Shown piece by piece: positions 1 to 64,000 of a DNA stretch of 64,000 nucleotides; positions within the stretch are counted from its first letter, which is position 1; each line of letters starts with the position of its first letter. This DNA is from Salipiger abyssi (GTDB lineage Bacteria > Pseudomonadota > Alphaproteobacteria > Rhodobacterales > Rhodobacteraceae): contig NZ_CP015093.1 in assembly GCF_001975705.1 (NCBI RefSeq), positions 4,038,501-4,102,500 of the forward strand, given 5' to 3'. The position numbers were made by a program, and so were the translations under genes. The notes under the pieces are model-generated. The model made no database searches and was not told where the DNA came from. It saw only the letters and a program-made list of their open reading frames with translations.

Positions 1-128
1 CGACCTGGGCCGAGCGGCTGGAACATATGCAGGCGCGCGCGATCCCAGGCGGGCATTTCTTTCCCGACCAGTCGCCGAAAGAGACCGCGCAGGCGCTGCG
101 GAGCTTCCATCTCGCCCACGCCGGCTAG
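1..128 (+). CDS. alpha/beta hydrolase, C-terminal fragment
   Basis: The last 41 codons of a gene that begins before the window, ending at TAG 126-128. The tail reads GGHFFPDQSPKETAQAL; a Gly-Gly-His-Phe-Phe block followed by a short amphipathic helix is how haloacetate-dehalogenase-like alpha/beta hydrolases end, and the His would be the catalytic one. Only the tail is present, so the substrate class cannot be given. The next gene starts 64 bases downstream on the same strand. Confidence 0.6.
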   Translation, partial: TWAERLEHMQARAIPGGHFFPDQSPKETAQALRSFHLAHAG

Positions 129-192
129 ACCCGCCGCTTGTGCCGCGCCGCGCCGCGTCCTATCTCTGCGCCCACGGCAAGGAGAGCGAGAA

Positions 193-1125
193 GTGGCGAA
201 GGGCGAGGAGAAGGCACGGGGCGGCTGGGGCGACTGGATCTCGGACCGGGTGCTGCGCGGGCTGATCCGGCTGGCGCTCGCCCTGCCCCATCGCACGCGG
301 CTGCGCCTGATGGGCTGGGCGGTGCGCCGGGTCATCGCGCCGCTGGCGGGCTACCGCAAGCGCGCCATGGACAACCTCGCCCATGTCTGGCCCGAGATGC
401 CCGAGGCCGAGCGCCGCGCCATCGCCGACCGCGTGGCCGAGAATGCCGGGCGCACGATGATCGAGAATTACGACGTCAAAGGCCTGCTGGCGCGGATGCA
501 ACACGCGCCGGTCACCGGCGACGGCCTGCCCGAGATCGAGCGCGCCCGCGCCGAGGGCCGCCCGGTGCTTTTCGTCACCGGCCATTACGGCAATTTCGAA
601 GCTCCGCGCGCCGCGCTGGTGGCGCGCGGCTGGCGCATCGGCGGGCTTTACCGGCCCATGGCCAACCCGTTCTTCAACGAGCATTACGCCGCCAATATGC
701 ATGCGCTCTCCGACCCGGTCTTCGAACAGGGGCGGCGCGGCACCATGGGGCTTTTGAAGCATATCCGCGGCGGCGGCATGGGCGTGCTGCTCTTCGATGT
801 CTACAGCAGCGATGGCGCCCCCATCGACTTTCTCGGTCAGCCCGCACCGACCCTGACATCGGCCGCCGAGATCGCGCTCAAGACAGATGCGCTCTTCGTG
901 CCCTTCTTCGGCATCCGCCGCGCCGATGGCGTCTCCTTCGACGCGGTGTTCGAGGCGCCGATCCCGCATGGCGATCCGGTAGAGATGATGAAGGAGGCGA
1001 CGCGGCGGCTGGAGGCGCGCATCGCCGAGGATCCCGGCCAGTGGTTCTGGATTCACCGCCGCTGGAAACCCAGGCGGCAGGCCCGGCGTCAGCGCAAGCG
1101 CGCGGCGGCGAGGATGGGGCCGTAA
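193..1125 (+). CDS. lysophospholipid/lauroyl acyltransferase family (LpxL/HtrB-like)
   Basis: A 310-residue membrane-associated acyltransferase of the LpxL/HtrB family. Relatives transfer acyl chains to lipid A precursors or other lysolipids at the inner membrane. The catalytic HX4E motif is visible as HYGNFE (His131), followed by a Phe/Tyr-rich segment (GGLYRPMANPFFNEHY) typical of the family. The length is normal. The start is a GTG at 193 with a GGAGAG ribosome site at 181-186. The last 37 bases overlap, tail to tail, the convergent DUF1223 gene. The true acceptor (lipid A or ornithine/phospholipid) cannot be decided from sequence. Confidence 0.85.
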   Translation: MAKGEEKARGGWGDWISDRVLRGLIRLALALPHRTRLRLMGWAVRRVIAPLAGYRKRAMDNLAHVWPEMPEAERRAIADRVAENAGRTMIENYDVKGLLARMQHAPVTGDGLPEIERARAEGRPVLFVTGHYGNFEAPRAALVARGWRIGGLYRPMANPFFNEHYAANMHALSDPVFEQGRRGTMGLLKHIRGGGMGVLLFDVYSSDGAPIDFLGQPAPTLTSAAEIALKTDALFVPFFGIRRADGVSFDAVFEAPIPHGDPVEMMKEATRRLEARIAEDPGQWFWIHRRWKPRRQARRQRKRAAARMGP

Positions 1126-1787
1126 CCCTCTTCCTGAAGCATCACCACAACCGGATCATCGCCCTCGACCGGCACATCCATTTCGAGTGGTTCGGCGCCG
1201 TCCCAGCGGCCCAGGAACTCCCAGCCATGGGCGATATGGGTATAGGTGACCGAACGGCCCGCATTCTCGCCGTCGAGGATCTCGACCCGGGTCTGCGGCG
1301 TGTAGCGCACCAGATGCACCAGCGTCGCCGGCAGCGCCGCCAGCGGCTCCGCCCGGATCTCCAGCGTATCGCCCTCGCGCAGCAGGCTCAGCCGCGCCAG
1401 CGCCGGTTTGGCGGCCGCGTGGTTGATCGCGTCAACCACCTTCATCGGGCGCGAGCCCACCACATCGTAGCGCCCGCCGATCACCATCTGCGGCGTGTAG
1501 ATCGAGCGCCGCCCGGCGGCACGGGCATAGCCCTTCTGCCGCTTGGTGAAATCCGGATCGGCAAAGGCGTCGGGCCAGCCGATATAATCCCAGTAATCCA
1601 CATGCAGCGCCAGCGGGATCACGTTGGCATGCTCGCCGAGCTCGGCCAGCACCGCGTCCGCCGGCGGGCAGGACGAACAGCCCTGCGAGGTGAAGAGCTC
1701 CACCACAACCGGTGCGTCCTCTGCCCGCGCTGCCGCGCCGGAAAGCGCGATACTCAGCCCTGCGATCCAGTAGGTGAGTCGGTTCAT
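1089..1787 (-). CDS. DUF1223 thioredoxin-like secreted protein
   Basis: A 232-residue protein of the DUF1223 family with a thioredoxin-like fold. An N-terminal signal sequence (residues 1-22, ending AAARA) is followed directly by ELFTSQGCSSCPPAD, with a CxxC pair at Cys37/Cys40. Members are presumed periplasmic redox proteins, but no reaction has been shown for the family as far as I know. I chose the ATG at 1787 because it opens the signal peptide; the reading frame stays open further upstream without a better start. It converges on the acyltransferase gene with a 37-base overlap and is divergent from acnA. Confidence 0.85.
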   Translation of the reverse strand: MNRLTYWIAGLSIALSGAAARAEDAPVVVELFTSQGCSSCPPADAVLAELGEHANVIPLALHVDYWDYIGWPDAFADPDFTKRQKGYARAAGRRSIYTPQMVIGGRYDVVGSRPMKVVDAINHAAAKPALARLSLLREGDTLEIRAEPLAALPATLVHLVRYTPQTRVEILDGENAGRSVTYTHIAHGWEFLGRWDGAEPLEMDVPVEGDDPVVVMLQEEGYGPILAAARLR

Positions 1788-1903
1788 GTGCGGTGAAATC
1801 CCTGTCTGTGTCCCCTTTCCGGGGTAGCGAAGCGCGCCTGAAATAACCAATCAAGGTTTTGCGAGAGGCGGTGAAGCTTTGCAGATGCGGCATAAGCGCC
1901 ATT

Positions 1904-1927
1904 TTTTGTATTCTACGGTATACAAAA
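1904..1927. promoter_or_regulatory. inverted repeat upstream of acnA (candidate operator)
   Basis: Perfect 8-bp arms TTTTGTAT (1904-1911) and ATACAAAA (1920-1927) around an 8-bp centre, in the divergent region between the DUF1223 gene and acnA and about 90 bp before the acnA start. The region is AT-rich for this genome. It looks like a dimeric repressor site; the protein that binds it is not identifiable here. Confidence 0.4.
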
Positions 1928-2016
1928 CCGCGCATCCCCCTTGCACGAGCGCGGCCCATGGGGCAGAACGCGAGGCAAGCGAACCCTTTTCTCCAGTCCT
2001 TGCAAGGGAGCCAACC

Positions 2017-4761
<2,745 letters not shown>

Positions 4762-4813
4762 TCGGCACAGATATGAGCGCCGCCCGCGACCCAGCGGGCG
4801 GCGGAACAGACAG

Positions 4814-4846
4814 AAAAGCCTGCCGGATAGTCCGGCAGGCTTTTTT
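4814..4846. terminator. strong hairpin terminator between acnA and hyuB
   Basis: A perfect inverted repeat: 14-base arms at 4814-4827 and 4831-4844 around a TAG loop, ending in a T6 run. Because the left arm begins with AAAA, the element can act in both directions. It separates acnA from the convergent hydantoinase gene. Confidence 0.9.
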
Positions 4847-4978
4847 ATGTCTATGTCTCTTTCGCGAGCACGTCGCCGAAAGGTCCGGCGTGTTCCTGCC
4901 CGCAGTCAGCAAAGCGCGCCCGGGCGTGGCTTGCCCCGCATGGCGAGGCAATCCCGCGCGCCGACCGAGAGCCGGAAC

Positions 4979-6661
4979 TCACCCTCCCCCGAACAGCCGC
5001 TCCGCCTCTTCCGCGCTGTAGCGCCCCAGACGCACATCCTCCTCCACCAGCGCCCTGTCGCGCGCCGCCGGATCGCCGTAGCCGCCGCCGCCCGGCGTCT
5101 TCACACGCACGCGGTCGCCGGCACTTAACGCGATGTCCTGCGCCTTCGAGAGATGCTCCGGCGTGAAGGTCTCGTCATCACGGGTCACCGCGACCTCGTT
5201 CACCGCGCCATCGCCGCCGCCCAGCACCCCCTGCGGGCCAAAGCGCCCGTGATCCATCACGAAACTCGCCCGCGCCGTGCCCCTGAGGATCTCCACCTCG
5301 TAATCGAGCCCGAACCCGCCGCGATGCGCCCCCGCGCCGCCCGAGCCCTCGCGCAGCGCATAGCGGTGATAGAGCACCGGGAATTGCTGCTCCATGATCT
5401 CCACCGGCGGCGCCTTGGAGATGCCGATGGTCGAGCAGCCGTTGGAGATTCCGTCGCCCCCCGCATAGCCGCCATAACCGCCGCCCGAGATCTGATACAT
5501 CACATAGCTCTGCCCGGTCTCGGCCACCTCGCCGCCCAGTGCGAAATTGCCCGACGAGCCCGCCGGCGCCGCGCTCACCCTGTCGGGCAGCGCCGCGACC
5601 AGCGCGGCAAACACCGCCTCGGCGATGCGCTGGCTGACCTCCGCCGCGCAGCCCGAGACCGGGCGCGGGTATTGCGCATCGAGGAATGTGCCCTCGGGGC
5701 GGAGGATCTCCAGCGGCTCGAAGGCCCCGGCGCTGATCGGCACATCGGGAAAGATGTGGCGCATGGCGAGGTAGACCGAGCTGTGCGTGGTCGCCAGAAC
5801 CGAGTTCATCGGCCCGGCGCAGGGCGCGCTGGAGCCGGCGAAATCGAAGGTCAGCTTTTCCCCGTCAGCGGTGATCGCGAGCTTGATCTCCAGCGGCTCG
5901 TTCACCACCCCGTCGCTGTCGATATAGGCAATCGAGCGATAGACCCCGGGCGCAATCGCCGCGATCTGCGCCCGCATCTGCTCGGCGGCACGGCGGCGCA
6001 GCTCGGCGATGGCCTCGCGCACGGTGTCGTCGCCATAGCGATCGAGCAGCCGCGTCAGCCGCGCCTGCCCCACGTAAAGCGCCGCCGCCTGCGCCTTCAC
6101 ATCGCCGATGCGCTGATCGGCGACGCGGATATTGGAGCAGATGATGGCATAGATCTCGGGATCGAGCTCGCCCTGTTTGAAAAGCCGCACCGGCGGCAGC
6201 CGCAGCCCCTCCTGCTCCACCGCGGTGGCGCTGGCGGAGAACCCGCCCGGCACCGCGCCGCCGGTATCCGGCCAGTGGCCGGTATTGCTGAGCCAGCAGA
6301 AAATCTCGCCCCCGCGCCAGACCGGCATGGCAAAGCGCACATCCATGAGATGCGTGCCGCCGAGATAGGGGTCGTTGACGATATAGATATCGCCCGGCTG
6401 CGGCGCGGCGACCCGGCCCTCGGCGATCATCTCGATGATCTTGCGGGTGGAATGCTGCATGACCCCGACAAAGACCGGCAAGCCTTGCGAGCCCTGCGCG
6501 ATCAGGCTGCCATCCTCGGCGGCATAGATCCCGTCGGAACGGTCATTGGCCTCGGCGATCACCGGAGAGAACGCCGCGCGGGAAAAGCTCAGATCCATCT
6601 CGTCGCAGACCTGTTGCAGCCCGGACTGGATGACGGTGAGGGTGATGGGATCGAGACTCAT
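4979..6661 (-). CDS. hyuB: hydantoinase/oxoprolinase B-type subunit (HyuB)
   Basis: A 560-residue HyuB-family protein. HyuB pairs with HyuA to form ATP-dependent enzymes that open cyclic amides such as N-methylhydantoin or 5-oxoproline, or to form acetone-carboxylase-like complexes. Visible family blocks are the N-terminal DPITLTVIQSGL, the IVNDPYLGGTHLMDV motif near residue 90, and the Gly-rich GGGYGGYAGGDG segment. The start is the ATG at 6661 with AGGAGG just upstream. It is the last gene of the leftward arm, 136 bases after hyuA; that spacer holds a palindromic repeat and a small ORF. The substrate is unknown; the Mo hydroxylase upstream suggests a hydroxylated N-heterocycle or lactam. 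Confidence 0.9.
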   Translation of the reverse strand: MSLDPITLTVIQSGLQQVCDEMDLSFSRAAFSPVIAEANDRSDGIYAAEDGSLIAQGSQGLPVFVGVMQHSTRKIIEMIAEGRVAAPQPGDIYIVNDPYLGGTHLMDVRFAMPVWRGGEIFCWLSNTGHWPDTGGAVPGGFSASATAVEQEGLRLPPVRLFKQGELDPEIYAIICSNIRVADQRIGDVKAQAAALYVGQARLTRLLDRYGDDTVREAIAELRRRAAEQMRAQIAAIAPGVYRSIAYIDSDGVVNEPLEIKLAITADGEKLTFDFAGSSAPCAGPMNSVLATTHSSVYLAMRHIFPDVPISAGAFEPLEILRPEGTFLDAQYPRPVSGCAAEVSQRIAEAVFAALVAALPDRVSAAPAGSSGNFALGGEVAETGQSYVMYQISGGGYGGYAGGDGISNGCSTIGISKAPPVEIMEQQFPVLYHRYALREGSGGAGAHRGGFGLDYEVEILRGTARASFVMDHGRFGPQGVLGGGDGAVNEVAVTRDDETFTPEHLSKAQDIALSAGDRVRVKTPGGGGYGDPAARDRALVEEDVRLGRYSAEEAERLFGGG

Positions 6662-6801
6662 GACCGTTCCTCCTGTGGCACATGCATGCCTGCCTCCGGC
6701 GGGAGTATTTCCGGAAAGATGAAAGCACAGCGCCGCGCCCGGCTTTCATCTTTCTTCAAATACTCCACCGCTGCCATTGCCGCCCGCGCCACGCCGCTCA
6801 T
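6658..6801 (-). CDS. possible 47-residue linking ORF between hyuA and hyuB
   Basis: The ATG at 6801 overlaps the hyuA stop (ATGA at 6798-6801) and its stop overlaps the hyuB start (ATGA at 6658-6661), so it could carry ribosomes across the spacer. Its sequence is largely the translation of a palindromic intergenic repeat (6702-6766) and shows no domain. It may be a translational coupler or only an open frame by chance; I cannot tell which. Confidence 0.2.
   Translation of the reverse strand: MSGVARAAMAAVEYLKKDESRARRCAFIFPEILPPEAGMHVPQEERS
6702..6766. repeat. palindromic intergenic repeat, GGAGTATTT family
   Basis: Two 25-base arms (6702-6726 and 6742-6766) are inverted copies of each other with a three-base difference; each begins GGAGTATTT and ends GATGAAAGC. 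A single arm of the same family recurs at 21123-21147, and a diverged pair lies at 36976-37041. It could fold into a long hairpin in the mRNA between hyuA and hyuB and so alter their relative expression. Confidence 0.75.
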
Positions 6802-8855
6802 GAGCGCCCCGCGACGGTGACGATCAGATTGCCGTCGCCATCCTGGGCGGCGCGGTCGCCCGGTTCCAGCACCAGCGTGCAATCCATCTGCTCGACAATC
6901 GCCGGGCCGGTGAGGATGGCCTCGGGCGGCAGGTGATCGCGCCAATAGACCGGCGTGTCGGTCCAGCCCTCGAAATAGACCCTGCGCGTGCCGGTCTGCG
7001 CCTCGGCCAGCCTGGCCTTGCGGCCCGCCGCGTCGATCAGCGCAGAGAGGTCGATCTCGGGGCGGCGACCGATCACCGAGGTGTTGAGATTGACCAGCGC
7101 CGGGCGGATCTCGGGCAGGCGCACCTGGAAGCGGCGGAAATAGGCGTCTTCGAAAAGCGCTTGCAGATCGGCGCGCGAGGGCGTCGCGGAGGCGAGCGGC
7201 ACGCGCAGCAGATGGGTCTGGCCGATGAAGCGCATCTCGACCGAATGGGTCACCCGCAGCTCGGCGATCTCCACCCGCTCGCGGGCGATGGCGGCGCGGC
7301 CCTCCTCGGTCTGGCGGGCGAAGATCGCATGCACCTCGCCCATGTCGCAGGTATCGAGCGGCCTGTTCACCGTGGCGACGTAATCGTGGCGCAGATCGGC
7401 GACGATGCAGCCCAGAGCGTTGGTGATGCCCGGGCGCGCGGGCACCAGCACGCGTGGCACACCCAGCTCGCGGGCGATGGCGCAGGCATGCAGCGGCCCG
7501 GCGCCGCCGAAGGCGAAGAGCGCAAAATCGCGCGGGTCTTCGCCGAGCGAGACCGAGACCATGCGCACCGCATCGGCCATCTTCGCCGTGGCGATGCGCA
7601 GCACCGCCGCCGCCGACTCTGTCGCATCGAGCCCCAGCCGGTCGCCGAGCGTTTCGGCAAAGGCGGCGCGGATCGTCTCCAGCGACACCCCATCCGCGCC
7701 GGTGTTCAGCCGCTCCGGGTTCATCCGTCCCAGCAACATATTGGCATCCGAGATTGTCGGTTCCGTGCCGCCCTTGCCGTAGCAGATCGGCCCGGGCACC
7801 GAGCCGGCGCTCTCCGGCCCGACCTGCAACAGCCCCGCCGCATCGACCCGCGCAATGGAGCCGCCGCCGGCACCCACGGTGCGCACATCGACCATGGGCA
7901 CATGGATCGGCATGGCGTATTCGATCTCGATCTCATGGCTCACCGCCGGGTCGGCGCCGCGGATCATCGCCACATCGGTGGAGGTGCCGCCCATGTCATA
8001 GGTCAGCAGATCGGGGATGCCCGCGCGCCGCCCGGTATAGGCCGCCGCCATCACACCCGAGGCGGGGCCGGACATCACCGTCTTGGCGGCCTCCTCGGCC
8101 ACCACCCGTGCCGAGACCATGCCGCCATTGCCGTTCATCACCAGCAGGTCGCGCCCGTAACCGCGCTCCGACAGCCGGTCGGCCAGCCGCTCCACATAGC
8201 GGCGCAGCAGCGGCTGGACCGAGGCGTTGACCGCCGCCGTCACCCCGCGCTCGTATTCGCGACTCTCGGAGATCAGCGCGTGCCCGAGGGTGATATTGCC
8301 GTTGGGCCAGATCTCGCGGGCGATCTCTCCGGCGCGGATCTCATGCGCGGGGTTGGCATAGGCGTGCAGAAAATGGATCACCAGCGCCTCGCAGCCCTTT
8401 TCCACGAGTTCAGACAAGGCCACGCGCAGGGCGTCCTCGTCGAGCGGCAGATAGACGCTGCCATCGGCCAGCAGCCGCTCGGGGATCTCCAGCCGCAGAT
8501 CGCGCGGGATGATCGGACGGAACTGGCCGGTCATGCCATAGGCATGCGGCCTTGTGCGGCGACCGAGCTCCAGCACGTCGCGGAACCCTTGGGTGGTGAT
8601 CAGCCCGGTCTTGCAGAGCCGCCGCTCCAGCACCGCGTTGGTGGTGGTGGTGGTGCCGTGCACGATGAGATCCAGCGCGGCGGCATCGACCGAGGCCGCA
8701 TCCAGCGCCGCCAGCACCCCCGTCGCCTGATTGTCCAGCGTGGTCGGCACCTTGGCGAGTTTCACCGCCGAGGCGCGGCTGTCATAGAACACCAGATCGG
8801 TGAAGGTGCCGCCCACGTCGATCCCGGCAAAGGCGCCGGTCAGTTCGTCTGTCAT
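6798..8855 (-). CDS. hyuA: hydantoinase/oxoprolinase A-type subunit (HyuA)
   Basis: A 685-residue HyuA-family ATPase subunit with the actin-like (ASKHA) nucleotide fold. Visible motifs are phosphate-1 GIDVGGTFTDLVF at the N-terminus, phosphate-2 TYDMGGTSTDVAM in the middle, and the adenosine motif FAFGGAGPLHACAIAREL. With HyuB it should catalyse ATP-driven opening of a cyclic amide. The ATG at 8855 overlaps the stop of the molybdopterin hydroxylase gene by four bases (ATGA), showing translational coupling. I rejected the longer frame upstream because it lies inside the hydroxylase gene. The substrate is not determinable from sequence. Confidence 0.92.
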   Translation of the reverse strand: MTDELTGAFAGIDVGGTFTDLVFYDSRASAVKLAKVPTTLDNQATGVLAALDAASVDAAALDLIVHGTTTTTNAVLERRLCKTGLITTQGFRDVLELGRRTRPHAYGMTGQFRPIIPRDLRLEIPERLLADGSVYLPLDEDALRVALSELVEKGCEALVIHFLHAYANPAHEIRAGEIAREIWPNGNITLGHALISESREYERGVTAAVNASVQPLLRRYVERLADRLSERGYGRDLLVMNGNGGMVSARVVAEEAAKTVMSGPASGVMAAAYTGRRAGIPDLLTYDMGGTSTDVAMIRGADPAVSHEIEIEYAMPIHVPMVDVRTVGAGGGSIARVDAAGLLQVGPESAGSVPGPICYGKGGTEPTISDANMLLGRMNPERLNTGADGVSLETIRAAFAETLGDRLGLDATESAAAVLRIATAKMADAVRMVSVSLGEDPRDFALFAFGGAGPLHACAIARELGVPRVLVPARPGITNALGCIVADLRHDYVATVNRPLDTCDMGEVHAIFARQTEEGRAAIARERVEIAELRVTHSVEMRFIGQTHLLRVPLASATPSRADLQALFEDAYFRRFQVRLPEIRPALVNLNTSVIGRRPEIDLSALIDAAGRKARLAEAQTGTRRVYFEGWTDTPVYWRDHLPPEAILTGPAIVEQMDCTLVLEPGDRAAQDGDGNLIVTVAGRS

Positions 8856-11563
8856 GTGGTCCCCGACAGGATGGCCGCGCGGATCTTGTCCGGGGTCGCG
8901 GGCAGATGGTGGATGCGCGCGCCCGTGGCATGGGCGATGGCGTTCAGCACGGCGGGCGCGGTGGGGATCAGGCAATGCTCGCCCAGCCCCTTGGCGCCGT
9001 ACGGCCCGTGCGCATCGCCGCTCTCGACGATCAGCGTGTCGATAGGGGGCACGTCGCCGATGGTGGGGATGAGGTAATCGTGCAGGTTCTCGGTGCGGCC
9101 CGGCAGGAATTCCTCCATCAGCGCCATGCCGATGCCCTGCGCCACGCCGCCCTCGATCTGGCCCTCGACCAGCAGAGGGTTGATCGCCTTGCCGACGTCA
9201 TGCGCCGCCACGATGCGCCGCAGTTGCACGGTGCCGAGCGCCAGATCGACCTCCAGTTCGCAGATCTGCGCGGCGGTGCCGAAGACCGCATAAGGGTCGC
9301 CCTGCCCGTTCGGATCGAGCGGCGTGGTCGGCGGGTCGTAGCTTTCGATAGCCTCCAGCGCATAAGGCTCCCCCGGCGGCAGCTCGACCCTCACCGTTGT
9401 ACCCGCATCAGTAAGCAGGATGCCCTCGCCGGAGAAGGCGATCTCGGCGGCGTCCGAGACATTGCCCAGCCGCAGGATCTGCGCCCGGAGCGCCGCGCCG
9501 CAAAGCCGGGCGGCATTGCCGGAAATATAGGTCTGGCGGCTGGCGGAGGTCTTGCCCGCATCGGGGGTGATGTCGGTATCCGGCCCCACCCGCGTCACGG
9601 CAGTAACCGGCACGCCCAGGGCTTCGGCAAAGATCTGGGTGATCACGGTGTTGGAGCCCTGCCCGATATCCACCGCGCCCTGATGCAGCATCAGCGTCCC
9701 CTCGGGGGTGACGCCCGCGCGGATCGTCGAGGGGTTCGACATCGAGGTGTTGCCGCAGCCGTACCAGCCCGCCGCCACGCCGATGCCGCGCTTGCGGTCC
9801 TCGTGGCTGGCGTTGAACGCCGCCACCTCGGCTTGCGCCCTGTCCCAATGCGGTTTCAGCGCGTCGAGACAGGCGTCGATCCCCATGCCGGTCTCGAACA
9901 CCTGCCCGGTCACCGTCGGGTCGCCGTTCACCAGGCAGTTGCGGCGACGGAACTCCAGCCGGTCGAGCCCCAGCCTCTCGGCCAGCATGTCATAGAGCTG
10001 TTCCTGCGCCACTGCCGATTGCGGCACGCCGAAGCCGCGAAAGGCCCCGGCGGGCGCGGTATTGGTATGAATCCCCGCGCTTTTCGCCTGATAGTTCGGC
10101 GTCCGGTACGGCCCGCTGGCGTGGATCGGCACGCGGTTCGCCACGGTCGGCCCCCAGCTCGCATAGGCGCCGGTGTTGAACACCCCGTCAAAGCGCGCCC
10201 CCACGATACGGCCATCGGCATCGGCGCCGATCTCCATCACCATGTCCGAGGGGTGGCGTTTGGTCGAGGTCGAGATCGACTCGCTGCGGGTATAGGTGAT
10301 GCGCGCCGGGCGGTTCAGATGCCAGGCGGCCAGCGCCACATAGGGCTGCGCGGTGAGGTCCAGCTTGGAGCCGAAGCCGCCGCCCACCGCCGTGGGCAGG
10401 ATGCGCACCGCGTCGGGCGGCAGCCCCATGATCGTCGCGAGACCGTCGCGGTTCATATAGGGCGCCTGGGTGCAGCAGGAAATCTCGATGCGGTCGCCGA
10501 CCCGGCGGGCCGAGGCCGCCTCGGGTTCGATATAGCCATGCTCGATGAAGCCGGTGGAGAAGCGGCCCGAGACCACATGCGCGGCGCCTTTCAGCGCCGC
10601 ATCGGCATCGCCGCGTGCCACATAGCCCCGGCACATGACGTTTTCGGCGCGGCTCTCGTGCAGTTGCGCGGCGCTCTCGGCGCCCTCCGGGGTGAGGATC
10701 GCGGGCCGTTCCTCCCACGCGACCGGAAACGCCGCCATGGCGTCGAGCGCCTCCTGGGTGCCGACCACCGCCGCCACCGCCTCGCCCTTGAACCGCGCCT
10801 CGCCCTCGGCAAAGACCGGCTGGTCCTCGAAGCCGGGGATGACGCCGAAACGGTTCTCGCCGGGGATGTCGGCGGCGGTTAGGATCAGGTCGAGCCCGTT
10901 GGCCGCGCGAAACGCCTCAAGATCGCCGAAGCGGAACGCCGCCCGGTGATAGGGCGAGCGGATCACCCGGACCACCAGCGCATCAGTGGGCGCCACATCG
11001 TCGCCGAAGCGCTCTTCGCCCGAGAGTTTCGGCCCGCCGTCGAGCCGGGCGATGGGTGCGCCCACGCCGCCCTCGGTCAGCGGTTCGGTGCCGGACGCAT
11101 CGAGTACCGCGGCAACGATCTTGCGATACCCCGTACAGCGGCAGAGCACGCCGCCGAGCGCATCCGCGACGCTCTCTTCGCTCAGCGCCGCGCCGGAGCG
11201 CAGCAGCGCCACCGCCGAGACCATCATGCCCGGCGTGCAGATTCCACATTGCGCCGCCTGATGGCGCTGAAAGCTGCGCACGAGACGGCGCGCATGCGGA
11301 TCCTCCGCCGCGAGACCGGATTGCGTTTCCACGATATGGCCCTGCACCTGCCCGGCGGCCATCAGGCAGGCACAGACCGGCGCGCCGTCGATCAGAACCG
11401 TGCAGGCGCCGCAATCGCCGGCGTTGCAGCCGATCTTGACATCCTTCGCCCCGGCCACCTCGCGCAGCACCTCCGAGAGCCGGGCCGTGCTGTCGGCGGG
11501 CACGGTGATCTCGGCGCCGTTGAGGGTGAAGCCGATATGACCCTGCGGCGCATCAAGCGACAT
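8852..11563 (-). CDS. xanthine-dehydrogenase-family Mo hydroxylase, [2Fe-2S] and molybdopterin domains fused
   Basis: A 903-residue fusion of the small Fe-S subunit (about residues 1-170) with the large molybdopterin subunit (about 185-903). The first [2Fe-2S] site is CNAGDCGACTVLIDGAPVC and the second is QCGICTPGM plus VLCRCTGY. In the Mo domain I see GGGFGSKLDL, GAFRGFGVPQ, GQGSNTVITQ and the catalytic-glutamate block GAKGLGEHCLIP, so the enzyme looks intact. Such enzymes hydroxylate N-heteroaromatic rings next to nitrogen. The start is the ATG at 11563 with an AGGAGG site at 11570-11575; it overlaps the FAD-subunit gene by 11 bases and hyuA by four. The separate FAD subunit would complete the electron path. 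Confidence 0.93.
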   Translation of the reverse strand: MSLDAPQGHIGFTLNGAEITVPADSTARLSEVLREVAGAKDVKIGCNAGDCGACTVLIDGAPVCACLMAAGQVQGHIVETQSGLAAEDPHARRLVRSFQRHQAAQCGICTPGMMVSAVALLRSGAALSEESVADALGGVLCRCTGYRKIVAAVLDASGTEPLTEGGVGAPIARLDGGPKLSGEERFGDDVAPTDALVVRVIRSPYHRAAFRFGDLEAFRAANGLDLILTAADIPGENRFGVIPGFEDQPVFAEGEARFKGEAVAAVVGTQEALDAMAAFPVAWEERPAILTPEGAESAAQLHESRAENVMCRGYVARGDADAALKGAAHVVSGRFSTGFIEHGYIEPEAASARRVGDRIEISCCTQAPYMNRDGLATIMGLPPDAVRILPTAVGGGFGSKLDLTAQPYVALAAWHLNRPARITYTRSESISTSTKRHPSDMVMEIGADADGRIVGARFDGVFNTGAYASWGPTVANRVPIHASGPYRTPNYQAKSAGIHTNTAPAGAFRGFGVPQSAVAQEQLYDMLAERLGLDRLEFRRRNCLVNGDPTVTGQVFETGMGIDACLDALKPHWDRAQAEVAAFNASHEDRKRGIGVAAGWYGCGNTSMSNPSTIRAGVTPEGTLMLHQGAVDIGQGSNTVITQIFAEALGVPVTAVTRVGPDTDITPDAGKTSASRQTYISGNAARLCGAALRAQILRLGNVSDAAEIAFSGEGILLTDAGTTVRVELPPGEPYALEAIESYDPPTTPLDPNGQGDPYAVFGTAAQICELEVDLALGTVQLRRIVAAHDVGKAINPLLVEGQIEGGVAQGIGMALMEEFLPGRTENLHDYLIPTIGDVPPIDTLIVESGDAHGPYGAKGLGEHCLIPTAPAVLNAIAHATGARIHHLPATPDKIRAAILSGTT

Positions 11564-12394
11564 GAGCGGCCTCCTGTTCCATGGCTGTGGTAATGGCGCG
11601 GGCGACGAGCGTGCGCACGGCGTCGTCACGATACACCGCAGGCGCCCGGACATCGCCAATGGGCGTCAGCTCTGAAAACGGGTATTCACTCACGATTTCA
11701 GTTAGTTGAAAAACATTCTTCCCGTAAAGCATTGACTCGAGAGCAGGCAATCGCTGCGCCACCGGTGCGCAGGCGCCCACGGCGATGCGGGCGCGGGTGA
11801 TGCGGCTCGCCTCGGCCTCGATCACCGCCGCGACCATGGCGATGGAGATCACAAGATATTTCCTCGCACCCAACTTGAGGAATGCGCTGCATCCTCCTGC
11901 ATTCGTGATAAAAATCTCCGCCAGGATCTCCCCTGCCTCCAGCAGCGTCGCGCGCGGACCGGTGATGAATTCCGCAAGCGGCAGGCGCCTTGTGCCCGCC
12001 GCAGAGGCCAGCCCGACCTCGGCATCAAGCGCCAGCAGCGTCGGCACGCCATCCGCCGCCGGAGAGGCGTTGCAGAGATTGCCCGCCACCGTGCCCGCGT
12101 TCTGGATCTGCACCGATCCGACCTCGCGCGCGGCGGCTTTCAGCCCATCGAAAAGCGGCGGCAGATCGGCGCGCAGCAGCGCGCTCCATGTGGTCGCCCC
12201 GCCGATGCGCCAGCCCTCCGCCTCGCGCGTCACGCCGACGAGTTCCGCCACCCCGGTCAGGTCGACCAGCTCGGCCGGCGGCACCCCGTCGCGCAGCGCC
12301 GGATAGAGATCCGTCCCCCGCCCAGCGCCTGCGCGCCGCCCCTGCCCATCAGCGCCAGAGCGGCGTCGAGCGTGTCGGGTCGGTGCAGGGGCAT
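11553..12394 (-). pseudogene. FAD-binding subunit of the Mo hydroxylase, apparent one-base frameshift
   Basis: First gene of the leftward arm, an FAD-binding middle subunit (CoxM/CutM type) of about 280 residues. The start is the ATG at 12394 with AGGAGA upstream (12401-12406), giving MPLHRPDTLDAALALM. The frame is lost at a C5 run (12315-12319 on the plus strand). One added base restores GGGTDLYPALRDG, which contains the GGTDL FAD-binding motif expected there, and joins onto the rest: a second FAD motif (GTVAGNLCNASPAAD) and a normal C-terminus. No other damage is visible. The same kind of lesion occurs in ftsY in this window, so a homopolymer sequencing error is more likely than a real pseudogene. 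As written, only a protein lacking the first part could be made. Confidence 0.85.
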
Positions 12395-12430
12395 GGCGTC
12401 TCTCCTGAGGTCGCTGGCTCTGATGATTTC

Positions 12431-12448
12431 ATTCGCACACAAACGAAG
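12431..12448. promoter_or_regulatory. operator-like site 1 in the divergent catabolic promoter region
   Basis: ATTCGCACACAAACGAAG matches the perfect palindrome at 12602-12619 at 14 of 18 positions and keeps the TTCG...CGAA arms. It lies 37 bp upstream of the FAD-subunit start, where a repressor would control the leftward arm. Spacing and symmetry fit a GntR- or LacI-like dimer; the protein is not known. Confidence 0.6.
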
Positions 12449-12601
12449 ATGCAGGCAGCCTAGGGCGGCTTTGCGATTTCTGTCAATCCGCATCCGGGGA
12501 CTGCCAGACCACACGTAACGGATTGCTGAAAAACTCATCACAGGTCTCGACACACCCCATCTGCCATATCGCGCCGCTTGACAGAAGAGCGGATGGCATG
12601 C

Positions 12602-12619
12602 GTTCGTATACAAACGAAC
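12602..12619. promoter_or_regulatory. operator-like site 2, perfect 6-6-6 palindrome
   Basis: GTTCGT-ATACAA-ACGAAC: perfect six-base arms around a six-base centre, 36 bp before the proposed TTG start of the rightward arm. With site 1 it brackets the divergent promoters, so one regulator probably controls both arms. Confidence 0.65.
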
Positions 12620-12654
12620 TTGCCGCAGATCAGCCAGCAGCCGGAGCCCGCGAC

Positions 12655-14166
12655 TTGAGCACACCGACGTCCCCCGCGAAACGCAGCCCCTCGGACCGCC
12701 CCGACAAGATCCGCTGCGATGCCTGCCCGGTGATGTGCTACATCGCCGAGGGCCGCGCCGGCGCCTGCGACCGCTATGCCAACGAGGGCGGCGAACTGGT
12801 CCGGCTCGACCCGCTGACCATTCTGGAAAACCGCGAGGACGTGGCGCTGGTGCCCTTTCTCGACCGCGAATGGGACGGCGATATCGTCTCGGGCGACGAG
12901 GCTTTCATCACCGCCGTGGGCTCCGGCACGACCTATCCCGATTACAAGCCCGCGCCGTTCATCGTCGCCTCCAAAGCGGCGGATGCCGACATGATCACCG
13001 TGGTGACCGAGGGGATCTTTTCCTATTGCGGCGCCAAGGTGAAGATCGACACCGACCGGCATCTGGGCAGCGAATGCGCCTGGGTGCGCGCCGAGGGTGA
13101 GGTGATCGGCCATGTCACCACCTCGGAATACGGCAGCCAGATGCTGAGCCTCGGCGGGGTCAACCACCTCACCGGCGGCTCCAAGAAGGAGGGGCGCGCG
13201 ACCTGCTCGGCCCTGCTGGCGCTGTGTAATGGCGAAAGCGTCGCGCTGAGCATCGACAATGGCGCCGAGCTGGAGATCGCCGCCGGACAGGCGCCTGTGG
13301 TCAATGGCCAGCGCGAGGAGCGCATGCGCGTCGGCTGCGGCTCGGCCACGGTGGGCATGTTCGCGGCGCAGTGGCAGGGGCTGGTCGACGAGGTTGTCGT
13401 GGTCGACGATCATATCACCGGCGTGATGTCGGAACATCAGGCGGGCAAGGTCATCGGCTGGCCCGCCACCGGGATCAAGATCAACGGGCGGCGCTCGACG
13501 CCGGGGCGCTATTTCCAGGTGGCCGAGCCCGGCACCGGCTGGGGCGGCACCGATCTCTCCGATCCGCTGGAGATTCTCGGCGCGTGGAAACCCGGCATCG
13601 CCTGGCCCGGACTGTCGCTGCTCATGGTCTCGACCACCGGCGAGCACGCCGCCTATTTCGAGCTGAACGAGGATCTCGTGCCGGTCGAGAAAGAGATGCC
13701 CGAGCGGCTGCTGCCTTCGGTCCGGCGGATCGAGGATAATTGCGAGCCGTCGCTCGCCTCGGTGCTGTTCATGGCGGGCGCCGGCGGCTCGCTGCGCTCG
13801 GGCGTGACCGAGAACCCGGTGAGCCTCACGCGCTCGGTGCAGTCGCGGCTGACCCGGGTGACCTGCGGCGGCGCGCCGGTGATGATCTGGCCCGGCGGCG
13901 GCATCACCTTCATGTCGGACGTGACGCAGATGCCGAAAAACGCCTTTGGCTACGTGCCCACCCCGGCGCTTGTGGCACCCATCGAGTTCACCATGCGGCG
14001 CGAGGATTATCAGGCGCTTGGCGGGCATATGGACTATGTGATGCCGCTGGAGGAGGCGCTGAAGGGCGTCACCGGGCGGCAGAGCGATCACCGGCTCTCG
14101 GGCCGCCGCGCCGAGACTCGCAAATCGGGCAGCCCCTGGCCTGTCAGCCGGGAGCCCGCAAAATGA
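12655..14166 (+). CDS. 6-hydroxynicotinate reductase-like Fe-S protein
   Basis: A 503-residue protein resembling the 6-hydroxynicotinate reductase (Hnr) of anaerobic nicotinate degraders. The N-terminus has a C-X2-C-X3-C-X9-C cluster (Cys21, 24, 28, 38; CDACPVMC then GACDRY) that should bind an Fe-S centre. The middle contains YCGAKVKIDTD and a Gly-rich block (RVGCGSATVGMFA). In Eubacterium barkeri the relative reduces the pyridine ring after Mo-dependent hydroxylation, which matches a Mo hydroxylase in the divergent arm. I prefer the TTG at 12655 (CGGAG at 12642-12646) because the ATG at 12598 would put the operator inside the gene. It overlaps the next gene by ATGA. The actual substrate is unproven. 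Confidence 0.8.
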   Translation: MSTPTSPAKRSPSDRPDKIRCDACPVMCYIAEGRAGACDRYANEGGELVRLDPLTILENREDVALVPFLDREWDGDIVSGDEAFITAVGSGTTYPDYKPAPFIVASKAADADMITVVTEGIFSYCGAKVKIDTDRHLGSECAWVRAEGEVIGHVTTSEYGSQMLSLGGVNHLTGGSKKEGRATCSALLALCNGESVALSIDNGAELEIAAGQAPVVNGQREERMRVGCGSATVGMFAAQWQGLVDEVVVVDDHITGVMSEHQAGKVIGWPATGIKINGRRSTPGRYFQVAEPGTGWGGTDLSDPLEILGAWKPGIAWPGLSLLMVSTTGEHAAYFELNEDLVPVEKEMPERLLPSVRRIEDNCEPSLASVLFMAGAGGSLRSGVTENPVSLTRSVQSRLTRVTCGGAPVMIWPGGGITFMSDVTQMPKNAFGYVPTPALVAPIEFTMRREDYQALGGHMDYVMPLEEALKGVTGRQSDHRLSGRRAETRKSGSPWPVSREPAK

Positions 14167-15026
14167 GCTTTCGCGAGGCCCCCATCGTGCGGATGGCCCG
14201 TGACGGGCGGATGCGGCTGACCCATGGCCCGATCGACGTGATCGTGACGGCAGAAGGCCCCGAAAGCGCGGCCAAAGCCGCCCTGCGGCGCGCGCATGAG
14301 GCCTTTGAACCGGTGCTCCACGATCTCTGCGCCGAGCTGCCCCGGCTGCGCGCGGCGCATGGTCCCGCGCCGCGTGGCGCCGTGGCGCTGCGGATGCAGA
14401 GCGCCACCGATCTCTTCGCGCCCGCCTTCGTGACACCGATGGCGGCAGTGGCGGGATCGGTGGCCGATCATATCCTGGCGGCGACGCTGGTGCCCGGTCA
14501 CGGACTCGCCCGCGCGCACGTGAACAATGGTGGCGACATCGCGCTCTGGACCGGATCCGCGCCGCTGCGGCTGGCGATCTGCGAAGACCCGCAGACCGGC
14601 GCGCCCGGCGCCCGCGCCAGCATCGCGCCCGGCGATGGCATCGGCGGCGTGGCTACCAGCGGCTGGCGCGGGCGTTCGCACTCGCTGGGCATTGCCGACG
14701 CGGTCACCGTGCTGGCGCCCGACGCCGCGCGGGCCGATGCCGCCGCCACGCTGATCGCCAACGTGGTGGACCTGCCCGGCCACCCCGCCATCACCCGGAT
14801 GCCCGCAAGCACCCTCGCCCCCGACAGCGATCTGGGCGACCGGCCTGTGACCACCGGCGTGGGCGCGCTCACCGCCCGCGAGGCGCGGCGCGCGCTGGAC
14901 GCGGGCCGCGTGCTGGCCGAAGACTATATCCGCCGGGGCCTGATCCGCGCCGCCTGCCTTGCGCTGGCGGGCGAGCGGGTGGCCCTCGGCACCGCCATTG
15001 CCAAGGAGGAGCCCGCCCATGCCTGA
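14163..15026 (+). CDS. UPF0280 family protein (ApbE-like fold)
   Basis: A 287-residue UPF0280 protein, related to the ApbE flavin-transferase superfamily. Visible signatures are HVNNGGDIALW near the middle and the later RSHSLGIADAVTVLAPDA segment, both ApbE-like. No reaction is established for UPF0280. The start is an ATG at 14163 overlapping the stop of the Hnr-like gene (ATGA), so the two are translationally coupled. The gene overlaps the next one by eight bases. The position suggests it either matures the Fe-S/flavin reductase or acts on the same intermediate; this is inference. Confidence 0.8.
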   Translation: MSFREAPIVRMARDGRMRLTHGPIDVIVTAEGPESAAKAALRRAHEAFEPVLHDLCAELPRLRAAHGPAPRGAVALRMQSATDLFAPAFVTPMAAVAGSVADHILAATLVPGHGLARAHVNNGGDIALWTGSAPLRLAICEDPQTGAPGARASIAPGDGIGGVATSGWRGRSHSLGIADAVTVLAPDAARADAAATLIANVVDLPGHPAITRMPASTLAPDSDLGDRPVTTGVGALTAREARRALDAGRVLAEDYIRRGLIRAACLALAGERVALGTAIAKEEPAHA

Positions 15027-15603
15027 GGTCAAGATCCGCAAGACGCTGGTCCAGGTCGAAACCGTCTATCACGAGGGCGGCCCCGCCCCCGAAACGCCGC
15101 AAAAACGCGCCGCCGCGCTGGCGGTGATCGAGAACCCCTATGCCGGGCGCTATGTGGACGACATCGCCCCCTTCATGAAAGACCTCGAACCGCTGGGGGC
15201 GCAGATGGCGCAGCAGCTCATCGACGCGCTTGGCGGCGATGCGGCGGCGGTCGAGGGCTATGGCAAGGGCGCCATTGTCGGCGTGAACGGCGAGATCGAG
15301 CATGGCGCGCTCTGGCATGTGCCGGGCGGCTACGCGATGCGCGACGCCATCGAGAAGAGCAAGGCCATCGTGCCCTCGGCCAAGAAGGTCGGCGCGGCGG
15401 GCACGCGGCTCGACGTGCCGGTGACCCATACCAACGCCTCTTACGTGCGCTCGCATTACGATGCGGTGGAGGTGGGTATTCCCGACGCGCCGCGCCCGGA
15501 CGAGATCGTGCTGGTGCTGGTGATGACCACCGGCGGGCGCATCCACGCCCGCATGGGCGGTCTGACGAAAGAAGACGTCAAGGGCGAGGACGGGTTGCGG
15601 TGA
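15019..15603 (+). CDS. AA_synth (PF06684-type) family protein, copy 1
   Basis: A 194-residue protein of the family named 'amino acid synthesis' in annotation, whose biochemical role is not established. It begins PEVKIRKTLVQVETVYHEGG and contains VIENPYAGRYVDD and EGYGKGAIVG, blocks shared with the next gene. The start is an ATG at 15019 with a strong AAGGAGGA site at 15003-15010. The stop overlaps the GTG start of copy 2. Two adjacent paralogues in one operon suggest a hetero-oligomer or two successive steps. Confidence 0.8.
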   Translation: MPEVKIRKTLVQVETVYHEGGPAPETPQKRAAALAVIENPYAGRYVDDIAPFMKDLEPLGAQMAQQLIDALGGDAAAVEGYGKGAIVGVNGEIEHGALWHVPGGYAMRDAIEKSKAIVPSAKKVGAAGTRLDVPVTHTNASYVRSHYDAVEVGIPDAPRPDEIVLVLVMTTGGRIHARMGGLTKEDVKGEDGLR

Positions 15604-16178
15604 AGCTGCGCAAGATCATCACGCAGGTCGAGGAGACCCGCTCGGAGATGGGCCGGACGGTCACGCCGCCCGCCCGCCGGGCGCTCGCGGCGGCGGTGAT
15701 CGAAAATCCCTTTGCCGGGCGCTACGAGGACGACCTGTCGGAACTGATCGAGACCGGCGCCGCGCTTGGAACCTTGCTGGGCGAGGAAGCGCTGGCGGCG
15801 CTCGGCTGCGGCGCGCAGGCGGTCGAGGGCTATGGCAAGGCCGCGCTGGTGGGCGAGCTGGGCGAGTTGGAACACGCCGCAGCACTCCTGCACCCCAGGC
15901 TCGGCGCGCCGCTGCGCGCGGTGATCGGCGGCGGCAAGGCGCTGGTGCCCTCCTCCAAGGCCATCGGGCGTGCAGGCGAGAGTCTCGACATTCCGCTGGG
16001 CCACAAGGATGCCGCCTATGTGCGCAGTCATTTCGACGGCATGCGCCTGCGCATCGCCGACGTCCCGCGCCCGCGCGAGATCGTTGTGGCGGTGGCGTTG
16101 CAGCAGACCGGCCGCCCGCTGCCCCGCGTCGGCGGCTTGCAGCATCGCGAGGTGACGGGCGAGGACGGGTTGCGATGA
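15600..16178 (+). CDS. AA_synth (PF06684-type) family protein, copy 2
   Basis: A 192-residue paralogue of the preceding gene. Shared landmarks are LRKIITQVEETRSEMG, VIENPFAGRYEDD, EGYGKAALVGE, DAAYVRSHFD and the C-terminal EDGLR. It starts with GTG at 15600, overlapping the upstream TGA at 15601-15603, so its translation is probably coupled. The pair are clearly diverged rather than a recent duplication. Function unknown; the context is N-heterocycle or cyclic amide breakdown. Confidence 0.8.
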   Translation: MKLRKIITQVEETRSEMGRTVTPPARRALAAAVIENPFAGRYEDDLSELIETGAALGTLLGEEALAALGCGAQAVEGYGKAALVGELGELEHAAALLHPRLGAPLRAVIGGGKALVPSSKAIGRAGESLDIPLGHKDAAYVRSHFDGMRLRIADVPRPREIVVAVALQQTGRPLPRVGGLQHREVTGEDGLR

Positions 16179-16401
16179 CCCTGACCGCGCCGCATAGCGC
16201 TCCGCGACAGGCCGGAGGGGCGCCTTCGGGTCCGGCCCGTCTTGCCTGTCCGGTAACAATCCCCCAATCTCGAGACGACAGACCGTTCCCGGCCCGCGTC
16301 GCCGCCCGCCCGGCGGCGATTGCAGATCCAGACACCCGGCGCAAAGACCGGATCACATCGGGGGCCGCAGCGCCCCTCAGCCAACAGGAGAGTGACACGC
16401 G

Positions 16402-17610
16402 ATGAACCTGATGAGACGCACCGTGCTGGCCACGGCCGCCGCCCTTGCCCTGACCCCTGCCACAGCTTTTGCGCAGGAGACGATCAAGGTCGGCGAGATC
16501 AACCATTACAAGCGCCTCGCCGCCTTTGCCGAGCCCTACAGGAAGGGCATCGAACTGGCGCTGAGCGAGATCAACGCCGATGGCGGCGTGCTGGGCAAGG
16601 ATCTGGAATTCATCTTCCGCGACGATCAGGGCGACCCGGCCGAGGCGGTGAAGATCGCCGAAGAGCTGATGACCCGCGACGGCGCGGTGATGTTCACCGG
16701 CTCGATCCTTTCGAATGTCGGGCTGGCGCTGTCGAGCTTCGCCAACGAGAAGAAATATCTCTACCTCGCCGCCGAGCCGCTGGCCGACACGCTGGTGTGG
16801 ACATCCGGCAACCCCTATACCTTCCGCCTGCGCGTCTCGACCTGGGTGCAGGCCGCCATGCTGGCCGAGGAGGCCGCCAAGACCGACGCAATCAAATACG
16901 CCACCATCGCGCCGAACTATGCCTATGGCACCGATGCGGTCGAGGCCTTCAAGACCAACCTCAAGATGCTGAAACCCGAGGTGGAATTTGTCGCCGAGCA
17001 ATGGCCGGCGCTGTTCAAGATCGACGCCGGCGCCGAGGTGCAGGCCATCGAACGCGCCAAGCCCGATGCGATCTACAACGTCACCTTCGGCACCGACCTC
17101 GCCAAATTCGTGCGTCAGGGCACCGACCGGGGGCTCTTCGAAGGCCGTCCTGTCTATGGGCTGCTGACCGGCGAGCCGGAATATCTCGAACCGCTGGAGG
17201 ACGAGGCGCCTGAAGGCTGGTTCGTCACCGGCTTCCCCTGGTACGGGTTCGAGGACGGCACGCCGGGCAAGACCTTTGTCGATGCCTATGAGGACTTCAC
17301 CGGCGAGACGCCGAAAATCGGCTCGCTGGTGGGCTACATGACCGCGCAGAGCATCGCCGCCGCCATCACCAAGGCCGGCGCCACCGATACCGAGGCGCTG
17401 CGGATGGCCTTCGAAGGGCTTGAGGTCGAGGGCACGCCCATCGGCACGCTGCATTACCGCGAGATCGACAACCAGTCGACGCTGGGCGCCTGGACCGGCA
17501 CCACGGCGGTGGAGGACGGCAAGGGCGTGATGGTCGACTGGACCTATAACGACCCCGCGCCCTACATGCCCTCCGACGAGGAGATCATGGAGATGCGCCC
17601 GGCGGAATGA
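16402..17610 (+). CDS. ABC transporter periplasmic binding protein, branched-chain amino acid type
   Basis: A 402-residue periplasmic binding protein of the Leu/Ile/Val-binding (Peripla_BP_6) type. Residues 1-24 form a signal peptide (MRRTVLATAAALALTP...AFA). Mature-domain features include a KVGEINHYKRL N-terminal strand and an FRDDQGDPAEAV segment typical of the family. The start is an ATG at 16402 with AGGAGAG at 16386-16392. It follows the AA_synth pair after a 223-base spacer in which I see no convincing gene, and is followed by two hairpins before the permease. It should capture the locus substrate outside the inner membrane. Confidence 0.92.
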   Translation: MNLMRRTVLATAAALALTPATAFAQETIKVGEINHYKRLAAFAEPYRKGIELALSEINADGGVLGKDLEFIFRDDQGDPAEAVKIAEELMTRDGAVMFTGSILSNVGLALSSFANEKKYLYLAAEPLADTLVWTSGNPYTFRLRVSTWVQAAMLAEEAAKTDAIKYATIAPNYAYGTDAVEAFKTNLKMLKPEVEFVAEQWPALFKIDAGAEVQAIERAKPDAIYNVTFGTDLAKFVRQGTDRGLFEGRPVYGLLTGEPEYLEPLEDEAPEGWFVTGFPWYGFEDGTPGKTFVDAYEDFTGETPKIGSLVGYMTAQSIAAAITKAGATDTEALRMAFEGLEVEGTPIGTLHYREIDNQSTLGAWTGTTAVEDGKGVMVDWTYNDPAPYMPSDEEIMEMRPAE

Positions 17611-17628
17611 GCCCGGCCCAGCCATGAG

Positions 17629-17649
17629 GCCCCGGACCACGTCCGGGGC
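17629..17649. other. GC hairpin after the binding-protein gene
   Basis: Perfect 9-base arms GCCCCGGAC/GTCCGGGGC with a CAC loop, 19 bases after the binding-protein stop and without a T-run. A second short palindrome (CCCGGG...CCCGGG, 17682-17698) follows. Hairpins at this point in ABC operons often stabilise the binding-protein message relative to the membrane genes; that role is inferred here. Confidence 0.5.
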
Positions 17650-17765
17650 GGGTTGGGACGGCTCCGACCGATGCCCCCCGCCCCGGGCCTGACCCGGGCC
17701 TCCACCGGAGCCGCCCGCGCGGCGGCCCCGCAAGCCTCTCTCCCGATACCAGCCAGAGGACCGTC

Positions 17766-19622
17766 ATGGCCTTCTTCTTCGCCCAGTTCCTCACCGGGCT
17801 TGCCAATGCCGCCGCGCTGTTCCTCGTGGCCTCCGGCCTGTCGCTGATCTTCGGCGTCACCCGGATCGTGAATTTCGCGCATGGCTCCTTCTACATGCTC
17901 GGCGCCTTCATCGGTGTCGTGCTGATGGATCTGCTGCCCGGCCATGTCGGGTTCTGGGGCGCCATCCTGCTCACCGGACTTGCGGTGGGCCTCATCGGCG
18001 CCGTGGTCGAGATGGTGGTGCTGCGCCCGATCTACCGCGCGCCGGAGCTGTTCCAGCTTGTCGCCACCTTCGGGGTGATCCTCGTCATCCAGGATCTGGC
18101 GCTGATGATCTGGGGCGCCGAAGACCGTCTTGGCCCCCGCGCCCCCGGCCTGCGCGGCGTCTGGCGGATCTTTGACGAGCCGGTGCCGAAATACGATATC
18201 GTGCTGATCGCCATCACGCCGGTCATCCTCTTCGCGCTCTGGTATCTCATCGCCCGCACAAGGCTGGGCGTGCTGGTACGCGCCGCCACGCAGGACCGCG
18301 AGATGGTCGGCGCGCTCGGCGTCAATCAGGCCTGGCTCTTCACCGGGGTCTTTGCGCTCGGCTCGGCGCTGGCCGGGCTTGGCGGCGCGCTGCAACTGCC
18401 CAAGGGCGGCGCCGATCTGCTGATGGATTTCAATATCATCGGCGCGGTCTTTGTCGTGGTGGTCATCGGCGGCATGGGCTCCCTGCCCGGGGCCTTCATC
18501 GCCTCGGTGCTGATCTCGGTGCTGAACGTGTTCGGTGTCACCTACCTGCCGCAATCGACGCTGGTGCTGATGTATGTGGTCATGGCGGTGGTGCTGATCG
18601 TGCGCCCCTACGGGCTTCTGGGCCGCGAGGAGGTGGCGGGCGAACATGGTCAGGTCGGCGCGCCGGAAACCCCGATCCGCCCCTACGGGCGCAAGGGCAT
18701 GGCACTGGTCGCGGTGCTGCTCGCCCTGCTGGCGCTGCTGCCCGTCTTTGCCGAGCCCTTCGTGCTGACGCTGGTGGTCGACATGGTGGTCTTTGCGCTT
18801 TTCGCCGCCAGTCTGCATTTCATCCTCGGCTCCGGCGGGCTGGTCAGCTTTGGCCATGCGGCGTTTTTCGGCGGCGGCGCCTATGCAGCGGCGCTGCTGG
18901 TCTATCACACCGGCACGCCGATGGAGCTCGCCTTTCTCTTCGCGCCGCTCGCCGCCGGGCTGCTGGCGCTGGGGATCGGCTGGTTCTGCATCCGCCTCAC
19001 CGGCGTCTATTTCGCCATGCTGACGCTGGCCTTTTCGCAGCTCGTCTGGAGCCTCGCCTTCCAGTGGCGCTCGGTCACCCGTGGCGATGACGGGCTGGTC
19101 AATATCTGGCCCGCCGAGTGGCTCTCGGGCGACATAGCCTATTACTATTTCGCGCTGGCCTTCGGCATCGGCGGAATTCTCGTCCTGCGCCATGTCATCC
19201 ACGCACCCTTCGGCTATGCGCTGCGCGCCGGGCGCGACAGCCCGCGCCAGGCCGAGGCCACCGGCATCGACGTCAAGCGCGTGCAATTCGCGGCCTTCGC
19301 GCTGGCGGGCGCCATGGCGGGGCTTGCGGGCGGGATCTTCGTCTTTTCCAAGGGCTCGGTCTTCCCGACGGAGCTGGAGATCGCCAAGAGCTTCGACGCG
19401 CTGATCGTGGTGTTTCTCGGCGGGGTGAAGACGCTGGCGGGGGGCGTCGTGGGCGCCAGCTTCATGACCGTGGTCGAGGACTGGCTGGTGCGGCTGGAAT
19501 ACTGGCGGCTGCTGCTGGGGCTGGTGATCATCGCGGTGGTGATCGTGATGCCCGAAGGCATCGTCGGCACGCTGCGCACGCTCTGGCGGCGCCTGCGCCA
19601 TAGCGATGAGGAGGCGGTCTGA
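17766..19622 (+). CDS. fused ABC permease (LivH-LivM type)
   Basis: A 618-residue membrane protein in which the two permeases of a branched-chain-type importer are fused. Residues 1-290 are LivH-like (GLSLIFGVTRIVNFAHGSFYML at the start and VIGGMGSLPGAF near 235). Residues about 305-610 are LivM-like (GSGGLVSFGHAAFFGGGAY and GGVKTLAGGVVGA). A hydrophilic linker joins the halves near residues 285-305. There is no internal stop, so the fusion is real at sequence level. The start is the ATG at 17766. The stop shares one base with the next ATG. Confidence 0.93.
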   Translation: MAFFFAQFLTGLANAAALFLVASGLSLIFGVTRIVNFAHGSFYMLGAFIGVVLMDLLPGHVGFWGAILLTGLAVGLIGAVVEMVVLRPIYRAPELFQLVATFGVILVIQDLALMIWGAEDRLGPRAPGLRGVWRIFDEPVPKYDIVLIAITPVILFALWYLIARTRLGVLVRAATQDREMVGALGVNQAWLFTGVFALGSALAGLGGALQLPKGGADLLMDFNIIGAVFVVVVIGGMGSLPGAFIASVLISVLNVFGVTYLPQSTLVLMYVVMAVVLIVRPYGLLGREEVAGEHGQVGAPETPIRPYGRKGMALVAVLLALLALLPVFAEPFVLTLVVDMVVFALFAASLHFILGSGGLVSFGHAAFFGGGAYAAALLVYHTGTPMELAFLFAPLAAGLLALGIGWFCIRLTGVYFAMLTLAFSQLVWSLAFQWRSVTRGDDGLVNIWPAEWLSGDIAYYYFALAFGIGGILVLRHVIHAPFGYALRAGRDSPRQAEATGIDVKRVQFAAFALAGAMAGLAGGIFVFSKGSVFPTELEIAKSFDALIVVFLGGVKTLAGGVVGASFMTVVEDWLVRLEYWRLLLGLVIIAVVIVMPEGIVGTLRTLWRRLRHSDEEAV

Positions 19623-20392
19623 TGTCCGAGATCCTGCGTGTCGAGAACCTCAAGAAAAGCTATGACGGCTTTCTCGCTGTCAACGATGTGTCCTTCGCCG
19701 TGGCAAAGGGCGAGCTGAAGGCGCTGATCGGCCCCAATGGCGCCGGCAAGTCCACCTGTTTCAACATGCTCATGGGGCAGCTCAGACCCACCGCCGGGGA
19801 AGTCTATCTCGACGGCGAGCGCATCACCGGCAAGCGCCCGCGCGAGATCTGGCGGCGCGGCGTCGGGCGTACCTTCCAGATCACCGGCACCTATCAGTCG
19901 ATGAGCGTGATCGAGAATGTGCAGATGGCGCTGATGAGCCACCACAAGCGGATCTTTTCCATCGCGCCGCGCGCCTGGAAGCTCTACCGCGACGAGGCGA
20001 TGGGCTTTCTCGACACGGTGTCGATGGCCGATCAGGCCGACCGGCCCTGTTCGGTGCTGGCCTATGGCGATCTCAAGCGGCTGGAGCTGGCGATTGCGCT
20101 CTGTCACCGCCCGCGGCTCTTGCTGATGGACGAGCCCACGGCGGGCATGGCGCCCTCGGCGCGGATCGAACTCATGCAGCTCGTGGCCGATATCGTGCGG
20201 GATCAGGGCGTCTCGGTGCTCTTTACCGAGCATGACATGGACGTGGTCTTTGCCCATGCCCATCACATCATGGTGCTGAACCGGGGCGAGCTGATCGCCG
20301 ACGGCTCTGCGACCGAGGTGCGCAACAACCCGCAGGTGCAAGAGGTCTATCTGGGCGGCGGCACGCTCTTCAAGGAGGACGCAAATGCTTAG
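19622..20392 (+). CDS. ABC transporter ATP-binding protein, LivG type
   Basis: A 256-residue ATPase. Walker A is GPNGAGKST, the signature is an atypical VLAYGDLKRLELA in place of LSGGQ, which is common in LivG proteins, and Walker B is LLLMDEPTAGMAP. It would power the fused permease together with the LivF-type ATPase. It overlaps the permease stop by one base and the next ATPase by eight bases, indicating tight coupling. Confidence 0.95.
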   Translation: MSEILRVENLKKSYDGFLAVNDVSFAVAKGELKALIGPNGAGKSTCFNMLMGQLRPTAGEVYLDGERITGKRPREIWRRGVGRTFQITGTYQSMSVIENVQMALMSHHKRIFSIAPRAWKLYRDEAMGFLDTVSMADQADRPCSVLAYGDLKRLELAIALCHRPRLLLMDEPTAGMAPSARIELMQLVADIVRDQGVSVLFTEHDMDVVFAHAHHIMVLNRGELIADGSATEVRNNPQVQEVYLGGGTLFKEDANA

Positions 20393-21086
20393 CGTCGAGC
20401 GCATCCACAGCTATTACGGCAAGGCGCATATCCTCAACGATCTCAGCTTCGAGGTGCGGCGCGGCGAGGTGGTCGCGCTTCTGGGCCGCAATGGCGCCGG
20501 CAAATCCACCACGATGAAATCGGTGATGCAGCTTGTGCGCCCGCGTCAGGGACAGGTGACGTTTCAGGGCCGCGATCTGGTGGGCGAGCCCGCCTTCCGC
20601 GTCGCAAAATGCGGCATCGGCTACGTGCCCGAGGACCGGCGCATCTTCACCGATCTCACGGTCTTGGAAAACCTTGAGGTCGGTCGCCAGCCAAAGCGCG
20701 AGGACGCGCCGTTCTGGACCCAGGAGCAGCTTTTCGAGATCTTCCCCAACCTCTACGAGCGCCGCGCCAACCGGGGCAAGCACATGTCGGGCGGCGAGCA
20801 GCAGATGCTGACCATCGCGCGCACGCTGATGGGCAACCCGGCGCTGCTGCTGCTCGACGAGCCTTCGGAGGGCATCGCGCCGGTGATCGTCGAGCAGATG
20901 GCCGAGACCATCAAGACGCTGAAGCAAGAGGGGCTGACGGTGATGATCTCCGAGCAGAACCTGCATTTCGCCCGTGCGGTGGCGGATCGCGCGATCATCA
21001 TCGAGGGCGGGGAGAAGAAGTTCGACGGCAGTTTCGCCGAGCTGGAGGCGCATCCGGAGATCCGCGATGCCTATCTGTCGGTCTGA
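20385..21086 (+). CDS. ABC transporter ATP-binding protein, LivF type
   Basis: A 233-residue ATPase with Walker A GRNGAGKSTT, signature MSGGEQQMLTIARTL and Walker B LLLLDEPSEGIAP. It forms the second nucleotide-binding subunit of the importer encoded just upstream. It is the last transport gene; 158 bases with a single GGAGTATTT repeat arm separate it from a MarR regulator. Confidence 0.95.
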   Translation: MLSVERIHSYYGKAHILNDLSFEVRRGEVVALLGRNGAGKSTTMKSVMQLVRPRQGQVTFQGRDLVGEPAFRVAKCGIGYVPEDRRIFTDLTVLENLEVGRQPKREDAPFWTQEQLFEIFPNLYERRANRGKHMSGGEQQMLTIARTLMGNPALLLLDEPSEGIAPVIVEQMAETIKTLKQEGLTVMISEQNLHFARAVADRAIIIEGGEKKFDGSFAELEAHPEIRDAYLSV

Positions 21087-21122
21087 CAGCCCGGCGGCAT
21101 CGCCCGGCCACGGGGCTGTGTC

Positions 21123-21147
21123 GGAGTATTTGGGAGAAAGATGAAAG
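21123..21147. repeat. single GGAGTATTT-family repeat arm
   Basis: A lone copy of the 25-base repeat arm found as an inverted pair at 6702-6766. It sits between the LivF-type gene and the MarR gene. Confidence 0.6.
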
Positions 21148-21244
21148 GGCGCGGGCCGCGCTCTGCCCGCAAGGCGGCACTGGCGATGCCGCATTGCCTT
21201 TCGCAGGAAATGACGTTACGTCCGTTCCCCGGAAAAGGAGAGCC

Positions 21245-21697
21245 TTGCCTTTGGACGATATCCGCAAAGCCCGCACCAGCGCCGAACACGGCTATCTGCT
21301 GGACGAACAGATCGGATTCCTGTTGCGCAAGGCCTATCAGCGCAATTCCACGCTTTTTGCCGAGCTGGTGCCGGGCAAGCTGACGCCGACGCAGTTCTCG
21401 GTGATGCACCGGCTGGCCGAGGACGGCCCGATGTCGCAGAACCGGCTGGGCCGCTCGGTGGCGATGGACGGGGCGACGACCAAGGGCGTGGTCGACCGGC
21501 TGATCGCGCGCGGGCTGCTCAGCACCGCCCCCGACCCGGACGACCGGCGGCGGCATCTGGTCTCGCTGACGGCAGAGGGCGTGACGCTGATCGACGAGGC
21601 GGTGGAGGCGGCGATCGAGGTCAGCGCCGAAACGCTGGCGCCTTTGCGCGAACGCGAGCGGGAGACGCTGCTGCGGCTTTTGAAGAAGCTGGGATAG
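21245..21697 (+). CDS. MarR-family transcriptional regulator
   Basis: A 150-residue winged-helix regulator. The MarR fold is visible as LTPTQFSVMHRLAEDG, then the recognition region MSQNRLGRSVAMDGATTKGVVDRL, then the wing DPDDRRRHLVSLT. The start is ambiguous between TTG codons at 21245 and 21251; AAGGAG lies at 21235-21240. It follows the importer on the same strand and may regulate the locus, but it could also be independent. MarR proteins of this kind usually respond to small aromatic or heterocyclic ligands. Confidence 0.85.
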   Translation: MPLDDIRKARTSAEHGYLLDEQIGFLLRKAYQRNSTLFAELVPGKLTPTQFSVMHRLAEDGPMSQNRLGRSVAMDGATTKGVVDRLIARGLLSTAPDPDDRRRHLVSLTAEGVTLIDEAVEAAIEVSAETLAPLRERERETLLRLLKKLG

Positions 21698-21702
21698 CGG
21701 CC

Positions 21703-22083
21703 TCAGAGATAGCCGCGCCAGAGCAGCAGCCCCATCAGCAGCGCAAAGACCAGCAGCAGGTTCAGCATCACCGCAGCGAGCAGCGACAGCCGCCTGCCGC
21801 GCCGCCGGTCCGCCACGTCGATGCGCTTGAGATGCGCCTCGACCCGCTCCGCCGCGGCCCCGACGGCGGTGGCGTCGATCATCCGCGCCAGACGCGGATG
21901 CCCGGCCATGCGGCGCGCCTCGACCACCTTCGCCAGATCGCCGCGCAGCGCGCGCGGCAGCGCCCGGCGGGCGCGGGCCGCGCGGGTCTCGAACCCGCCA
22001 CGGCGCAGCGACAGCTTTTCCTCGAAAAGCCGCTCCAGCCGCGTCACCGCGCCGCCGATCTCCGGATCCACCATCATCGCCAT
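21703..22083 (-). CDS. small protein with C-terminal membrane helix, unknown function
   Basis: About 126 residues, rich in Arg and Ala, ending in one strongly hydrophobic segment (LLAAVMLNLLLVFALLMGLLLW) after a basic RRRGRRLS stretch, so it is probably tail-anchored in the inner membrane with its N-terminus in the cytoplasm. No catalytic motif is visible. The start is uncertain: ATGs at 22083 and 22077 are both possible. It is divergent from the hydrolase gene, with a gap of about 120 bases. Confidence 0.55.
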   Translation of the reverse strand: MAMMVDPEIGGAVTRLERLFEEKLSLRRGGFETRAARARRALPRALRGDLAKVVEARRMAGHPRLARMIDATAVGAAAERVEAHLKRIDVADRRRGRRLSLLAAVMLNLLLVFALLMGLLLWRGYL

Positions 22084-22204
22084 GCCCGCCAGATCTGCGC
22101 AAATCCGCGCCCGATGCAAGCCCCTCGCGCACGCCGGCGCAAAAACCGCGACGGGAGCGCCCTGCCCCATTCCCTTCGCCGCGCGCATCTCCTAGACAGA
22201 GCCC

Positions 22205-22969
22205 ATGCTGAACACGATCCTGCATGGCACGCCCGGTGCCGAACCGCCGCTTCTCATCGTCCACGGCCTCTTCGGCTCCGCCCGCAACTGGGGCGTGATC
22301 GCCAAGCGGCTGTCCGACGAGCGCCAGGTCATCGCCGTCGACCAGCGCAATCATGGCGAGTCGGCCTGGACCGAGACACACAGCTATCCCGACATGGCGG
22401 CGGATCTCGCCGAGGTGATCGACGCCCATGGCGGGCGCGCCGACGTGCTCGGCCATTCCATGGGCGGCAAGGCGGCGATGGTGCTGGCGCTGACCCGGCC
22501 CGAGATGGTGGGCCGGCTGATCCTCGCCGATATCGCGCCGGTGACCTACGAGCATTCGCAGATGCAATATGTCGATGCCATGCGCGCGGTCGATCTGTCG
22601 CGGGTCGAGAAACGCTCGGATGCCAGCGAGCAGCTCGCCCGCACCGTACCCGACCCGACGCTTCAGGCCTTCTTCACCCAGTCGCTCGACGTCAAGGAGA
22701 AGCGCTGGAAACTCAATCTCGACCTGCTGGCCAGGGAAATGCCCAAGATCCTCTCCTTCCCCGAGATCGACGGCCGGTTCGACGGCCCCACCCTGTTCCT
22801 CTCCGGCGCCGAGAGCGACTACGTCAAACGCGAATACCGCGAGCGGATCCTGACGCTGTTTCCCGCCGCGCGCTTTGCCAAGATCCCCGGCGCGGGGCAC
22901 TGGCTGCACGCGGAAAAGCCGCGCGAATTCGAGGCGGCGGTGCGCGCCTGCCTCGCCGCCGAGCGCTGA
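22205..22969 (+). CDS. alpha/beta-fold hydrolase (YbfF-like esterase)
   Basis: A 254-residue cytoplasmic esterase-type hydrolase. The oxyanion region LLIVHGLFGSARNW, the nucleophile elbow GHSMGG (Ser), and the catalytic-His block GAGHWLHAEKPREFE are all present. Length and motifs match the YbfF family of acyl-CoA/malonyl-type esterases; the substrate cannot be told. It stands alone, converging on a LysR regulator with a 27-base gap that contains a short hairpin. Confidence 0.88.
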   Translation: MLNTILHGTPGAEPPLLIVHGLFGSARNWGVIAKRLSDERQVIAVDQRNHGESAWTETHSYPDMAADLAEVIDAHGGRADVLGHSMGGKAAMVLALTRPEMVGRLILADIAPVTYEHSQMQYVDAMRAVDLSRVEKRSDASEQLARTVPDPTLQAFFTQSLDVKEKRWKLNLDLLAREMPKILSFPEIDGRFDGPTLFLSGAESDYVKREYRERILTLFPAARFAKIPGAGHWLHAEKPREFEAAVRACLAAER

Positions 22970-22992
22970 CAGTTTCACGATTTCCGAAACTG
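22970..22992. terminator. short hairpin between convergent genes
   Basis: CAGTTTC (22970-22976) and GAAACTG (22986-22992) are inverted repeats located between the two stop codons of convergent genes. There is no clear T-run, so it is only a weak candidate terminator. Confidence 0.3.
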
Positions 22993-22996
22993 GGCG

Positions 22997-23965
22997 CTAC
23001 TCGCCCGCCAAAACCCGCAGCTCGCCTTCGAGCCAGGGAAGCTGGCGCAGCGCCGGGTCGATGACCAGTTCCGAGACCAGCTTGCGCATGGTGCGCGCCA
23101 CATCGCGCGGCACCCGGTCGCTCCAGTCCGAAGCCGCAAACAGCGAGATCGTGCGCGCAAAAGGCTGCACCGGCAGGGGATGCGCCTCCATCCGGTCATG
23201 CAGACGGCCCGCGCGCATATAGCCCAGCGGCGTGGTGATGCCCCAGCCCACCCCGCGCGCCACCAGCGTCATCAGCGACAGATGCGCGCCGATCTCGAAG
23301 CGTTCGGGGAATTCCAGCTGCTGCCGCGCCAGATGTGCCTCGATCTGCCGCCCGATGAGCTGCTCGCGGTCATAGCGCAGCATCGGCAGCGCGCGCATCA
23401 GCGCCTCTGCCCCGCCCGCCTCGGCCAGCGCGCCGCGCGCGCAGACCAGCATGAAGGGATCGCGCACCAGCGGGTATTCCACCACCCCGTCCAGCACCGC
23501 GCCGGAGCTTGCCGCGATGGCGATATGCAGCTTGCGCTCGCGCATCGCCTGGGCGATCTCGTGGCTCGGCGCGGTGACCAGCTTGAAGCGGCAGCGGGTC
23601 ATGTTCTCGGCCAGAATCGTCACGAGCTGCGGCGTCAGATCGTTGTCGAAATCGTCGATCACGCCAAGGTTCAGCGTGCTGAGATGGGTGAGATCCATCA
23701 CCGTCAGCTCGTTCTGCGCCAGCCGCAACTGGCCCAGCACGCTCTGGGTGCGCATCAGGAAGGAGCGCCCGGCGGGGGTGAGCTGCATCGGCCGGCGGCC
23801 GTGATCGACCAGCTCCGCCCCCAGCGCCGCCTCGAGATTGCGCATCTGCTGGCTGACGGCGGGCTGGCTGAGCCCGGTCAGGTCGGCGGCCTGTGCCACC
23901 GAGCCGCTCGCGGCCAGCGCCTCGAACACTTCGAGCCCGCGCAGGGTCACCCCTTTCATCAGCAT
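22997..23965 (-). CDS. LysR-family transcriptional regulator
   Basis: A 322-residue LysR regulator. The N-terminal helix-turn-helix is clear (LRGLEVFEALAASGSVAQAA then LSQPAVSQQMRNLEAALG), followed by the ligand-binding domain. I chose the ATG at 23965 because GGAGG at 23972-23976 is six bases upstream. The target genes are unknown; it is convergent with the esterase. A palindrome just upstream (24005-24021) may be an autoregulatory site. Confidence 0.88.
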   Translation of the reverse strand: MLMKGVTLRGLEVFEALAASGSVAQAADLTGLSQPAVSQQMRNLEAALGAELVDHGRRPMQLTPAGRSFLMRTQSVLGQLRLAQNELTVMDLTHLSTLNLGVIDDFDNDLTPQLVTILAENMTRCRFKLVTAPSHEIAQAMRERKLHIAIAASSGAVLDGVVEYPLVRDPFMLVCARGALAEAGGAEALMRALPMLRYDREQLIGRQIEAHLARQQLEFPERFEIGAHLSLMTLVARGVGWGITTPLGYMRAGRLHDRMEAHPLPVQPFARTISLFAASDWSDRVPRDVARTMRKLVSELVIDPALRQLPWLEGELRVLAGE

Positions 23966-24004
23966 GGCCATCCTCCGCCGCGCCGCCCGTGTCAGAGGGG
24001 CGAC

Positions 24005-24021
24005 TTTCACCTTTTGTGAAA
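24005..24021. promoter_or_regulatory. palindrome upstream of the LysR gene
   Basis: TTTCAC-CTTTT-GTGAAA, six-base perfect arms about 40 bp before the LysR start. It fits the T-N11-A form of LysR sites and may mediate autoregulation. Confidence 0.35.
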
Positions 24022-24078
24022 CTCCGCGCGGTCGGGGTCAAGCGCGCAGGCGGCAGACCCGCCCGCGCCGTGCGGGGC

Positions 24079-24420
24079 TCAGACGCCCTTGCACATACGC
24101 TCGGCGCGGTCGACGAAGGCGCTGTAGCGCTTCCAGAAGGCCTCGTGGCTGGCGCGGTCGGACTGGCGGATCTCCTGCGCGCGATGCGGATCGCGGTAGA
24201 ACCCCACGGCCATGCGCTGATCGCCATTGCTCAGTTCGACATTGGCGGCGGCCTGGATGCAGCCGCAGAGCTGCGGGCTGCGCGCCTTGCGGTCGGACGA
24301 GATACAGGCATCGCTGATCGGCCCGCTCGCCATGCGCGTCACCCGGTAATCGCTGCGCGAGCCGCCGCCGCCGCATCCCGCGACCACGGCCAGCACCACT
24401 ACAAAGGAAATCGCTCTCAT
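24079..24420 (-). CDS. small lipoprotein, conserved in Rhodobacterales
   Basis: A 113-residue predicted lipoprotein. The signal peptide MRAISFVVVLAVVAGC ends in a lipobox (VAGC). The mature part contains DACISSDRKARSPQLCGCIQ and FYRDPHRAQEIRQSDRASHEAFW. Similar proteins in related genomes have been labelled arginine transporter without visible basis; I would not use that name. Four Cys in the mature part suggest disulfides. The start is the ATG at 24420. Confidence 0.75.
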   Translation of the reverse strand: MRAISFVVVLAVVAGCGGGGSRSDYRVTRMASGPISDACISSDRKARSPQLCGCIQAAANVELSNGDQRMAVGFYRDPHRAQEIRQSDRASHEAFWKRYSAFVDRAERMCKGV

Positions 24421-24567
24421 CCGCCTGCCATCCTTGCGCCTGCTCGTCCCCTCGAGGGCTTTGCGCCCTGCTCTGTGGGGAGGTTTTGACACAAAATGCC
24501 CCAAAACGCGGCGGGGTTCAATTCACCAGAGTGTCAGCTGGGCGGCGGCAAGCACTGTGATCTCCGG

Positions 24568-26058
24568 TCAGGTCGGCGGCTCGCCCTCGTCAAAGAACCA
24601 ACCGGCAATCCGCCTCCCCAGATCGAGCAACCACTTTGCAGCCTTGTCTGCCTTCTGCCCTTGATCCAGCCAGCGTCCGAGCACCGTTACCCGATTGACA
24701 AGCACCGCGCGCCATGCACGCGGCGGCTTTTCGGCCTCTACGACAATCTCGACAGCTTCTTCTATCTCCGCTTTTGCACGTGGTGTGAGCGGAGCGTTTT
24801 TCTCAAGCACTCCGGGCAACTGACGCAGATCCGCGCGTTCCTGCGCTGTCGGGTATCGCCGCGTCTCAAGCGCAGCCAGTCGTGCGATCCGAGCGCGAAC
24901 CACATCGCTTTCCCCGCAGATCTCCTCGACCGAAGTGTAAAGAACATTATTCAGCGCGATCAATGCACCGTCTTCCGGGTATTCATCGCCGATCTTACGT
25001 TGAAGACTCATACAGGCATTCCAGAACGAGACAGCGACAAGACTCGGCTCTGCACGGTGAGGCCCCAGCGCCCGACGGAGCAAAATCGCCTCGAATGAGC
25101 TGTGCTGAAGTCCATTCCCACCAGAAGATGCAATCGCGGAATCCAGCGAAATCTCCACCTGCCCACACGCAAAATCGAGCGCGCTTTGTGGAATAATGAC
25201 ATCATCCCCGACATCCCATTGACCGCTTTCGCGCCTGACAAGCGGCGGAGTGATCGAAGACTTCTGGCTTCTCTCAATCTCGCGGATCCACTCAGCCACC
25301 CGACGCGGAGCATCCTCCCCGGTCCAGATCTCATCGGGGATCTCGGTGGCGATGCGGTATTGCAGATCGAAATCGAGCGGTTCGCCGCGGTCGGCGGCCT
25401 CGTACCAGCGGATCCAGAAATCAAAATCCGCATCGAGCGCCGAGAACGGTCTGGATTGTTTCAGGATGTCGGACAGAAAGTCGGGACGTTTGTCGCCCCA
25501 AAGCAGCCTCGTCCTCAACGCCTCCAAGGAATGATCCGCGTCACTATGGACGGCAGAGCGGACGGCGGCGGCGGCGGCGTCGCCCACGGCGTGGGCGTCG
25601 GCGGCGGCGGCGCCCACGGCGTGGGCGGCGTCGGCGGCGGCGTCGCCCACGGCGTCGGCGGCGGCGGCGTGGGCGGCGTGGGCGGCGAAGGCGGCGTCGG
25701 CGGCGCCCACGGCGTCGGCGGCGGCGGCGTGGGCGGCGAAGGCGGAGGAGCGGGCAGCGGAGCGGGCGGCGTCGGCGACGAAGGTGAAGGCGGAGGAGCG
25801 GGCGGCGGCGTGGGCGGCGACGGCGGCGACCTTTTTGATTTCGGGGGGTGGCGAAGCAGCCGCAACCCCCGAAATCAGCATCGCACGTCCTGTCAAGAGC
25901 GCAAGTCTTCGATGCGCATCGGTGAGGCTGTTGCCGTCCGGAAGCCAGGCGATCGCCCACCAGACCCGCATCGCCGCCCGCGTCGCGATCATGACGCAGA
26001 TCTCTTGCGGCTGCGTCTTCAGCCACGCCTCGAATTCGTCGTCGCCCCTAAACTCCAC
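24568..26058 (-). CDS. unknown protein with a long Ala-rich degenerate repeat
   Basis: A 496-residue protein I do not recognise. Residues 1-75 look globular ([21 protein letters not shown]). Residues about 77-168 are an Ala/His/Asp/Val repeat with the recurring unit [11 protein letters not shown], which would form a long amphipathic helix or stacked helices. Residues 170-496 are globular, with several Trp and acidic segments ([28 protein letters not shown]). There is no signal peptide or membrane segment. The GC content outside the repeat is visibly lower than in neighbouring core genes. It stands between a lipoprotein gene and lepA with no operon partner. Confidence 0.7.
25555..25830. repeat. 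degenerate GC-rich tandem repeat inside the Ala-rich gene
   Basis: Variants of GGCGTCGGC, GGCGTGGGC and GCCCACGGC recur across the segment in multiples of three, so length changes keep the reading frame. This kind of array expands and contracts by slippage. Confidence 0.75.
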
Positions 26059-26126
26059 GCCTACCCGCGCCCCATCTCACACAGCACCTTGACCGAACCC
26101 GCAAACCCCATCATATCCACGAAATC

Positions 26127-27926
26127 ATGACCGACCTCGCGCATATCCGCAACTTCTCCATCGTTGCCCATATCGACCACGGGAAATCCACCCTGGCCGA
26201 CCGGCTGATCCAATCCACCAACACCGTCACCGAGCGGGAGATGAAGGAGCAGTTGCTCGATGCCATGGACATCGAGCGCGAACGCGGCATCACCATCAAG
26301 GCCAACACCGTCCGCATCGAGTACATCGCCGAGGACGGCGAAAAATACGTGCTGAACCTCATCGACACGCCCGGCCATGTGGACTTTGCCTACGAGGTCT
26401 CGCGCTCGATGCGCGCGGTCGAGGGCTCGCTTCTGGTGGTGGACAGCACGCAGGGCGTCGAGGCGCAGACGCTGGCCAATGTCTATCAGGCCATCGACGC
26501 CGATCACGAGATCGTCCCGGTGCTGAACAAGATCGACCTGCCCGCCTCGGAACCCGAGCGCGTCAAGGAACAGATCGAGGACGTGATCGGCATCGACGCC
26601 TCCGAGGCGCTGCTGGTCTCGGCCAAGTCCGGCATCGGCATCAAGGAGACGCTGGAGGCGATCATCCACCGCCTGCCCGCCCCCAAGGGCGACCGCGACG
26701 CGCCGCTCAAGGCGATGCTGGTGGATTCGTGGTACGACCCCTATCTCGGCGTGGTCGTGCTGGTGCGGATCATGGACGGCGTGCTGAAAAAGGGCGACCA
26801 GATCAAGATGATGCAGACCGGGGCGAAATACCCGGTCGACCGCATCGGCGTCTTCCGCCCGGCGATGCAGACTGTCGACGAGCTCGGCCCCGGCGAGATC
26901 GGCTTTCTCACCGCGCAGATCAAGCAGGTGCGCGACACCAAGGTGGGTGACACGATCACCCATGAGAAGAAGGGCTGCGAGTCGCCCCTGCCCGGCTTCA
27001 AGCCTTCGGTGCCGGTGGTGTTCTGCGGGCTCTTCCCGGTGGATTCCGCCCAGTTCGAGGATCTGCGCGACGCCATTGAGAAGCTGGCGCTCAACGACGC
27101 CTCCTTCAGCTTCGAGATGGAGACCTCCGCCGCGCTCGGCTTCGGCTTCCGCTGCGGTTTCCTCGGGCTCCTGCATCTCGAGGTGATCCGCGACCGGCTG
27201 GAGCGCGAATACAATATCGACCTGATCACCACCGCGCCCTCGGTCATCTACAATGTCTTCATGAAGGACGGCGAGCTGATCGAGCTGCACAACCCCGCCG
27301 ACATGCCCGACATGTCGAAGGTGGCGCATGTGGAGGAGCCGCGGATCAAGGCGACGATCCTGGTGCCCGACGACTATCTCGGCGATGTGCTGAAGCTCTG
27401 CCAGGACCGGCGCGGCATCCAGCTCGACCTGACCTATGCGGGCAACCGCGCCATGGTGGTTTATGACCTGCCGCTCAACGAGGTGGTGTTCGATTTCTAC
27501 GACCGGCTGAAATCGGTGACCAAGGGCTATGCCAGCTTCGATTACCAGTGGATCGGCTATCGCGAGGACAATCTCGTGAAGATGCAGGTGCTGGTGAATG
27601 ATGAGCCGGTGGATGCGCTGTCGATGATGGTGCATCGCGACCGCGCCGAGATGCGTGGCCGGGCGATGTGCGAGAAGCTCAAGGACCTGATCCCGCGCCA
27701 CATGTTCAAGATCCCGATCCAGGCGGCCATCGGCGGCAAGGTGATCGCGCGCGAGACGCTCTCGGCGCTGCGCAAGGACGTGACGGCGAAGTGTTATGGC
27801 GGGGATGCGTCGCGGAAGAAGAAGCTGCTGGAGAAGCAGAAGGCCGGCAAGAAGAAGATGCGCCAGTTCGGCAAGGTCGACATCCCGCAGGAAGCGTTTA
27901 TTTCCGCCCTCAAGATGGACAGCTAA
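26127..27926 (+). CDS. lepA: elongation factor 4 (LepA)
   Basis: A 599-residue translational GTPase acting on the ribosome (back-translocation, fidelity under stress). G-domain motifs are AHIDHGKST (G1), RGITI (G2), DTPGH (G3), NKID (G4) and a SAKSG-type G5. The LepA-specific C-terminal region ([23 protein letters not shown]) is complete. The length is normal. It is monocistronic and convergent with the DUF262-HEPN island. Confidence 0.98.
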
Positions 27927-28305
27927 GTCCATCTGGAGGGCGCGCGGGCGACAGCGGGTTTGGCTATGCCAAATCCCGCGTGCCCGCACGGCTGAGGGGC
28001 GCACACCCCCACCGCACTCCCCACCCGTCCCGGCCCCCGCGCCGGGACCTCTCCCTCTCCGTGGATGACAGGCCCGGCAAGGCGCGCTAAGCTTCCGCCA
28101 TGCCGGCGGCCTTTCGCCATGACGGGTTCCGGTTCTTTTTCTATTCCAACGAGGGCATCTCTTGTGAGACGCACATCGCGCTAGAAAATATCCACCGCCA
28201 CCAAATCAAGATTAGGCATACTTTAGAAAGTGAACATCTTAGGTTAAAAATGTTAACGACGCGAAGCAGGCAACCACTTGCCCATCTGCATATTAAAGGA
28301 ATCCC
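27927..28305. other. lepA-HEPN spacer with a gene remnant and island border
   Basis: The first ~170 bases have host-like GC and contain no gene. From 28100 there is the 5' end of a DUF4160 gene, and from about 28157 the base composition becomes AT-rich with no supported gene until the end of the HEPN gene. Confidence 0.5.
28100..28156 (+). pseudogene. 5' remnant of a DUF4160 gene
   Basis: The ATG at 28100 opens MPAAFRHDGFRFFFYSNEG, the characteristic N-terminus of DUF4160 proteins (usually about 80 residues, continuing into EPPHIHV). After Gly19 the expected sequence stops and composition changes abruptly to AT-rich. The frame continues for 81 more codons but that part is unlike the family. 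I read this as a gene cut by the island. Confidence 0.65.
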
Positions 28306-28773
28306 TCACCTAATTGACAATTCGAACTTCTCCAAAAACAGCTCAGCCGCGTCGATACCTTGGCGTGCGGTCATTAGTGTCGTTGCCTCTGGCTCCCCAT
28401 GAGCCAAATTATGACGGCATGTAAGTAAATTAGAATAATATGTTGCATATTGATCCGGCACAGACGAATTGAACAGCTCCTTACACTCCTCACCAAATCT
28501 CTTCGCCAAATCAGCAATATCTGACTTCTTTATTCTCCCTTGATTTTTCCCGTATGTTTGAGAAATAAAGTGAGACACTTTTCGGTCGCCTATTCCTCCG
28601 AATCGATCGGATAAAATCGCCTCAACCTTTTTTTCAACCTCAGAATACACCATCGCAGAAACATAGCCAGAAAGAGCCTGCTCAAGAAACGCACGATCAC
28701 CAGGGTTCGCGCGGTCAGCTCGATCAACAATCTCATCTACAAGCTCTAACACAGCTCTCGACTTGATAAGCAT
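28306..28773 (-). CDS. HEPN-domain predicted RNase
   Basis: A 155-residue all-helical protein with an R-X4-H motif at Arg120-His125 (CRHNLAHG), the catalytic signature of HEPN ribonucleases. It resembles the RiboL-PSP/MAE_28990-type HEPN proteins that often neighbour DUF262 genes. It lies 15 bases downstream of the DUF262 gene, so they are one operon. The likely role is a toxin or RNA-cleaving effector in a defence module; this is inferred from family and context. Confidence 0.75.
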   Translation of the reverse strand: MLIKSRAVLELVDEIVDRADRANPGDRAFLEQALSGYVSAMVYSEVEKKVEAILSDRFGGIGDRKVSHFISQTYGKNQGRIKKSDIADLAKRFGEECKELFNSSVPDQYATYYSNLLTCRHNLAHGEPEATTLMTARQGIDAAELFLEKFELSIR

Positions 28774-28788
28774 CTTAAAAATACCTGA

Positions 28789-29832
28789 TCAAGTCAGGAA
28801 CTCATCGGCTTTTTCGATTCTAGTATGAACTTCGTGGCGGTCGCTCGTATTTGCAGATGTCGCCGCCACAAATCCTGTGTCAGAAAAGAGCATATCAAGA
28901 GAATCTTCAGACGGATTTCCTCCAGAATTTACTAACGAGCAAAGAACTGCATCTAGAGCGCCATAGTTTAGCTTCCCTCTAAGATGAAATGGCTTTTCTG
29001 GCTTGACATTTAAAACTGCCCTACACGCATGTAAGAACTGATTCCGCAGCACATCGAGATTATCGGAATCCTTCATTTTCGCGGTATAGTTACTCAAAAA
29101 ACCCTTCATTGGCTTTTCATACTCCAGCCATGAATCTGATAGAGCAAGAACACGAAGAAGAAGCTCAACATCCCTAAACCTCTTGTCTGGCTTGGGACGC
29201 GCAAGAATTTTTCGCCACTCAGTCGACTCGTTCATCTCATCCAAGAAAGAAATGAACTTACCATGATAGACACATCGGCGAACCTCCATCGGGTTTAAGT
29301 TCATACCTCCTGTATTCAATCTCTCAAAAATCAGGTAGATACTTCTATCATCCAAAGGATCCAGCTGCTGAATAATAGTCGCCCTCATCACCGCCTGCTC
29401 AAGCTTGAATTGATCTGATTCACTCAAGTCATCAAAAGATTTCCCATTCCACCGAGCCGAGACCCCCTTAAGCCGAAATTTATTCTCACCCATAACTCCA
29501 GACAAATAAGCGGTAACCGATGTAATACGCTGGTGACCATCAATAACTTGATATCCCTTGCCCGCCCGAGGTTTATACAAAAAGACACCCGGAACCGGCA
29601 ATCCAATCAAAAAAGATTCAATCAACTTAGATGCCTTTACTTGATCCCAAACAAATTGTCTTTGAAAATCCGGCACCTTAAGAAGACCATCATCAAGTTG
29701 CTGCTTATACCCCTTCAGAGTAGTGTCGGCTGGGTAGTTAAGTATTTCAAACTCCAGCTCAGGTGTCTCTTCCTGTTCATAATCTTCTTCAGTTTTTTCA
29801 ATGTCCCAATCGGCAGACTGTTCCTGCGACAT
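28789..29832 (-). CDS. DUF262 (ParB/Srx-like) protein
   Basis: A 347-residue DUF262 protein. The two family motifs are visible: PDFQR at residues 54-58 and IDGHQR with Asp98-Arg102 (DGQQR in many relatives). DUF262 is the N-terminal, ParB-like domain of GmrSD-type restriction enzymes; here the DUF1524 HNH nuclease half is absent and a HEPN gene follows. It probably acts as NTP-dependent sensor or regulator of the HEPN partner. The N-terminus is very acidic. The start is the ATG at 29832 with GAGGA upstream. AT-rich, alien composition. Confidence 0.85.
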   Translation of the reverse strand: MSQEQSADWDIEKTEEDYEQEETPELEFEILNYPADTTLKGYKQQLDDGLLKVPDFQRQFVWDQVKASKLIESFLIGLPVPGVFLYKPRAGKGYQVIDGHQRITSVTAYLSGVMGENKFRLKGVSARWNGKSFDDLSESDQFKLEQAVMRATIIQQLDPLDDRSIYLIFERLNTGGMNLNPMEVRRCVYHGKFISFLDEMNESTEWRKILARPKPDKRFRDVELLLRVLALSDSWLEYEKPMKGFLSNYTAKMKDSDNLDVLRNQFLHACRAVLNVKPEKPFHLRGKLNYGALDAVLCSLVNSGGNPSEDSLDMLFSDTGFVAATSANTSDRHEVHTRIEKADEFLT

Positions 29833-30011
29833 AGTTTCGTCCTCATCGGCTTTTCACAACAACTACATGGATACCCTCAAAAGGCAATCCTACACCGGCC
29901 AAAGCCCAAAAATCTCTTGATATCACATCTGCGCCAACGTTTTCGACCTGTCAAAGTAGCGTATCGTCGAATTTGTGGTTCGGTTTGCCCCCCCTCCGAC
30001 AGGCGCCATAC

Positions 30012-30038
30012 AAAAAGACCGCCCCTCCCGGGGCGGCC
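30012..30038 (-). terminator. terminator of the DUF4168 gene
   Basis: On the minus strand a CCGCCCC/GGGGCGG stem (30019-30036) is followed by a T5 run (30012-30016 as A5 on the plus strand). It lies about 20 bases after the DUF4168 stop. Confidence 0.8.
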
Positions 30039-30057
30039 CACGTCACATACTCAAACC

Positions 30058-30477
30058 TCACTCCGTCATCATCCGCTCGCCGCGCTGGCGGGTCTCCACC
30101 ATCGCGAGGATCCGCTCGTTGAGCTCCGGGTCGCTCTGGGCGGCCTGGCCGATGCGGTTGTAGGTCGTCACGTCCATACCTTCGGTCTCCTCGACCGCCG
30201 CCGTCATCTCGGTATTGGCCTCCTGGATCAGCGCCTTTTTCTCATCCTCGGCAGCCGCGGCCTCGATCTGCGTCATGTAATCCTTCTGCACCTCCTGAAC
30301 CTGCAACGCCGCATCGACGAAGGAGCTGAGCTGGTCCTCGGAGAAATCCGCCGCCGGTGCGGTCGCCGCCGGAGCCTCGGGGGCGGTTTCGGCGGTCTGG
30401 GCCATGACCGGCGCCACCGGCGCGGCGATCAGGGCGGCGATGATCGTGGATTTGAGCAGGGTGCCGTTCAGTTTCAT
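30058..30477 (-). CDS. DUF4168 secreted protein
   Basis: A 139-residue exported protein. It has a signal peptide (ending APVMAQ, about residue 26), a short Ala/Pro linker, then the DUF4168 helical domain (FSEDQLSSFVDAALQVQEV, YNRIGQAAQSDPELNERIL). It is presumably periplasmic; function unknown. The ATG at 30477 has GGAGAG upstream. It is divergent from an outer-membrane protein gene. Confidence 0.85.
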   Translation of the reverse strand: MKLNGTLLKSTIIAALIAAPVAPVMAQTAETAPEAPAATAPAADFSEDQLSSFVDAALQVQEVQKDYMTQIEAAAAEDEKKALIQEANTEMTAAVEETEGMDVTTYNRIGQAAQSDPELNERILAMVETRQRGERMMTE

Positions 30478-30875
30478 AAGCTCTCCTTCCGGGGGATCCC
30501 GGCTGTCTGTGGTCGAGCACGGGATCATCCCGCACCTTCGCCTCAAGAGCTATGCAGTCCCGCGCCCACGTCAAACGCCCCGCCGCCCGCAACGGGAAAG
30601 ACAGCAAAGCCCCGCCGATACCGCGCGCAAAGGGCGGCGGGCTGCCGCCGGCGGCCTGTGGTTCCATTGACGTGGCGGCGCCGGGCCAAACCCCGCCAAC
30701 GCCCGATCACAGGCCGGCAAGCCTTTGCCGACACAGCGAAAAACCCGCAAATCCGTCGCAGTTCCGCAACAGCAAAATGATGTGATCGCCCCGTGTGGAG
30801 CGATCCGCCCTCCCCATCGTTACCTCCTCAGTCGCGGGAGCCACTCACCCCGCACAATGACAGGAGCAGACGACA
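30478..30875. other. divergent intergenic region, no gene seen
   Basis: 398 bases between the DUF4168 and outer-membrane protein genes. I see no coding sequence. It contains an inverted repeat GATCGC-N10-GCGATC at 30784-30805, 71 bases before the outer-membrane protein start, which could be a regulator site. Confidence 0.4.
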
Positions 30876-31475
30876 ATGACCTTCAAACCGCTTATTCTCG
30901 TGCCCTTCCTCGCCACCCCCGCCTTTGCCGGCTCGCTCGACCAGGCCGCGCCGGAGCCCGCGCCCGCCGCGCCTGTGGTGCCGGTCACAACGCCGGCCAC
31001 CGGTGACTGGACCGGCCCCTCGGTCGGTGTGCAGCTCGGCTATGGCAGCGCCGATGCGGATGGCCCCGCCGATGACAGCGAAGAGGGTGCGCTTTATGGC
31101 GTGCGTGCCTTCTACGACCACGATTTCGGCAACTGGGTCGCCGGTGGCGGGCTGCAATACGATGGTGCCGATATCGACCTCGGCGACGCGGGCAATGTCG
31201 ATGGCATCGCCAAGCTCGGCGGCCGGGTCGGCTATGATATGGGCCGGACGATGATCTACGGCTCGGGCGGCTATGCCCATGCCTCCACCGATGGCGGCGC
31301 GCTCGATGCGGGCAGCTCGGACGGCTATTACGTGGGCATCGGCGCCGAGACCTATGTGACCGACAATGTCACCGTCAGCGGCGAGCTGAACTATAACGAG
31401 TTCGAGGATTTCGACGCCAACGACCTGAAGGTCGGCGCCACCACCGCTACCGTGGGTCTGAACTACCGCTTCTGA
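30876..31475 (+). CDS. outer-membrane beta-barrel protein
   Basis: A 199-residue small beta-barrel protein of the Omp25/RopB kind. It has a signal peptide (to ATPAFA), an Ala/Pro-rich linker, then alternating strands such as SVGVQLGYGSAD and GYYVGIGAETYV. It ends in LNYRF, the terminal aromatic signal for BAM-mediated insertion. The strands suggest eight. The ATG at 30876 follows AGGAG. Confidence 0.85.
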   Translation: MTFKPLILVPFLATPAFAGSLDQAAPEPAPAAPVVPVTTPATGDWTGPSVGVQLGYGSADADGPADDSEEGALYGVRAFYDHDFGNWVAGGGLQYDGADIDLGDAGNVDGIAKLGGRVGYDMGRTMIYGSGGYAHASTDGGALDAGSSDGYYVGIGAETYVTDNVTVSGELNYNEFEDFDANDLKVGATTATVGLNYRF

Positions 31476-31550
31476 CCCCGGCTCCCGCGTCCGGCCCCTT
31501 CCCCGGGCGCGGGATTTCCAGACCGTCATGAAACCGTTACGCTCCGGTGC

Positions 31551-31838
31551 ATGCGGTCGCTTTTGCTGATTCCCCTCCTCCTGCCCACGGCGCTGCCTGC
31601 CGCCTCTCCCATCGCGGAGGTGCTTTGCGAGCCCGGGCCCCGCATGACCGAACGGCTGACCACGCGCCACGGCGCCACGCTCACCTCGACCGGGCTGCGC
31701 AACCCCGAGGAGGTGGTCGAGCTCTGGACCGATGCGCAGGGCGACTGGACCATGGTCATCGCCTATGCCTCCGGCACCTCCTGCATCGTCGCCATGGGCG
31801 AGCACTGGGCGACGCGCCTGCCACAAGATCCGGCGTAA
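31551..31838 (+). CDS. small secreted protein, unknown function
   Basis: A 95-residue protein with a signal peptide (MRSLLLIPLLLPTALPAAS) and a short mature domain with CEPGPRMTERL, WTDAQGDWTMVIAYASGTSCIVAMGEHW. Two Cys could form a disulfide. The pattern is familiar from other Rhodobacterales, but no function is known to me. It lies 112 bases before parE. Confidence 0.7.
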   Translation: MRSLLLIPLLLPTALPAASPIAEVLCEPGPRMTERLTTRHGATLTSTGLRNPEEVVELWTDAQGDWTMVIAYASGTSCIVAMGEHWATRLPQDPA

Positions 31839-31950
31839 TCCACAGGCTTTCCCCCATGATCGTGGGGTCTGACGCCGCGCGGCCCCTTCCCCCGCCCGCG
31901 CCGCTCTGCCATACTCGGCGCCAATCATCGCACAAGACGAGCAGGGCACC

Positions 31951-33909
31951 ATGGCAGACGATCTCCTCGCGGCTACCGAAGCATCCAGTTACGACGCCTC
32001 CTCCATCGAGGTGCTCGAAGGGCTGGAACCGGTGCGCAAGCGCCCGGGCATGTATATCGGCGGCACCGACGAGCGGGCGCTGCATCACATGGTGGCCGAG
32101 GTGCTCGACAACTCCATGGACGAGGCGGTGGCGGGCCATGCCAACCGCATCGAGGTCGAGCTGCACGCCGATTACGCGGTGACGATCCGCGACAACGGCC
32201 GCGGCATCCCGATCGACCCGCACCCCAAGTTCCCCGGAAAATCCGCGCTGGAGGTGATCCTCTGCACCCTGCACGCGGGCGGCAAGTTTTCCGGCAAGGC
32301 CTATGAGACCTCGGGCGGCCTGCACGGGGTCGGCGCCTCGGTGGTCAACGCGCTCAGCGATTCCATGGTCGTGCAGGTGGCGCGCAACAAGGAGCTCTTC
32401 GAGCAGCGCTTTTCCCGCGGCCTGCCGCTGGGCGGGGTGGAAAAGGTCGGCGCGGCGCCCAACCGGCGCGGCACCACCGTGACCTTCCACGCCGATGAGC
32501 AGATCTTTCACCACCACCGGTTCAAGCCGGCGCGGCTCTTCAAGATGGTGCGCTCCAAGGCCTATCTCTTCTCGGGCGTGGAGATCCGCTGGAAATCCGC
32601 CATCGACGACAAGGAAACGCCAACCGAGGCCAGCTTTCACTTCCCCGGCGGTCTGGCGGATTACCTTTCCGAGACGATGAACGGCTCCTCCACCTATGCG
32701 GACAAGCCCTTCTCCGGCACGGTGGATTTCAAGGAAAAGTTCAACACGCCCGGCAAGGTGGAATGGGCGATCAACTGGACGCCCTCGCGCGACGGCTTCA
32801 TCCAGTCCTACTGTAACACCGTCCCCACCCCCGAGGGCGGCACCCACGAGGCCGGGTTCTGGTCGGCGATCCTCAAGGGCATCCGCGCCTATGGCGAGCT
32901 GGTCAGCAACAAGAAGGCCAGCCAGATCACCCGTGACGACCTGATCACCGGCGGCTGCGCGCTGGTCTCCTGCTTTATCCGCGAGCCGGAATTCGTCGGC
33001 CAGACCAAGGACCGGCTGGCCACCACCGAGGCGCAGCGGCTGGTCGAGGGCGCGGTGCGCGACCATTTCGACAACTGGCTGGCCTCGGATACGAAATCCG
33101 CCGGCGCCATTCTCGATTTCCTCGTGCTGCGCGCCGAGGAACGGCTGCGGCGGCGTCAGGAGAAAGAGACCGCGCGCAAATCGGCGACGAAAAAGCTGCG
33201 CCTGCCGGGCAAGCTCACCGACTGCACCGCCAAGAACCGCGAGGGCACGGAGCTGTTCATCGTCGAGGGCGACTCCGCCGGCGGCTCCGCCAAGGGCGCG
33301 CGCTTCCGCGAGACCCAGGCGCTCTTGCCGCTCAAGGGCAAGATCCTGAACGTGCTGGGGGCGGCGTCGAACAAGCTCAGCTCCAACGCCGAGATCCGCG
33401 ATCTTTGCGAGGCGTTGGGCGTCGGGCTCGGCACCAAGTTCACCATCGACGATCTGCGTTACGACAAGATCATCATCATGACCGACGCCGATGTGGACGG
33501 CGCCCATATCGCCTCGCTGCTGATGACCTTCTTCTACACCCAGATGCGGCCGCTGATCGACCAGGGGCATTTGTATCTGGCCTGCCCGCCCTTGTATCGC
33601 CTGACCCAGGGCGCGCGGCGGATCTATGTGGCGGACGATGCCGAGAAGGAGGAGATGCTGGCCAAGGGTCTGGGCGGCAAGGGCAAGATCGACGTACAGC
33701 GCTTCAAGGGTCTGGGCGAGATGGACGCCAAGGATCTCAAGGAAACGACCATGGACCCGGCGACGCGCAAGCTCATCCGGGTGACCATCGACGAGGACGA
33801 ACCGGGCGAAACCGGAGATCTGGTGGAGCGCCTGATGGGCAAGAAGCCCGAGCTGCGGTTCCAGTATATCCAGGAGAACGCGCGGTTTGTGGAGGAGTTG
33901 GATGTTTGA
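31951..33909 (+). CDS. parE: DNA topoisomerase IV subunit B
   Basis: A 652-residue ParE, which with ParC decatenates daughter chromosomes. The GHKL ATPase is seen in RPGMYIGGTDERALHH, LDNSMDEA and GLHGVGASVVNAL. The TOPRIM domain has VEGDSAGGSAKGAR and the MTDADVDGAHI metal site. The C-terminus (RFQYIQENARFVEELDV) is complete. GyrB versus ParE is decided by overall length and lack of a long C-terminal insert. The stop shares one base with the ATG of an AT-rich ORF. Confidence 0.93.
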   Translation: MADDLLAATEASSYDASSIEVLEGLEPVRKRPGMYIGGTDERALHHMVAEVLDNSMDEAVAGHANRIEVELHADYAVTIRDNGRGIPIDPHPKFPGKSALEVILCTLHAGGKFSGKAYETSGGLHGVGASVVNALSDSMVVQVARNKELFEQRFSRGLPLGGVEKVGAAPNRRGTTVTFHADEQIFHHHRFKPARLFKMVRSKAYLFSGVEIRWKSAIDDKETPTEASFHFPGGLADYLSETMNGSSTYADKPFSGTVDFKEKFNTPGKVEWAINWTPSRDGFIQSYCNTVPTPEGGTHEAGFWSAILKGIRAYGELVSNKKASQITRDDLITGGCALVSCFIREPEFVGQTKDRLATTEAQRLVEGAVRDHFDNWLASDTKSAGAILDFLVLRAEERLRRRQEKETARKSATKKLRLPGKLTDCTAKNREGTELFIVEGDSAGGSAKGARFRETQALLPLKGKILNVLGAASNKLSSNAEIRDLCEALGVGLGTKFTIDDLRYDKIIIMTDADVDGAHIASLLMTFFYTQMRPLIDQGHLYLACPPLYRLTQGARRIYVADDAEKEEMLAKGLGGKGKIDVQRFKGLGEMDAKDLKETTMDPATRKLIRVTIDEDEPGETGDLVERLMGKKPELRFQYIQENARFVEELDV

Positions 33910-34355
33910 TGCATTGGACAAATTATTTCAGCAGCCTTGCTCCCACATTTGTCGCGTTAATTGTAGCGTACATCGCCTTCCAGCAATGGCAGACCAACAG
34001 AACATCTCTTAGAGAGAGATTATTTGACCGTAGACTTGAGATTTTTGAAGAAACGCATACTTTTCTCTCAGAAGTTATTCATAAAGGAACAATTTCAGAA
34101 ACGAGTATTTTTAGATTTCACGCAGCAATTCACAAAGGAGAATTTCTATTTGAGAGCGATGTTATTTCCTACATGAACGAGATAAGAATCGCATCCGTAA
34201 AGTTACTTGAGCACGAAACTATCGCAAGAGAAGCGACGAACAAAGAAGAGCGACAAGAGAATATAAAAAGAAAGTACGAAAAACTGGGAACTCTCGACGA
34301 AAAAATCGAGAACATTTTTGATGTCTTTAGGCCCTACCTTCATTTCGCTCGATAG
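33909..34355 (+). CDS. AT-rich membrane-anchored ORF of foreign origin
   Basis: A 148-residue protein with one N-terminal membrane helix (about residues 9-26, LAPTFVALIVAYIAFQQW), then a basic, helical, probably coiled-coil cytoplasmic part (RTSLRERLFDRRLEIFEETHTFL). Codon use is strikingly AT-rich against parE and cbiZ. Its ATG overlaps the parE stop (TGATG), so it may be translated by coupling. Function unknown; such single-helix proteins are frequent in mobile and defence regions. Confidence 0.7.
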   Translation: MHWTNYFSSLAPTFVALIVAYIAFQQWQTNRTSLRERLFDRRLEIFEETHTFLSEVIHKGTISETSIFRFHAAIHKGEFLFESDVISYMNEIRIASVKLLEHETIAREATNKEERQENIKRKYEKLGTLDEKIENIFDVFRPYLHFAR

Positions 34356-34715
34356 AAGATCAGTTAAAGAGGCATATGAACGCGCCACCTACAGCCGCCG
34401 CGCCATCGCCGGCACGCGGGGTGGCGATCCGACCGGTGAACCTCTCGATTTATCCCAGCCACATCCGAAAGACCTCGACACGCGGCACCCAGCCCAGCCA
34501 AATCGCCAGCCCGATGGGGCGGGCCGGCGATGGCGCGGCGGCCTTCGGCCTTGTCCCGCGCCCGGGGCAACGCTCGGATGTCGACTGAGGGGCGGTGCTC
34601 ATAGCAAGGGCATAGTGGGCAGAGTCAGCAACCGAGCACCCCACAACTCTCTCAGGGCTTGCACCTAACCTCCCAAGCAGGTTCAACACCCCGGCAGCAG
34701 ATACGCGGGCCCGAC
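34356..34715. other. intergenic region after the AT-rich insert, no supported gene
   Basis: 360 bases. Composition returns to GC-rich near 34375. Several short open frames exist on both strands, but none has a recognisable product or a good ribosome site. I looked for a cobalamin riboswitch before cbiZ and did not see its conserved core. Confidence 0.4.
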
Positions 34716-35357
34716 ATGCTCCACCTCTCCCCTCCCTGGTTCAGCCTCGATCTCGGGCAGGACATGCCCGTCCTCTCCTGGGCACCGCATAACGGCGGCC
34801 TGACCCGCGCGCGGCGCATCCTCTGGCGCGAGGTGCGCAATGCCGATCTGACCGAGACGCTCGACGTCACCGACTGGCTGCGCCGCGAGCTGGGCGCCAT
34901 CAACGCATCCGATGCCGTCTGCTTTCTCACCTCCCGCAAACTCTCCGCCGCAATCACGCGCGAGCACACCGAGGGCGGGGTCACCGCAAAAGCCGTGGTC
35001 ACCGCCGGGCTCTCCAATGCCGAGCGCATCGGCACGCGGCTGCCGCAGACCTGGAAGGACTGGGGCACGATCAATATCGCCCTCACCCTCTCCGCGCCCC
35101 TCACCCCGCCCGCGCGGATCGAGGCGCTGAGCCTTGTCGCCGAGGCCCGCACGACCGCCGTGATCGACACCGGCGTCACCCTGCCCACGGGCACCGCCAC
35201 CGGCACGGGCACCGATTGCATCGCGGTCGCCGCACCGGAGGGCGAGATCGCCTATGCCGGCAAGCACACCGATGCCGGCCACGCCATCGGCCGCGCGGTC
35301 TATGACGCCACGCTGACCGCCGTGCAGGACTGGCTCCGCGACAGCGCCCGCTGGTGA
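34716..35357 (+). CDS. cbiZ: adenosylcobinamide amidohydrolase (CbiZ)
   Basis: A 213-residue CbiZ-family enzyme that cleaves the aminopropanol side chain of adenosylcobinamide to give adenosylcobyric acid, used in cobinamide or pseudocobalamin salvage. Visible blocks are AVVTAGLSNAERIG and GTGTDCIAVAAPEG in the C-terminal half. The start is the ATG at 34716. No other cobalamin gene is nearby, so it stands as a lone salvage enzyme. Confidence 0.82.
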   Translation: MLHLSPPWFSLDLGQDMPVLSWAPHNGGLTRARRILWREVRNADLTETLDVTDWLRRELGAINASDAVCFLTSRKLSAAITREHTEGGVTAKAVVTAGLSNAERIGTRLPQTWKDWGTINIALTLSAPLTPPARIEALSLVAEARTTAVIDTGVTLPTGTATGTGTDCIAVAAPEGEIAYAGKHTDAGHAIGRAVYDATLTAVQDWLRDSARW

Positions 35358-35453
35358 AAACCTCACATCTGCGTCAACCGCGCCGCGCGGCGCTAGGCGC
35401 CTGCCCCGCCCCCGGCTAGCCTCTCTCCAACGCCCCGCCGAAAGAGATCCGCC

Positions 35454-36158
35454 ATGCGCCGCACCGCCCTCGCCCTCTGCCTTCTCGCCGCCCCCGCCGC
35501 CGCGCAGGACACCGATCTGGAGCTGGTGCTGCTGGCCGATGCCTCGGGCTCGATCACGCCCGGCGAGCTGATGTTCCAGCGCGAGGGCTATGCCCAGGCG
35601 ATCACCGATCCGGAGGTGCTCGCGGCCATCGGCAACACCGCCTATGGCGAGATCGCGGTGACCTATGTGGAATGGGCGGCGAACCAGGCGCAGGTGGTGG
35701 GCTGGACGCGGATCGCGGGGCCCGAGGACGCCGAAGCCTTTGCCGAAGAGCTGATGGTGCAGCCGCGCCAGGCCTATGGCCGCAACGCCATCGGCGCGGC
35801 GCTGCTGGAAGCGCTGCGGCTGATGGAGGAGAACGACATCGACGGCTGGCGCCGGGTGATCGACTTTTCCGGCGACAGCGCCGGCAACTGGTCGGGCCCG
35901 CCCATCGAGACGGCGCGCGACGCGGTGGTGGCCGAGGGCGTCACGATCAACGCGCTGCCGATCCTGCGCCCCGACGATCCGGGCCGCGCGCAGGGCGGGC
36001 TGGAGGCGATCTATGAGCAGCGCATCATCGGCGGGCTCGGCGCCTTCGTGGTCACCGCAGACAGCCGCGAGCGCTTTGCAGAGGCGGTGAAGCGCAAGCT
36101 GATCCTGGAGATCTCGCATTCGGGCATGGTGGAAAAGCGCCGGGCGCTGGCCGATTGA
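35454..36158 (+). CDS. DUF1194 secreted vWA-like protein
   Basis: A 234-residue exported protein with a signal peptide (MRRTALALCLLAAPAAAQ). The DUF1194 domain starts with a metal-site-like VLLADASGSITPGE (DxSxS) and continues with DFSGDSAGN, resembling a von Willebrand A fold. Function unknown, likely periplasmic. The next gene's ATG is 48 bases downstream. Confidence 0.88.
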   Translation: MRRTALALCLLAAPAAAQDTDLELVLLADASGSITPGELMFQREGYAQAITDPEVLAAIGNTAYGEIAVTYVEWAANQAQVVGWTRIAGPEDAEAFAEELMVQPRQAYGRNAIGAALLEALRLMEENDIDGWRRVIDFSGDSAGNWSGPPIETARDAVVAEGVTINALPILRPDDPGRAQGGLEAIYEQRIIGGLGAFVVTADSRERFAEAVKRKLILEISHSGMVEKRRALAD

Positions 36159-36205
36159 AGACACGGGGCTTGCGCCGATGCGCGACTCCTGCCCCTAATC
36201 CGGCC

Positions 36206-36889
36206 ATGCGTATTCTCCTGCTCCTCCTCTGTCTGACGCTCGCCGCCTGCGGCCGCCCGCTCACCCAGAACGAGCGCGCCTTTCTGAGCGCCGTGCAGGG
36301 CGATCAGGTCGATACCTCGCGGGTGCGGTTCCATGACGGGCTGGCGGCGGGCTCGGTCACCTATCAGCGCCCGATCCGCCCGCGCCTGACCTGCATGGAG
36401 CGGATCTGGCCGCCCTCGCGCGGCGAGACGGTGACCGTCTCGCCCGGCGCCATGACGCTGTTCAACCGGGTGTTCTATCGCAAGGATCTCTACCGCGAGG
36501 ATTACATGCCGCATTATCCCAAGCGGGTGGATCTGCTCGACACGATGCTGCTGGCGCATGAGATGGTGCATGTCTGGCAATGGCAGAACCGCGACCGCAC
36601 CGGCTATTCGCCGCTGAAGGCCGCCACCGAACACGGGCGCTCGGAAGATCCCTATCTCTTCGATCCCGACAGCTCCGCGCGGTTTCTCGATCACGGCTAC
36701 GAGCAGCAGGGCGCGATCATGGAGGAATATGTCTGCTGCCACATTCTCGACCCCGAGGCGCCGCGCACCGCGCGGCTGCGCGAGATGATCGGGGCGGAGA
36801 TGCCGGTGGCGCGGCTCGACGCGGCGCTGCGCGACCCGGAGGTGCTGGTGCCCTGGGCCGGGATCCAGAGCGAGGGGATCTGCCGGTGA
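36206..36889 (+). CDS. lipoprotein with HExxH metallopeptidase-like motif
   Basis: A 227-residue predicted lipoprotein with signal MRILLLLLCLTLAAC (lipobox LAAC). Residues 118-122 read HEMVH inside LLAHEMVHVWQWQ, a zinc-metallopeptidase-type HExxH. A second acidic block EEYVCCHIL lies downstream and could supply a third ligand. The protein could be an envelope metallopeptidase, but no activity is known to me. The start is the ATG at 36206. Confidence 0.75.
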   Translation: MRILLLLLCLTLAACGRPLTQNERAFLSAVQGDQVDTSRVRFHDGLAAGSVTYQRPIRPRLTCMERIWPPSRGETVTVSPGAMTLFNRVFYRKDLYREDYMPHYPKRVDLLDTMLLAHEMVHVWQWQNRDRTGYSPLKAATEHGRSEDPYLFDPDSSARFLDHGYEQQGAIMEEYVCCHILDPEAPRTARLREMIGAEMPVARLDAALRDPEVLVPWAGIQSEGICR

Positions 36890-36901
36890 TCGTGCCCGGG
36901 G

Positions 36902-37159
36902 CGGTGGGCAGATTGCCCACCCTACGAGGTCTGCGCTTTGCTTTGAGTGCGGCACCGGACGGATGTCTCCCGCAGGCGTATTTTTGAAAGAGAAGATGCG
37001 CAGGACCGCGCCCCCTGACTTTCTTCTCTTTGAAAATACGCAAATCGGCGCGAGGCCGGGCGGGCTCTGCGATTGCAGGTGGAGAGATCCGGCCCCGGCT
37101 GCCGCCACTTGGTTCCCCGCGATCAAGCGCGACCCGTAGGGTGGGCAATCTGCCCACCG
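36902..37159. repeat. nested inverted-repeat element (two repeat families)
   Basis: The outer arms (36902-36926 and 37135-37159) are perfect 25-base inverted copies, and each is itself a palindrome (GGTGGGCA...TGCCCACC). Inside lies a second inverted pair (36976-36996 and 37022-37041) sharing GCGTATTTT and AAAGAGAAGA. The outer unit recurs in the terminator after the ectoine operon. The whole 258-base block fills the gap between the lipoprotein and the L,D-transpeptidase genes and holds no gene. Confidence 0.7.
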
Positions 37160-37191
37160 TCCGACGCGTGACGCGTGACGCATAGAGCCCG

Positions 37192-37611
37192 CTATGGCCG
37201 GATCACAATCCGCGTCTCCGACAGCCCGACCACCTGCACCGCCTCAAAGAGCACCCGGGCGTTTTCCGGCGCCAGCCGCACGCATCCCGCCGAAGCGGGC
37301 GTGCCGAGCCGGTCCACCGCCGTGGTGCCGTGAATGGCGTAATTGCCCCGGAAGAAGATCGACCAAGGCATCGGCGCGTTGTGGTAAAGCGTCGAGTAAT
37401 GCATGCGCTCCAGCGCATAAGGCGTGAAACTGCCCACCGGCGTCACCTTGCCCGCCCGCGCGGTCGAGACAGGCCAGACATAAGCGGCACCGCGGTCGAA
37501 GACCACCATCTGCTGGTCGGAGAGATCGATCTCCACCCAGAGGCTCTGCGCCTGTGCCGCCCCGGCGCTCAGCCACAGCAATAGCGCCAGCGCCGCGAAC
37601 AACACCCGCAT
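37192..37611 (-). CDS. L,D-transpeptidase (YkuD domain)
   Basis: A 139-residue exported L,D-transpeptidase. It has a signal peptide (to QAQ, about residue 22), and the YkuD catalytic set IHGT (His94) and SAGCVRL with nucleophile Cys110. Such enzymes cross-link peptidoglycan or attach proteins to it in the periplasm. This is a minimal single-domain form. It lies 19 bases downstream of the cytochrome c gene on the same strand. Confidence 0.9.
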   Translation of the reverse strand: MRVLFAALALLLWLSAGAAQAQSLWVEIDLSDQQMVVFDRGAAYVWPVSTARAGKVTPVGSFTPYALERMHYSTLYHNAPMPWSIFFRGNYAIHGTTAVDRLGTPASAGCVRLAPENARVLFEAVQVVGLSETRIVIRP

Positions 37612-37630
37612 CCGCCGCCCTCCTTTGCCG

Positions 37631-38038
37631 TCAGTCGATTTTCTGGATCTCGCGCAGATAGGCGACCAGATCGACCACCGGCTGGGAGGTCAACACCGGT
37701 TGCCCCGAGGGCGTCTTGATCGGCACATCGAACATGCGTGCGAAGTAATCGCCATAAACCGGCATCGGCGAGCCGTGGCTGACCAGCGGGTCGCGCCCGT
37801 CGATGCGTTTCACCACGCGCTCGACCGGAAACGTGCCCCCATTGGCAGCGGCGAGCTCGGTGAGGTTCACCGGCTTGATCGTCAAAACGCCTTCCATCGG
37901 CCCGTCGCCGCGGCCTTCGAGCCCGTGGCAGGTGGCGCAATGGGTGTGATAGAGCGACCGCCCGATATCGGCATCCTGCGCCGCAGCGCCGGAGCACAGC
38001 GTCGACAAGGTTGCGAGTGTTATGATGACATTGCGCAT
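37631..38038 (-). CDS. periplasmic cytochrome c
   Basis: A 135-residue class I cytochrome c with a signal peptide (to SGAAAQ). The single heme site is CATCH (Cys34, Cys37, His38), and a Met ligand probably lies in SPMPVYGD. The electron partner is unknown. It probably forms a two-gene unit with the L,D-transpeptidase gene. Confidence 0.88.
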   Translation of the reverse strand: MRNVIITLATLSTLCSGAAAQDADIGRSLYHTHCATCHGLEGRGDGPMEGVLTIKPVNLTELAAANGGTFPVERVVKRIDGRDPLVSHGSPMPVYGDYFARMFDVPIKTPSGQPVLTSQPVVDLVAYLREIQKID

Positions 38039-38122
38039 GATCTGGCCTCCCGTTCCTGCCGCGCGAGTGTCTCACCCCCGCAGGGCGCCCGCCTTGATCC
38101 GGGTCAAGCGCAGGCGCGGAGA

Positions 38123-39622
38123 TCACACCACGGCGAGATGGGTACTGGCGCGCAACGCCTCCATCGGCCAGGGCGCGTGGCGCCCGTCGCGGTGGAAGGT
38201 GGCATGGCCCTGCCCCTGGCCGCTCGGGTTGACGGCGATGCTCACCGGGGCCCCGTTGAAATCGGTGAAACCGAGCGCGGCGCTCTGTCCCAGCATTTCC
38301 AGCCGCTCGCGCAGCACATGGCAGGCCAGCGCCTCGCCGAGGCGCAGATCGAGATAGTTCTCGGCCTGGAAATAGCCCCCTGCCACCGAACGGGCCAGCG
38401 CGATATCTGCGGCGAGCCGGTCGGCCTCAGTGCCGATATCGACGCCGCTGCCGTCGCTGCCGACCATGCGCAGCCGGGCATGACGGCGGGTGTCGAACAG
38501 CGCCTTGAGCAGCGTCGAAAGCGCGCCTGCGATCACCGCCTGGGCGGCGTAGTCGGCACGATGCAGCGGCACGCTGCTCTTCAGCGGCGGCACCAGCAGC
38601 ATCGGCACCCTGCCCGCGTCACGCCCGAAGGCACGGTTCATCCGATCGACCCAGTGCAAAAGGTTCGGCGCCTTGCCCGAGAGTTCCTCGGCGCAGCCGC
38701 GCAGCACACTCGGCTCGCCGGCCATGGGATCTTCCTGCTGCAACAGCGCCGTCAGCCGCGCCGCGAACACGCCCGGGCGGCTCAGCCGGTTGGTACGCCC
38801 ATGCGCGCGCATAGCGGCGTCAAAGGCACGGTCGGCGGTTTCCGCCATCAGCGACAGGATGTTCTGCGCCGAGACCGGTGCCGCCTCGCCGGCAGCTTGC
38901 AGACCGGGGTCGAATTTCACACCCCGCGCCAGCAGCCGCAGCACCGCGTTGTAATAGATCCGGCAGGGGTGGCTCTGCTGCACCCGCGCCACCAGCTCGC
39001 GCGGCGTCGCCAGGCCCGGCGTGATCTCGTCGCCCCGGCCCGGCAGCGCCAGCGCGGCGCCGGAAAACCGCTCGATCCAGTCGAGCCAGCGCGACATCGG
39101 CGCATCGGGAGCGGGCGGCTCGGAGGGTTCGAGCTCGACCTCTCCGTCGCGGTCGGTGTGGTGAAAGGCCGAAAGCCGCAGCGCCTCGCCATTGTGCCCG
39201 ACGACGCCGCGAAACAGCGAGCGCAAGGTCAGCTGACCATCGCCGTTGCGCCGCAGACCCCGGCGATGGTCAGCCTCGCCGCAGACGGTCCGGGAGCTGA
39301 AGACCGTCTCGACCGGGCCCGGAACAGGCAGCGCCTGCTCGTCGAACCATGTCAGGCTGCGCAGCTCGCAAAGCAGCTCGTGCAGCGTGAAATGCGTCGT
39401 GCCGTCGATCCAGATGCGGCAATGGGGATCCTGCATCACCGAGAACGGCAGATCACGCACCAGCGACAGCGCATAGAGTTCGGCCATTTCGGCGGCGAGC
39501 TCGGCCGGCCCCATCTCGGGCGGCGGTGGCAGTTGCAGGCTCATCGTGGGCGGCGTACCCGGTTCACGGCCACCTTCTATCACACGAAACCCTGTACGGG
39601 CGCTATCGGTCCGGACGGTCAT
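38123..39622 (-). CDS. large cytoplasmic protein of unknown function, SARP-cluster member
   Basis: A 499-residue protein without signal peptide or membrane segment and with no domain I recognise. Notable segments are VMQDPHCRIWIDGTTHFTL, SFRGVVGH-like Arg/His-rich stretches, LLHWVDRMNRAFGRDAG and a Gln/Gly-rich C-terminus (NPSGQGQGHATFH). It is divergent from a subtilisin-like protease, and the shared promoter region carries two pairs of heptamer direct repeats. Context suggests it belongs with the protease and the haloperoxidase-like gene. A peroxidase-related role is only a guess. Confidence 0.65.
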   Translation of the reverse strand: MTVRTDSARTGFRVIEGGREPGTPPTMSLQLPPPPEMGPAELAAEMAELYALSLVRDLPFSVMQDPHCRIWIDGTTHFTLHELLCELRSLTWFDEQALPVPGPVETVFSSRTVCGEADHRRGLRRNGDGQLTLRSLFRGVVGHNGEALRLSAFHHTDRDGEVELEPSEPPAPDAPMSRWLDWIERFSGAALALPGRGDEITPGLATPRELVARVQQSHPCRIYYNAVLRLLARGVKFDPGLQAAGEAAPVSAQNILSLMAETADRAFDAAMRAHGRTNRLSRPGVFAARLTALLQQEDPMAGEPSVLRGCAEELSGKAPNLLHWVDRMNRAFGRDAGRVPMLLVPPLKSSVPLHRADYAAQAVIAGALSTLLKALFDTRRHARLRMVGSDGSGVDIGTEADRLAADIALARSVAGGYFQAENYLDLRLGEALACHVLRERLEMLGQSAALGFTDFNGAPVSIAVNPSGQGQGHATFHRDGRHAPWPMEALRASTHLAVV

Positions 39623-39700
39623 GGTATGATCCCCTGTCGGTTTCGGCCTTGATCACGAACGCTCTGATTTACGGAACGTAAACGCAATGTGCCGACTCAG

Positions 39701-39718
39701 CGTGAACACACCGTGATT
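39701..39718. promoter_or_regulatory. SARP-type heptamer direct repeat, site A
   Basis: CGTGAAC (39701-39707) and CGTGATT (39712-39718) are separated by four bases, an 11-bp period. A third CGTAAAC lies two periods further (39734-39740). SARP regulators bind heptamer direct repeats with exactly this spacing. It lies 79 bp upstream of the unknown gene on the minus strand. Confidence 0.6.
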
Positions 39719-39787
39719 ACACCACGAAAACAGCGTAAACTTGGCCCTGATTTGGTAAGAAATGGCCCCCGACTGCAAGGGCAGGCG

Positions 39788-39805
39788 CGTGAATATTGCG
39801 CAAAT
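39788..39805. promoter_or_regulatory. SARP-type heptamer direct repeat, site B
   Basis: CGTGAAT (39788-39794) and CGCAAAT (39799-39805), again an 11-bp period, 82 bp before the protease start. A TTGACG that could be a -35 element follows at 39819-39824. Confidence 0.5.
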
Positions 39806-39886
39806 TCCGCGGGTTTTCTTGACGTAAAGGCCGGCTAAGGCTTTGCTTGGACCATATTTCATCCATGAATTCACGAGGAAACCGCG

Positions 39887-41923
39887 ATGCCCCTGACATG
39901 GAGCGATGCACAGAGCGCCGATTTTCGCGACCCCTATGTCGATTTTTCCTGGATGCTGCGGCAAAGGCGCCGGCCTGCGGTGGGCGATCACATCTATCAG
40001 CCGGTCTTTATCCGGCTCAAAGGCGCCAAGCCGCGCCCCGCACGCAAGGAGCTCTTGCGCCTGATCGACGACCCGACGGCGCCGCTGCTGATGGAACCGC
40101 ATGAGCGCGCCATCCTCGAAAGCCGCGCCGCCGGATCAGATCCCGATGCCGGGCTGCCGGACGAATACGCGCTCTATATCGCGCAGGGCACCGCCGCCGA
40201 TGCCTATGCCGCGCTGTTCGACACGCTCGACACCGGCACGCCCGTGGCGCTCGACCCGAGCGGCACACCCGAGGCGCCCGCGCCCACCGCCGCCGCCGCA
40301 CAGACCAGCGGCCAGGTGCAGCCCATCGTGGCGATCATCGACGACGGGCTCGCCTTTCTCAACGCGCGCTTCCGCAAGGACGGGCAGACACGGTTTCACG
40401 CGGTCTGGCTCCAGGCGCTGGAGCGCAGCGGCCCCGGCGCGAAATCCATGTATCTCGGCGAGGTCATGACCCGCGCCGAGATCGACGCGCTGCTCGCCAG
40501 AGGCACATCGCTGAACGAGCCGGCGGAATATGCGGCGGTGAACGCGCGGCTGGCGCGCCACGATGCGCGTCGCTCCACCGATCACGGTACCAGCCATGGC
40601 ACCCATGTGCTCGACCTCGCCGCCGGGGCTGATCCGCAGGATGCCGACGACCCAGCGCGCGACTGGCCGCTGATCGGCGTGCAACTGCCGCCACAGGCGG
40701 TTGCCGATACGTCGGGCACGCGGTTCGAGAGCTACATGGTGCAGGCGATGCGCTGGATCCTGCGCCAGGCGCAGCAGATCGACCCGCGCGCGCCGGTGAT
40801 CGTCAACCTGTCGATGGGCATGCTCGCCGGCCCCAAGGACGGCACTCGCTTTGCCGAATACCAGATCGCCCGCGAGGCGGCCTTCTGGGAAGAGGCCAAG
40901 GGCCAGCCGGTGCGCGTGGTCTGGTCCTTCGGCAACGACTACCGCAAGCGGCTGGTGGCGCGGTTCGACTATCCCGAGGCGCATCCCCGCAGCGCCACCG
41001 ACCGCAGCATCGAGTGGGTGGTACAGCCCGGCGACCAGACCGAGAGCTTTCTGGAGCTGCGCAGCGGCGCCGGCCAGCCGCTGGACGGGCTGCACCTGGC
41101 GCTCACCACCCCCGCCGGTCTGAGCTCGGGCTTTGCGCCCCTCGCCCCGGGCGAGAGCCGCAGCCTGACGCTCGGCTCCGAGGCGGTGGCGCGGATCTAT
41201 CACGTTCCCGACTACCGGCTCGACGACAATACCGTGCAGCGCGCCTATTACCTGATCGCGCTGGCCCCCACCGCCTCCTGCCATGGCGAGGCGCTGGCCC
41301 CCGCCGGTACCTGGCGGCTGGCCTGCCGGCACGTGGGCGGCGAGGCGCTGAGCCTGCATTTGCAGATCCAGCGCGACGACAGCCTCACCGGCTACCGCGC
41401 CAGGGCCCGGCAGAGCTATTTCGACAGCGCCGACGGCTATGGCTGGAACGACACCTATCTCGATCACAGCGCGCTGGAGGCCGATTGCGTCATCCGCCAC
41501 GAGGGCAGCCACAATGCGCTGGCCTCCTCGACGGCGCGGCAGGTGTTTCTGGTGGGCGCGGCGCGGCAGAGCCGCGAGACGGCGCAACTGCTGCCCGCCG
41601 ACTATACCGGCGAGGGTGCCGACTGGTCTGTACCCGGCCCCACCGCCGCCACCGTGGCCGACCGCAGCCGCATCCGCCCGGGCATGCAGGGCAGCGGCAC
41701 GCTGAGCGGCAGCACGCGGTTCCTCAACGGCACCAGCGCCGCCGCCGGGCGGCTGACCCGGGCGCTGGCGCTGTCGCACGCGCAGCTCACCGCCAATGCC
41801 AGCGGCCCGCATAGCGACGATTTCGACCGTTCCGTGCTGACGCTGTCGCAGGTGCCCGATGCGCAGACGCCCCGGCTCGGCGCCTATGTGGTCGGGACTG
41901 AAGAGACCGTCCTCGCGGTCTGA
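39887..41923 (+). CDS. subtilisin-like (S8) serine protease without signal peptide
   Basis: A 678-residue subtilase. The triad is visible: Asp152 (VAIIDDG), His237 (SHGTHV) and Ser617 (NGTSAAA), with an oxyanion Asn in SFGND. About 145 residues precede the catalytic domain and about 230 residues are inserted between the oxyanion Asn and the Ser block, including a beta-rich region. There is no signal peptide, so it is cytoplasmic or exported by a non-classical path. The start is the ATG at 39887 with GAGGA upstream. It is divergent from the unknown gene and likely under the SARP regulator at 43315. Confidence 0.85.
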   Translation: MPLTWSDAQSADFRDPYVDFSWMLRQRRRPAVGDHIYQPVFIRLKGAKPRPARKELLRLIDDPTAPLLMEPHERAILESRAAGSDPDAGLPDEYALYIAQGTAADAYAALFDTLDTGTPVALDPSGTPEAPAPTAAAAQTSGQVQPIVAIIDDGLAFLNARFRKDGQTRFHAVWLQALERSGPGAKSMYLGEVMTRAEIDALLARGTSLNEPAEYAAVNARLARHDARRSTDHGTSHGTHVLDLAAGADPQDADDPARDWPLIGVQLPPQAVADTSGTRFESYMVQAMRWILRQAQQIDPRAPVIVNLSMGMLAGPKDGTRFAEYQIAREAAFWEEAKGQPVRVVWSFGNDYRKRLVARFDYPEAHPRSATDRSIEWVVQPGDQTESFLELRSGAGQPLDGLHLALTTPAGLSSGFAPLAPGESRSLTLGSEAVARIYHVPDYRLDDNTVQRAYYLIALAPTASCHGEALAPAGTWRLACRHVGGEALSLHLQIQRDDSLTGYRARARQSYFDSADGYGWNDTYLDHSALEADCVIRHEGSHNALASSTARQVFLVGAARQSRETAQLLPADYTGEGADWSVPGPTAATVADRSRIRPGMQGSGTLSGSTRFLNGTSAAAGRLTRALALSHAQLTANASGPHSDDFDRSVLTLSQVPDAQTPRLGAYVVGTEETVLAV

Positions 41924-42019
41924 GGCTGAGGCCTTCAAGGAAAACGGCCGGGGCGTTTGCCCCGGCCCACTCGCACCACAAGGCCGGAAAGAGCCAGCCC
42001 CCACGCGTTAAACGCTCCT

Positions 42020-43117
42020 TCAGGCTTCGGTCTGCGCCTCCGCCCACATATCCTTCAGCCACTCGGGCACGACCGACGAGTCGATCTGCACGGTGGATTC
42101 GGTGATCTTGTCCTGCGCCGCAAGCTCGGCGCTCAGCAGCGACAGGTTGAAATCGCCCTCATAGAGATCGCCGCGATAGACCCGCGCCGTGGTCTCGGTC
42201 TTGCCGTCGAGCAGGTTGACCAGCGCCTCGGCCATGGTCACCCCCAGCACCGCGCCGGCCATGCTGTCGGTCGGGTAATGCACCCCGGCGACGGTGCGGT
42301 TGATCGCGATCCGCTCCGCATGGCGGTAAAGCTGGTTCTGCTGTTGCAGCGCCGCGCCCGGATCGAACGCCGCCCCCTCCGCATGATCGTAGAACAGTCG
42401 GCTGAGCAGCGTCGCGCCGGCAAAGCTCTCGGTGGCGTGGCCGCTGGGCCAGGCGCCGTGGCCCGGCGTCTGGATGATCGGCTGCACCTCATAGGCCAGC
42501 GTGATCGGGCGCGGCAGGTCGAAGCCCAGCTTCACCGGCATCTCGATCCGCGTGCAGAGCCGGAACACCGCCTGAAGCAGCGCCATGGTCCATTTCGTGG
42601 CGCCCGAGGACATATAGCTGACCCCGGCAAAGAAGGACTGGATATTGCTGGTCTCGACCCGGATCTCGGTCAGCCGGTCGAAGCGCAGATCGGCGGCGGC
42701 GCGCAGATGGGGGAGCTGGGTGGTCTTGACCAGCTCCAGCCCCGGGCGGTGCAGCGTCACCAGCGGCTGGTTCTGGAAACTCACCATGCCGGTGTCGTTG
42801 GCCGCCCCGCTGCTCTGGAACTCCACCGCAAAGAGGCTCTGGATCGCCTGATCCATCACCGCGCGGCGCGGCGTGATGTCCAGCCCCCTGACCGCCTGCC
42901 AGGAACTGCGCCCCTCGACCCGGCTTTCGCGACTGGGCAGCCCGTCCCAATAGCCGACGGTGCCGTCGCGGGCGCGGCCGAGCGCCGAGCTCAATGCCGA
43001 GGAGCCGCCGCCCCCTTCGTGACCCTCATGGCCCTCATGACCTTCATGCCCCTCATGGCCTTCGTGACCCTCGTGGCCCTCATGTCCCTCGTGACCTTCA
43101 TGTCCATAAATCGGCAT
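42020..43117 (-). CDS. vanadium haloperoxidase/PAP2-type phosphatase with ten HEG repeats
   Basis: A 365-residue protein. The catalytic PAP2/vanadium-haloperoxidase triad of motifs is present: K-X6-RP (KLGFDLPRP), PSGH (WPSGHATE) and R-X5-H (RTVAGVHYPTD). Residues 6-35 are ten tandem His-Glu-Gly units, a potential metal-binding tail, followed by a Gly-rich hinge. There is no signal peptide or membrane helix, which favours a soluble haloperoxidase over a membrane lipid phosphatase. The start is the ATG at 43117; a longer frame upstream is less likely. It is divergent from the SARP gene. Confidence 0.82.
   Translation of the reverse strand: MPIYGHEGHEGHEGHEGHEGHEGHEGHEGHEGHEGGGGSSALSSALGRARDGTVGYWDGLPSRESRVEGRSSWQAVRGLDITPRRAVMDQAIQSLFAVEFQSSGAANDTGMVSFQNQPLVTLHRPGLELVKTTQLPHLRAAADLRFDRLTEIRVETSNIQSFFAGVSYMSSGATKWTMALLQAVFRLCTRIEMPVKLGFDLPRPITLAYEVQPIIQTPGHGAWPSGHATESFAGATLLSRLFYDHAEGAAFDPGAALQQQNQLYRHAERIAINRTVAGVHYPTDSMAGAVLGVTMAEALVNLLDGKTETTARVYRGDLYEGDFNLSLLSAELAAQDKITESTVQIDSSVVPEWLKDMWAEAQTEA
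43013..43102. repeat. nine-base tandem repeat encoding (His-Glu-Gly)10
   Basis: Ten in-frame nine-base units with synonymous differences (CTCATG/TTCGTG forms), at the 5' end of the haloperoxidase-like gene. Copy number could vary without frameshift. Confidence 0.9.
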
Positions 43118-43227
43118 ATCGCACCTCCTCCCTCGGGAGCCAAATTCACAAAACAATCGCTTTCCTCAGGGTAAACTGGCAGAAAACACACGCAAGCGTC
43201 AAAGACTTGTCGGGTCGCTCGCGCGCG

Positions 43228-43245
43228 ATTCACGGAGTATTCACG
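43228..43245. promoter_or_regulatory. SARP-type heptamer direct repeat, site C
   Basis: ATTCACG-GAGT-ATTCACG: two identical heptamers with an 11-bp period, between the haloperoxidase-like gene and the SARP gene. The same heptamer is found in minus orientation in sites A and B (as CGTGAAC and CGTGAAT). This is the best example in the window. Confidence 0.65.
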
Positions 43246-43314
43246 ACAGTTGCCGCTACTGAGAGCCGGTGTTACCCTCACGTCATATCCGTGCCTCCTG
43301 AACAGGACCAAGCA

Positions 43315-44913
43315 ATGCGCGACAGCGCGCCTATGATCCGAATTTCGGTGCTCGGCCCGCTGCGTGTGCAGTCGGCGGAGGGGTTGTCGCTGACCCCGAA
43401 AGGCGCCAAAAACCAGGCGCTTCTGGCGCTGCTTGCGCTCAGCCCCGACATGTCCCGCCCGCGCCGCTGGCTGGAGGACAAGCTCTGGAGCCAGTTCGGT
43501 CCGGAACAGGCCAGCGCCAATCTGCGCCAGGCGCTGAGCAAGCTGCGCGGCAGCTTCGGCGCCCATGACGGCGTGCTTCTCGCCGACCGCAACTCCGTCG
43601 CGCTCGACCCCTCGCGCATCACCGTCGATCTGCGCGACGACGGGTTGCCCGGCGATCTGCGCACCGAGCTGCTGGAAGGGCTCGACGCGCGCGACCCGGA
43701 ATTCGAGGAATGGCTGCGCATGGAGCGCGCCGATCTCCAGACCCGGCTGTCGCGCGCGGCCCCGCAAGAGGCCAAGGGCATCCTGATCGCCTGCCGCTCC
43801 TCCGCCTCGGACGGCAACGGGCGGATCATGGGCGATGTGCTGGCCAACCAGATCGGCGAGAACATCGCCGAGCAGATCCGCGCCTGGCGACAGGCCAACG
43901 AGCCGGACCTGCCCGCGGATCTGCCGGTCAGCGACCTGTCGATCGGCTGCGATCTGGTACAGACCGATGACGGCCACAAGGTTTTCGTCAAGGGGCTGCA
44001 CATGCCGACCGGGCGCATCCTCTATTCCAAGCTGCAAAGCGTCGGGCGGCTCGACGACATCCTCGGTGCCGAGGACAGCATCGCCCGGCTGGTCTTCGAG
44101 GCCGCCGACTGCATCATCGGCAAGCTGCCGCAGGTGCTCGACAGCAGCCGCCCGGAAAGCCGCGCCACGGCGCTGTCGCGGCTCAGCATGTACCGGATGT
44201 TCAGCTTCGAGCGCGACGCGCTGCGCGAGGCCTATTCGCTGCTCAAGCAGGCGCATGAGCTCGACGGCAACGGCGTCTACCTCGCCTGGAGCAGCATGGT
44301 GCGGATGATCCAGCTCATGGAGCTGCTGGAGGACGACCGCGAGGCGCTGCGCGAGGAGGCCATCGCGCTGAACTACCGCGCCATCGAGGACAGCCAGGAC
44401 AATGCGCTGGTGCAGGCGCTGATCTCCAAGGTGCGCGGCACCGCGCAGCGCGACGCGGCGGGCGCCTATGAGCTGGCCGAGCGCGCGGTCGGGCGCAACG
44501 CCGCCTCTGCCTTTGCTTGGAAGTCGCTCGCCGAGGCGCATATGCTCAAGGGCGATGTGACCGCCGCCTTCGACGCCTCTGCCCGGGCGCGGGCCATCGC
44601 GCACAGCTCGCCCTTCCGGCAATGGTGGGACATGGGGCACTGCATCATCGCCATCGCCAGCAACCGCCCGCACGAGGCCATCGAGGCCGGCGAGGCAGCC
44701 GCCCGCGCGGCACCGCTCTCGCGCCCGGCGCACCGGCATCTCCTGGCGCTCTACGCGCTCGACGGGCAATTGGACAAGGCGCAGGACACGGCGGAAAAGC
44801 TGGCCAAGATCGAGCCGGGCTTTACCCTCGACCAGATCGTGAACGACGAAAGCTATCCGGTGCGGACGCTGCGCAACAAGGGGCTGCTGGAGCCGATCCG
44901 CGCCCTGCTCTGA
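43315..44913 (+). CDS. SARP/BTAD-type transcriptional regulator
   Basis: A 532-residue regulator. Residues about 7-100 form an OmpR-like winged helix of the SARP type (IRISVLGPLRV, DKLWSQFGPEQASANLRQALSKLR). A BTAD-like region follows, and the C-terminal half has TPR-like helices (ALNYRAIEDSQDNALVQAL, HRHLLALYALDGQLDKAQD). SARPs bind heptamer direct repeats; three such sites are found in the adjacent intergenic regions. The start is the ATG at 43315. There is no adenylate-cyclase domain, which many proteobacterial relatives have. It probably controls the protease and haloperoxidase genes and itself. Confidence 0.8.
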   Translation: MRDSAPMIRISVLGPLRVQSAEGLSLTPKGAKNQALLALLALSPDMSRPRRWLEDKLWSQFGPEQASANLRQALSKLRGSFGAHDGVLLADRNSVALDPSRITVDLRDDGLPGDLRTELLEGLDARDPEFEEWLRMERADLQTRLSRAAPQEAKGILIACRSSASDGNGRIMGDVLANQIGENIAEQIRAWRQANEPDLPADLPVSDLSIGCDLVQTDDGHKVFVKGLHMPTGRILYSKLQSVGRLDDILGAEDSIARLVFEAADCIIGKLPQVLDSSRPESRATALSRLSMYRMFSFERDALREAYSLLKQAHELDGNGVYLAWSSMVRMIQLMELLEDDREALREEAIALNYRAIEDSQDNALVQALISKVRGTAQRDAAGAYELAERAVGRNAASAFAWKSLAEAHMLKGDVTAAFDASARARAIAHSSPFRQWWDMGHCIIAIASNRPHEAIEAGEAAARAAPLSRPAHRHLLALYALDGQLDKAQDTAEKLAKIEPGFTLDQIVNDESYPVRTLRNKGLLEPIRALL

Positions 44914-44920
44914 GCCGCGC

Positions 44921-45436
44921 TCAGGAGGCGCGCTTGTCGGGGGTCTTGTCGGCGCTCTTGCCCGAGGAATCGAGCGCGCCGACGGTCAGCACCGGCGAGG
45001 CGTCGATATCGCGCGCATCCAGCATCGCGGCCACGCGCTCCAGCGAGGACAGCAGTTGCGCCTGCTCCCAGTCTTCCAGACGTTCGAATTCGCGGACGAA
45101 GCGCTGTTGCAGCGCGTCCGGCGCGCGTTCCAGCGTGCGCAGCCCGGCCTCGGTCAGCATCACATTGACCTGACGGCGGTCGGTCTCCGATTGCGCCCGG
45201 CGCACCATGCCGGTCTTGACGAGCTTGTCCACCAGACCGGTGATCGTCGCCTGACTCACCCCCATCTGCGTCGCCAGCGCCTTGGGCGTGGCGCTGCCGC
45301 CGCGCATCTGCACGATCTGCATCACGCGCAGTGTCGCGGGGGACACGCCGGCGGCGCTCGCCAGGTCCCTCTCATAGAGCTCCGTCGCTCGCAGAATGCG
45401 GCGCAAGGCAATCAAGCTGTCATCCGTTCGATCCAT
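44921..45436 (-). CDS. ectR: MarR-type ectoine operon regulator EctR
   Basis: A 171-residue MarR regulator, divergent from ectA. The winged-helix is clear (LRVMQIVQMRGGSATPKALATQMGVSQATITGLVDKL, wing SETDRRQVNVMLTEAG split by positions 60-105). Its place immediately upstream of ectABC-ask is that of EctR1, the salinity-dependent repressor described in methanotrophs and found in many ectoine producers. The C-terminal 25 residues are polar. Assignment to EctR rests mainly on position. Confidence 0.82.
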   Translation of the reverse strand: MDRTDDSLIALRRILRATELYERDLASAAGVSPATLRVMQIVQMRGGSATPKALATQMGVSQATITGLVDKLVKTGMVRRAQSETDRRQVNVMLTEAGLRTLERAPDALQQRFVREFERLEDWEQAQLLSSLERVAAMLDARDIDASPVLTVGALDSSGKSADKTPDKRAS

Positions 45437-45644
45437 CGGACCTCGGCCTCATCAGTGTTTTGGCGGATGGTCCTTAGTTGCACAGAACGGGAGAAACCTT
45501 CAACCACCTAAGCATCTCCCGCTTTTTCTTTACGCGACTAAGGATATACCATCGAAAAAACTTTTCAAGGCCTGCGATTTTTCCCTTTATTATCAGCACA
45601 TACCCGCGCAGATCGGCAAAAATCCGTTCAAAATGCTTTAGAGC

Positions 45645-45673
45645 TTGAAACTTTGACACGGCACCATTAGTTT
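45645..45673 (+). promoter_or_regulatory. candidate ectA promoter
   Basis: TTGAAA (45645-45650) and TTAGTT (45668-45673) are spaced by 17 bases, 32 bases before the ectA start. The intergenic region is AT-rich. TTAGT-like half-sites (45474-45478 and inverted at 45537-45541) may belong to an EctR site, but no clean palindrome is visible. Confidence 0.4.
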
Positions 45674-45705
45674 ATCCACCAAAGGAAAGAGAGGGACCAG
45701 ACCCG

Positions 45706-46242
45706 ATGCCGAAAGACAGCTTCACGCCCCGCAAGGACACGCTCGTGCTGCGCAAGCCCGAGTCGACCGATGGCGCCGCCATTTGGGAGCTCGTGCGCGC
45801 GTGCAAGCCACTCGACGAGAATTCCATGTACTGCAATCTCGTGCAGGCTGAGCATTTCCGCGACACTTGTGTCGTGGCCGAGTTGAATGGCGAGGTTGTC
45901 GGTTGGATTTCGGGTCACATGATCCCGAACCAGGAGGCCTTTTTTGTGTGGCAGGTCGCCGTCAGCGCCAAGGCGCGCGGACTGGGGCTTGGCCGCAAGA
46001 TGCTGACGCATCTCGTCAACCGCGACGAATGCGCAGAGGCCGAATGCCTCAAGACCACCATCACCGAGGATAACGACGCCTCCTGGGGGCTCTTCCGCAG
46101 CTTCGCCCGCTCTCTCGGCGGCGAGCTCACCGACGAGCCGCATTACGAAAAAGACGTGCATTTCGACGGGCACCACGACACCGAGCACATGGTGACCATC
46201 ACCCTGCCCCGCGAAGAGGCAGAGGTGCTGCGCGCGGCCTGA
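45706..46242 (+). CDS. ectA: L-2,4-diaminobutyrate acetyltransferase EctA
   Basis: A 178-residue GNAT acetyltransferase, second step of ectoine synthesis, acetylating diaminobutyrate at N-gamma. GNAT motifs are seen in LRKPESTDGAAIWELV, VAVSAKARGLGLGRKML (acetyl-CoA loop) and TITEDNDASWGLF. The length is standard. It is first in the ectABC-ask operon; GGAAAGAGAGGGA lies upstream of the ATG at 45706. Expression probably responds to osmotic stress through EctR. Confidence 0.97.
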   Translation: MPKDSFTPRKDTLVLRKPESTDGAAIWELVRACKPLDENSMYCNLVQAEHFRDTCVVAELNGEVVGWISGHMIPNQEAFFVWQVAVSAKARGLGLGRKMLTHLVNRDECAEAECLKTTITEDNDASWGLFRSFARSLGGELTDEPHYEKDVHFDGHHDTEHMVTITLPREEAEVLRAA

Positions 46243-46295
46243 GCCGCGCCCGCCCGTCATTCCCCGAACATCGAGAAGACGAAAGGACGTCTCCT

Positions 46296-47570
46296 ATGAC
46301 ACGCGACATCTACACGCGCCGCGAAAGCGAAGCGCGCTCCTACTGCCGTAGCTTTCCCACCAGCTTCGTGAAAGCCAGCGGCTCCATTCTCACCGACGAC
46401 GAAGGCCGCGAGTATATCGACTTTCTCGCCGGCTGTTCCTCGCTGAACTACGGCCATAACGACCCCGACATGAAGGCCGCGCTGATCGAGCACATCACCG
46501 CCGACGGCGTGACCCACGGGCTCGACATGCACACCGCGCAGAAAGAAGCCTTTCTGACCGCCTTCGAGGAGATCATCCTCAAGCCGCGCGGCATGGACCA
46601 CAAGGTGATGATGACCGGCCCGACCGGCACCAATGCCGTCGAGGCCGCGATGAAGCTGGCCCGCAAGGTCACCGGCCGCCACAATATCGTGGCCTTCACC
46701 AACGGCTTCCACGGCATGACCATGGGCTCGCTCGCCGCGACCGGCAATGCCGGCAAGCGCGCCGGCGGTGCGATGCCGCTTCAGGGCGTCACCCACCTGC
46801 CCTATGACGGTGCCTTCGGCGAGGGCGTGGACACGCTGAAACAGATCGAGTGGATGCTCGACAACCCGTCCTCGGGGCTCGACGCCCCCGCCGCCTTCCT
46901 GGTGGAGCCGGTGCAGGGCGAAGGCGGTCTCAACGCCGCCTCCAAGGAATGGATGCAGGGCATCGCCAAGCTCGCCAAGAAACATGGCGCGCTGCTGATT
47001 GCTGACGACATTCAGGCCGGCATTGGTCGCACCGGCACGTTCTTCTCCTTCGAGGAGTTCGGCATCGAGCCCGACCTGATCCCGATGGCGAAATCGCTCT
47101 CGGGCATGGGTCTGCCCTTTGCCGCGCTGCTGGTGAAGCCCGAACACGACATCTGGAAGCCCGCCGAGCATAACGGCACCTTCCGGGGCAACACCCACGC
47201 CTTTGTCACCGCCCGCGTGGCGCTGGAGAAATTCTGGAAAGACAATAGCTTCCAGAACGATCTTCAGGCAAAGGCCAAGCTTGTCGAGGACGGACTGACC
47301 TCCATCGCCGAGATGGTCGACGGCGCCTTTCTCAAGGGCCGCGGCCTGATGCGCGGCGTCGATGTGGGCTCGGGCGAGCTGGCCGGCGCGATCTGCGCCG
47401 AGGCCTTCAAGCGCGGCCTCATCATCGAGACATCGGGCGCCCATGACGAGGTGGTCAAGGTGCTTGCACCGCTGACCACGACGGATGAGCAGTTCGCCAA
47501 AGGGTTCGAGATCCTGCGCGACGCCACCCGTGCCGCCCTGACCGGAACCAACAAGATTGCTGCGGAGTAA
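46296..47570 (+). CDS. ectB: diaminobutyrate-2-oxoglutarate transaminase EctB
   Basis: A 424-residue class III PLP aminotransferase converting aspartate semialdehyde to diaminobutyrate, the first committed ectoine step. PLP motifs are LIADDIQAGIGRTGTFFSF (Asp) and PMAKSLSGMGLPFA (Schiff-base Lys). The N-terminus TRDIYTRRESEARSYCRSFP is typical for EctB. It lies 53 bases after ectA and 5 before ectC. Confidence 0.97.
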   Translation: MTRDIYTRRESEARSYCRSFPTSFVKASGSILTDDEGREYIDFLAGCSSLNYGHNDPDMKAALIEHITADGVTHGLDMHTAQKEAFLTAFEEIILKPRGMDHKVMMTGPTGTNAVEAAMKLARKVTGRHNIVAFTNGFHGMTMGSLAATGNAGKRAGGAMPLQGVTHLPYDGAFGEGVDTLKQIEWMLDNPSSGLDAPAAFLVEPVQGEGGLNAASKEWMQGIAKLAKKHGALLIADDIQAGIGRTGTFFSFEEFGIEPDLIPMAKSLSGMGLPFAALLVKPEHDIWKPAEHNGTFRGNTHAFVTARVALEKFWKDNSFQNDLQAKAKLVEDGLTSIAEMVDGAFLKGRGLMRGVDVGSGELAGAICAEAFKRGLIIETSGAHDEVVKVLAPLTTTDEQFAKGFEILRDATRAALTGTNKIAAE

Positions 47571-47575
47571 CCGAC

Positions 47576-47968
47576 ATGATCGTTCGCGACTTCAACAAAC
47601 TGAAAAACACCGACAAATGCGTGGCCGATGCCCGCTGGACCTCGACCCGCCTGCTGCTGGCGGATGACGGCATGGGGTTCTCGTTCCACATCACCGTGAT
47701 CGAGGCGGGCTCGGAACACACGTTCCACTACAAGCACCATTTCGAGAGCGTCTACTGCATGGCCGGCAAGGGCCGGATCACCGATCTCGCCACCGGCGAG
47801 ACGCATGAGATCACCCCCGGCGTCATGTACGCGCTCGACAAGCACGACAAGCACACGCTTGTCGCCGACGAAGAGCTGCACCTCGCCTGCTGCTTCAACC
47901 CGCCGATCACCGGCACCGAAGTGCACCGCGAAGACGGCTCCTATGCACCGGCCGAGGAGGTGGCGTAA
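47576..47968 (+). CDS. ectC: L-ectoine synthase EctC
   Basis: A 130-residue cupin enzyme that cyclises N-acetyl-diaminobutyrate to ectoine. MIVRDFNKLKNTDK and the metal-binding HFESVYCMAGKGRI and YALDKHDKHTLVADE segments are present. The length is standard. It is followed after three bases by the operon aspartate kinase. No ectD hydroxylase is in the window, so 5-hydroxyectoine is not made by genes seen here. Confidence 0.97.
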   Translation: MIVRDFNKLKNTDKCVADARWTSTRLLLADDGMGFSFHITVIEAGSEHTFHYKHHFESVYCMAGKGRITDLATGETHEITPGVMYALDKHDKHTLVADEELHLACCFNPPITGTEVHREDGSYAPAEEVA

Positions 47969-47971
47969 GCC

Positions 47972-49399
47972 ATGGCAGAGCATACCGTTGAAAAGATCGG
48001 CGGGACGTCCATGTCCCGCCTCAACGAATTGCGCGACACGCTGCTGATCGGTGACCGCGAGGGCGCGGATCTCTATGGCCGCATTTTCGTGGTCTCGGCC
48101 TTCGGCGGTATCACCAACCTGCTGCTGGAGCACAAGAAATCCGGCGAGCCGGGGGTCTATGGCCAGTTCGCGGAATCCGACAACAGCCATGGCTGGCACG
48201 ATGCGCTGAACCGCGTCGGCGACGCGATGATCGAGGCGCACAGCGCCGTGCTCGACCATCCCGCCGACATCCAGCAGGCCACCGATTTCGTGCGCACCCG
48301 CATCGACGGCGCGCGCAACTGCCTGATCGACCTCGCCCGCGTCTGCTCCTACGGGCACTTCCGCCTCTCCGAGCACATGCTGCAAACCCGCGAGCTGCTT
48401 TCCGGTCTGGGCGAGGCGCATTCCGCCTTCGTCACCGTGCAGATGCTTCAGCGCGCGGGCGTCGACGCCCGGTTCGTCGATCTCTCGGGCTGGCGCGGCG
48501 ATGGCGACGTGACGCTCGAGGAACGCATCCTCGGCGCGCTCGAGGGCATCGACCCGATGACCGAGTTGCCCATCGTCACCGGCTATGCGCAGTGCAAAGA
48601 GGGCCTGATGAGCGAGTTCGACCGCGGCTATTCCGAGGTCACCTTCTCGCATCTCGCCGCCCTTACCCATGCGCGCGAGGCGATCATTCACAAGGAGTTC
48701 CACCTCTCCTCGGCCGACCCCAACCTCGTGGGCCAGGACGCGGTGCGCAAGCTTGGCCGGACCAACTATGACGTGGCCGACCAGCTCTCGAACATGGGGA
48801 TGGAGGCGATCCACCCCAAGGCGGCCAAGACGCTGCGCCAGGCCGATGTGCCACTGCGGGTGACCAACGCCTTCGAGCCGAAGGATCCGGGCACGCTGAT
48901 CGACGACCAGCCGGCGGAGGCTTCGGCGGTGGAGATCGTCACCGGTCTCGACATCATCGCGCTGGAGCTCTTCGAGCAGGACATGGTGGGGGTGAAGGGC
49001 TATGACGCCACGATCCTCGACGTGCTGACGCGCCACGATGTGCGCATCGTGTCCAAGGTGTCGAACGCCAACACGATCACCCACTATGTGGATGCCTCGC
49101 TCAAGAGCATGCGCCGGGTCGAGAAGGATCTGTCGAAGCTCTACCCCTCGGCGCGGATCTCGTCGCGGACGCTCGCCATGGCTTCGGTCATCGGGCGCGA
49201 CCTGAACGGGCTGAGCTGCCTGCAACGCGGGCTTGTGGCCATTGCCGAGGAAGGGCTGGAAGCCATCGGCGCCAGCCAGGGGCCGCGCAATGTGGATGTG
49301 CAGTTCGTGCTGGAGCGCGAGATCCTCAAGCCGGTCATCAAGGCGCTGCACCGGACCTTTATCGAGGACGAGGCCCCGGCCATCCGCAAAGCCGCCTGA
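47972..49399 (+). CDS. ask: ectoine-operon aspartate kinase (Ask_Ect)
   Basis: A 475-residue aspartate kinase of the ectoine-specific type, phosphorylating aspartate to feed EctB. The kinase core begins EKIGGTSMSRLNEL and has VVSAFGGITNLL; two ACT-like modules make up the C-terminal third (VGVKGYDATILDVLTRHDVRI split over residues 330-400). Ask_Ect enzymes are considered less sensitive to lysine/threonine feedback. It ends the operon before a terminator at 49424. Confidence 0.94.
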   Translation: MAEHTVEKIGGTSMSRLNELRDTLLIGDREGADLYGRIFVVSAFGGITNLLLEHKKSGEPGVYGQFAESDNSHGWHDALNRVGDAMIEAHSAVLDHPADIQQATDFVRTRIDGARNCLIDLARVCSYGHFRLSEHMLQTRELLSGLGEAHSAFVTVQMLQRAGVDARFVDLSGWRGDGDVTLEERILGALEGIDPMTELPIVTGYAQCKEGLMSEFDRGYSEVTFSHLAALTHAREAIIHKEFHLSSADPNLVGQDAVRKLGRTNYDVADQLSNMGMEAIHPKAAKTLRQADVPLRVTNAFEPKDPGTLIDDQPAEASAVEIVTGLDIIALELFEQDMVGVKGYDATILDVLTRHDVRIVSKVSNANTITHYVDASLKSMRRVEKDLSKLYPSARISSRTLAMASVIGRDLNGLSCLQRGLVAIAEEGLEAIGASQGPRNVDVQFVLEREILKPVIKALHRTFIEDEAPAIRKAA

Positions 49400-49423
49400 G
49401 GCCGCGCGACAGATATCAAAACG

Positions 49424-49452
49424 AAGGGTGGGCAATTTGCCCACCCTTTTTT
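49424..49452 (+). terminator. ectoine operon terminator
   Basis: GGGTGGGC (49426-49433) and GCCCACCC (49439-49446) form a stem with a five-base loop followed by a T6 run. The stem has the same core as the outer arms of the nested repeat at 36902-37159, so this repeat family doubles as a terminator. Confidence 0.88.
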
Positions 49453-49496
49453 ATGCGCAACGGACGCCGGGCCAAGGCGTCGGGATTGAACAAAGC

Positions 49497-49528
49497 AAAA
49501 CCCGCCCCGCGACATTGCGGAGCGGGGT
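49497..49528 (-). terminator. katG terminator
   Basis: On the minus strand a CCCCGC/GCGGGG stem (49505-49510 and 49522-49527) is followed by a GGG and TTTT. It lies 60 bases after the katG stop. Confidence 0.6.
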
Positions 49529-49588
49529 GTTGAGATCCGTGAGACAGATCCATCGCGCGGCAGAGCCCCCCCTGCCGCGCCTTTTACA

Positions 49589-51907
<2,319 letters not shown>

Positions 51908-51917
51908 TCATTTTCTT

Positions 51918-51932
51918 ACTTATACGATAAGT
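51918..51932. promoter_or_regulatory. palindrome in the katG promoter region
   Basis: ACTTAT-ACG-ATAAGT, perfect six-base arms, about 155 bases upstream of katG in the only AT-rich stretch here. It may be an OxyR-, Irr- or Fur-like site; none fits well enough to name. Confidence 0.4.
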
Positions 51933-51999
51933 TTTCCAAATAGAGGCGCGCGCAATGCCCCTGCCCCAAAAGCCGGACGCGCCGGCCTGCGGCGGGTCT

Positions 52000-53124
52000 T
52001 CAGTTGGCGCCCAGCGAGGTACCTACCTGAACGATGCCGGTGCCCAGTGAATCCAGCACATAGCTGCCCGCCACCGTCACCGCCTCGATGGTGCCGCCAT
52101 CGTTGCGCAGCACCTGGTACATGCGCGCCAGCCGGAGGAAGCGGGAATGACGCAGCGGGCTTTCCGGCTCCACCGTCGAGATGTCGATGAGCTGCACCTG
52201 CGCCTCGCGCGCGGCGCGCTCGACCACCGGGTTCTCCACATCCACCGCCCCCAGCCGGGGGCGTTTGGTCGAGAGCGCCGAGGACAGCGCCAGCGCCCGG
52301 TCGTCCTTGGCCACCAGCACGCTGATCGGCCGGTCGAGCGGCCCCAGAGACCTCAGCTGTTCGCGGAACACCAGCACGTCGATATCCGGCGCGATGAGCA
52401 CCACATCGGTGTCGCGCACCTCCTGCCGCTCGCCGCGCAGCGCCATGGTGCGCAGGGCCTCCATCGACAGCCAGCTTCCCATGGAATGCGCCAGCAGCAG
52501 CGTCTTGCCGTTCAGCCGCCCGAGATCCGACAGCAGCGTGGCCAGCGCATCACGCGACCAGAGCGCCTCCTGCCGGTCGGCCACATATTCCAGAGCGCCG
52601 GCTTTCGAGGGCCAAGAGAACAGCACCGGCGGCGTTTCCACCCCCGCCTCATGGCCGAGCTTGGCAAGCCGCAGCAGCGCCTCGGGAAAGCTGTAATTGA
52701 AGCCATGCACGAAGACGAGCGTCTCGGGATTGGGCAGCCGTGCCCTGTCCTGCGCCAGCCGCGCCATCAGGCTCGCCCGGTCGAGTCGGCCATGCCCGAC
52801 GATGAGGTAATCATGCTCGGGATCGGGCGCGCCGTCGCGCCAGTAGATGCCCCGTTCGCGCGGATTCGGCGGAATCGAGACATCGAACCAGCGATAGCTG
52901 ACGCCGATGGCCGGCGCGCCCGAAAAGCCGATGGCCGGCGGCGCCATCGGCGCCCGCGTGGTCGCCACATAGACCCGCACCACCTCCGCCTCGGGCGGCG
53001 GGTCGGCGGGGATCAGCGATTCCGGCCCCGGACGCGGCGAACAGGCCGCGACGAAGAAAAGCAGCGCCATCAGCAGATGACGCCACAGGCCCGGTCTTTC
53101 CACGATGTTGCCGTCGTTGCGCAA
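52000..53124 (-). CDS. DUF900-type alpha/beta hydrolase lipoprotein
   Basis: A 374-residue predicted lipoprotein hydrolase. The signal peptide ends in a lipobox (FVAAC), and the fold shows FVHGFNYSF and the nucleophile elbow AHSMGSW, then APDID and a C-terminal His block (SPLRHSRFL). This is the DUF900 group of esterase-like proteins. The ATG at 53070 leaves too short a basic n-region, so I prefer the TTG at 53124, which has GGGAGG upstream (53129-53134). Substrate unknown. Confidence 0.78.
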   Translation of the reverse strand: MRNDGNIVERPGLWRHLLMALLFFVAACSPRPGPESLIPADPPPEAEVVRVYVATTRAPMAPPAIGFSGAPAIGVSYRWFDVSIPPNPRERGIYWRDGAPDPEHDYLIVGHGRLDRASLMARLAQDRARLPNPETLVFVHGFNYSFPEALLRLAKLGHEAGVETPPVLFSWPSKAGALEYVADRQEALWSRDALATLLSDLGRLNGKTLLLAHSMGSWLSMEALRTMALRGERQEVRDTDVVLIAPDIDVLVFREQLRSLGPLDRPISVLVAKDDRALALSSALSTKRPRLGAVDVENPVVERAAREAQVQLIDISTVEPESPLRHSRFLRLARMYQVLRNDGGTIEAVTVAGSYVLDSLGTGIVQVGTSLGAN

Positions 53125-53242
53125 GAGGCCTCCCGACTCGTGTCCGCCCGCCCTGCATAACCTTCGGCGATGACAGCGAAAAGACAACCGCGCGTTTCAT
53201 GCGGCTTCCCGAATTCGTGAGGCGCCTGCCCCGGCTCAGCCT

Positions 53243-54148
53243 TCAGCGATTGCCATAGACCGCGCAGACGCAGCCCTGCGCCTTGAGCTTCACGCAGTAG
53301 CGCCAGGCGGTATCGCGGTCGTCGCGCCCGATCCGCGCCATCCAGTATCCGCCCTTCGGGCTCGCGCGGCTCTTCTGCCAGATCAGATCCGGCTCCTCCC
53401 CCGCGACCAGCGCGGCGCAACGCTGCGTGCGGGCGCGGTATTGCTCCAGCGCCCGGTCCTTTGTGGTACCAAAGGCGAGCTGCACGCCCCAGGGTTTGAG
53501 GTCGGGCTCGGGCGCGGGATAGGCGGTCAGGCGCCGGTCACGGGCGAGCTCATGGCAGGACGGCGCAAAGGGCTTGCCGGGCTGGAGGCTGAAATCATGC
53601 GTCTCGGGCGGCGCTTCGGCCCAGGTCTCGGCGGGCAGCCCGGTGATGATGCGCACGTAGTTCACCGTCTCGCGCGGCAGCGACGCGCCGCTTGCGACCA
53701 GCGCATCGGCGCGCCGCTCGCCGCCGTTATAGGCCACCGCCGCCAGCCCCTGATTGCCGTAGCGCCGTCGTAGCTCGCCGAGATATTCGGCGGAATATTC
53801 CATCGCTTCGGCGGGGTTATAGGCATCGGTCAGCCCGCGCAGCGCGGCGGTGGAGGGGATGAACTGCGCGATGCCCTGGGCGTTGGCATGGCTGCGCGCG
53901 TTCGGGTCGAAGCGGCTTTCCTGCCAGAGCAACCGGGCGAAGAACCCCGGATCGACGCCGTGGCGCAGGGCAAAGCGCTCGATGGCCTGGCAGGTGTCGA
54001 ACACCGCCTGGCTGGGGCGGATGCACAATACCGGGCCGAACGCGCCGCGCGAACAGAGCGTGCCGGGCTCGGAAAGCGGCGGCAGCGCGCCGGCCCTTAG
54101 CGGCGCCGCCAGTATCAGAAACCCGAAAAGCATCGCCGCCCGCCACAT
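53243..54148 (-). CDS. lytic transglycosylase (SLT domain)
   Basis: A 301-residue exported muramidase-type enzyme. Signal peptide to LRAG (about residue 19), then the SLT motifs LLWQESRFDPNARS (catalytic Glu in the ES pair), GIAQFIPSTA and VAYNGGERR. The C-terminal third has paired Cys and a SPOR-like ending (GYWMARIGRDDRDTAWRYC). It would cleave peptidoglycan strands in the periplasm. Confidence 0.88.
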   Translation of the reverse strand: MWRAAMLFGFLILAAPLRAGALPPLSEPGTLCSRGAFGPVLCIRPSQAVFDTCQAIERFALRHGVDPGFFARLLWQESRFDPNARSHANAQGIAQFIPSTAALRGLTDAYNPAEAMEYSAEYLGELRRRYGNQGLAAVAYNGGERRADALVASGASLPRETVNYVRIITGLPAETWAEAPPETHDFSLQPGKPFAPSCHELARDRRLTAYPAPEPDLKPWGVQLAFGTTKDRALEQYRARTQRCAALVAGEEPDLIWQKSRASPKGGYWMARIGRDDRDTAWRYCVKLKAQGCVCAVYGNR

Positions 54149-54248
54149 GCGTTCACTTGGCCCCGGCGGTGCGTGGAGGTCAACTCACACTTTTCACCGG
54201 GGCGGCGGCGTATTAGGTGGGTAGCACGGCAGGTGAAGGGTCCGGTCC

Positions 54249-55570
54249 ATGTCATTCTTCGGCAAGCTCAAGAGCAAGCTGTTCAAATCCTCCTCGAAAC
54301 TCGAGGAAGGCCTCGACGCCATCGTGCAGGAGGGCGGCAGCGAAGACGCGCCCGATCCGGCGCCCGAGCGCCCCGACGACGTGCCGCCGCCTCCGGTGGA
54401 GACGCCGCCCGCGCCGGAAGAGGTTCCGGGCCGCCCCGACGAGGCGCCCCCGGGGGCGCCCGAGGAGGTGCCCCCGCGCAGGATCCGGCGCCGGACCTGC
54501 CCGGCACGGAGCCCGCGCCCGGGCCCGGCCCGGATGTGGTGCCGCCCGCCGACCCGATCCCCGAGCCCGCGCCGGAGATCGCGCCGCCCACGCCGCAGGA
54601 AATGCCCGCGCCGCTCGATCCCAGCCCGATCGCGCCGCCGCCGGAGACACCGACCGGTCCGCCCTCCGAGAGCCGCAAACCCGGCCTGCTGGGCCGTCTG
54701 CTCGGGCGCGAGACGCCGGACGCGCCGGTGCTGCGCCGCACGCTCGACGACGAGATGCTGGAAAGCCTGGAGGAGCTGCTCATCGCCTCCGACATGGGCG
54801 TCGACACCGCACTGCGGGTGAGTTCCAATATCGCCGAAGGGCGCTATGGCAAGCGCGTCTCCACCGAGGAGATCAAGCAGCTTCTGGCCGGCGAGGTCGC
54901 CCGCATCATGGAGCCCGTCGCCCGCCCGCTGCCGCTCTATCCGAAAAAACCGCAGGTGGTGCTGGTCGTGGGCGTCAACGGCTCCGGCAAGACCACCACC
55001 ATCGGCAAGCTGGCGAGCCAGTTCCGCGCCGCCGGCAAATCCGTGGTGATCGCCGCCGGTGACACCTTCCGCGCCGCCGCCGTCGAGCAGCTTCAGGTCT
55101 GGGGGGAACGCGCCGGCGTTCCGGTGCTGACCGCGCCCGAGGGCTCCGACCCGGCCAGCCTCGCCTTCGACGCGATGACCAAGGCGCAGGCCGAGGGTGC
55201 CGATCTGCTGATGATCGACACCGCCGGGCGTTTGCAGAACCGGCAGGATCTGATGGAGGAGCTGGCCAAGATCGTCCGCGTCATCCGCAAGAAGGACCCC
55301 GACGCGCCGCATAACACGCTGCTGGTGCTGGATGCCACGACTGGGCAGAACGCGCTCAATCAGGTGGATATCTTCCGTCAGGTGGCAGATGTCTCAGGGC
55401 TGGTGATGACCAAGCTCGACGGCACCGCCAAGGGCGGCGTGCTGGTGGCGCTGGCCGACCGCTTCGGCCTGCCGATCCACGCCATCGGGGTGGGCGAGCA
55501 GATCGACGATCTGGCGCCCTTCGATCCCGAGGAGTTTGCCGCCGCGCTCACCGGTCTCGACCGCGGCTGA
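54249..55570 (+). CDS. ftsY: signal recognition particle receptor FtsY, apparent one-base frameshift
   Basis: FtsY, the SRP receptor GTPase that delivers ribosomes to the translocon. The N-terminus MSFFGKLKSKLFKSSSKLEE starts at 54249, followed by an acidic, Pro-rich linker. The frame breaks at the C5 run 54471-54475; one added C joins GAPEEVPP to AQDPAPDLPG and gives an intact protein of about 440 residues. The NG domain is complete: G1 GVNGSGKTTT, G3 DTAGRLQNRQDLM, G4 TKLDGTAKGG, and the terminal GVGEQIDDLAPF. Since ftsY is essential, the shift is almost certainly a sequencing error. Confidence 0.9.
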
Positions 55571-55578
55571 GCCGGGCG

Positions 55579-55624
55579 GCAACTCTTTTCGAAAAGAGTT
55601 GCAAATTCCTTTGAAGGAATTTGC
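55579..55624. repeat. two abutting perfect palindromes after ftsY
   Basis: Palindrome 1 (55579-55602) and palindrome 2 (55601-55624) are each 24 bases and fully self-complementary and share a GC. The first has AACTCTTTTC and its inverse, the second AAATTCCTT and its inverse. They lie between ftsY and the convergent MgtC-like gene and may act as a bidirectional terminator or a REP-like repeat. Confidence 0.75.
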
Positions 55625-55632
55625 GATCACGC

Positions 55633-56130
55633 CTAGTCGTGATGTTTGTCCCGGGGCCAGACCCGCGTCTCCAGCGCGCGCAACACCACCAGCACCACCA
55701 GCACGATGGCGGTGGCCATGGCGGCGAGCGGCATCTGCCCCGCACCGCAGCCCAGCCCGATGGCCCCCGCCAGCCAGAGCGAGGCGCCGGTGGTGATGTT
55801 CTTCACCTCGCCGCCGGATTTGAAGATGATCCCGGCCGCCAGAAAGGCCACGCCGGCGGTCACCGCCTCGATCATCCGCAGCGGGTCGTTGCGCTGCTCG
55901 CCGCTGCCGCCGAAATCCAGCGCCGCCAGCTCGCGCCCGAGGATCACAAAGAGACAGGCGGCCACCGAGACCAGGATATGCGTGCGCAGCCCCGCCGGCT
56001 GGCGGCGCCATTCGCGCTCGGCGCCGATCAGCCCGGCGAGCCCCATCGCAGCGACGAGCCGCAGCAGGGCGACGGGGGCGGGCACGGCGGAAAAGCTCCG
56101 CCCGAATTCGGAAAGGATCGTCTCGTTCAT
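55633..56130 (-). CDS. MgtC/SapB family membrane protein
   Basis: A 165-residue inner-membrane protein of the MgtC/SapB family with about four or five hydrophobic segments. Family blocks are RLVAAMGLAGLIGAEREWR and TAGVAFLAAGIIFKSGG, then TTGASLWLAGAIGLGCG. The C-terminal ACT-like domain of true MgtC is absent, as in most SapB-type proteins. The start is the ATG at 56130. Role unknown. Confidence 0.88.
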   Translation of the reverse strand: MNETILSEFGRSFSAVPAPVALLRLVAAMGLAGLIGAEREWRRQPAGLRTHILVSVAACLFVILGRELAALDFGGSGEQRNDPLRMIEAVTAGVAFLAAGIIFKSGGEVKNITTGASLWLAGAIGLGCGAGQMPLAAMATAIVLVVLVVLRALETRVWPRDKHHD

Positions 56131-56238
56131 GTCACCTCGCAACGGGGATGTGACAAGAACCTACCACACCCGCCCGGAGTTCCCATTGAGATGCGCCGCC
56201 GCAGCGTCTATCTCTGCCGCAGGCAATCGGAGAGGCGC

Positions 56239-56838
56239 ATGGCCGCGAAACAGATCAACCCCTTCCTGAAATCGGCGCTGGAGATCGGCCCGATCCTGGT
56301 GTTCTTCGCCGCCTATCTGCTGCTCAAGGACCGCGTCTTCACCATCGCGGGCACCGAGTATCAGGGCTTTATCCTGGTCACCGCCGGGTTCATCCCGCTG
56401 ATACTCGTCTGCACCGCGGCGCTGTGGAAGCTCACCGGCCATCTCAGTCCGATGCAGATCGTCACCGCCGTGCTGATCGTGGTGTTCGGCGGGCTCTCGG
56501 TCTGGCTCAACGACGAGCGCTTCTTCAAGATGAAGCCGACGCTGATCTACCTGCTCTTCGGCTCCGCGCTCGGCATCGGGCTGCTGCGCGGCGAAAGCTA
56601 TCTGCGCAGCGTCATGGAGGGGCTGATGCCGCTCAAGCGCGAGGGCTGGATGATCCTGACCCGCCGCGTCACCGCACTGTTCTTTGGCCTCGCGGTGCTG
56701 AACGAAGCGATCTGGCGCACGATGAGCACCGAGACCTGGGTCTATTTCAAGACCTTCGGCCTCACCGCCGCGATCTTCGTCTTCTTCATGACCCAGAGCG
56801 GGCTTTTCAAGCGCTACGGGCTCGAACAGCCCGACTGA
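56239..56838 (+). CDS. yciB: inner-membrane septation protein YciB/IspZ
   Basis: A 199-residue polytopic membrane protein of the YciB (septation protein A) family, with five or so helices. The family marks are NPFLKSALEIGPILVFFAAY, ERFFKMKPTLIY and NEAIWRTMSTETWV. Its role is in envelope maintenance and intracellular septation. The start is the ATG at 56239 with GGAGAGG upstream. Confidence 0.92.
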   Translation: MAAKQINPFLKSALEIGPILVFFAAYLLLKDRVFTIAGTEYQGFILVTAGFIPLILVCTAALWKLTGHLSPMQIVTAVLIVVFGGLSVWLNDERFFKMKPTLIYLLFGSALGIGLLRGESYLRSVMEGLMPLKREGWMILTRRVTALFFGLAVLNEAIWRTMSTETWVYFKTFGLTAAIFVFFMTQSGLFKRYGLEQPD

Positions 56839-56907
56839 GGCCGCGCGCCCGCTGTCATGAAACCGTCGCGCCCCGCCGCTATCGCGGGGCGACGACAGGA
56901 GACAGCC

Positions 56908-57828
56908 ATGGCGCTTTCGGCATTCACCGCTCCGGGCCGGTTCTGGCGCGGCAATCTGCACACCCATTCCGACCGCTCCGACGGCGTGCTGCCGCCGCAG
57001 GAGGTCTGCCGCCGATATCAGGCGGAGGGCTATGATTTCATTGCGCTGACCGATCATTTCATCGGCGCCTATGGCTATCCGATCACCGACACGACGCCGT
57101 TCCGCAGCAACAACTTCACCACGATCCCCGGTGCCGAGCTCCATTCCGGCGCCATGGCGAATGGCGAGCTCTGGCACATCCTCGCGGTGGGTCTGCCGGA
57201 GGATTTCACCGCGCCTGATGCGCCCGGCTTTCACCCGGTCGCGGGGCAGGAAAGCGGGCCCGAGATCGCCGCGCGGGCACGGGCTGCCGGAGCTTTCGTG
57301 GCCATCGCGCATCCGCAATGGTCGGGGCTGACGCTGGCGGATGCGCGCAGCATCGACGCGGCGCATGCGGTGGAGATCTACAACCACGGCTGCGCCACGG
57401 GCTGCGACCGGGCGGACGGCGCGCATACCGCCGATCTGCTGCTGAGCGAGGGGCGGCGGCTGAGCCTGATCGCCACCGATGACGCGCATTTCTCCGAGCC
57501 CGATCATTTCGGCGGCTGGGTCATGGTCAAGGCCGAGGCGAACGATCCGGAGCTTCTGCTCGACGCGCTGAAACGCGGCGATTTCTACTCCAGCCAGGGG
57601 CCGGAGCTGCGCGGCGTGACGTTGGAGCGCGATGCGGTGCGGGTGGAATGCTCGGCGGTCTCCACGGTGATCGTGCAGGGCCATGGTTCGGCGGCAACGG
57701 CGCAGCATGGCGCGTCGATGACAGGCGCCGAGCTGCCTCTGGAGCGGCTCCGCAACAGCCCGTGGCTGCGGGTGACGGTGATCGACCGGGCGGGCAAACG
57801 GGCCTGGTCGAACCCGATCTGGCGATAG
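56908..57828 (+). CDS. PHP-domain metal-dependent phosphoesterase-like protein
   Basis: A 306-residue PHP protein. The metal-binding motifs are NLHTHSDRSDG (His18, His20), ALTDHF, the later AIAHPQW and ATDDAHFSE. It would be a metal-dependent phosphoesterase; the substrate (nucleotide or sugar phosphate) is not clear. The ATG at 56908 has AGGAGA upstream. It is alone between yciB and a convergent membrane gene. Confidence 0.87.
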   Translation: MALSAFTAPGRFWRGNLHTHSDRSDGVLPPQEVCRRYQAEGYDFIALTDHFIGAYGYPITDTTPFRSNNFTTIPGAELHSGAMANGELWHILAVGLPEDFTAPDAPGFHPVAGQESGPEIAARARAAGAFVAIAHPQWSGLTLADARSIDAAHAVEIYNHGCATGCDRADGAHTADLLLSEGRRLSLIATDDAHFSEPDHFGGWVMVKAEANDPELLLDALKRGDFYSSQGPELRGVTLERDAVRVECSAVSTVIVQGHGSAATAQHGASMTGAELPLERLRNSPWLRVTVIDRAGKRAWSNPIWR

Positions 57829-57847
57829 CGCGCGTTGCCCTACCGCC

Positions 57848-58288
57848 CTACCCCATGGCGGTTGCCGTAGCCCAGGCGAGCACCAGATAGCGCCCGGTCT
57901 TGGCCAGGCTCACCAGCACCAGAAAGACCAGCCAGTGGGTGCGCATGATCCCCGCGACCACCGTAAAGGCATCGCCCAGCGGCGCCCAGCTCAGCAGCAG
58001 TGTCCAGACGCCCCAGCGGGCATAGAACCGCTGCGCCCGGTCGAGCTGCGCCTCGCTGGCCGGAAACCAGCGGCGATGACGGAAATGCTCGACCCAGAGG
58101 CCCAGAAAGTAGTTGACCACGGCACCGAGAATATTGCCGATGCTCGCCACCAGCACGATCATCGACAGCGGCGCCGCCTGCCCCAGCTGCATTCCGACAA
58201 AGACCACCTCGGACTGGAACGGCAGGATCGTGGCGGCCCCGAAGGCCGCAAGAAAGAGGCCGCCGAGTGCGGCGGCCTCAGACAACAT
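57848..58288 (-). CDS. YqaA family (SNARE-associated/DedA-like) membrane protein
   Basis: A 146-residue inner-membrane protein related to DedA/YqaA proteins. Signature segments are FGAATILPFQSEVVFVG, ASIGNILGAVVNYFLG and WAPLGDAFTVVAG. About four helices are likely. DedA relatives affect lipid-carrier recycling and membrane potential; this subgroup is uncharacterised. Confidence 0.87.
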   Translation of the reverse strand: MLSEAAALGGLFLAAFGAATILPFQSEVVFVGMQLGQAAPLSMIVLVASIGNILGAVVNYFLGLWVEHFRHRRWFPASEAQLDRAQRFYARWGVWTLLLSWAPLGDAFTVVAGIMRTHWLVFLVLVSLAKTGRYLVLAWATATAMG

Positions 58289-58327
58289 TGGCGAGGGCCT
58301 TCATCCCCATGATGCCCCGCCCAACGC

Positions 58328-58900
58328 TCAGTGGCCGCTGGCCACCTCGAAGTTGCGCTCCGCCTGCTGTTCGCGCGGCGGGCGACCGATGACTTCGCGC
58401 AGCTCGTCGAGCTCGATGAAGTTGTCGGCCTGGCGGCGCAGCTCGTCGGCGATCATCGGCGGCTGGCTGCGGATGGTCGAAACCACCGAAACCCGCACGC
58501 CCTGACGCTGAAGGCTTTCCACCAGCGGGCGAAAATCGCCGTCACCCGAAAACAGCACGATGTGATCGACGCGCGGGGCCAGCTCCATGGCATCGACCGT
58601 GAGTTCGATGTCCATATTGCCCTTCACCTTACGGCGGCCCTGGCTATCGGTATATTCCTTGGCGGGCTTCGTCACCATCGTGAAACCATTGTAATGCAGC
58701 CAGTCCACCAGCGGGCGGATCGGCGAATACTCGTCATTTTCCAACAGGGCGGTGTAGTAAAACGCGCGCACCATTTTGCCGCGGCGCACGAATTCCTGGC
58801 GCAGCAGCTTATAGTCGATGTCGAACCCGAGCGCCTTGGCGGCGGCATACAGATTCGACCCGTCTATGAACAGCGCCAGCCGTTCGTCCTTGTAAAACAT
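58328..58900 (-). CDS. NYN-domain protein (LabA/DUF88 family)
   Basis: A 190-residue NYN-domain protein of the LabA/DUF88 type, a PIN-like predicted RNase. It shows ALFIDGSNLYAAAKALG (metal-binding Asp), KVKGNMDIELTVDAM and LFSGDGDFRPLVE with the conserved acidic residues. The start is the ATG at 58900 with AAAGGACA upstream. It is divergent from folK. Confidence 0.92.
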   Translation of the reverse strand: MFYKDERLALFIDGSNLYAAAKALGFDIDYKLLRQEFVRRGKMVRAFYYTALLENDEYSPIRPLVDWLHYNGFTMVTKPAKEYTDSQGRRKVKGNMDIELTVDAMELAPRVDHIVLFSGDGDFRPLVESLQRQGVRVSVVSTIRSQPPMIADELRRQADNFIELDELREVIGRPPREQQAERNFEVASGH

Positions 58901-59034
58901 AAAATGTCCTTTCAGCAATTGGACGCGCCCGAGTGTCCGTGAGTGTGTAATAGGTGGCACGACCGATCTAAGGAGATTAAGACTTTTGCGCGGCGATTCA
59001 AGCCGGCATACATAAGAAGAAAGGTATCCGAAAC

Positions 59035-59601
59035 TTGGCTTTCGGACAAGGAATCATGATCGCGCTCGGCGCGAACCTGCCCTCGGCGGCGGGCGGACCC
59101 GCCGACACGCTGCGCGCGGCGCTGGCGGATCTGCCGCGCCACAGTCTGGCGCTGCGCGATGTGAGCCGGTTCTACGCAACCCCTTGCTTTCCCGAGGGGG
59201 CCGGTCCCGATTACGTCAATGCCTGTGCCCTCCTCGACGGACCGGACGACCCCGAAAAGGTGCTCGCCGCGCTGCATGCGATCGAGGCGGAACACGGTCG
59301 CGCACGCCTTCAGCGCTGGGGCAGCCGCAGCCTCGATCTCGACCTTCTGGCGATGGGAGACACGGTTTTGCCGGACGCGACGTCACAGGCTGAATGGCGC
59401 AGCCTGCCGCTACGGGAACAAGGCCGGCGCAGCCCGGAGCGGCTGATTCTTCCGCATCCGCGCATTCAGGACCGCGCCTTTGTGCTGGTACCGCTCTGCG
59501 ATATCGCCCCCGACTGGCGCCACCCGCTGCTCGGCCAGAGCGTGCGCGCGCTCTGCGACGCCCTGCCCGAGGCCGACCGCGCCGCCGTCCGGCCGCTCTA
59601 G
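59035..59601 (+). CDS. folK: HPPK, folate biosynthesis pyrophosphokinase
   Basis: A 188-residue HPPK, transferring pyrophosphate from ATP to 6-hydroxymethyl-dihydropterin. IALGANLPS, YVNACA, RWGSRSLDLDLL and LPHPRIQDRAFVLVPLCDIAP are all conserved. I kept the TTG start at 59035; the ATG at 59056 is also possible and loses seven residues. It is 77 bases before rpoZ. Confidence 0.94.
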   Translation: MAFGQGIMIALGANLPSAAGGPADTLRAALADLPRHSLALRDVSRFYATPCFPEGAGPDYVNACALLDGPDDPEKVLAALHAIEAEHGRARLQRWGSRSLDLDLLAMGDTVLPDATSQAEWRSLPLREQGRRSPERLILPHPRIQDRAFVLVPLCDIAPDWRHPLLGQSVRALCDALPEADRAAVRPL

Positions 59602-59678
59602 GCGAATCGTGCTTGTATTCCTTACCCGTGCACGTTAGAAATTCACTTTCTGACGGCTAACCCGATAGGTGATCCCAT

Positions 59679-60032
59679 ATGGCCCGCGTGACGGTAGAAG
59701 ATTGCGTCGACAAGGTTCCCAACCGCTTCGAGCTGGTGATGCTCGCAGCGCATCGCGCCCGCGAGATCTCGTCCGGCGCCGGGATCACGGTCGAACGCGA
59801 CAACGACAAGAACCCGGTCGTTGCTCTGCGTGAAATCGCCGAGGAGACCCAGTCCGCAGACGAGCTCAGAGAGCGTCTGATCGAGTCCAACCAGACCCAG
59901 ATCGAGGTGGACGAGCCCGAGGAAGACAGCATGGCGCTGCTCATGGGTGCCGAGCAGGACAAGCCGGCCGATGACGACATGTCGGAAGAAAAGCTCCTGC
60001 GCGCGCTGATGGAGGCTCAGGGAGAGAGCTGA
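59679..60032 (+). CDS. rpoZ: RNA polymerase omega subunit
   Basis: A 117-residue omega subunit. The core [20 protein letters not shown] and the [11 protein letters not shown] helix are typical; the acidic C-terminal extension is normal in alphaproteobacteria. It precedes rsh by 41 bases, the conserved rpoZ-rsh order. Confidence 0.97.
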
Positions 60033-60073
60033 GGCCCGCGCCTTATTTGCGGGCCGGGTAAGGATAGGCGCCC

Positions 60074-62212
60074 ATGATCGCGGCGGAAGACCTGGTTGCG
60101 CTGGTCCGCAACTATAACCCCAAGACCAATGAAGAACTCATCCGTGCGGCCTATGATTTCGGCCGCGCGATGCATGAGGGGCAGTTCCGCCATTCCGGCG
60201 AGCCCTATTTCACCCATCCCGTCGCCGTTGCCGCCATCCTGACCGAGCAGCAGCTCGACGACGCCACGATCATCACCGCGCTGCTGCACGACACGATCGA
60301 GGACACCCGCGCCTCCTACAGCGACATCGCCGAGCGCTTCGGCGAGGATGTCGCCGGGCTGGTCGACGGGGTGACCAAGCTCACCAACCTTCAGCTTTCG
60401 AGTTCCGAGACCAAGCAGGCGGAGAATTTCCGCAAGCTTTTCATGGCGATGTCCAAGGATCTTCGCGTGATCCTGGTGAAGCTCGCCGACCGCCTGCACA
60501 ATATGCGCACGATCAAGGCGATGCGCCCGGAAAAGCAGGTGCAGAAGGCGCGCGAGACGATGGACATCTATGCGCCGCTCGCGGGCCGCATGGGCATGCA
60601 GTGGATGCGCGAAGAGCTCGAAGACCTCGCCTTCCGGGTGCTGAACCCCGAGGGCCGCGCCTCGATCATCCGCCGCTTCATCACGCTTCAGAAAGAGGCC
60701 GGCGACGTGATCCACCGGATCACCGGTGACATGCGCCACGAGCTGGAAGAGGCCGGCATCGACGCCGAGGTGTTCGGGCGGGCCAAGAAACCCTATTCGA
60801 TCTGGCGCAAGATGCAGGAAAAGGGCATGGGATTTTCCCGCCTTTCCGACATCTACGGCTTTCGCGTCATCACCCGCAACGAGATGGACTGCTACCGCGC
60901 GCTGGGGGTGATCCACCAGCGCTGGCGCTCGGTGCCGGGGCGCTTCAAGGATTATATCAGCCAGCCGAAATCCAACGGCTACCGCTCGATCCACACCACC
61001 GTGTCGGGCCGCGACGGCAAGCGCGTGGAGGTGCAGATCCGCACCCGCCAGATGCATGAGGTGGCCGAGACCGGCGTCGCGGCGCACTGGTCCTATCGCG
61101 ACGGCGAGCGCGCCGAGAACCCCTTTGCCGTCGATCCCGCCAAGTGGATCGCCTCGCTGACCGAGCAGTTCGACGCCGAGCAGGACCATGACGAGTTCCT
61201 CGAGGCGGTGAAGCTCGAGATGTATTCGGACAAGGTGTTCTGCTTCACGCCCAAGGGCGACGTGGTGAAACTGCCGCGCGGCGCGACGCCGCTGGATTAT
61301 GCCTATGCGATCCACACCCGCATCGGTTCCGCCTGCGTCGGCGCCAAGGTCGACGGCATCCGCGTGCCGCTCTGGACCCGGCTCAAGAACGGCCAGTCGG
61401 TCGAGATCATCACCGCCGAGGGCCAGACCCCGCAGGCCACCTGGCTCGACATCGCCACCACCGGCAAGGCGCGCACCGCGATCCGCCGGGCGCTGCGCGA
61501 GGCCGGGCGCGAGCGCTTCATCAAGCTCGGCAACGAGCTGGCGCGCTCTGCCTTCGAGCATGTGGGCAAGAAAGCCACCGACAAGGTGCTGGAAAAGGCC
61601 GCTCAGACTCTGAGGCTCGACAGCAAGGACGAGCTGCTGGCGCGGCTTGGCAGCGCCGAGCTGACCTCGCGCGAGGTGGTGCATGCAGTCTATCCCGATC
61701 TCGGCCCCGGCGACGAGGCCGAAGTCGATGCGCATCGCGCGGTGATCGGGCTCGAGGCGGGCACCGGCTTTACCCGCGCGCGCTGCTGCCAGCCCCTGCC
61801 CGGCGAGCGGATCATCGGCATCACTCATCGCGGCAAGGGCGTGACCGTGCACACGATCGACTGCGAGTCGCTGGCCGCCTACGAGGACCAGCCCGACCGC
61901 TGGCTCGACCTGCGATGGGCCGAGGGCACGCACCCGGCCGCCTATGATGTAACCCTGGAGCTAACCATCGGGAACGATACCGGGGTTCTGGGCCGCGTTT
62001 GTACCTTGATCGGCGAACGCTTGGCCAATATCTCGGACATGACCTTCGTCGACCGGAAGCCCGACTTTTTCCGGATCAGGATGGATGTCGAGTTCCGCGA
62101 TGCCGAGCATTTGCACTCGGTGATCTCGGCGCTCGAGGCCGAAAGCGACGTCGCCTCGGTGCACCGCCGCCGGGATGCCTCGCTGGCGGCGATTCCGGCG
62201 GCGGCCGAATAG
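60074..62212 (+). CDS. rsh: bifunctional (p)ppGpp synthetase/hydrolase (Rsh)
   Basis: A 712-residue RelA/SpoT-family stringent response enzyme. The hydrolase HD motif is intact (LLHDTIEDT, His72-Asp73), and the synthetase domain has IYGFRVITRNEMDCY and the PKSNGYRSIHTTV loop. A TGS domain (VVKLPRGATPLDYAYAIHT) and a C-terminal ACT domain follow. It should both make and degrade (p)ppGpp; alphaproteobacteria usually have a single such enzyme. Confidence 0.96.
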   Translation: MIAAEDLVALVRNYNPKTNEELIRAAYDFGRAMHEGQFRHSGEPYFTHPVAVAAILTEQQLDDATIITALLHDTIEDTRASYSDIAERFGEDVAGLVDGVTKLTNLQLSSSETKQAENFRKLFMAMSKDLRVILVKLADRLHNMRTIKAMRPEKQVQKARETMDIYAPLAGRMGMQWMREELEDLAFRVLNPEGRASIIRRFITLQKEAGDVIHRITGDMRHELEEAGIDAEVFGRAKKPYSIWRKMQEKGMGFSRLSDIYGFRVITRNEMDCYRALGVIHQRWRSVPGRFKDYISQPKSNGYRSIHTTVSGRDGKRVEVQIRTRQMHEVAETGVAAHWSYRDGERAENPFAVDPAKWIASLTEQFDAEQDHDEFLEAVKLEMYSDKVFCFTPKGDVVKLPRGATPLDYAYAIHTRIGSACVGAKVDGIRVPLWTRLKNGQSVEIITAEGQTPQATWLDIATTGKARTAIRRALREAGRERFIKLGNELARSAFEHVGKKATDKVLEKAAQTLRLDSKDELLARLGSAELTSREVVHAVYPDLGPGDEAEVDAHRAVIGLEAGTGFTRARCCQPLPGERIIGITHRGKGVTVHTIDCESLAAYEDQPDRWLDLRWAEGTHPAAYDVTLELTIGNDTGVLGRVCTLIGERLANISDMTFVDRKPDFFRIRMDVEFRDAEHLHSVISALEAESDVASVHRRRDASLAAIPAAAE

Positions 62213-62290
62213 GATACGCGGCTGCGCGCGGCCGCGACATGTGGAACGCGCGGCCCGTCGCGGTCGCGGCAGAACGGACGGAACTGACCT

Positions 62291-62944
62291 TTGGTCTTCA
62301 AACGCCGCGACAGACGACCTTTCTGGAGGATCGTACTGGAGTTGTTCTGGCCGCGCGGCGGCTGGGGCCGTGCGGCGCGCTATGTCCAGCACCGGCTGCA
62401 CCGCCTGCCCGACCCGCCGGAAAAGATCGCCCGCGGGATCTTTGCCGGGGTCTTCACCACCTTCACCCCGTTCTACGGGCTGCATTTCGTCATCGCCGGC
62501 ACGCTCGCCTGGATCCTGCGCGGCAATATCGTCGCGTCGCTGCTCGGCACCTTCTTCGGCAATCCGCTGACCTATGTGCCCATCGCCATCGCCTCGCTGC
62601 GCACCGGCTACTGGCTGCTGGGAATCGACCGCCACGAGCCGCATCACAAGACCCTGCTTCAGAACTTCTCGGATGCGGGCAGCGATCTGTGGAACAACCT
62701 CGTCGCGCTGGTCACCGGCAATCCGACCGACTGGACGGAGCTGATGGTGTTCTACGACAAGGTCTTTTATCCCTACATGATCGGCGGCATCCTGCCCGGC
62801 ATCATCACCGCGCTGGTGGCCTATTACCTGAGCGTGCCGGTCATCCGCGCCTATCAGAACCGCCGCCGCGGGGTGCTCAAGGCCAAGCTGGCGGCGCTGA
62901 AGAAAAAGAAGAAACAGGCCGAGAACGGCGCGCCGCCGGAGTGA
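62291..62944 (+). CDS. DUF2062 membrane protein
   Basis: A 217-residue protein with a DUF2062 domain. Features are ARGIFAGVFTTFTPFYGLHF, LLGTFFGNPLTYVP and a C-terminal membrane helix followed by a Lys-rich tail (KKKKKQ). It starts with TTG at 62291. Function unknown; inner membrane. Confidence 0.87.
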   Translation: MVFKRRDRRPFWRIVLELFWPRGGWGRAARYVQHRLHRLPDPPEKIARGIFAGVFTTFTPFYGLHFVIAGTLAWILRGNIVASLLGTFFGNPLTYVPIAIASLRTGYWLLGIDRHEPHHKTLLQNFSDAGSDLWNNLVALVTGNPTDWTELMVFYDKVFYPYMIGGILPGIITALVAYYLSVPVIRAYQNRRRGVLKAKLAALKKKKKQAENGAPPE

Positions 62945-62987
62945 GGGCGCGCGCCGCAACCGCAGCGGGAGGGGAGGCCCGAAGCCC

Positions 62988-63851
62988 ATGCGCCTGGTAC
63001 TGCTCGTCGCCCTGACCATGACGGCCTTTGCCGCCAATTCGCTGCTCAACCGCGCAGCGCTGGCCTCGGGCGGCATCGACGCGGTGAGCTTTGGCACGCT
63101 GCGGCTGCTCTCGGGCGCGGTCATGCTGGGCGCGCTGGTGCTGATCCGGCAGGGCGCGCTGCGCCTCGGCGGGCGCGGCCGGCTTGCCGGGGTCGCGGGG
63201 CTGTTTCTCTATATCTACGGGTTTTCCGCCGCCTATGCCGGCATGCCGGCCGGGCTCGGCGCGCTGCTGCTTTTCGGCATGGTGCAGGTGACCATGTTCG
63301 GCGGCAGCGTGCTGGGCGGCGAACGGGTGCCGGCGCGGCGCTGGCTGGGTGCCGCGCTGGCCTTTGGCGGGCTGGTCTGGCTGCTCTGGCCCGGCGGTGG
63401 CGCGGCGCCCAGCCTGCCGCATGCGGCGGCGATGCTGCTCGCGGGGTTCGGCTGGGGGATCTACTCGCTGGCCGGGCGGCTGGCGGCGGCCCCGCAGGCC
63501 TCGGCGGCGGCGAATATGGTGCTGGCGGCGGCGCTCGGGCTGCTCGTGCAACTGGGGATGGTGACCGGCGGCGTCGTTGCGGGCGGTTGGTCGGCCTCGG
63601 CGGTGGCGCTGGCGGTGCTTTCGGGCGCGGTCACCTCGGGGCTGGGCTATGCGCTCTGGTACGCGCTGCTGCCGCGCATCCCGGGCTCGGTCGCGGCGGT
63701 GGCGCAGCTCACGGTGCCGGTGATCGCCATGGCCGGCGGCATGGTGTTTCTCGGCGAGGCGCTCACCGCGCGCTTTACCCTCGCGGCGCTGCTGGTGCTG
63801 GGCGGTGTGGCGGTGTCGGTGATCCCCTGGCCACCGCGCCGGGCGGCCTGA
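62988..63851 (+). CDS. EamA/DMT-family transporter
   Basis: A 287-residue polytopic membrane protein of the drug/metabolite transporter superfamily with about ten helices in two EamA repeats. FAANSLLNRAAL and SFGTLRLLSGA are in the first repeat and VAQLTVPVIAMAGGMVFLGE in the second. Substrate unknown. The start is the ATG at 62988. Confidence 0.88.
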   Translation: MRLVLLVALTMTAFAANSLLNRAALASGGIDAVSFGTLRLLSGAVMLGALVLIRQGALRLGGRGRLAGVAGLFLYIYGFSAAYAGMPAGLGALLLFGMVQVTMFGGSVLGGERVPARRWLGAALAFGGLVWLLWPGGGAAPSLPHAAAMLLAGFGWGIYSLAGRLAAAPQASAAANMVLAAALGLLVQLGMVTGGVVAGGWSASAVALAVLSGAVTSGLGYALWYALLPRIPGSVAAVAQLTVPVIAMAGGMVFLGEALTARFTLAALLVLGGVAVSVIPWPPRRAA

Positions 63852-63919
63852 GACGCGCCGCATGGCGCCCTGCCCCGCTCGCATGCTAGAACGCTCCGAA
63901 AGCCAGGGAGACGGCAGGC

Positions 63920-64000
63920 ATGGCGCGGTTCGTGATCGCAACGCTGGGAATGGTGGGGGCGCTGGGTCTGGCGCTCTGGCTCGGCGGGCTCTGGACGCTG
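63920..64000 (+). CDS. unidentified gene, N-terminal fragment
   Basis: The first 27 codons of a gene that runs off the window end, starting at the ATG 63920 after GGGAG. The sequence MARFVIATLGMVGALGLALW is a hydrophobic signal or membrane anchor. Too little is present to name it. Confidence 0.5.
   Translation, partial: MARFVIATLGMVGALGLALWLGGLWTL

What the first reader, a model, noticed from the sequence alone, without database searches (positions are those of the whole stretch)
4979..21697. Uncharacterised N-heterocycle or cyclic-amide catabolic locus
Sequence shows, in two divergent arms, a Mo hydroxylase with FAD subunit, HyuA-HyuB, an Hnr-like Fe-S reductase, UPF0280, two AA_synth paralogues, a complete ABC importer and a MarR gene, with ATGA or short overlaps at many junctions. 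Known families: in the E. barkeri nicotinate pathway a Mo hydroxylase and Hnr act in sequence and an enamidase then opens the ring. Here HyuA-HyuB, an ATP-dependent cyclic-amide hydrolase, could replace the enamidase. The role of UPF0280 and the AA_synth pair is unknown, so this may be an undescribed route.
Basis: partly seen in the sequence, partly recalled or inferred. Interest (0 to 1): 0.78.

Follow-up and report, generated by a model that had tools for sequence, protein, structure and literature searches.

The report
Nicotinate-type locus with swapped ring-opener
A bacterium related to Salipiger carries a vitamin-B3-type (nicotinate) breakdown gene cluster in which the usual ring-opening enzyme seems to have been replaced by an unrelated ATP-driven enzyme pair, and a protein of unknown role in the same cluster looks like a flavin-attaching enzyme.

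The parts
4979..6661 (-). hyuB (Hydantoinase_B, PF02538), 560 aa
   Evidence: 528.6 bits; orthologs (76% identity or more) in the same 57 genomes as HyuA
6798..8855 (-). hyuA (Hydant_A_N, Hydantoinase_A, Hydant_A_C); ATG at 8855 overlaps the Mo hydroxylase stop
   Evidence: NCBIfam best CapA 496.5 bits, below its cut-off of 1000
8852..11563 (-). fused [2Fe-2S] + molybdopterin hydroxylase (nicotinate-dehydrogenase-like)
   Evidence: 3hrd (E. barkeri nicotinate dehydrogenase) L 239.4 + M 202.2 + S 109.1 bits, against 345.6 for the best single chain
11553..12394 (-). FAD subunit; open frame only 11553-12284, N-terminal ~27 residues in another frame, break near 12314-12317
   Evidence: 3hrd_C 77.6 bits, 2w3r_A 79.5
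12395..12597 (.). divergent intergenic region (presumed control region of both arms)
   Evidence: sequence
12598..14166 (+). hnr: 6-hydroxynicotinate-reductase-like Fe-S protein, 522 aa; 8 invariant cysteines in 61 rows
   Evidence: start codon uncertain
14163..15026 (+). UPF0280 (ApbE-like fold), candidate flavin transferase of Hnr
15019..15603 (+). AA_synth (PF06684) paralogue 1
   Evidence: 246.5 bits
15600..16178 (+). AA_synth (PF06684) paralogue 2
   Evidence: 2qtp, 260.1 bits
16402..17610 (+). periplasmic substrate-binding protein (Peripla_BP_6)
17766..19622 (+). two BPD_transp_2 permease stretches fused in one gene
19622..20392 (+). LivG/UrtD-type ATPase
20385..21086 (+). LivF/UrtE-type ATPase
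21194..21697 (+). MarR-family regulator (start codon uncertain)

Best explanation
The locus imports and degrades nicotinate, or a very similar pyridine carboxylate, by the reductive (THON) route. Proposed steps: the Mo hydroxylase makes the 6-oxo (6-hydroxy) acid; Hnr, an Fe-S flavoenzyme, reduces the ring to the ene-lactam 1,4,5,6-tetrahydro-6-oxonicotinate (THON); HyuA-HyuB hydrolyses that lactam with ATP, and the resulting enamine falls to 2-formylglutarate and ammonia, the reaction that enamidase does without ATP elsewhere; carbon then leaves through glutarate and glutaryl-CoA. UPF0280 attaches Hnr's covalent flavin. SHOWN by computation: gene content, conservation of the Hnr-UPF0280-AA_synth core, mutual exclusion of HyuAB and enamidase, ApbE fold of UPF0280 (model). 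INFERRED: substrate, each reaction, direction of the swap, flavinylation, and everything about AA_synth.
For: Exclusion: of 100 Hnr+ genomes among 296 of the window's family, enamidase only 42, HyuA only 57, both 0, neither 1; of 196 Hnr- genomes, 2 and 2 distant hits. The exception G024 has an Hnr match with 5 stops and a 61%-identical HyuB match with 7 stops, so it looks like a decayed HyuAB locus. HyuA and HyuB orthologs occupy the same 57 genomes. Six changes of opener on the Hnr tree, all forced by starred branches of a quick tree. HyuA lies within 20 kb of Hnr in 40 of 43 genomes with both on one contig (57 in all); enamidase in 28 of 33 (42 in all). The alternative gene (L044 copy) matches E. 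barkeri enamidase 2vun, E 6.7e-104. HyuAB also occurs with the NicB-like (name recalled) Mo protein type of the Azorhizobium/Rhodopseudomonas loci (L010, L011). Own genome has no enamidase at E<=0.001 (control G001 rings). Glutaryl-CoA dehydrogenase and a succinate-glutarate-CoA-transferase-like gene lie side by side in the own genome, and such genes lie near Hnr in 4 and 3 of 80 loci. UPF0280.
Against: No activity is shown. The FAD subunit is frame-broken here, so this copy may be inactive or misread. Substrate identity is by homology; a Rieske-type oxygenase in 27 of 80 relatives hints at N- or O-methylated substrates in part of the family. The best NCBIfam match of the Mo protein is a selenium-dependent xanthine dehydrogenase (550.6 bits, cut-off 830.45). 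Direct comparison with E. barkeri Hnr was not possible. Genome searches scored only the first few candidates per genome (at most 6), so absences rest on those. H173, which I take for the counterpart of an ApbE histidine, is kept in only 36 of 62 UPF0280 rows. The Hnr model is weak (pLDDT 76.2) and gave no flavin-site evidence. G111's enamidase-like hit is only 46% identical. The own CoA-transferase scores 507.9 bits, below the family cut-off of 750.
Confidence: 0.6

Rival explanations
1. Same logic, other substrate: the locus serves an N-methylated pyridine carboxylate (trigonelline, or homarine), so HyuAB opens an N-methyl ene-lactam and releases methylamine.
For: Rieske-type (VanA_C) oxygenase in 27 of 80 relatives and in the same-genus genome G092; many record titles are of marine groups; N-methylglutamate dehydrogenase is reported to take part in homarine catabolism (passage in PMC13390433); Ruegeria pomeroyi, which I recall as the source of SPO0826/2qtp (AA_synth), draws down homarine (PMC12817926 passage).
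Against: Nearest solved relative of the Mo hydroxylase, summed over chains, is nicotinate dehydrogenase; enamidase orthologs sit in the matching place; the window itself lacks the Rieske gene (own genome's best hit 32% identical). The homarine gene paper was not held, so its operon was not compared.
Confidence: 0.25
2. HyuAB performs another, unlinked reaction (hydantoin, oxoproline, caprolactam) and the exclusion with enamidase is an accident of ancestry.
For: HyuAB families are broad, with further candidates in many genomes; opener type follows clades in part (42 of 57 HyuA rows form one clade).
Against: 0 of 100 with both, six changes on the Hnr tree, only 2 distant HyuA hits in 196 Hnr- genomes; not a caprolactamase by NCBIfam cut-off.
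Confidence: 0.08
3. A purine (xanthine dehydrogenase) or hydantoin locus with an unrelated Hnr-like gene.
For: Several xanthine-dehydrogenase models match the Mo protein and its FAD subunit.
Against: All 21 NCBIfam models listed for the Mo protein score below their cut-offs; 3hrd chains sum higher than xanthine dehydrogenases; Hnr keeps UPF0280 in 76 and AA_synth in 72 of 80 relatives.
Confidence: 0.03

Closest known systems
Reductive nicotinate (THON) pathway of Eubacterium barkeri (ndh-hnr-ena); Alhapel 2006, recalled, not held
   Same: Mo hydroxylase related to 3hrd; Hnr family (a Bradyrhizobiaceae relative is 42% identical to E. barkeri Hnr per PMC3511419)
   Different: no enamidase found; HyuAB instead; fused Mo subunits; downstream route inferred as glutarate, not methyleneglutarate
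Azorhizobium/Bradyrhizobiaceae nicotinate cluster (PMC3511419, section 13 read)
   Same: Hnr, ABC importer, conserved proteins of unknown function, proposed glutarate route; in L069, L065, L073 and L080 also UPF0280, AA_synth, NicB-like hydroxylase and enamidase
   Different: the window has an XDH-type fused hydroxylase with a separate FAD subunit, and HyuAB instead of enamidase
ATP-dependent HyuA/HyuB hydrolases (caprolactamase, N-methylhydantoinase, 5-oxoprolinase)
   Same: all HyuA and HyuB domains; an ATP-dependent lactam or imide opener is the family chemistry (recalled)
   Different: below the caprolactamase cut-offs; tied to Hnr genomes
ApbE/Ftp flavin transferases
Trigonelline pathway TgnF and HcdD (PF06684 proteins; PMC7913881 passage)
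   Same: AA_synth relatives beside a pyridine- or coumarin-catabolic pathway
   Different: two copies here; TgnF is said there to stimulate TgnE, and no such effect was seen for HcdD

Membership tests
Reductive nicotinate (THON) pathway | Mo-dependent nicotinate 6-hydroxylase | tested here: inconclusive
   homology to 3hrd chains, sum of 550.7 bits; FAD subunit frame-broken; activity not testable
Reductive nicotinate (THON) pathway | 6-hydroxynicotinate reductase (Hnr) gene | tested here: met
   family member by database labels, 66% identical to the Azorhizobium oxalatiphilum locus protein; no direct comparison with E. barkeri Hnr
Reductive nicotinate (THON) pathway | enamidase | tested here: not met
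   none in own genome at E<=0.001, control rings; HyuAB instead, so filed as a variant, not a member
HyuA/HyuB hydrolases | HyuA N, central and C domains plus HyuB | tested here: met
Caprolactamase (NF050156, NF050157) | score over curated cut-off | tested here: not met
   496.5 and 299.1 bits against 1000 each
ApbE superfamily | ApbE fold | tested here: met
ApbE superfamily | metal-site D-x3-T (recalled from ApbE/Ftp work) | tested here: met
   D192 62 of 62, T196 59 of 62 plus 2 Ser and 1 X; same stretch aligned with one of two own-genome ApbE hits; not checked by superposition
ApbE superfamily | PF02424 profile match | tested here: not met
   no hit
ApbE superfamily | covalent flavin transfer | not testable with these tools
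   needs biochemistry
AA_synth (PF06684) | profile match | tested here: met
   246.5 and 227.8 bits

The most novel reading that the evidence does not exclude
An ATP-driven HyuAB lactamase and the ATP-free metalloenzyme enamidase have repeatedly replaced each other at the ring-opening step of the reductive pyridine-carboxylate pathway, and UPF0280 is the founding member of a second class of flavin transferases, dedicated to the covalent flavin of Hnr, with the AA_synth pair acting as a tautomerase or stabiliser on the shared intermediates.
Probability: 0.3. Interest if true: 0.78.

Novelty: new variant of a known kind. Interest (0 to 1): 0.62.

Why it matters
About a third of the sampled genomes of this family (100 of 296) carry Hnr, and 57 of those 100 use the HyuAB version, so annotation by enamidase alone would miss more than half. 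It is a clean case of replacement by an unrelated enzyme with an energy cost (ATP), it gives these HyuAB orthologs a testable substrate, and it gives UPF0280, which no paper in the searched library names (term UPF0280), a concrete function to test.

Tried and rejected

Thresholds: E<=1e-50 for Hnr and enamidase, E<=1e-180 for HyuA and E<=1e-150 for HyuB were set with the searches. In Hnr+ genomes HyuA hits are 63-100% identical (a second copy in G135 51%); enamidase hits are 68-86% except G111 (46%) and G036 (71%, a fragment at a contig end). HyuB orthologs were taken by hand at 76% identity or more; 43-44% paralogues, a 59% second copy in G135 and the broken 61% match in G024 were left out. 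G024 was left out of the tree. Gene presence near Hnr used bit-score floors that I chose; contig ends cause some misses and the two AA_synth queries cross-match. The Fisher p of 1.5e-27 ignores ancestry; the tree (quick method, SH-aLRT only) gives 6 changes. The 10 genomes are partly the same as genomes in the family sample (equal contig lengths, e.g. L007/L090 and L010/L094). The tool gives the family only as code f1; Rhodobacteraceae is my reading from Salipiger-type relatives.

Literature: ten searches ran, seen as listings; passages of nine papers (PMC12934955, PMC2954203, PMC13390433, PMC9723723, PMC12817926, PMC9038784, PMC7913881, PMC3511419, PMC8478523) and one full section (PMC3511419 section 13). 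None of the searches paired HyuA, HyuB or hydantoinase with nicotinate, so I do not claim that the HyuAB swap is unpublished, only that I did not see it; subscription journals are mostly not held.

Full report
Observation. The window lies in a genome of estimated completeness 100 (9 contigs; G000:C5:4038501-4102500) close to Salipiger: its UPF0280 is 95% identical to a Salipiger abyssi protein. Two corrections. Homologs of the FAD subunit align in one frame up to about 12317 and, for their first ~27 residues, in another frame (some alignments run on a little), so the gene is broken in this assembly. And the window has no Rieske-type oxygenase gene between AA_synth2 and the binding protein, where 19 of 80 relatives have one; the same-genus genome G092 also has one. 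The own genome's best hit to it is 32% identical.

Conserved core. A scan with Hnr kept the best 80 loci of a capped list. By tblastn, UPF0280 is near Hnr in 76 of 80, each AA_synth query hits in 72 of 80 (the two cross-match), the Mo hydroxylase in 70 of 80 (some distant), the FAD subunit in 59, and HyuA/HyuB in only 14/13 (contig ends blur these counts). Neighbour clustering showed in 28 loci an amidohydrolase whose L044 copy matches E. barkeri enamidase 2vun at E 6.7e-104. On the Hnr tree enamidase rows (28) and HyuAB rows (15, window included) never coincide; 38 rows had neither within the fetched DNA. The HyuAB set includes a separate Chelativorans row (L078).

Whole-genome test. Of 296 genomes of the window's family (code f1, Rhodobacteraceae by my reading; 295 genera), Hnr is in 100, enamidase in 44 and HyuA in 59. 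Cross-tabulated: of the 100 Hnr+ genomes 42 have enamidase only, 57 HyuA only, 0 both, 1 neither; of the 196 Hnr- genomes 2 have enamidase-like (40-41% identical) and 2 HyuA-like (45-46%) hits. Only the first few candidates per genome (at most 6) were scored, so absences rest on those. The exception, G024, has an Hnr match with five stops and a HyuB match with seven. HyuB orthologs (76% or more, chosen by hand) occupy the same 57 genomes as HyuA. HyuA lies within 20 kb of Hnr in 40 of the 43 genomes where both share a contig, enamidase in 28 of 33. A tree of 99 Hnr rows needs 6 changes of opener, all forced by starred branches (quick tree; 42 of the 57 HyuA rows form one clade). In 10 genomes reached through HyuAB loci, partly the same as in the sample, no enamidase was found apart from one weak fragment (E 1.8e-5), while the control genome rang. 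This is the main result: HyuAB and enamidase behave as alternatives for one step of the Hnr pathway.

What the pathway is. The fused Mo protein matches the three Mo/Fe-S chains of E. barkeri nicotinate dehydrogenase (3hrd) with 239.4 + 202.2 + 109.1 bits; the best single chain, aldehyde oxidoreductase 1sij, has 345.6, and 4-hydroxybenzoyl-CoA reductase 292.3 + 106.4. Its best NCBIfam match, selenium-dependent xanthine dehydrogenase, is below its cut-off (550.6 of 830.45). For the FAD subunit xanthine dehydrogenase 2w3r (79.5) and 3hrd_C (77.6) tie. Eight loci (Rhodopseudomonas, Azorhizobium, Afipia, Bosea and others) carry a Mo protein of the type profiled in L069, Mo-cofactor domains plus cytochrome c domains; I call it NicB-like from recall. 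Two of the eight, L010 and L011, are HyuAB loci; in the family sample it stands beside HyuAB in 2 of 56, one of which (L094) has the contig length of L010. A published account (PMC3511419, section 13 read) assigns the Azorhizobium/Bradyrhizobiaceae cluster to nicotinate via THON and glutarate, with a transporter and two conserved unknown proteins, and gives 42% identity of one such Hnr to E. barkeri Hnr. A succinate-glutarate-CoA-transferase-like gene (3 of 80 loci; the L069 copy 607.1 bits, below the cut-off of 750) and glutaryl-CoA dehydrogenase (4 of 80) lie near Hnr in some relatives; in the own genome both lie next to each other on another contig (73% identical dehydrogenase; 507.9 bits, below the cut-off). 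The route is therefore known in outline; the opener differs.

AA_synth. AA_synth genes follow the core with either opener (hits in 50 of 56 and 40 of 42 loci for each query, which cross-match). The fold is chorismate-mutase-like with unknown function (PMC2954203 passages); a relative, TgnF, is said to stimulate TgnE in trigonelline degradation, and no such effect was seen for HcdD (PMC7913881 passage). A role as tautomerase or helper on ring-opened or reduced intermediates is a guess.

Verdict. Chemistry and substrate are untested, and the copy in this strain may be impaired by the FAD frame break.

Noticed in passing
window 11553-12394: FAD subunit frame break near 12314-12317; relatives L003-L007 have longer open frames.
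   Followed up: partly
window 28306-29832: Low-GC insert (46% at 28001-30000) after lepA with a GmrSD_N gene matching PADLOC NsnA and PD-T4-2_A profiles and a HEPN-like gene beside it: possible defence cassette.
   Followed up: partly
window 45706-49399: Ectoine-type cluster: acetyltransferase, class-III aminotransferase, ectoine synthase, amino-acid kinase.
   Followed up: no
L023, L025, L026, L040, L041, L045: Aldehyde ferredoxin oxidoreductase family gene (one copy, L045, profiled) near Hnr; could supply reduced ferredoxin for Hnr from the ring-opening aldehyde.
   Followed up: no
L004:13617-14687 and 26 other loci: VanA-like Rieske oxygenase (L004 copy profiled) in 27 of 80 loci, in 19 directly between AA_synth and the binding protein; hints at methylated substrates.
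   Followed up: partly
L008: Contig labelled Enemella evansiae (Actinomycetota) nests inside the Roseobacter-type HyuAB clade, and a source names its protein Ponticoccus gilvus; label doubtful.
   Followed up: no
L186 (G024): Decayed locus: Hnr match with five stops; on another contig a HyuB match with seven.
   Followed up: partly
L192 (G000:C7:99000-118500): Glutaryl-CoA dehydrogenase and a succinate-glutarate-CoA-transferase-like gene next to ethanolamine ammonia-lyase genes.
   Followed up: partly
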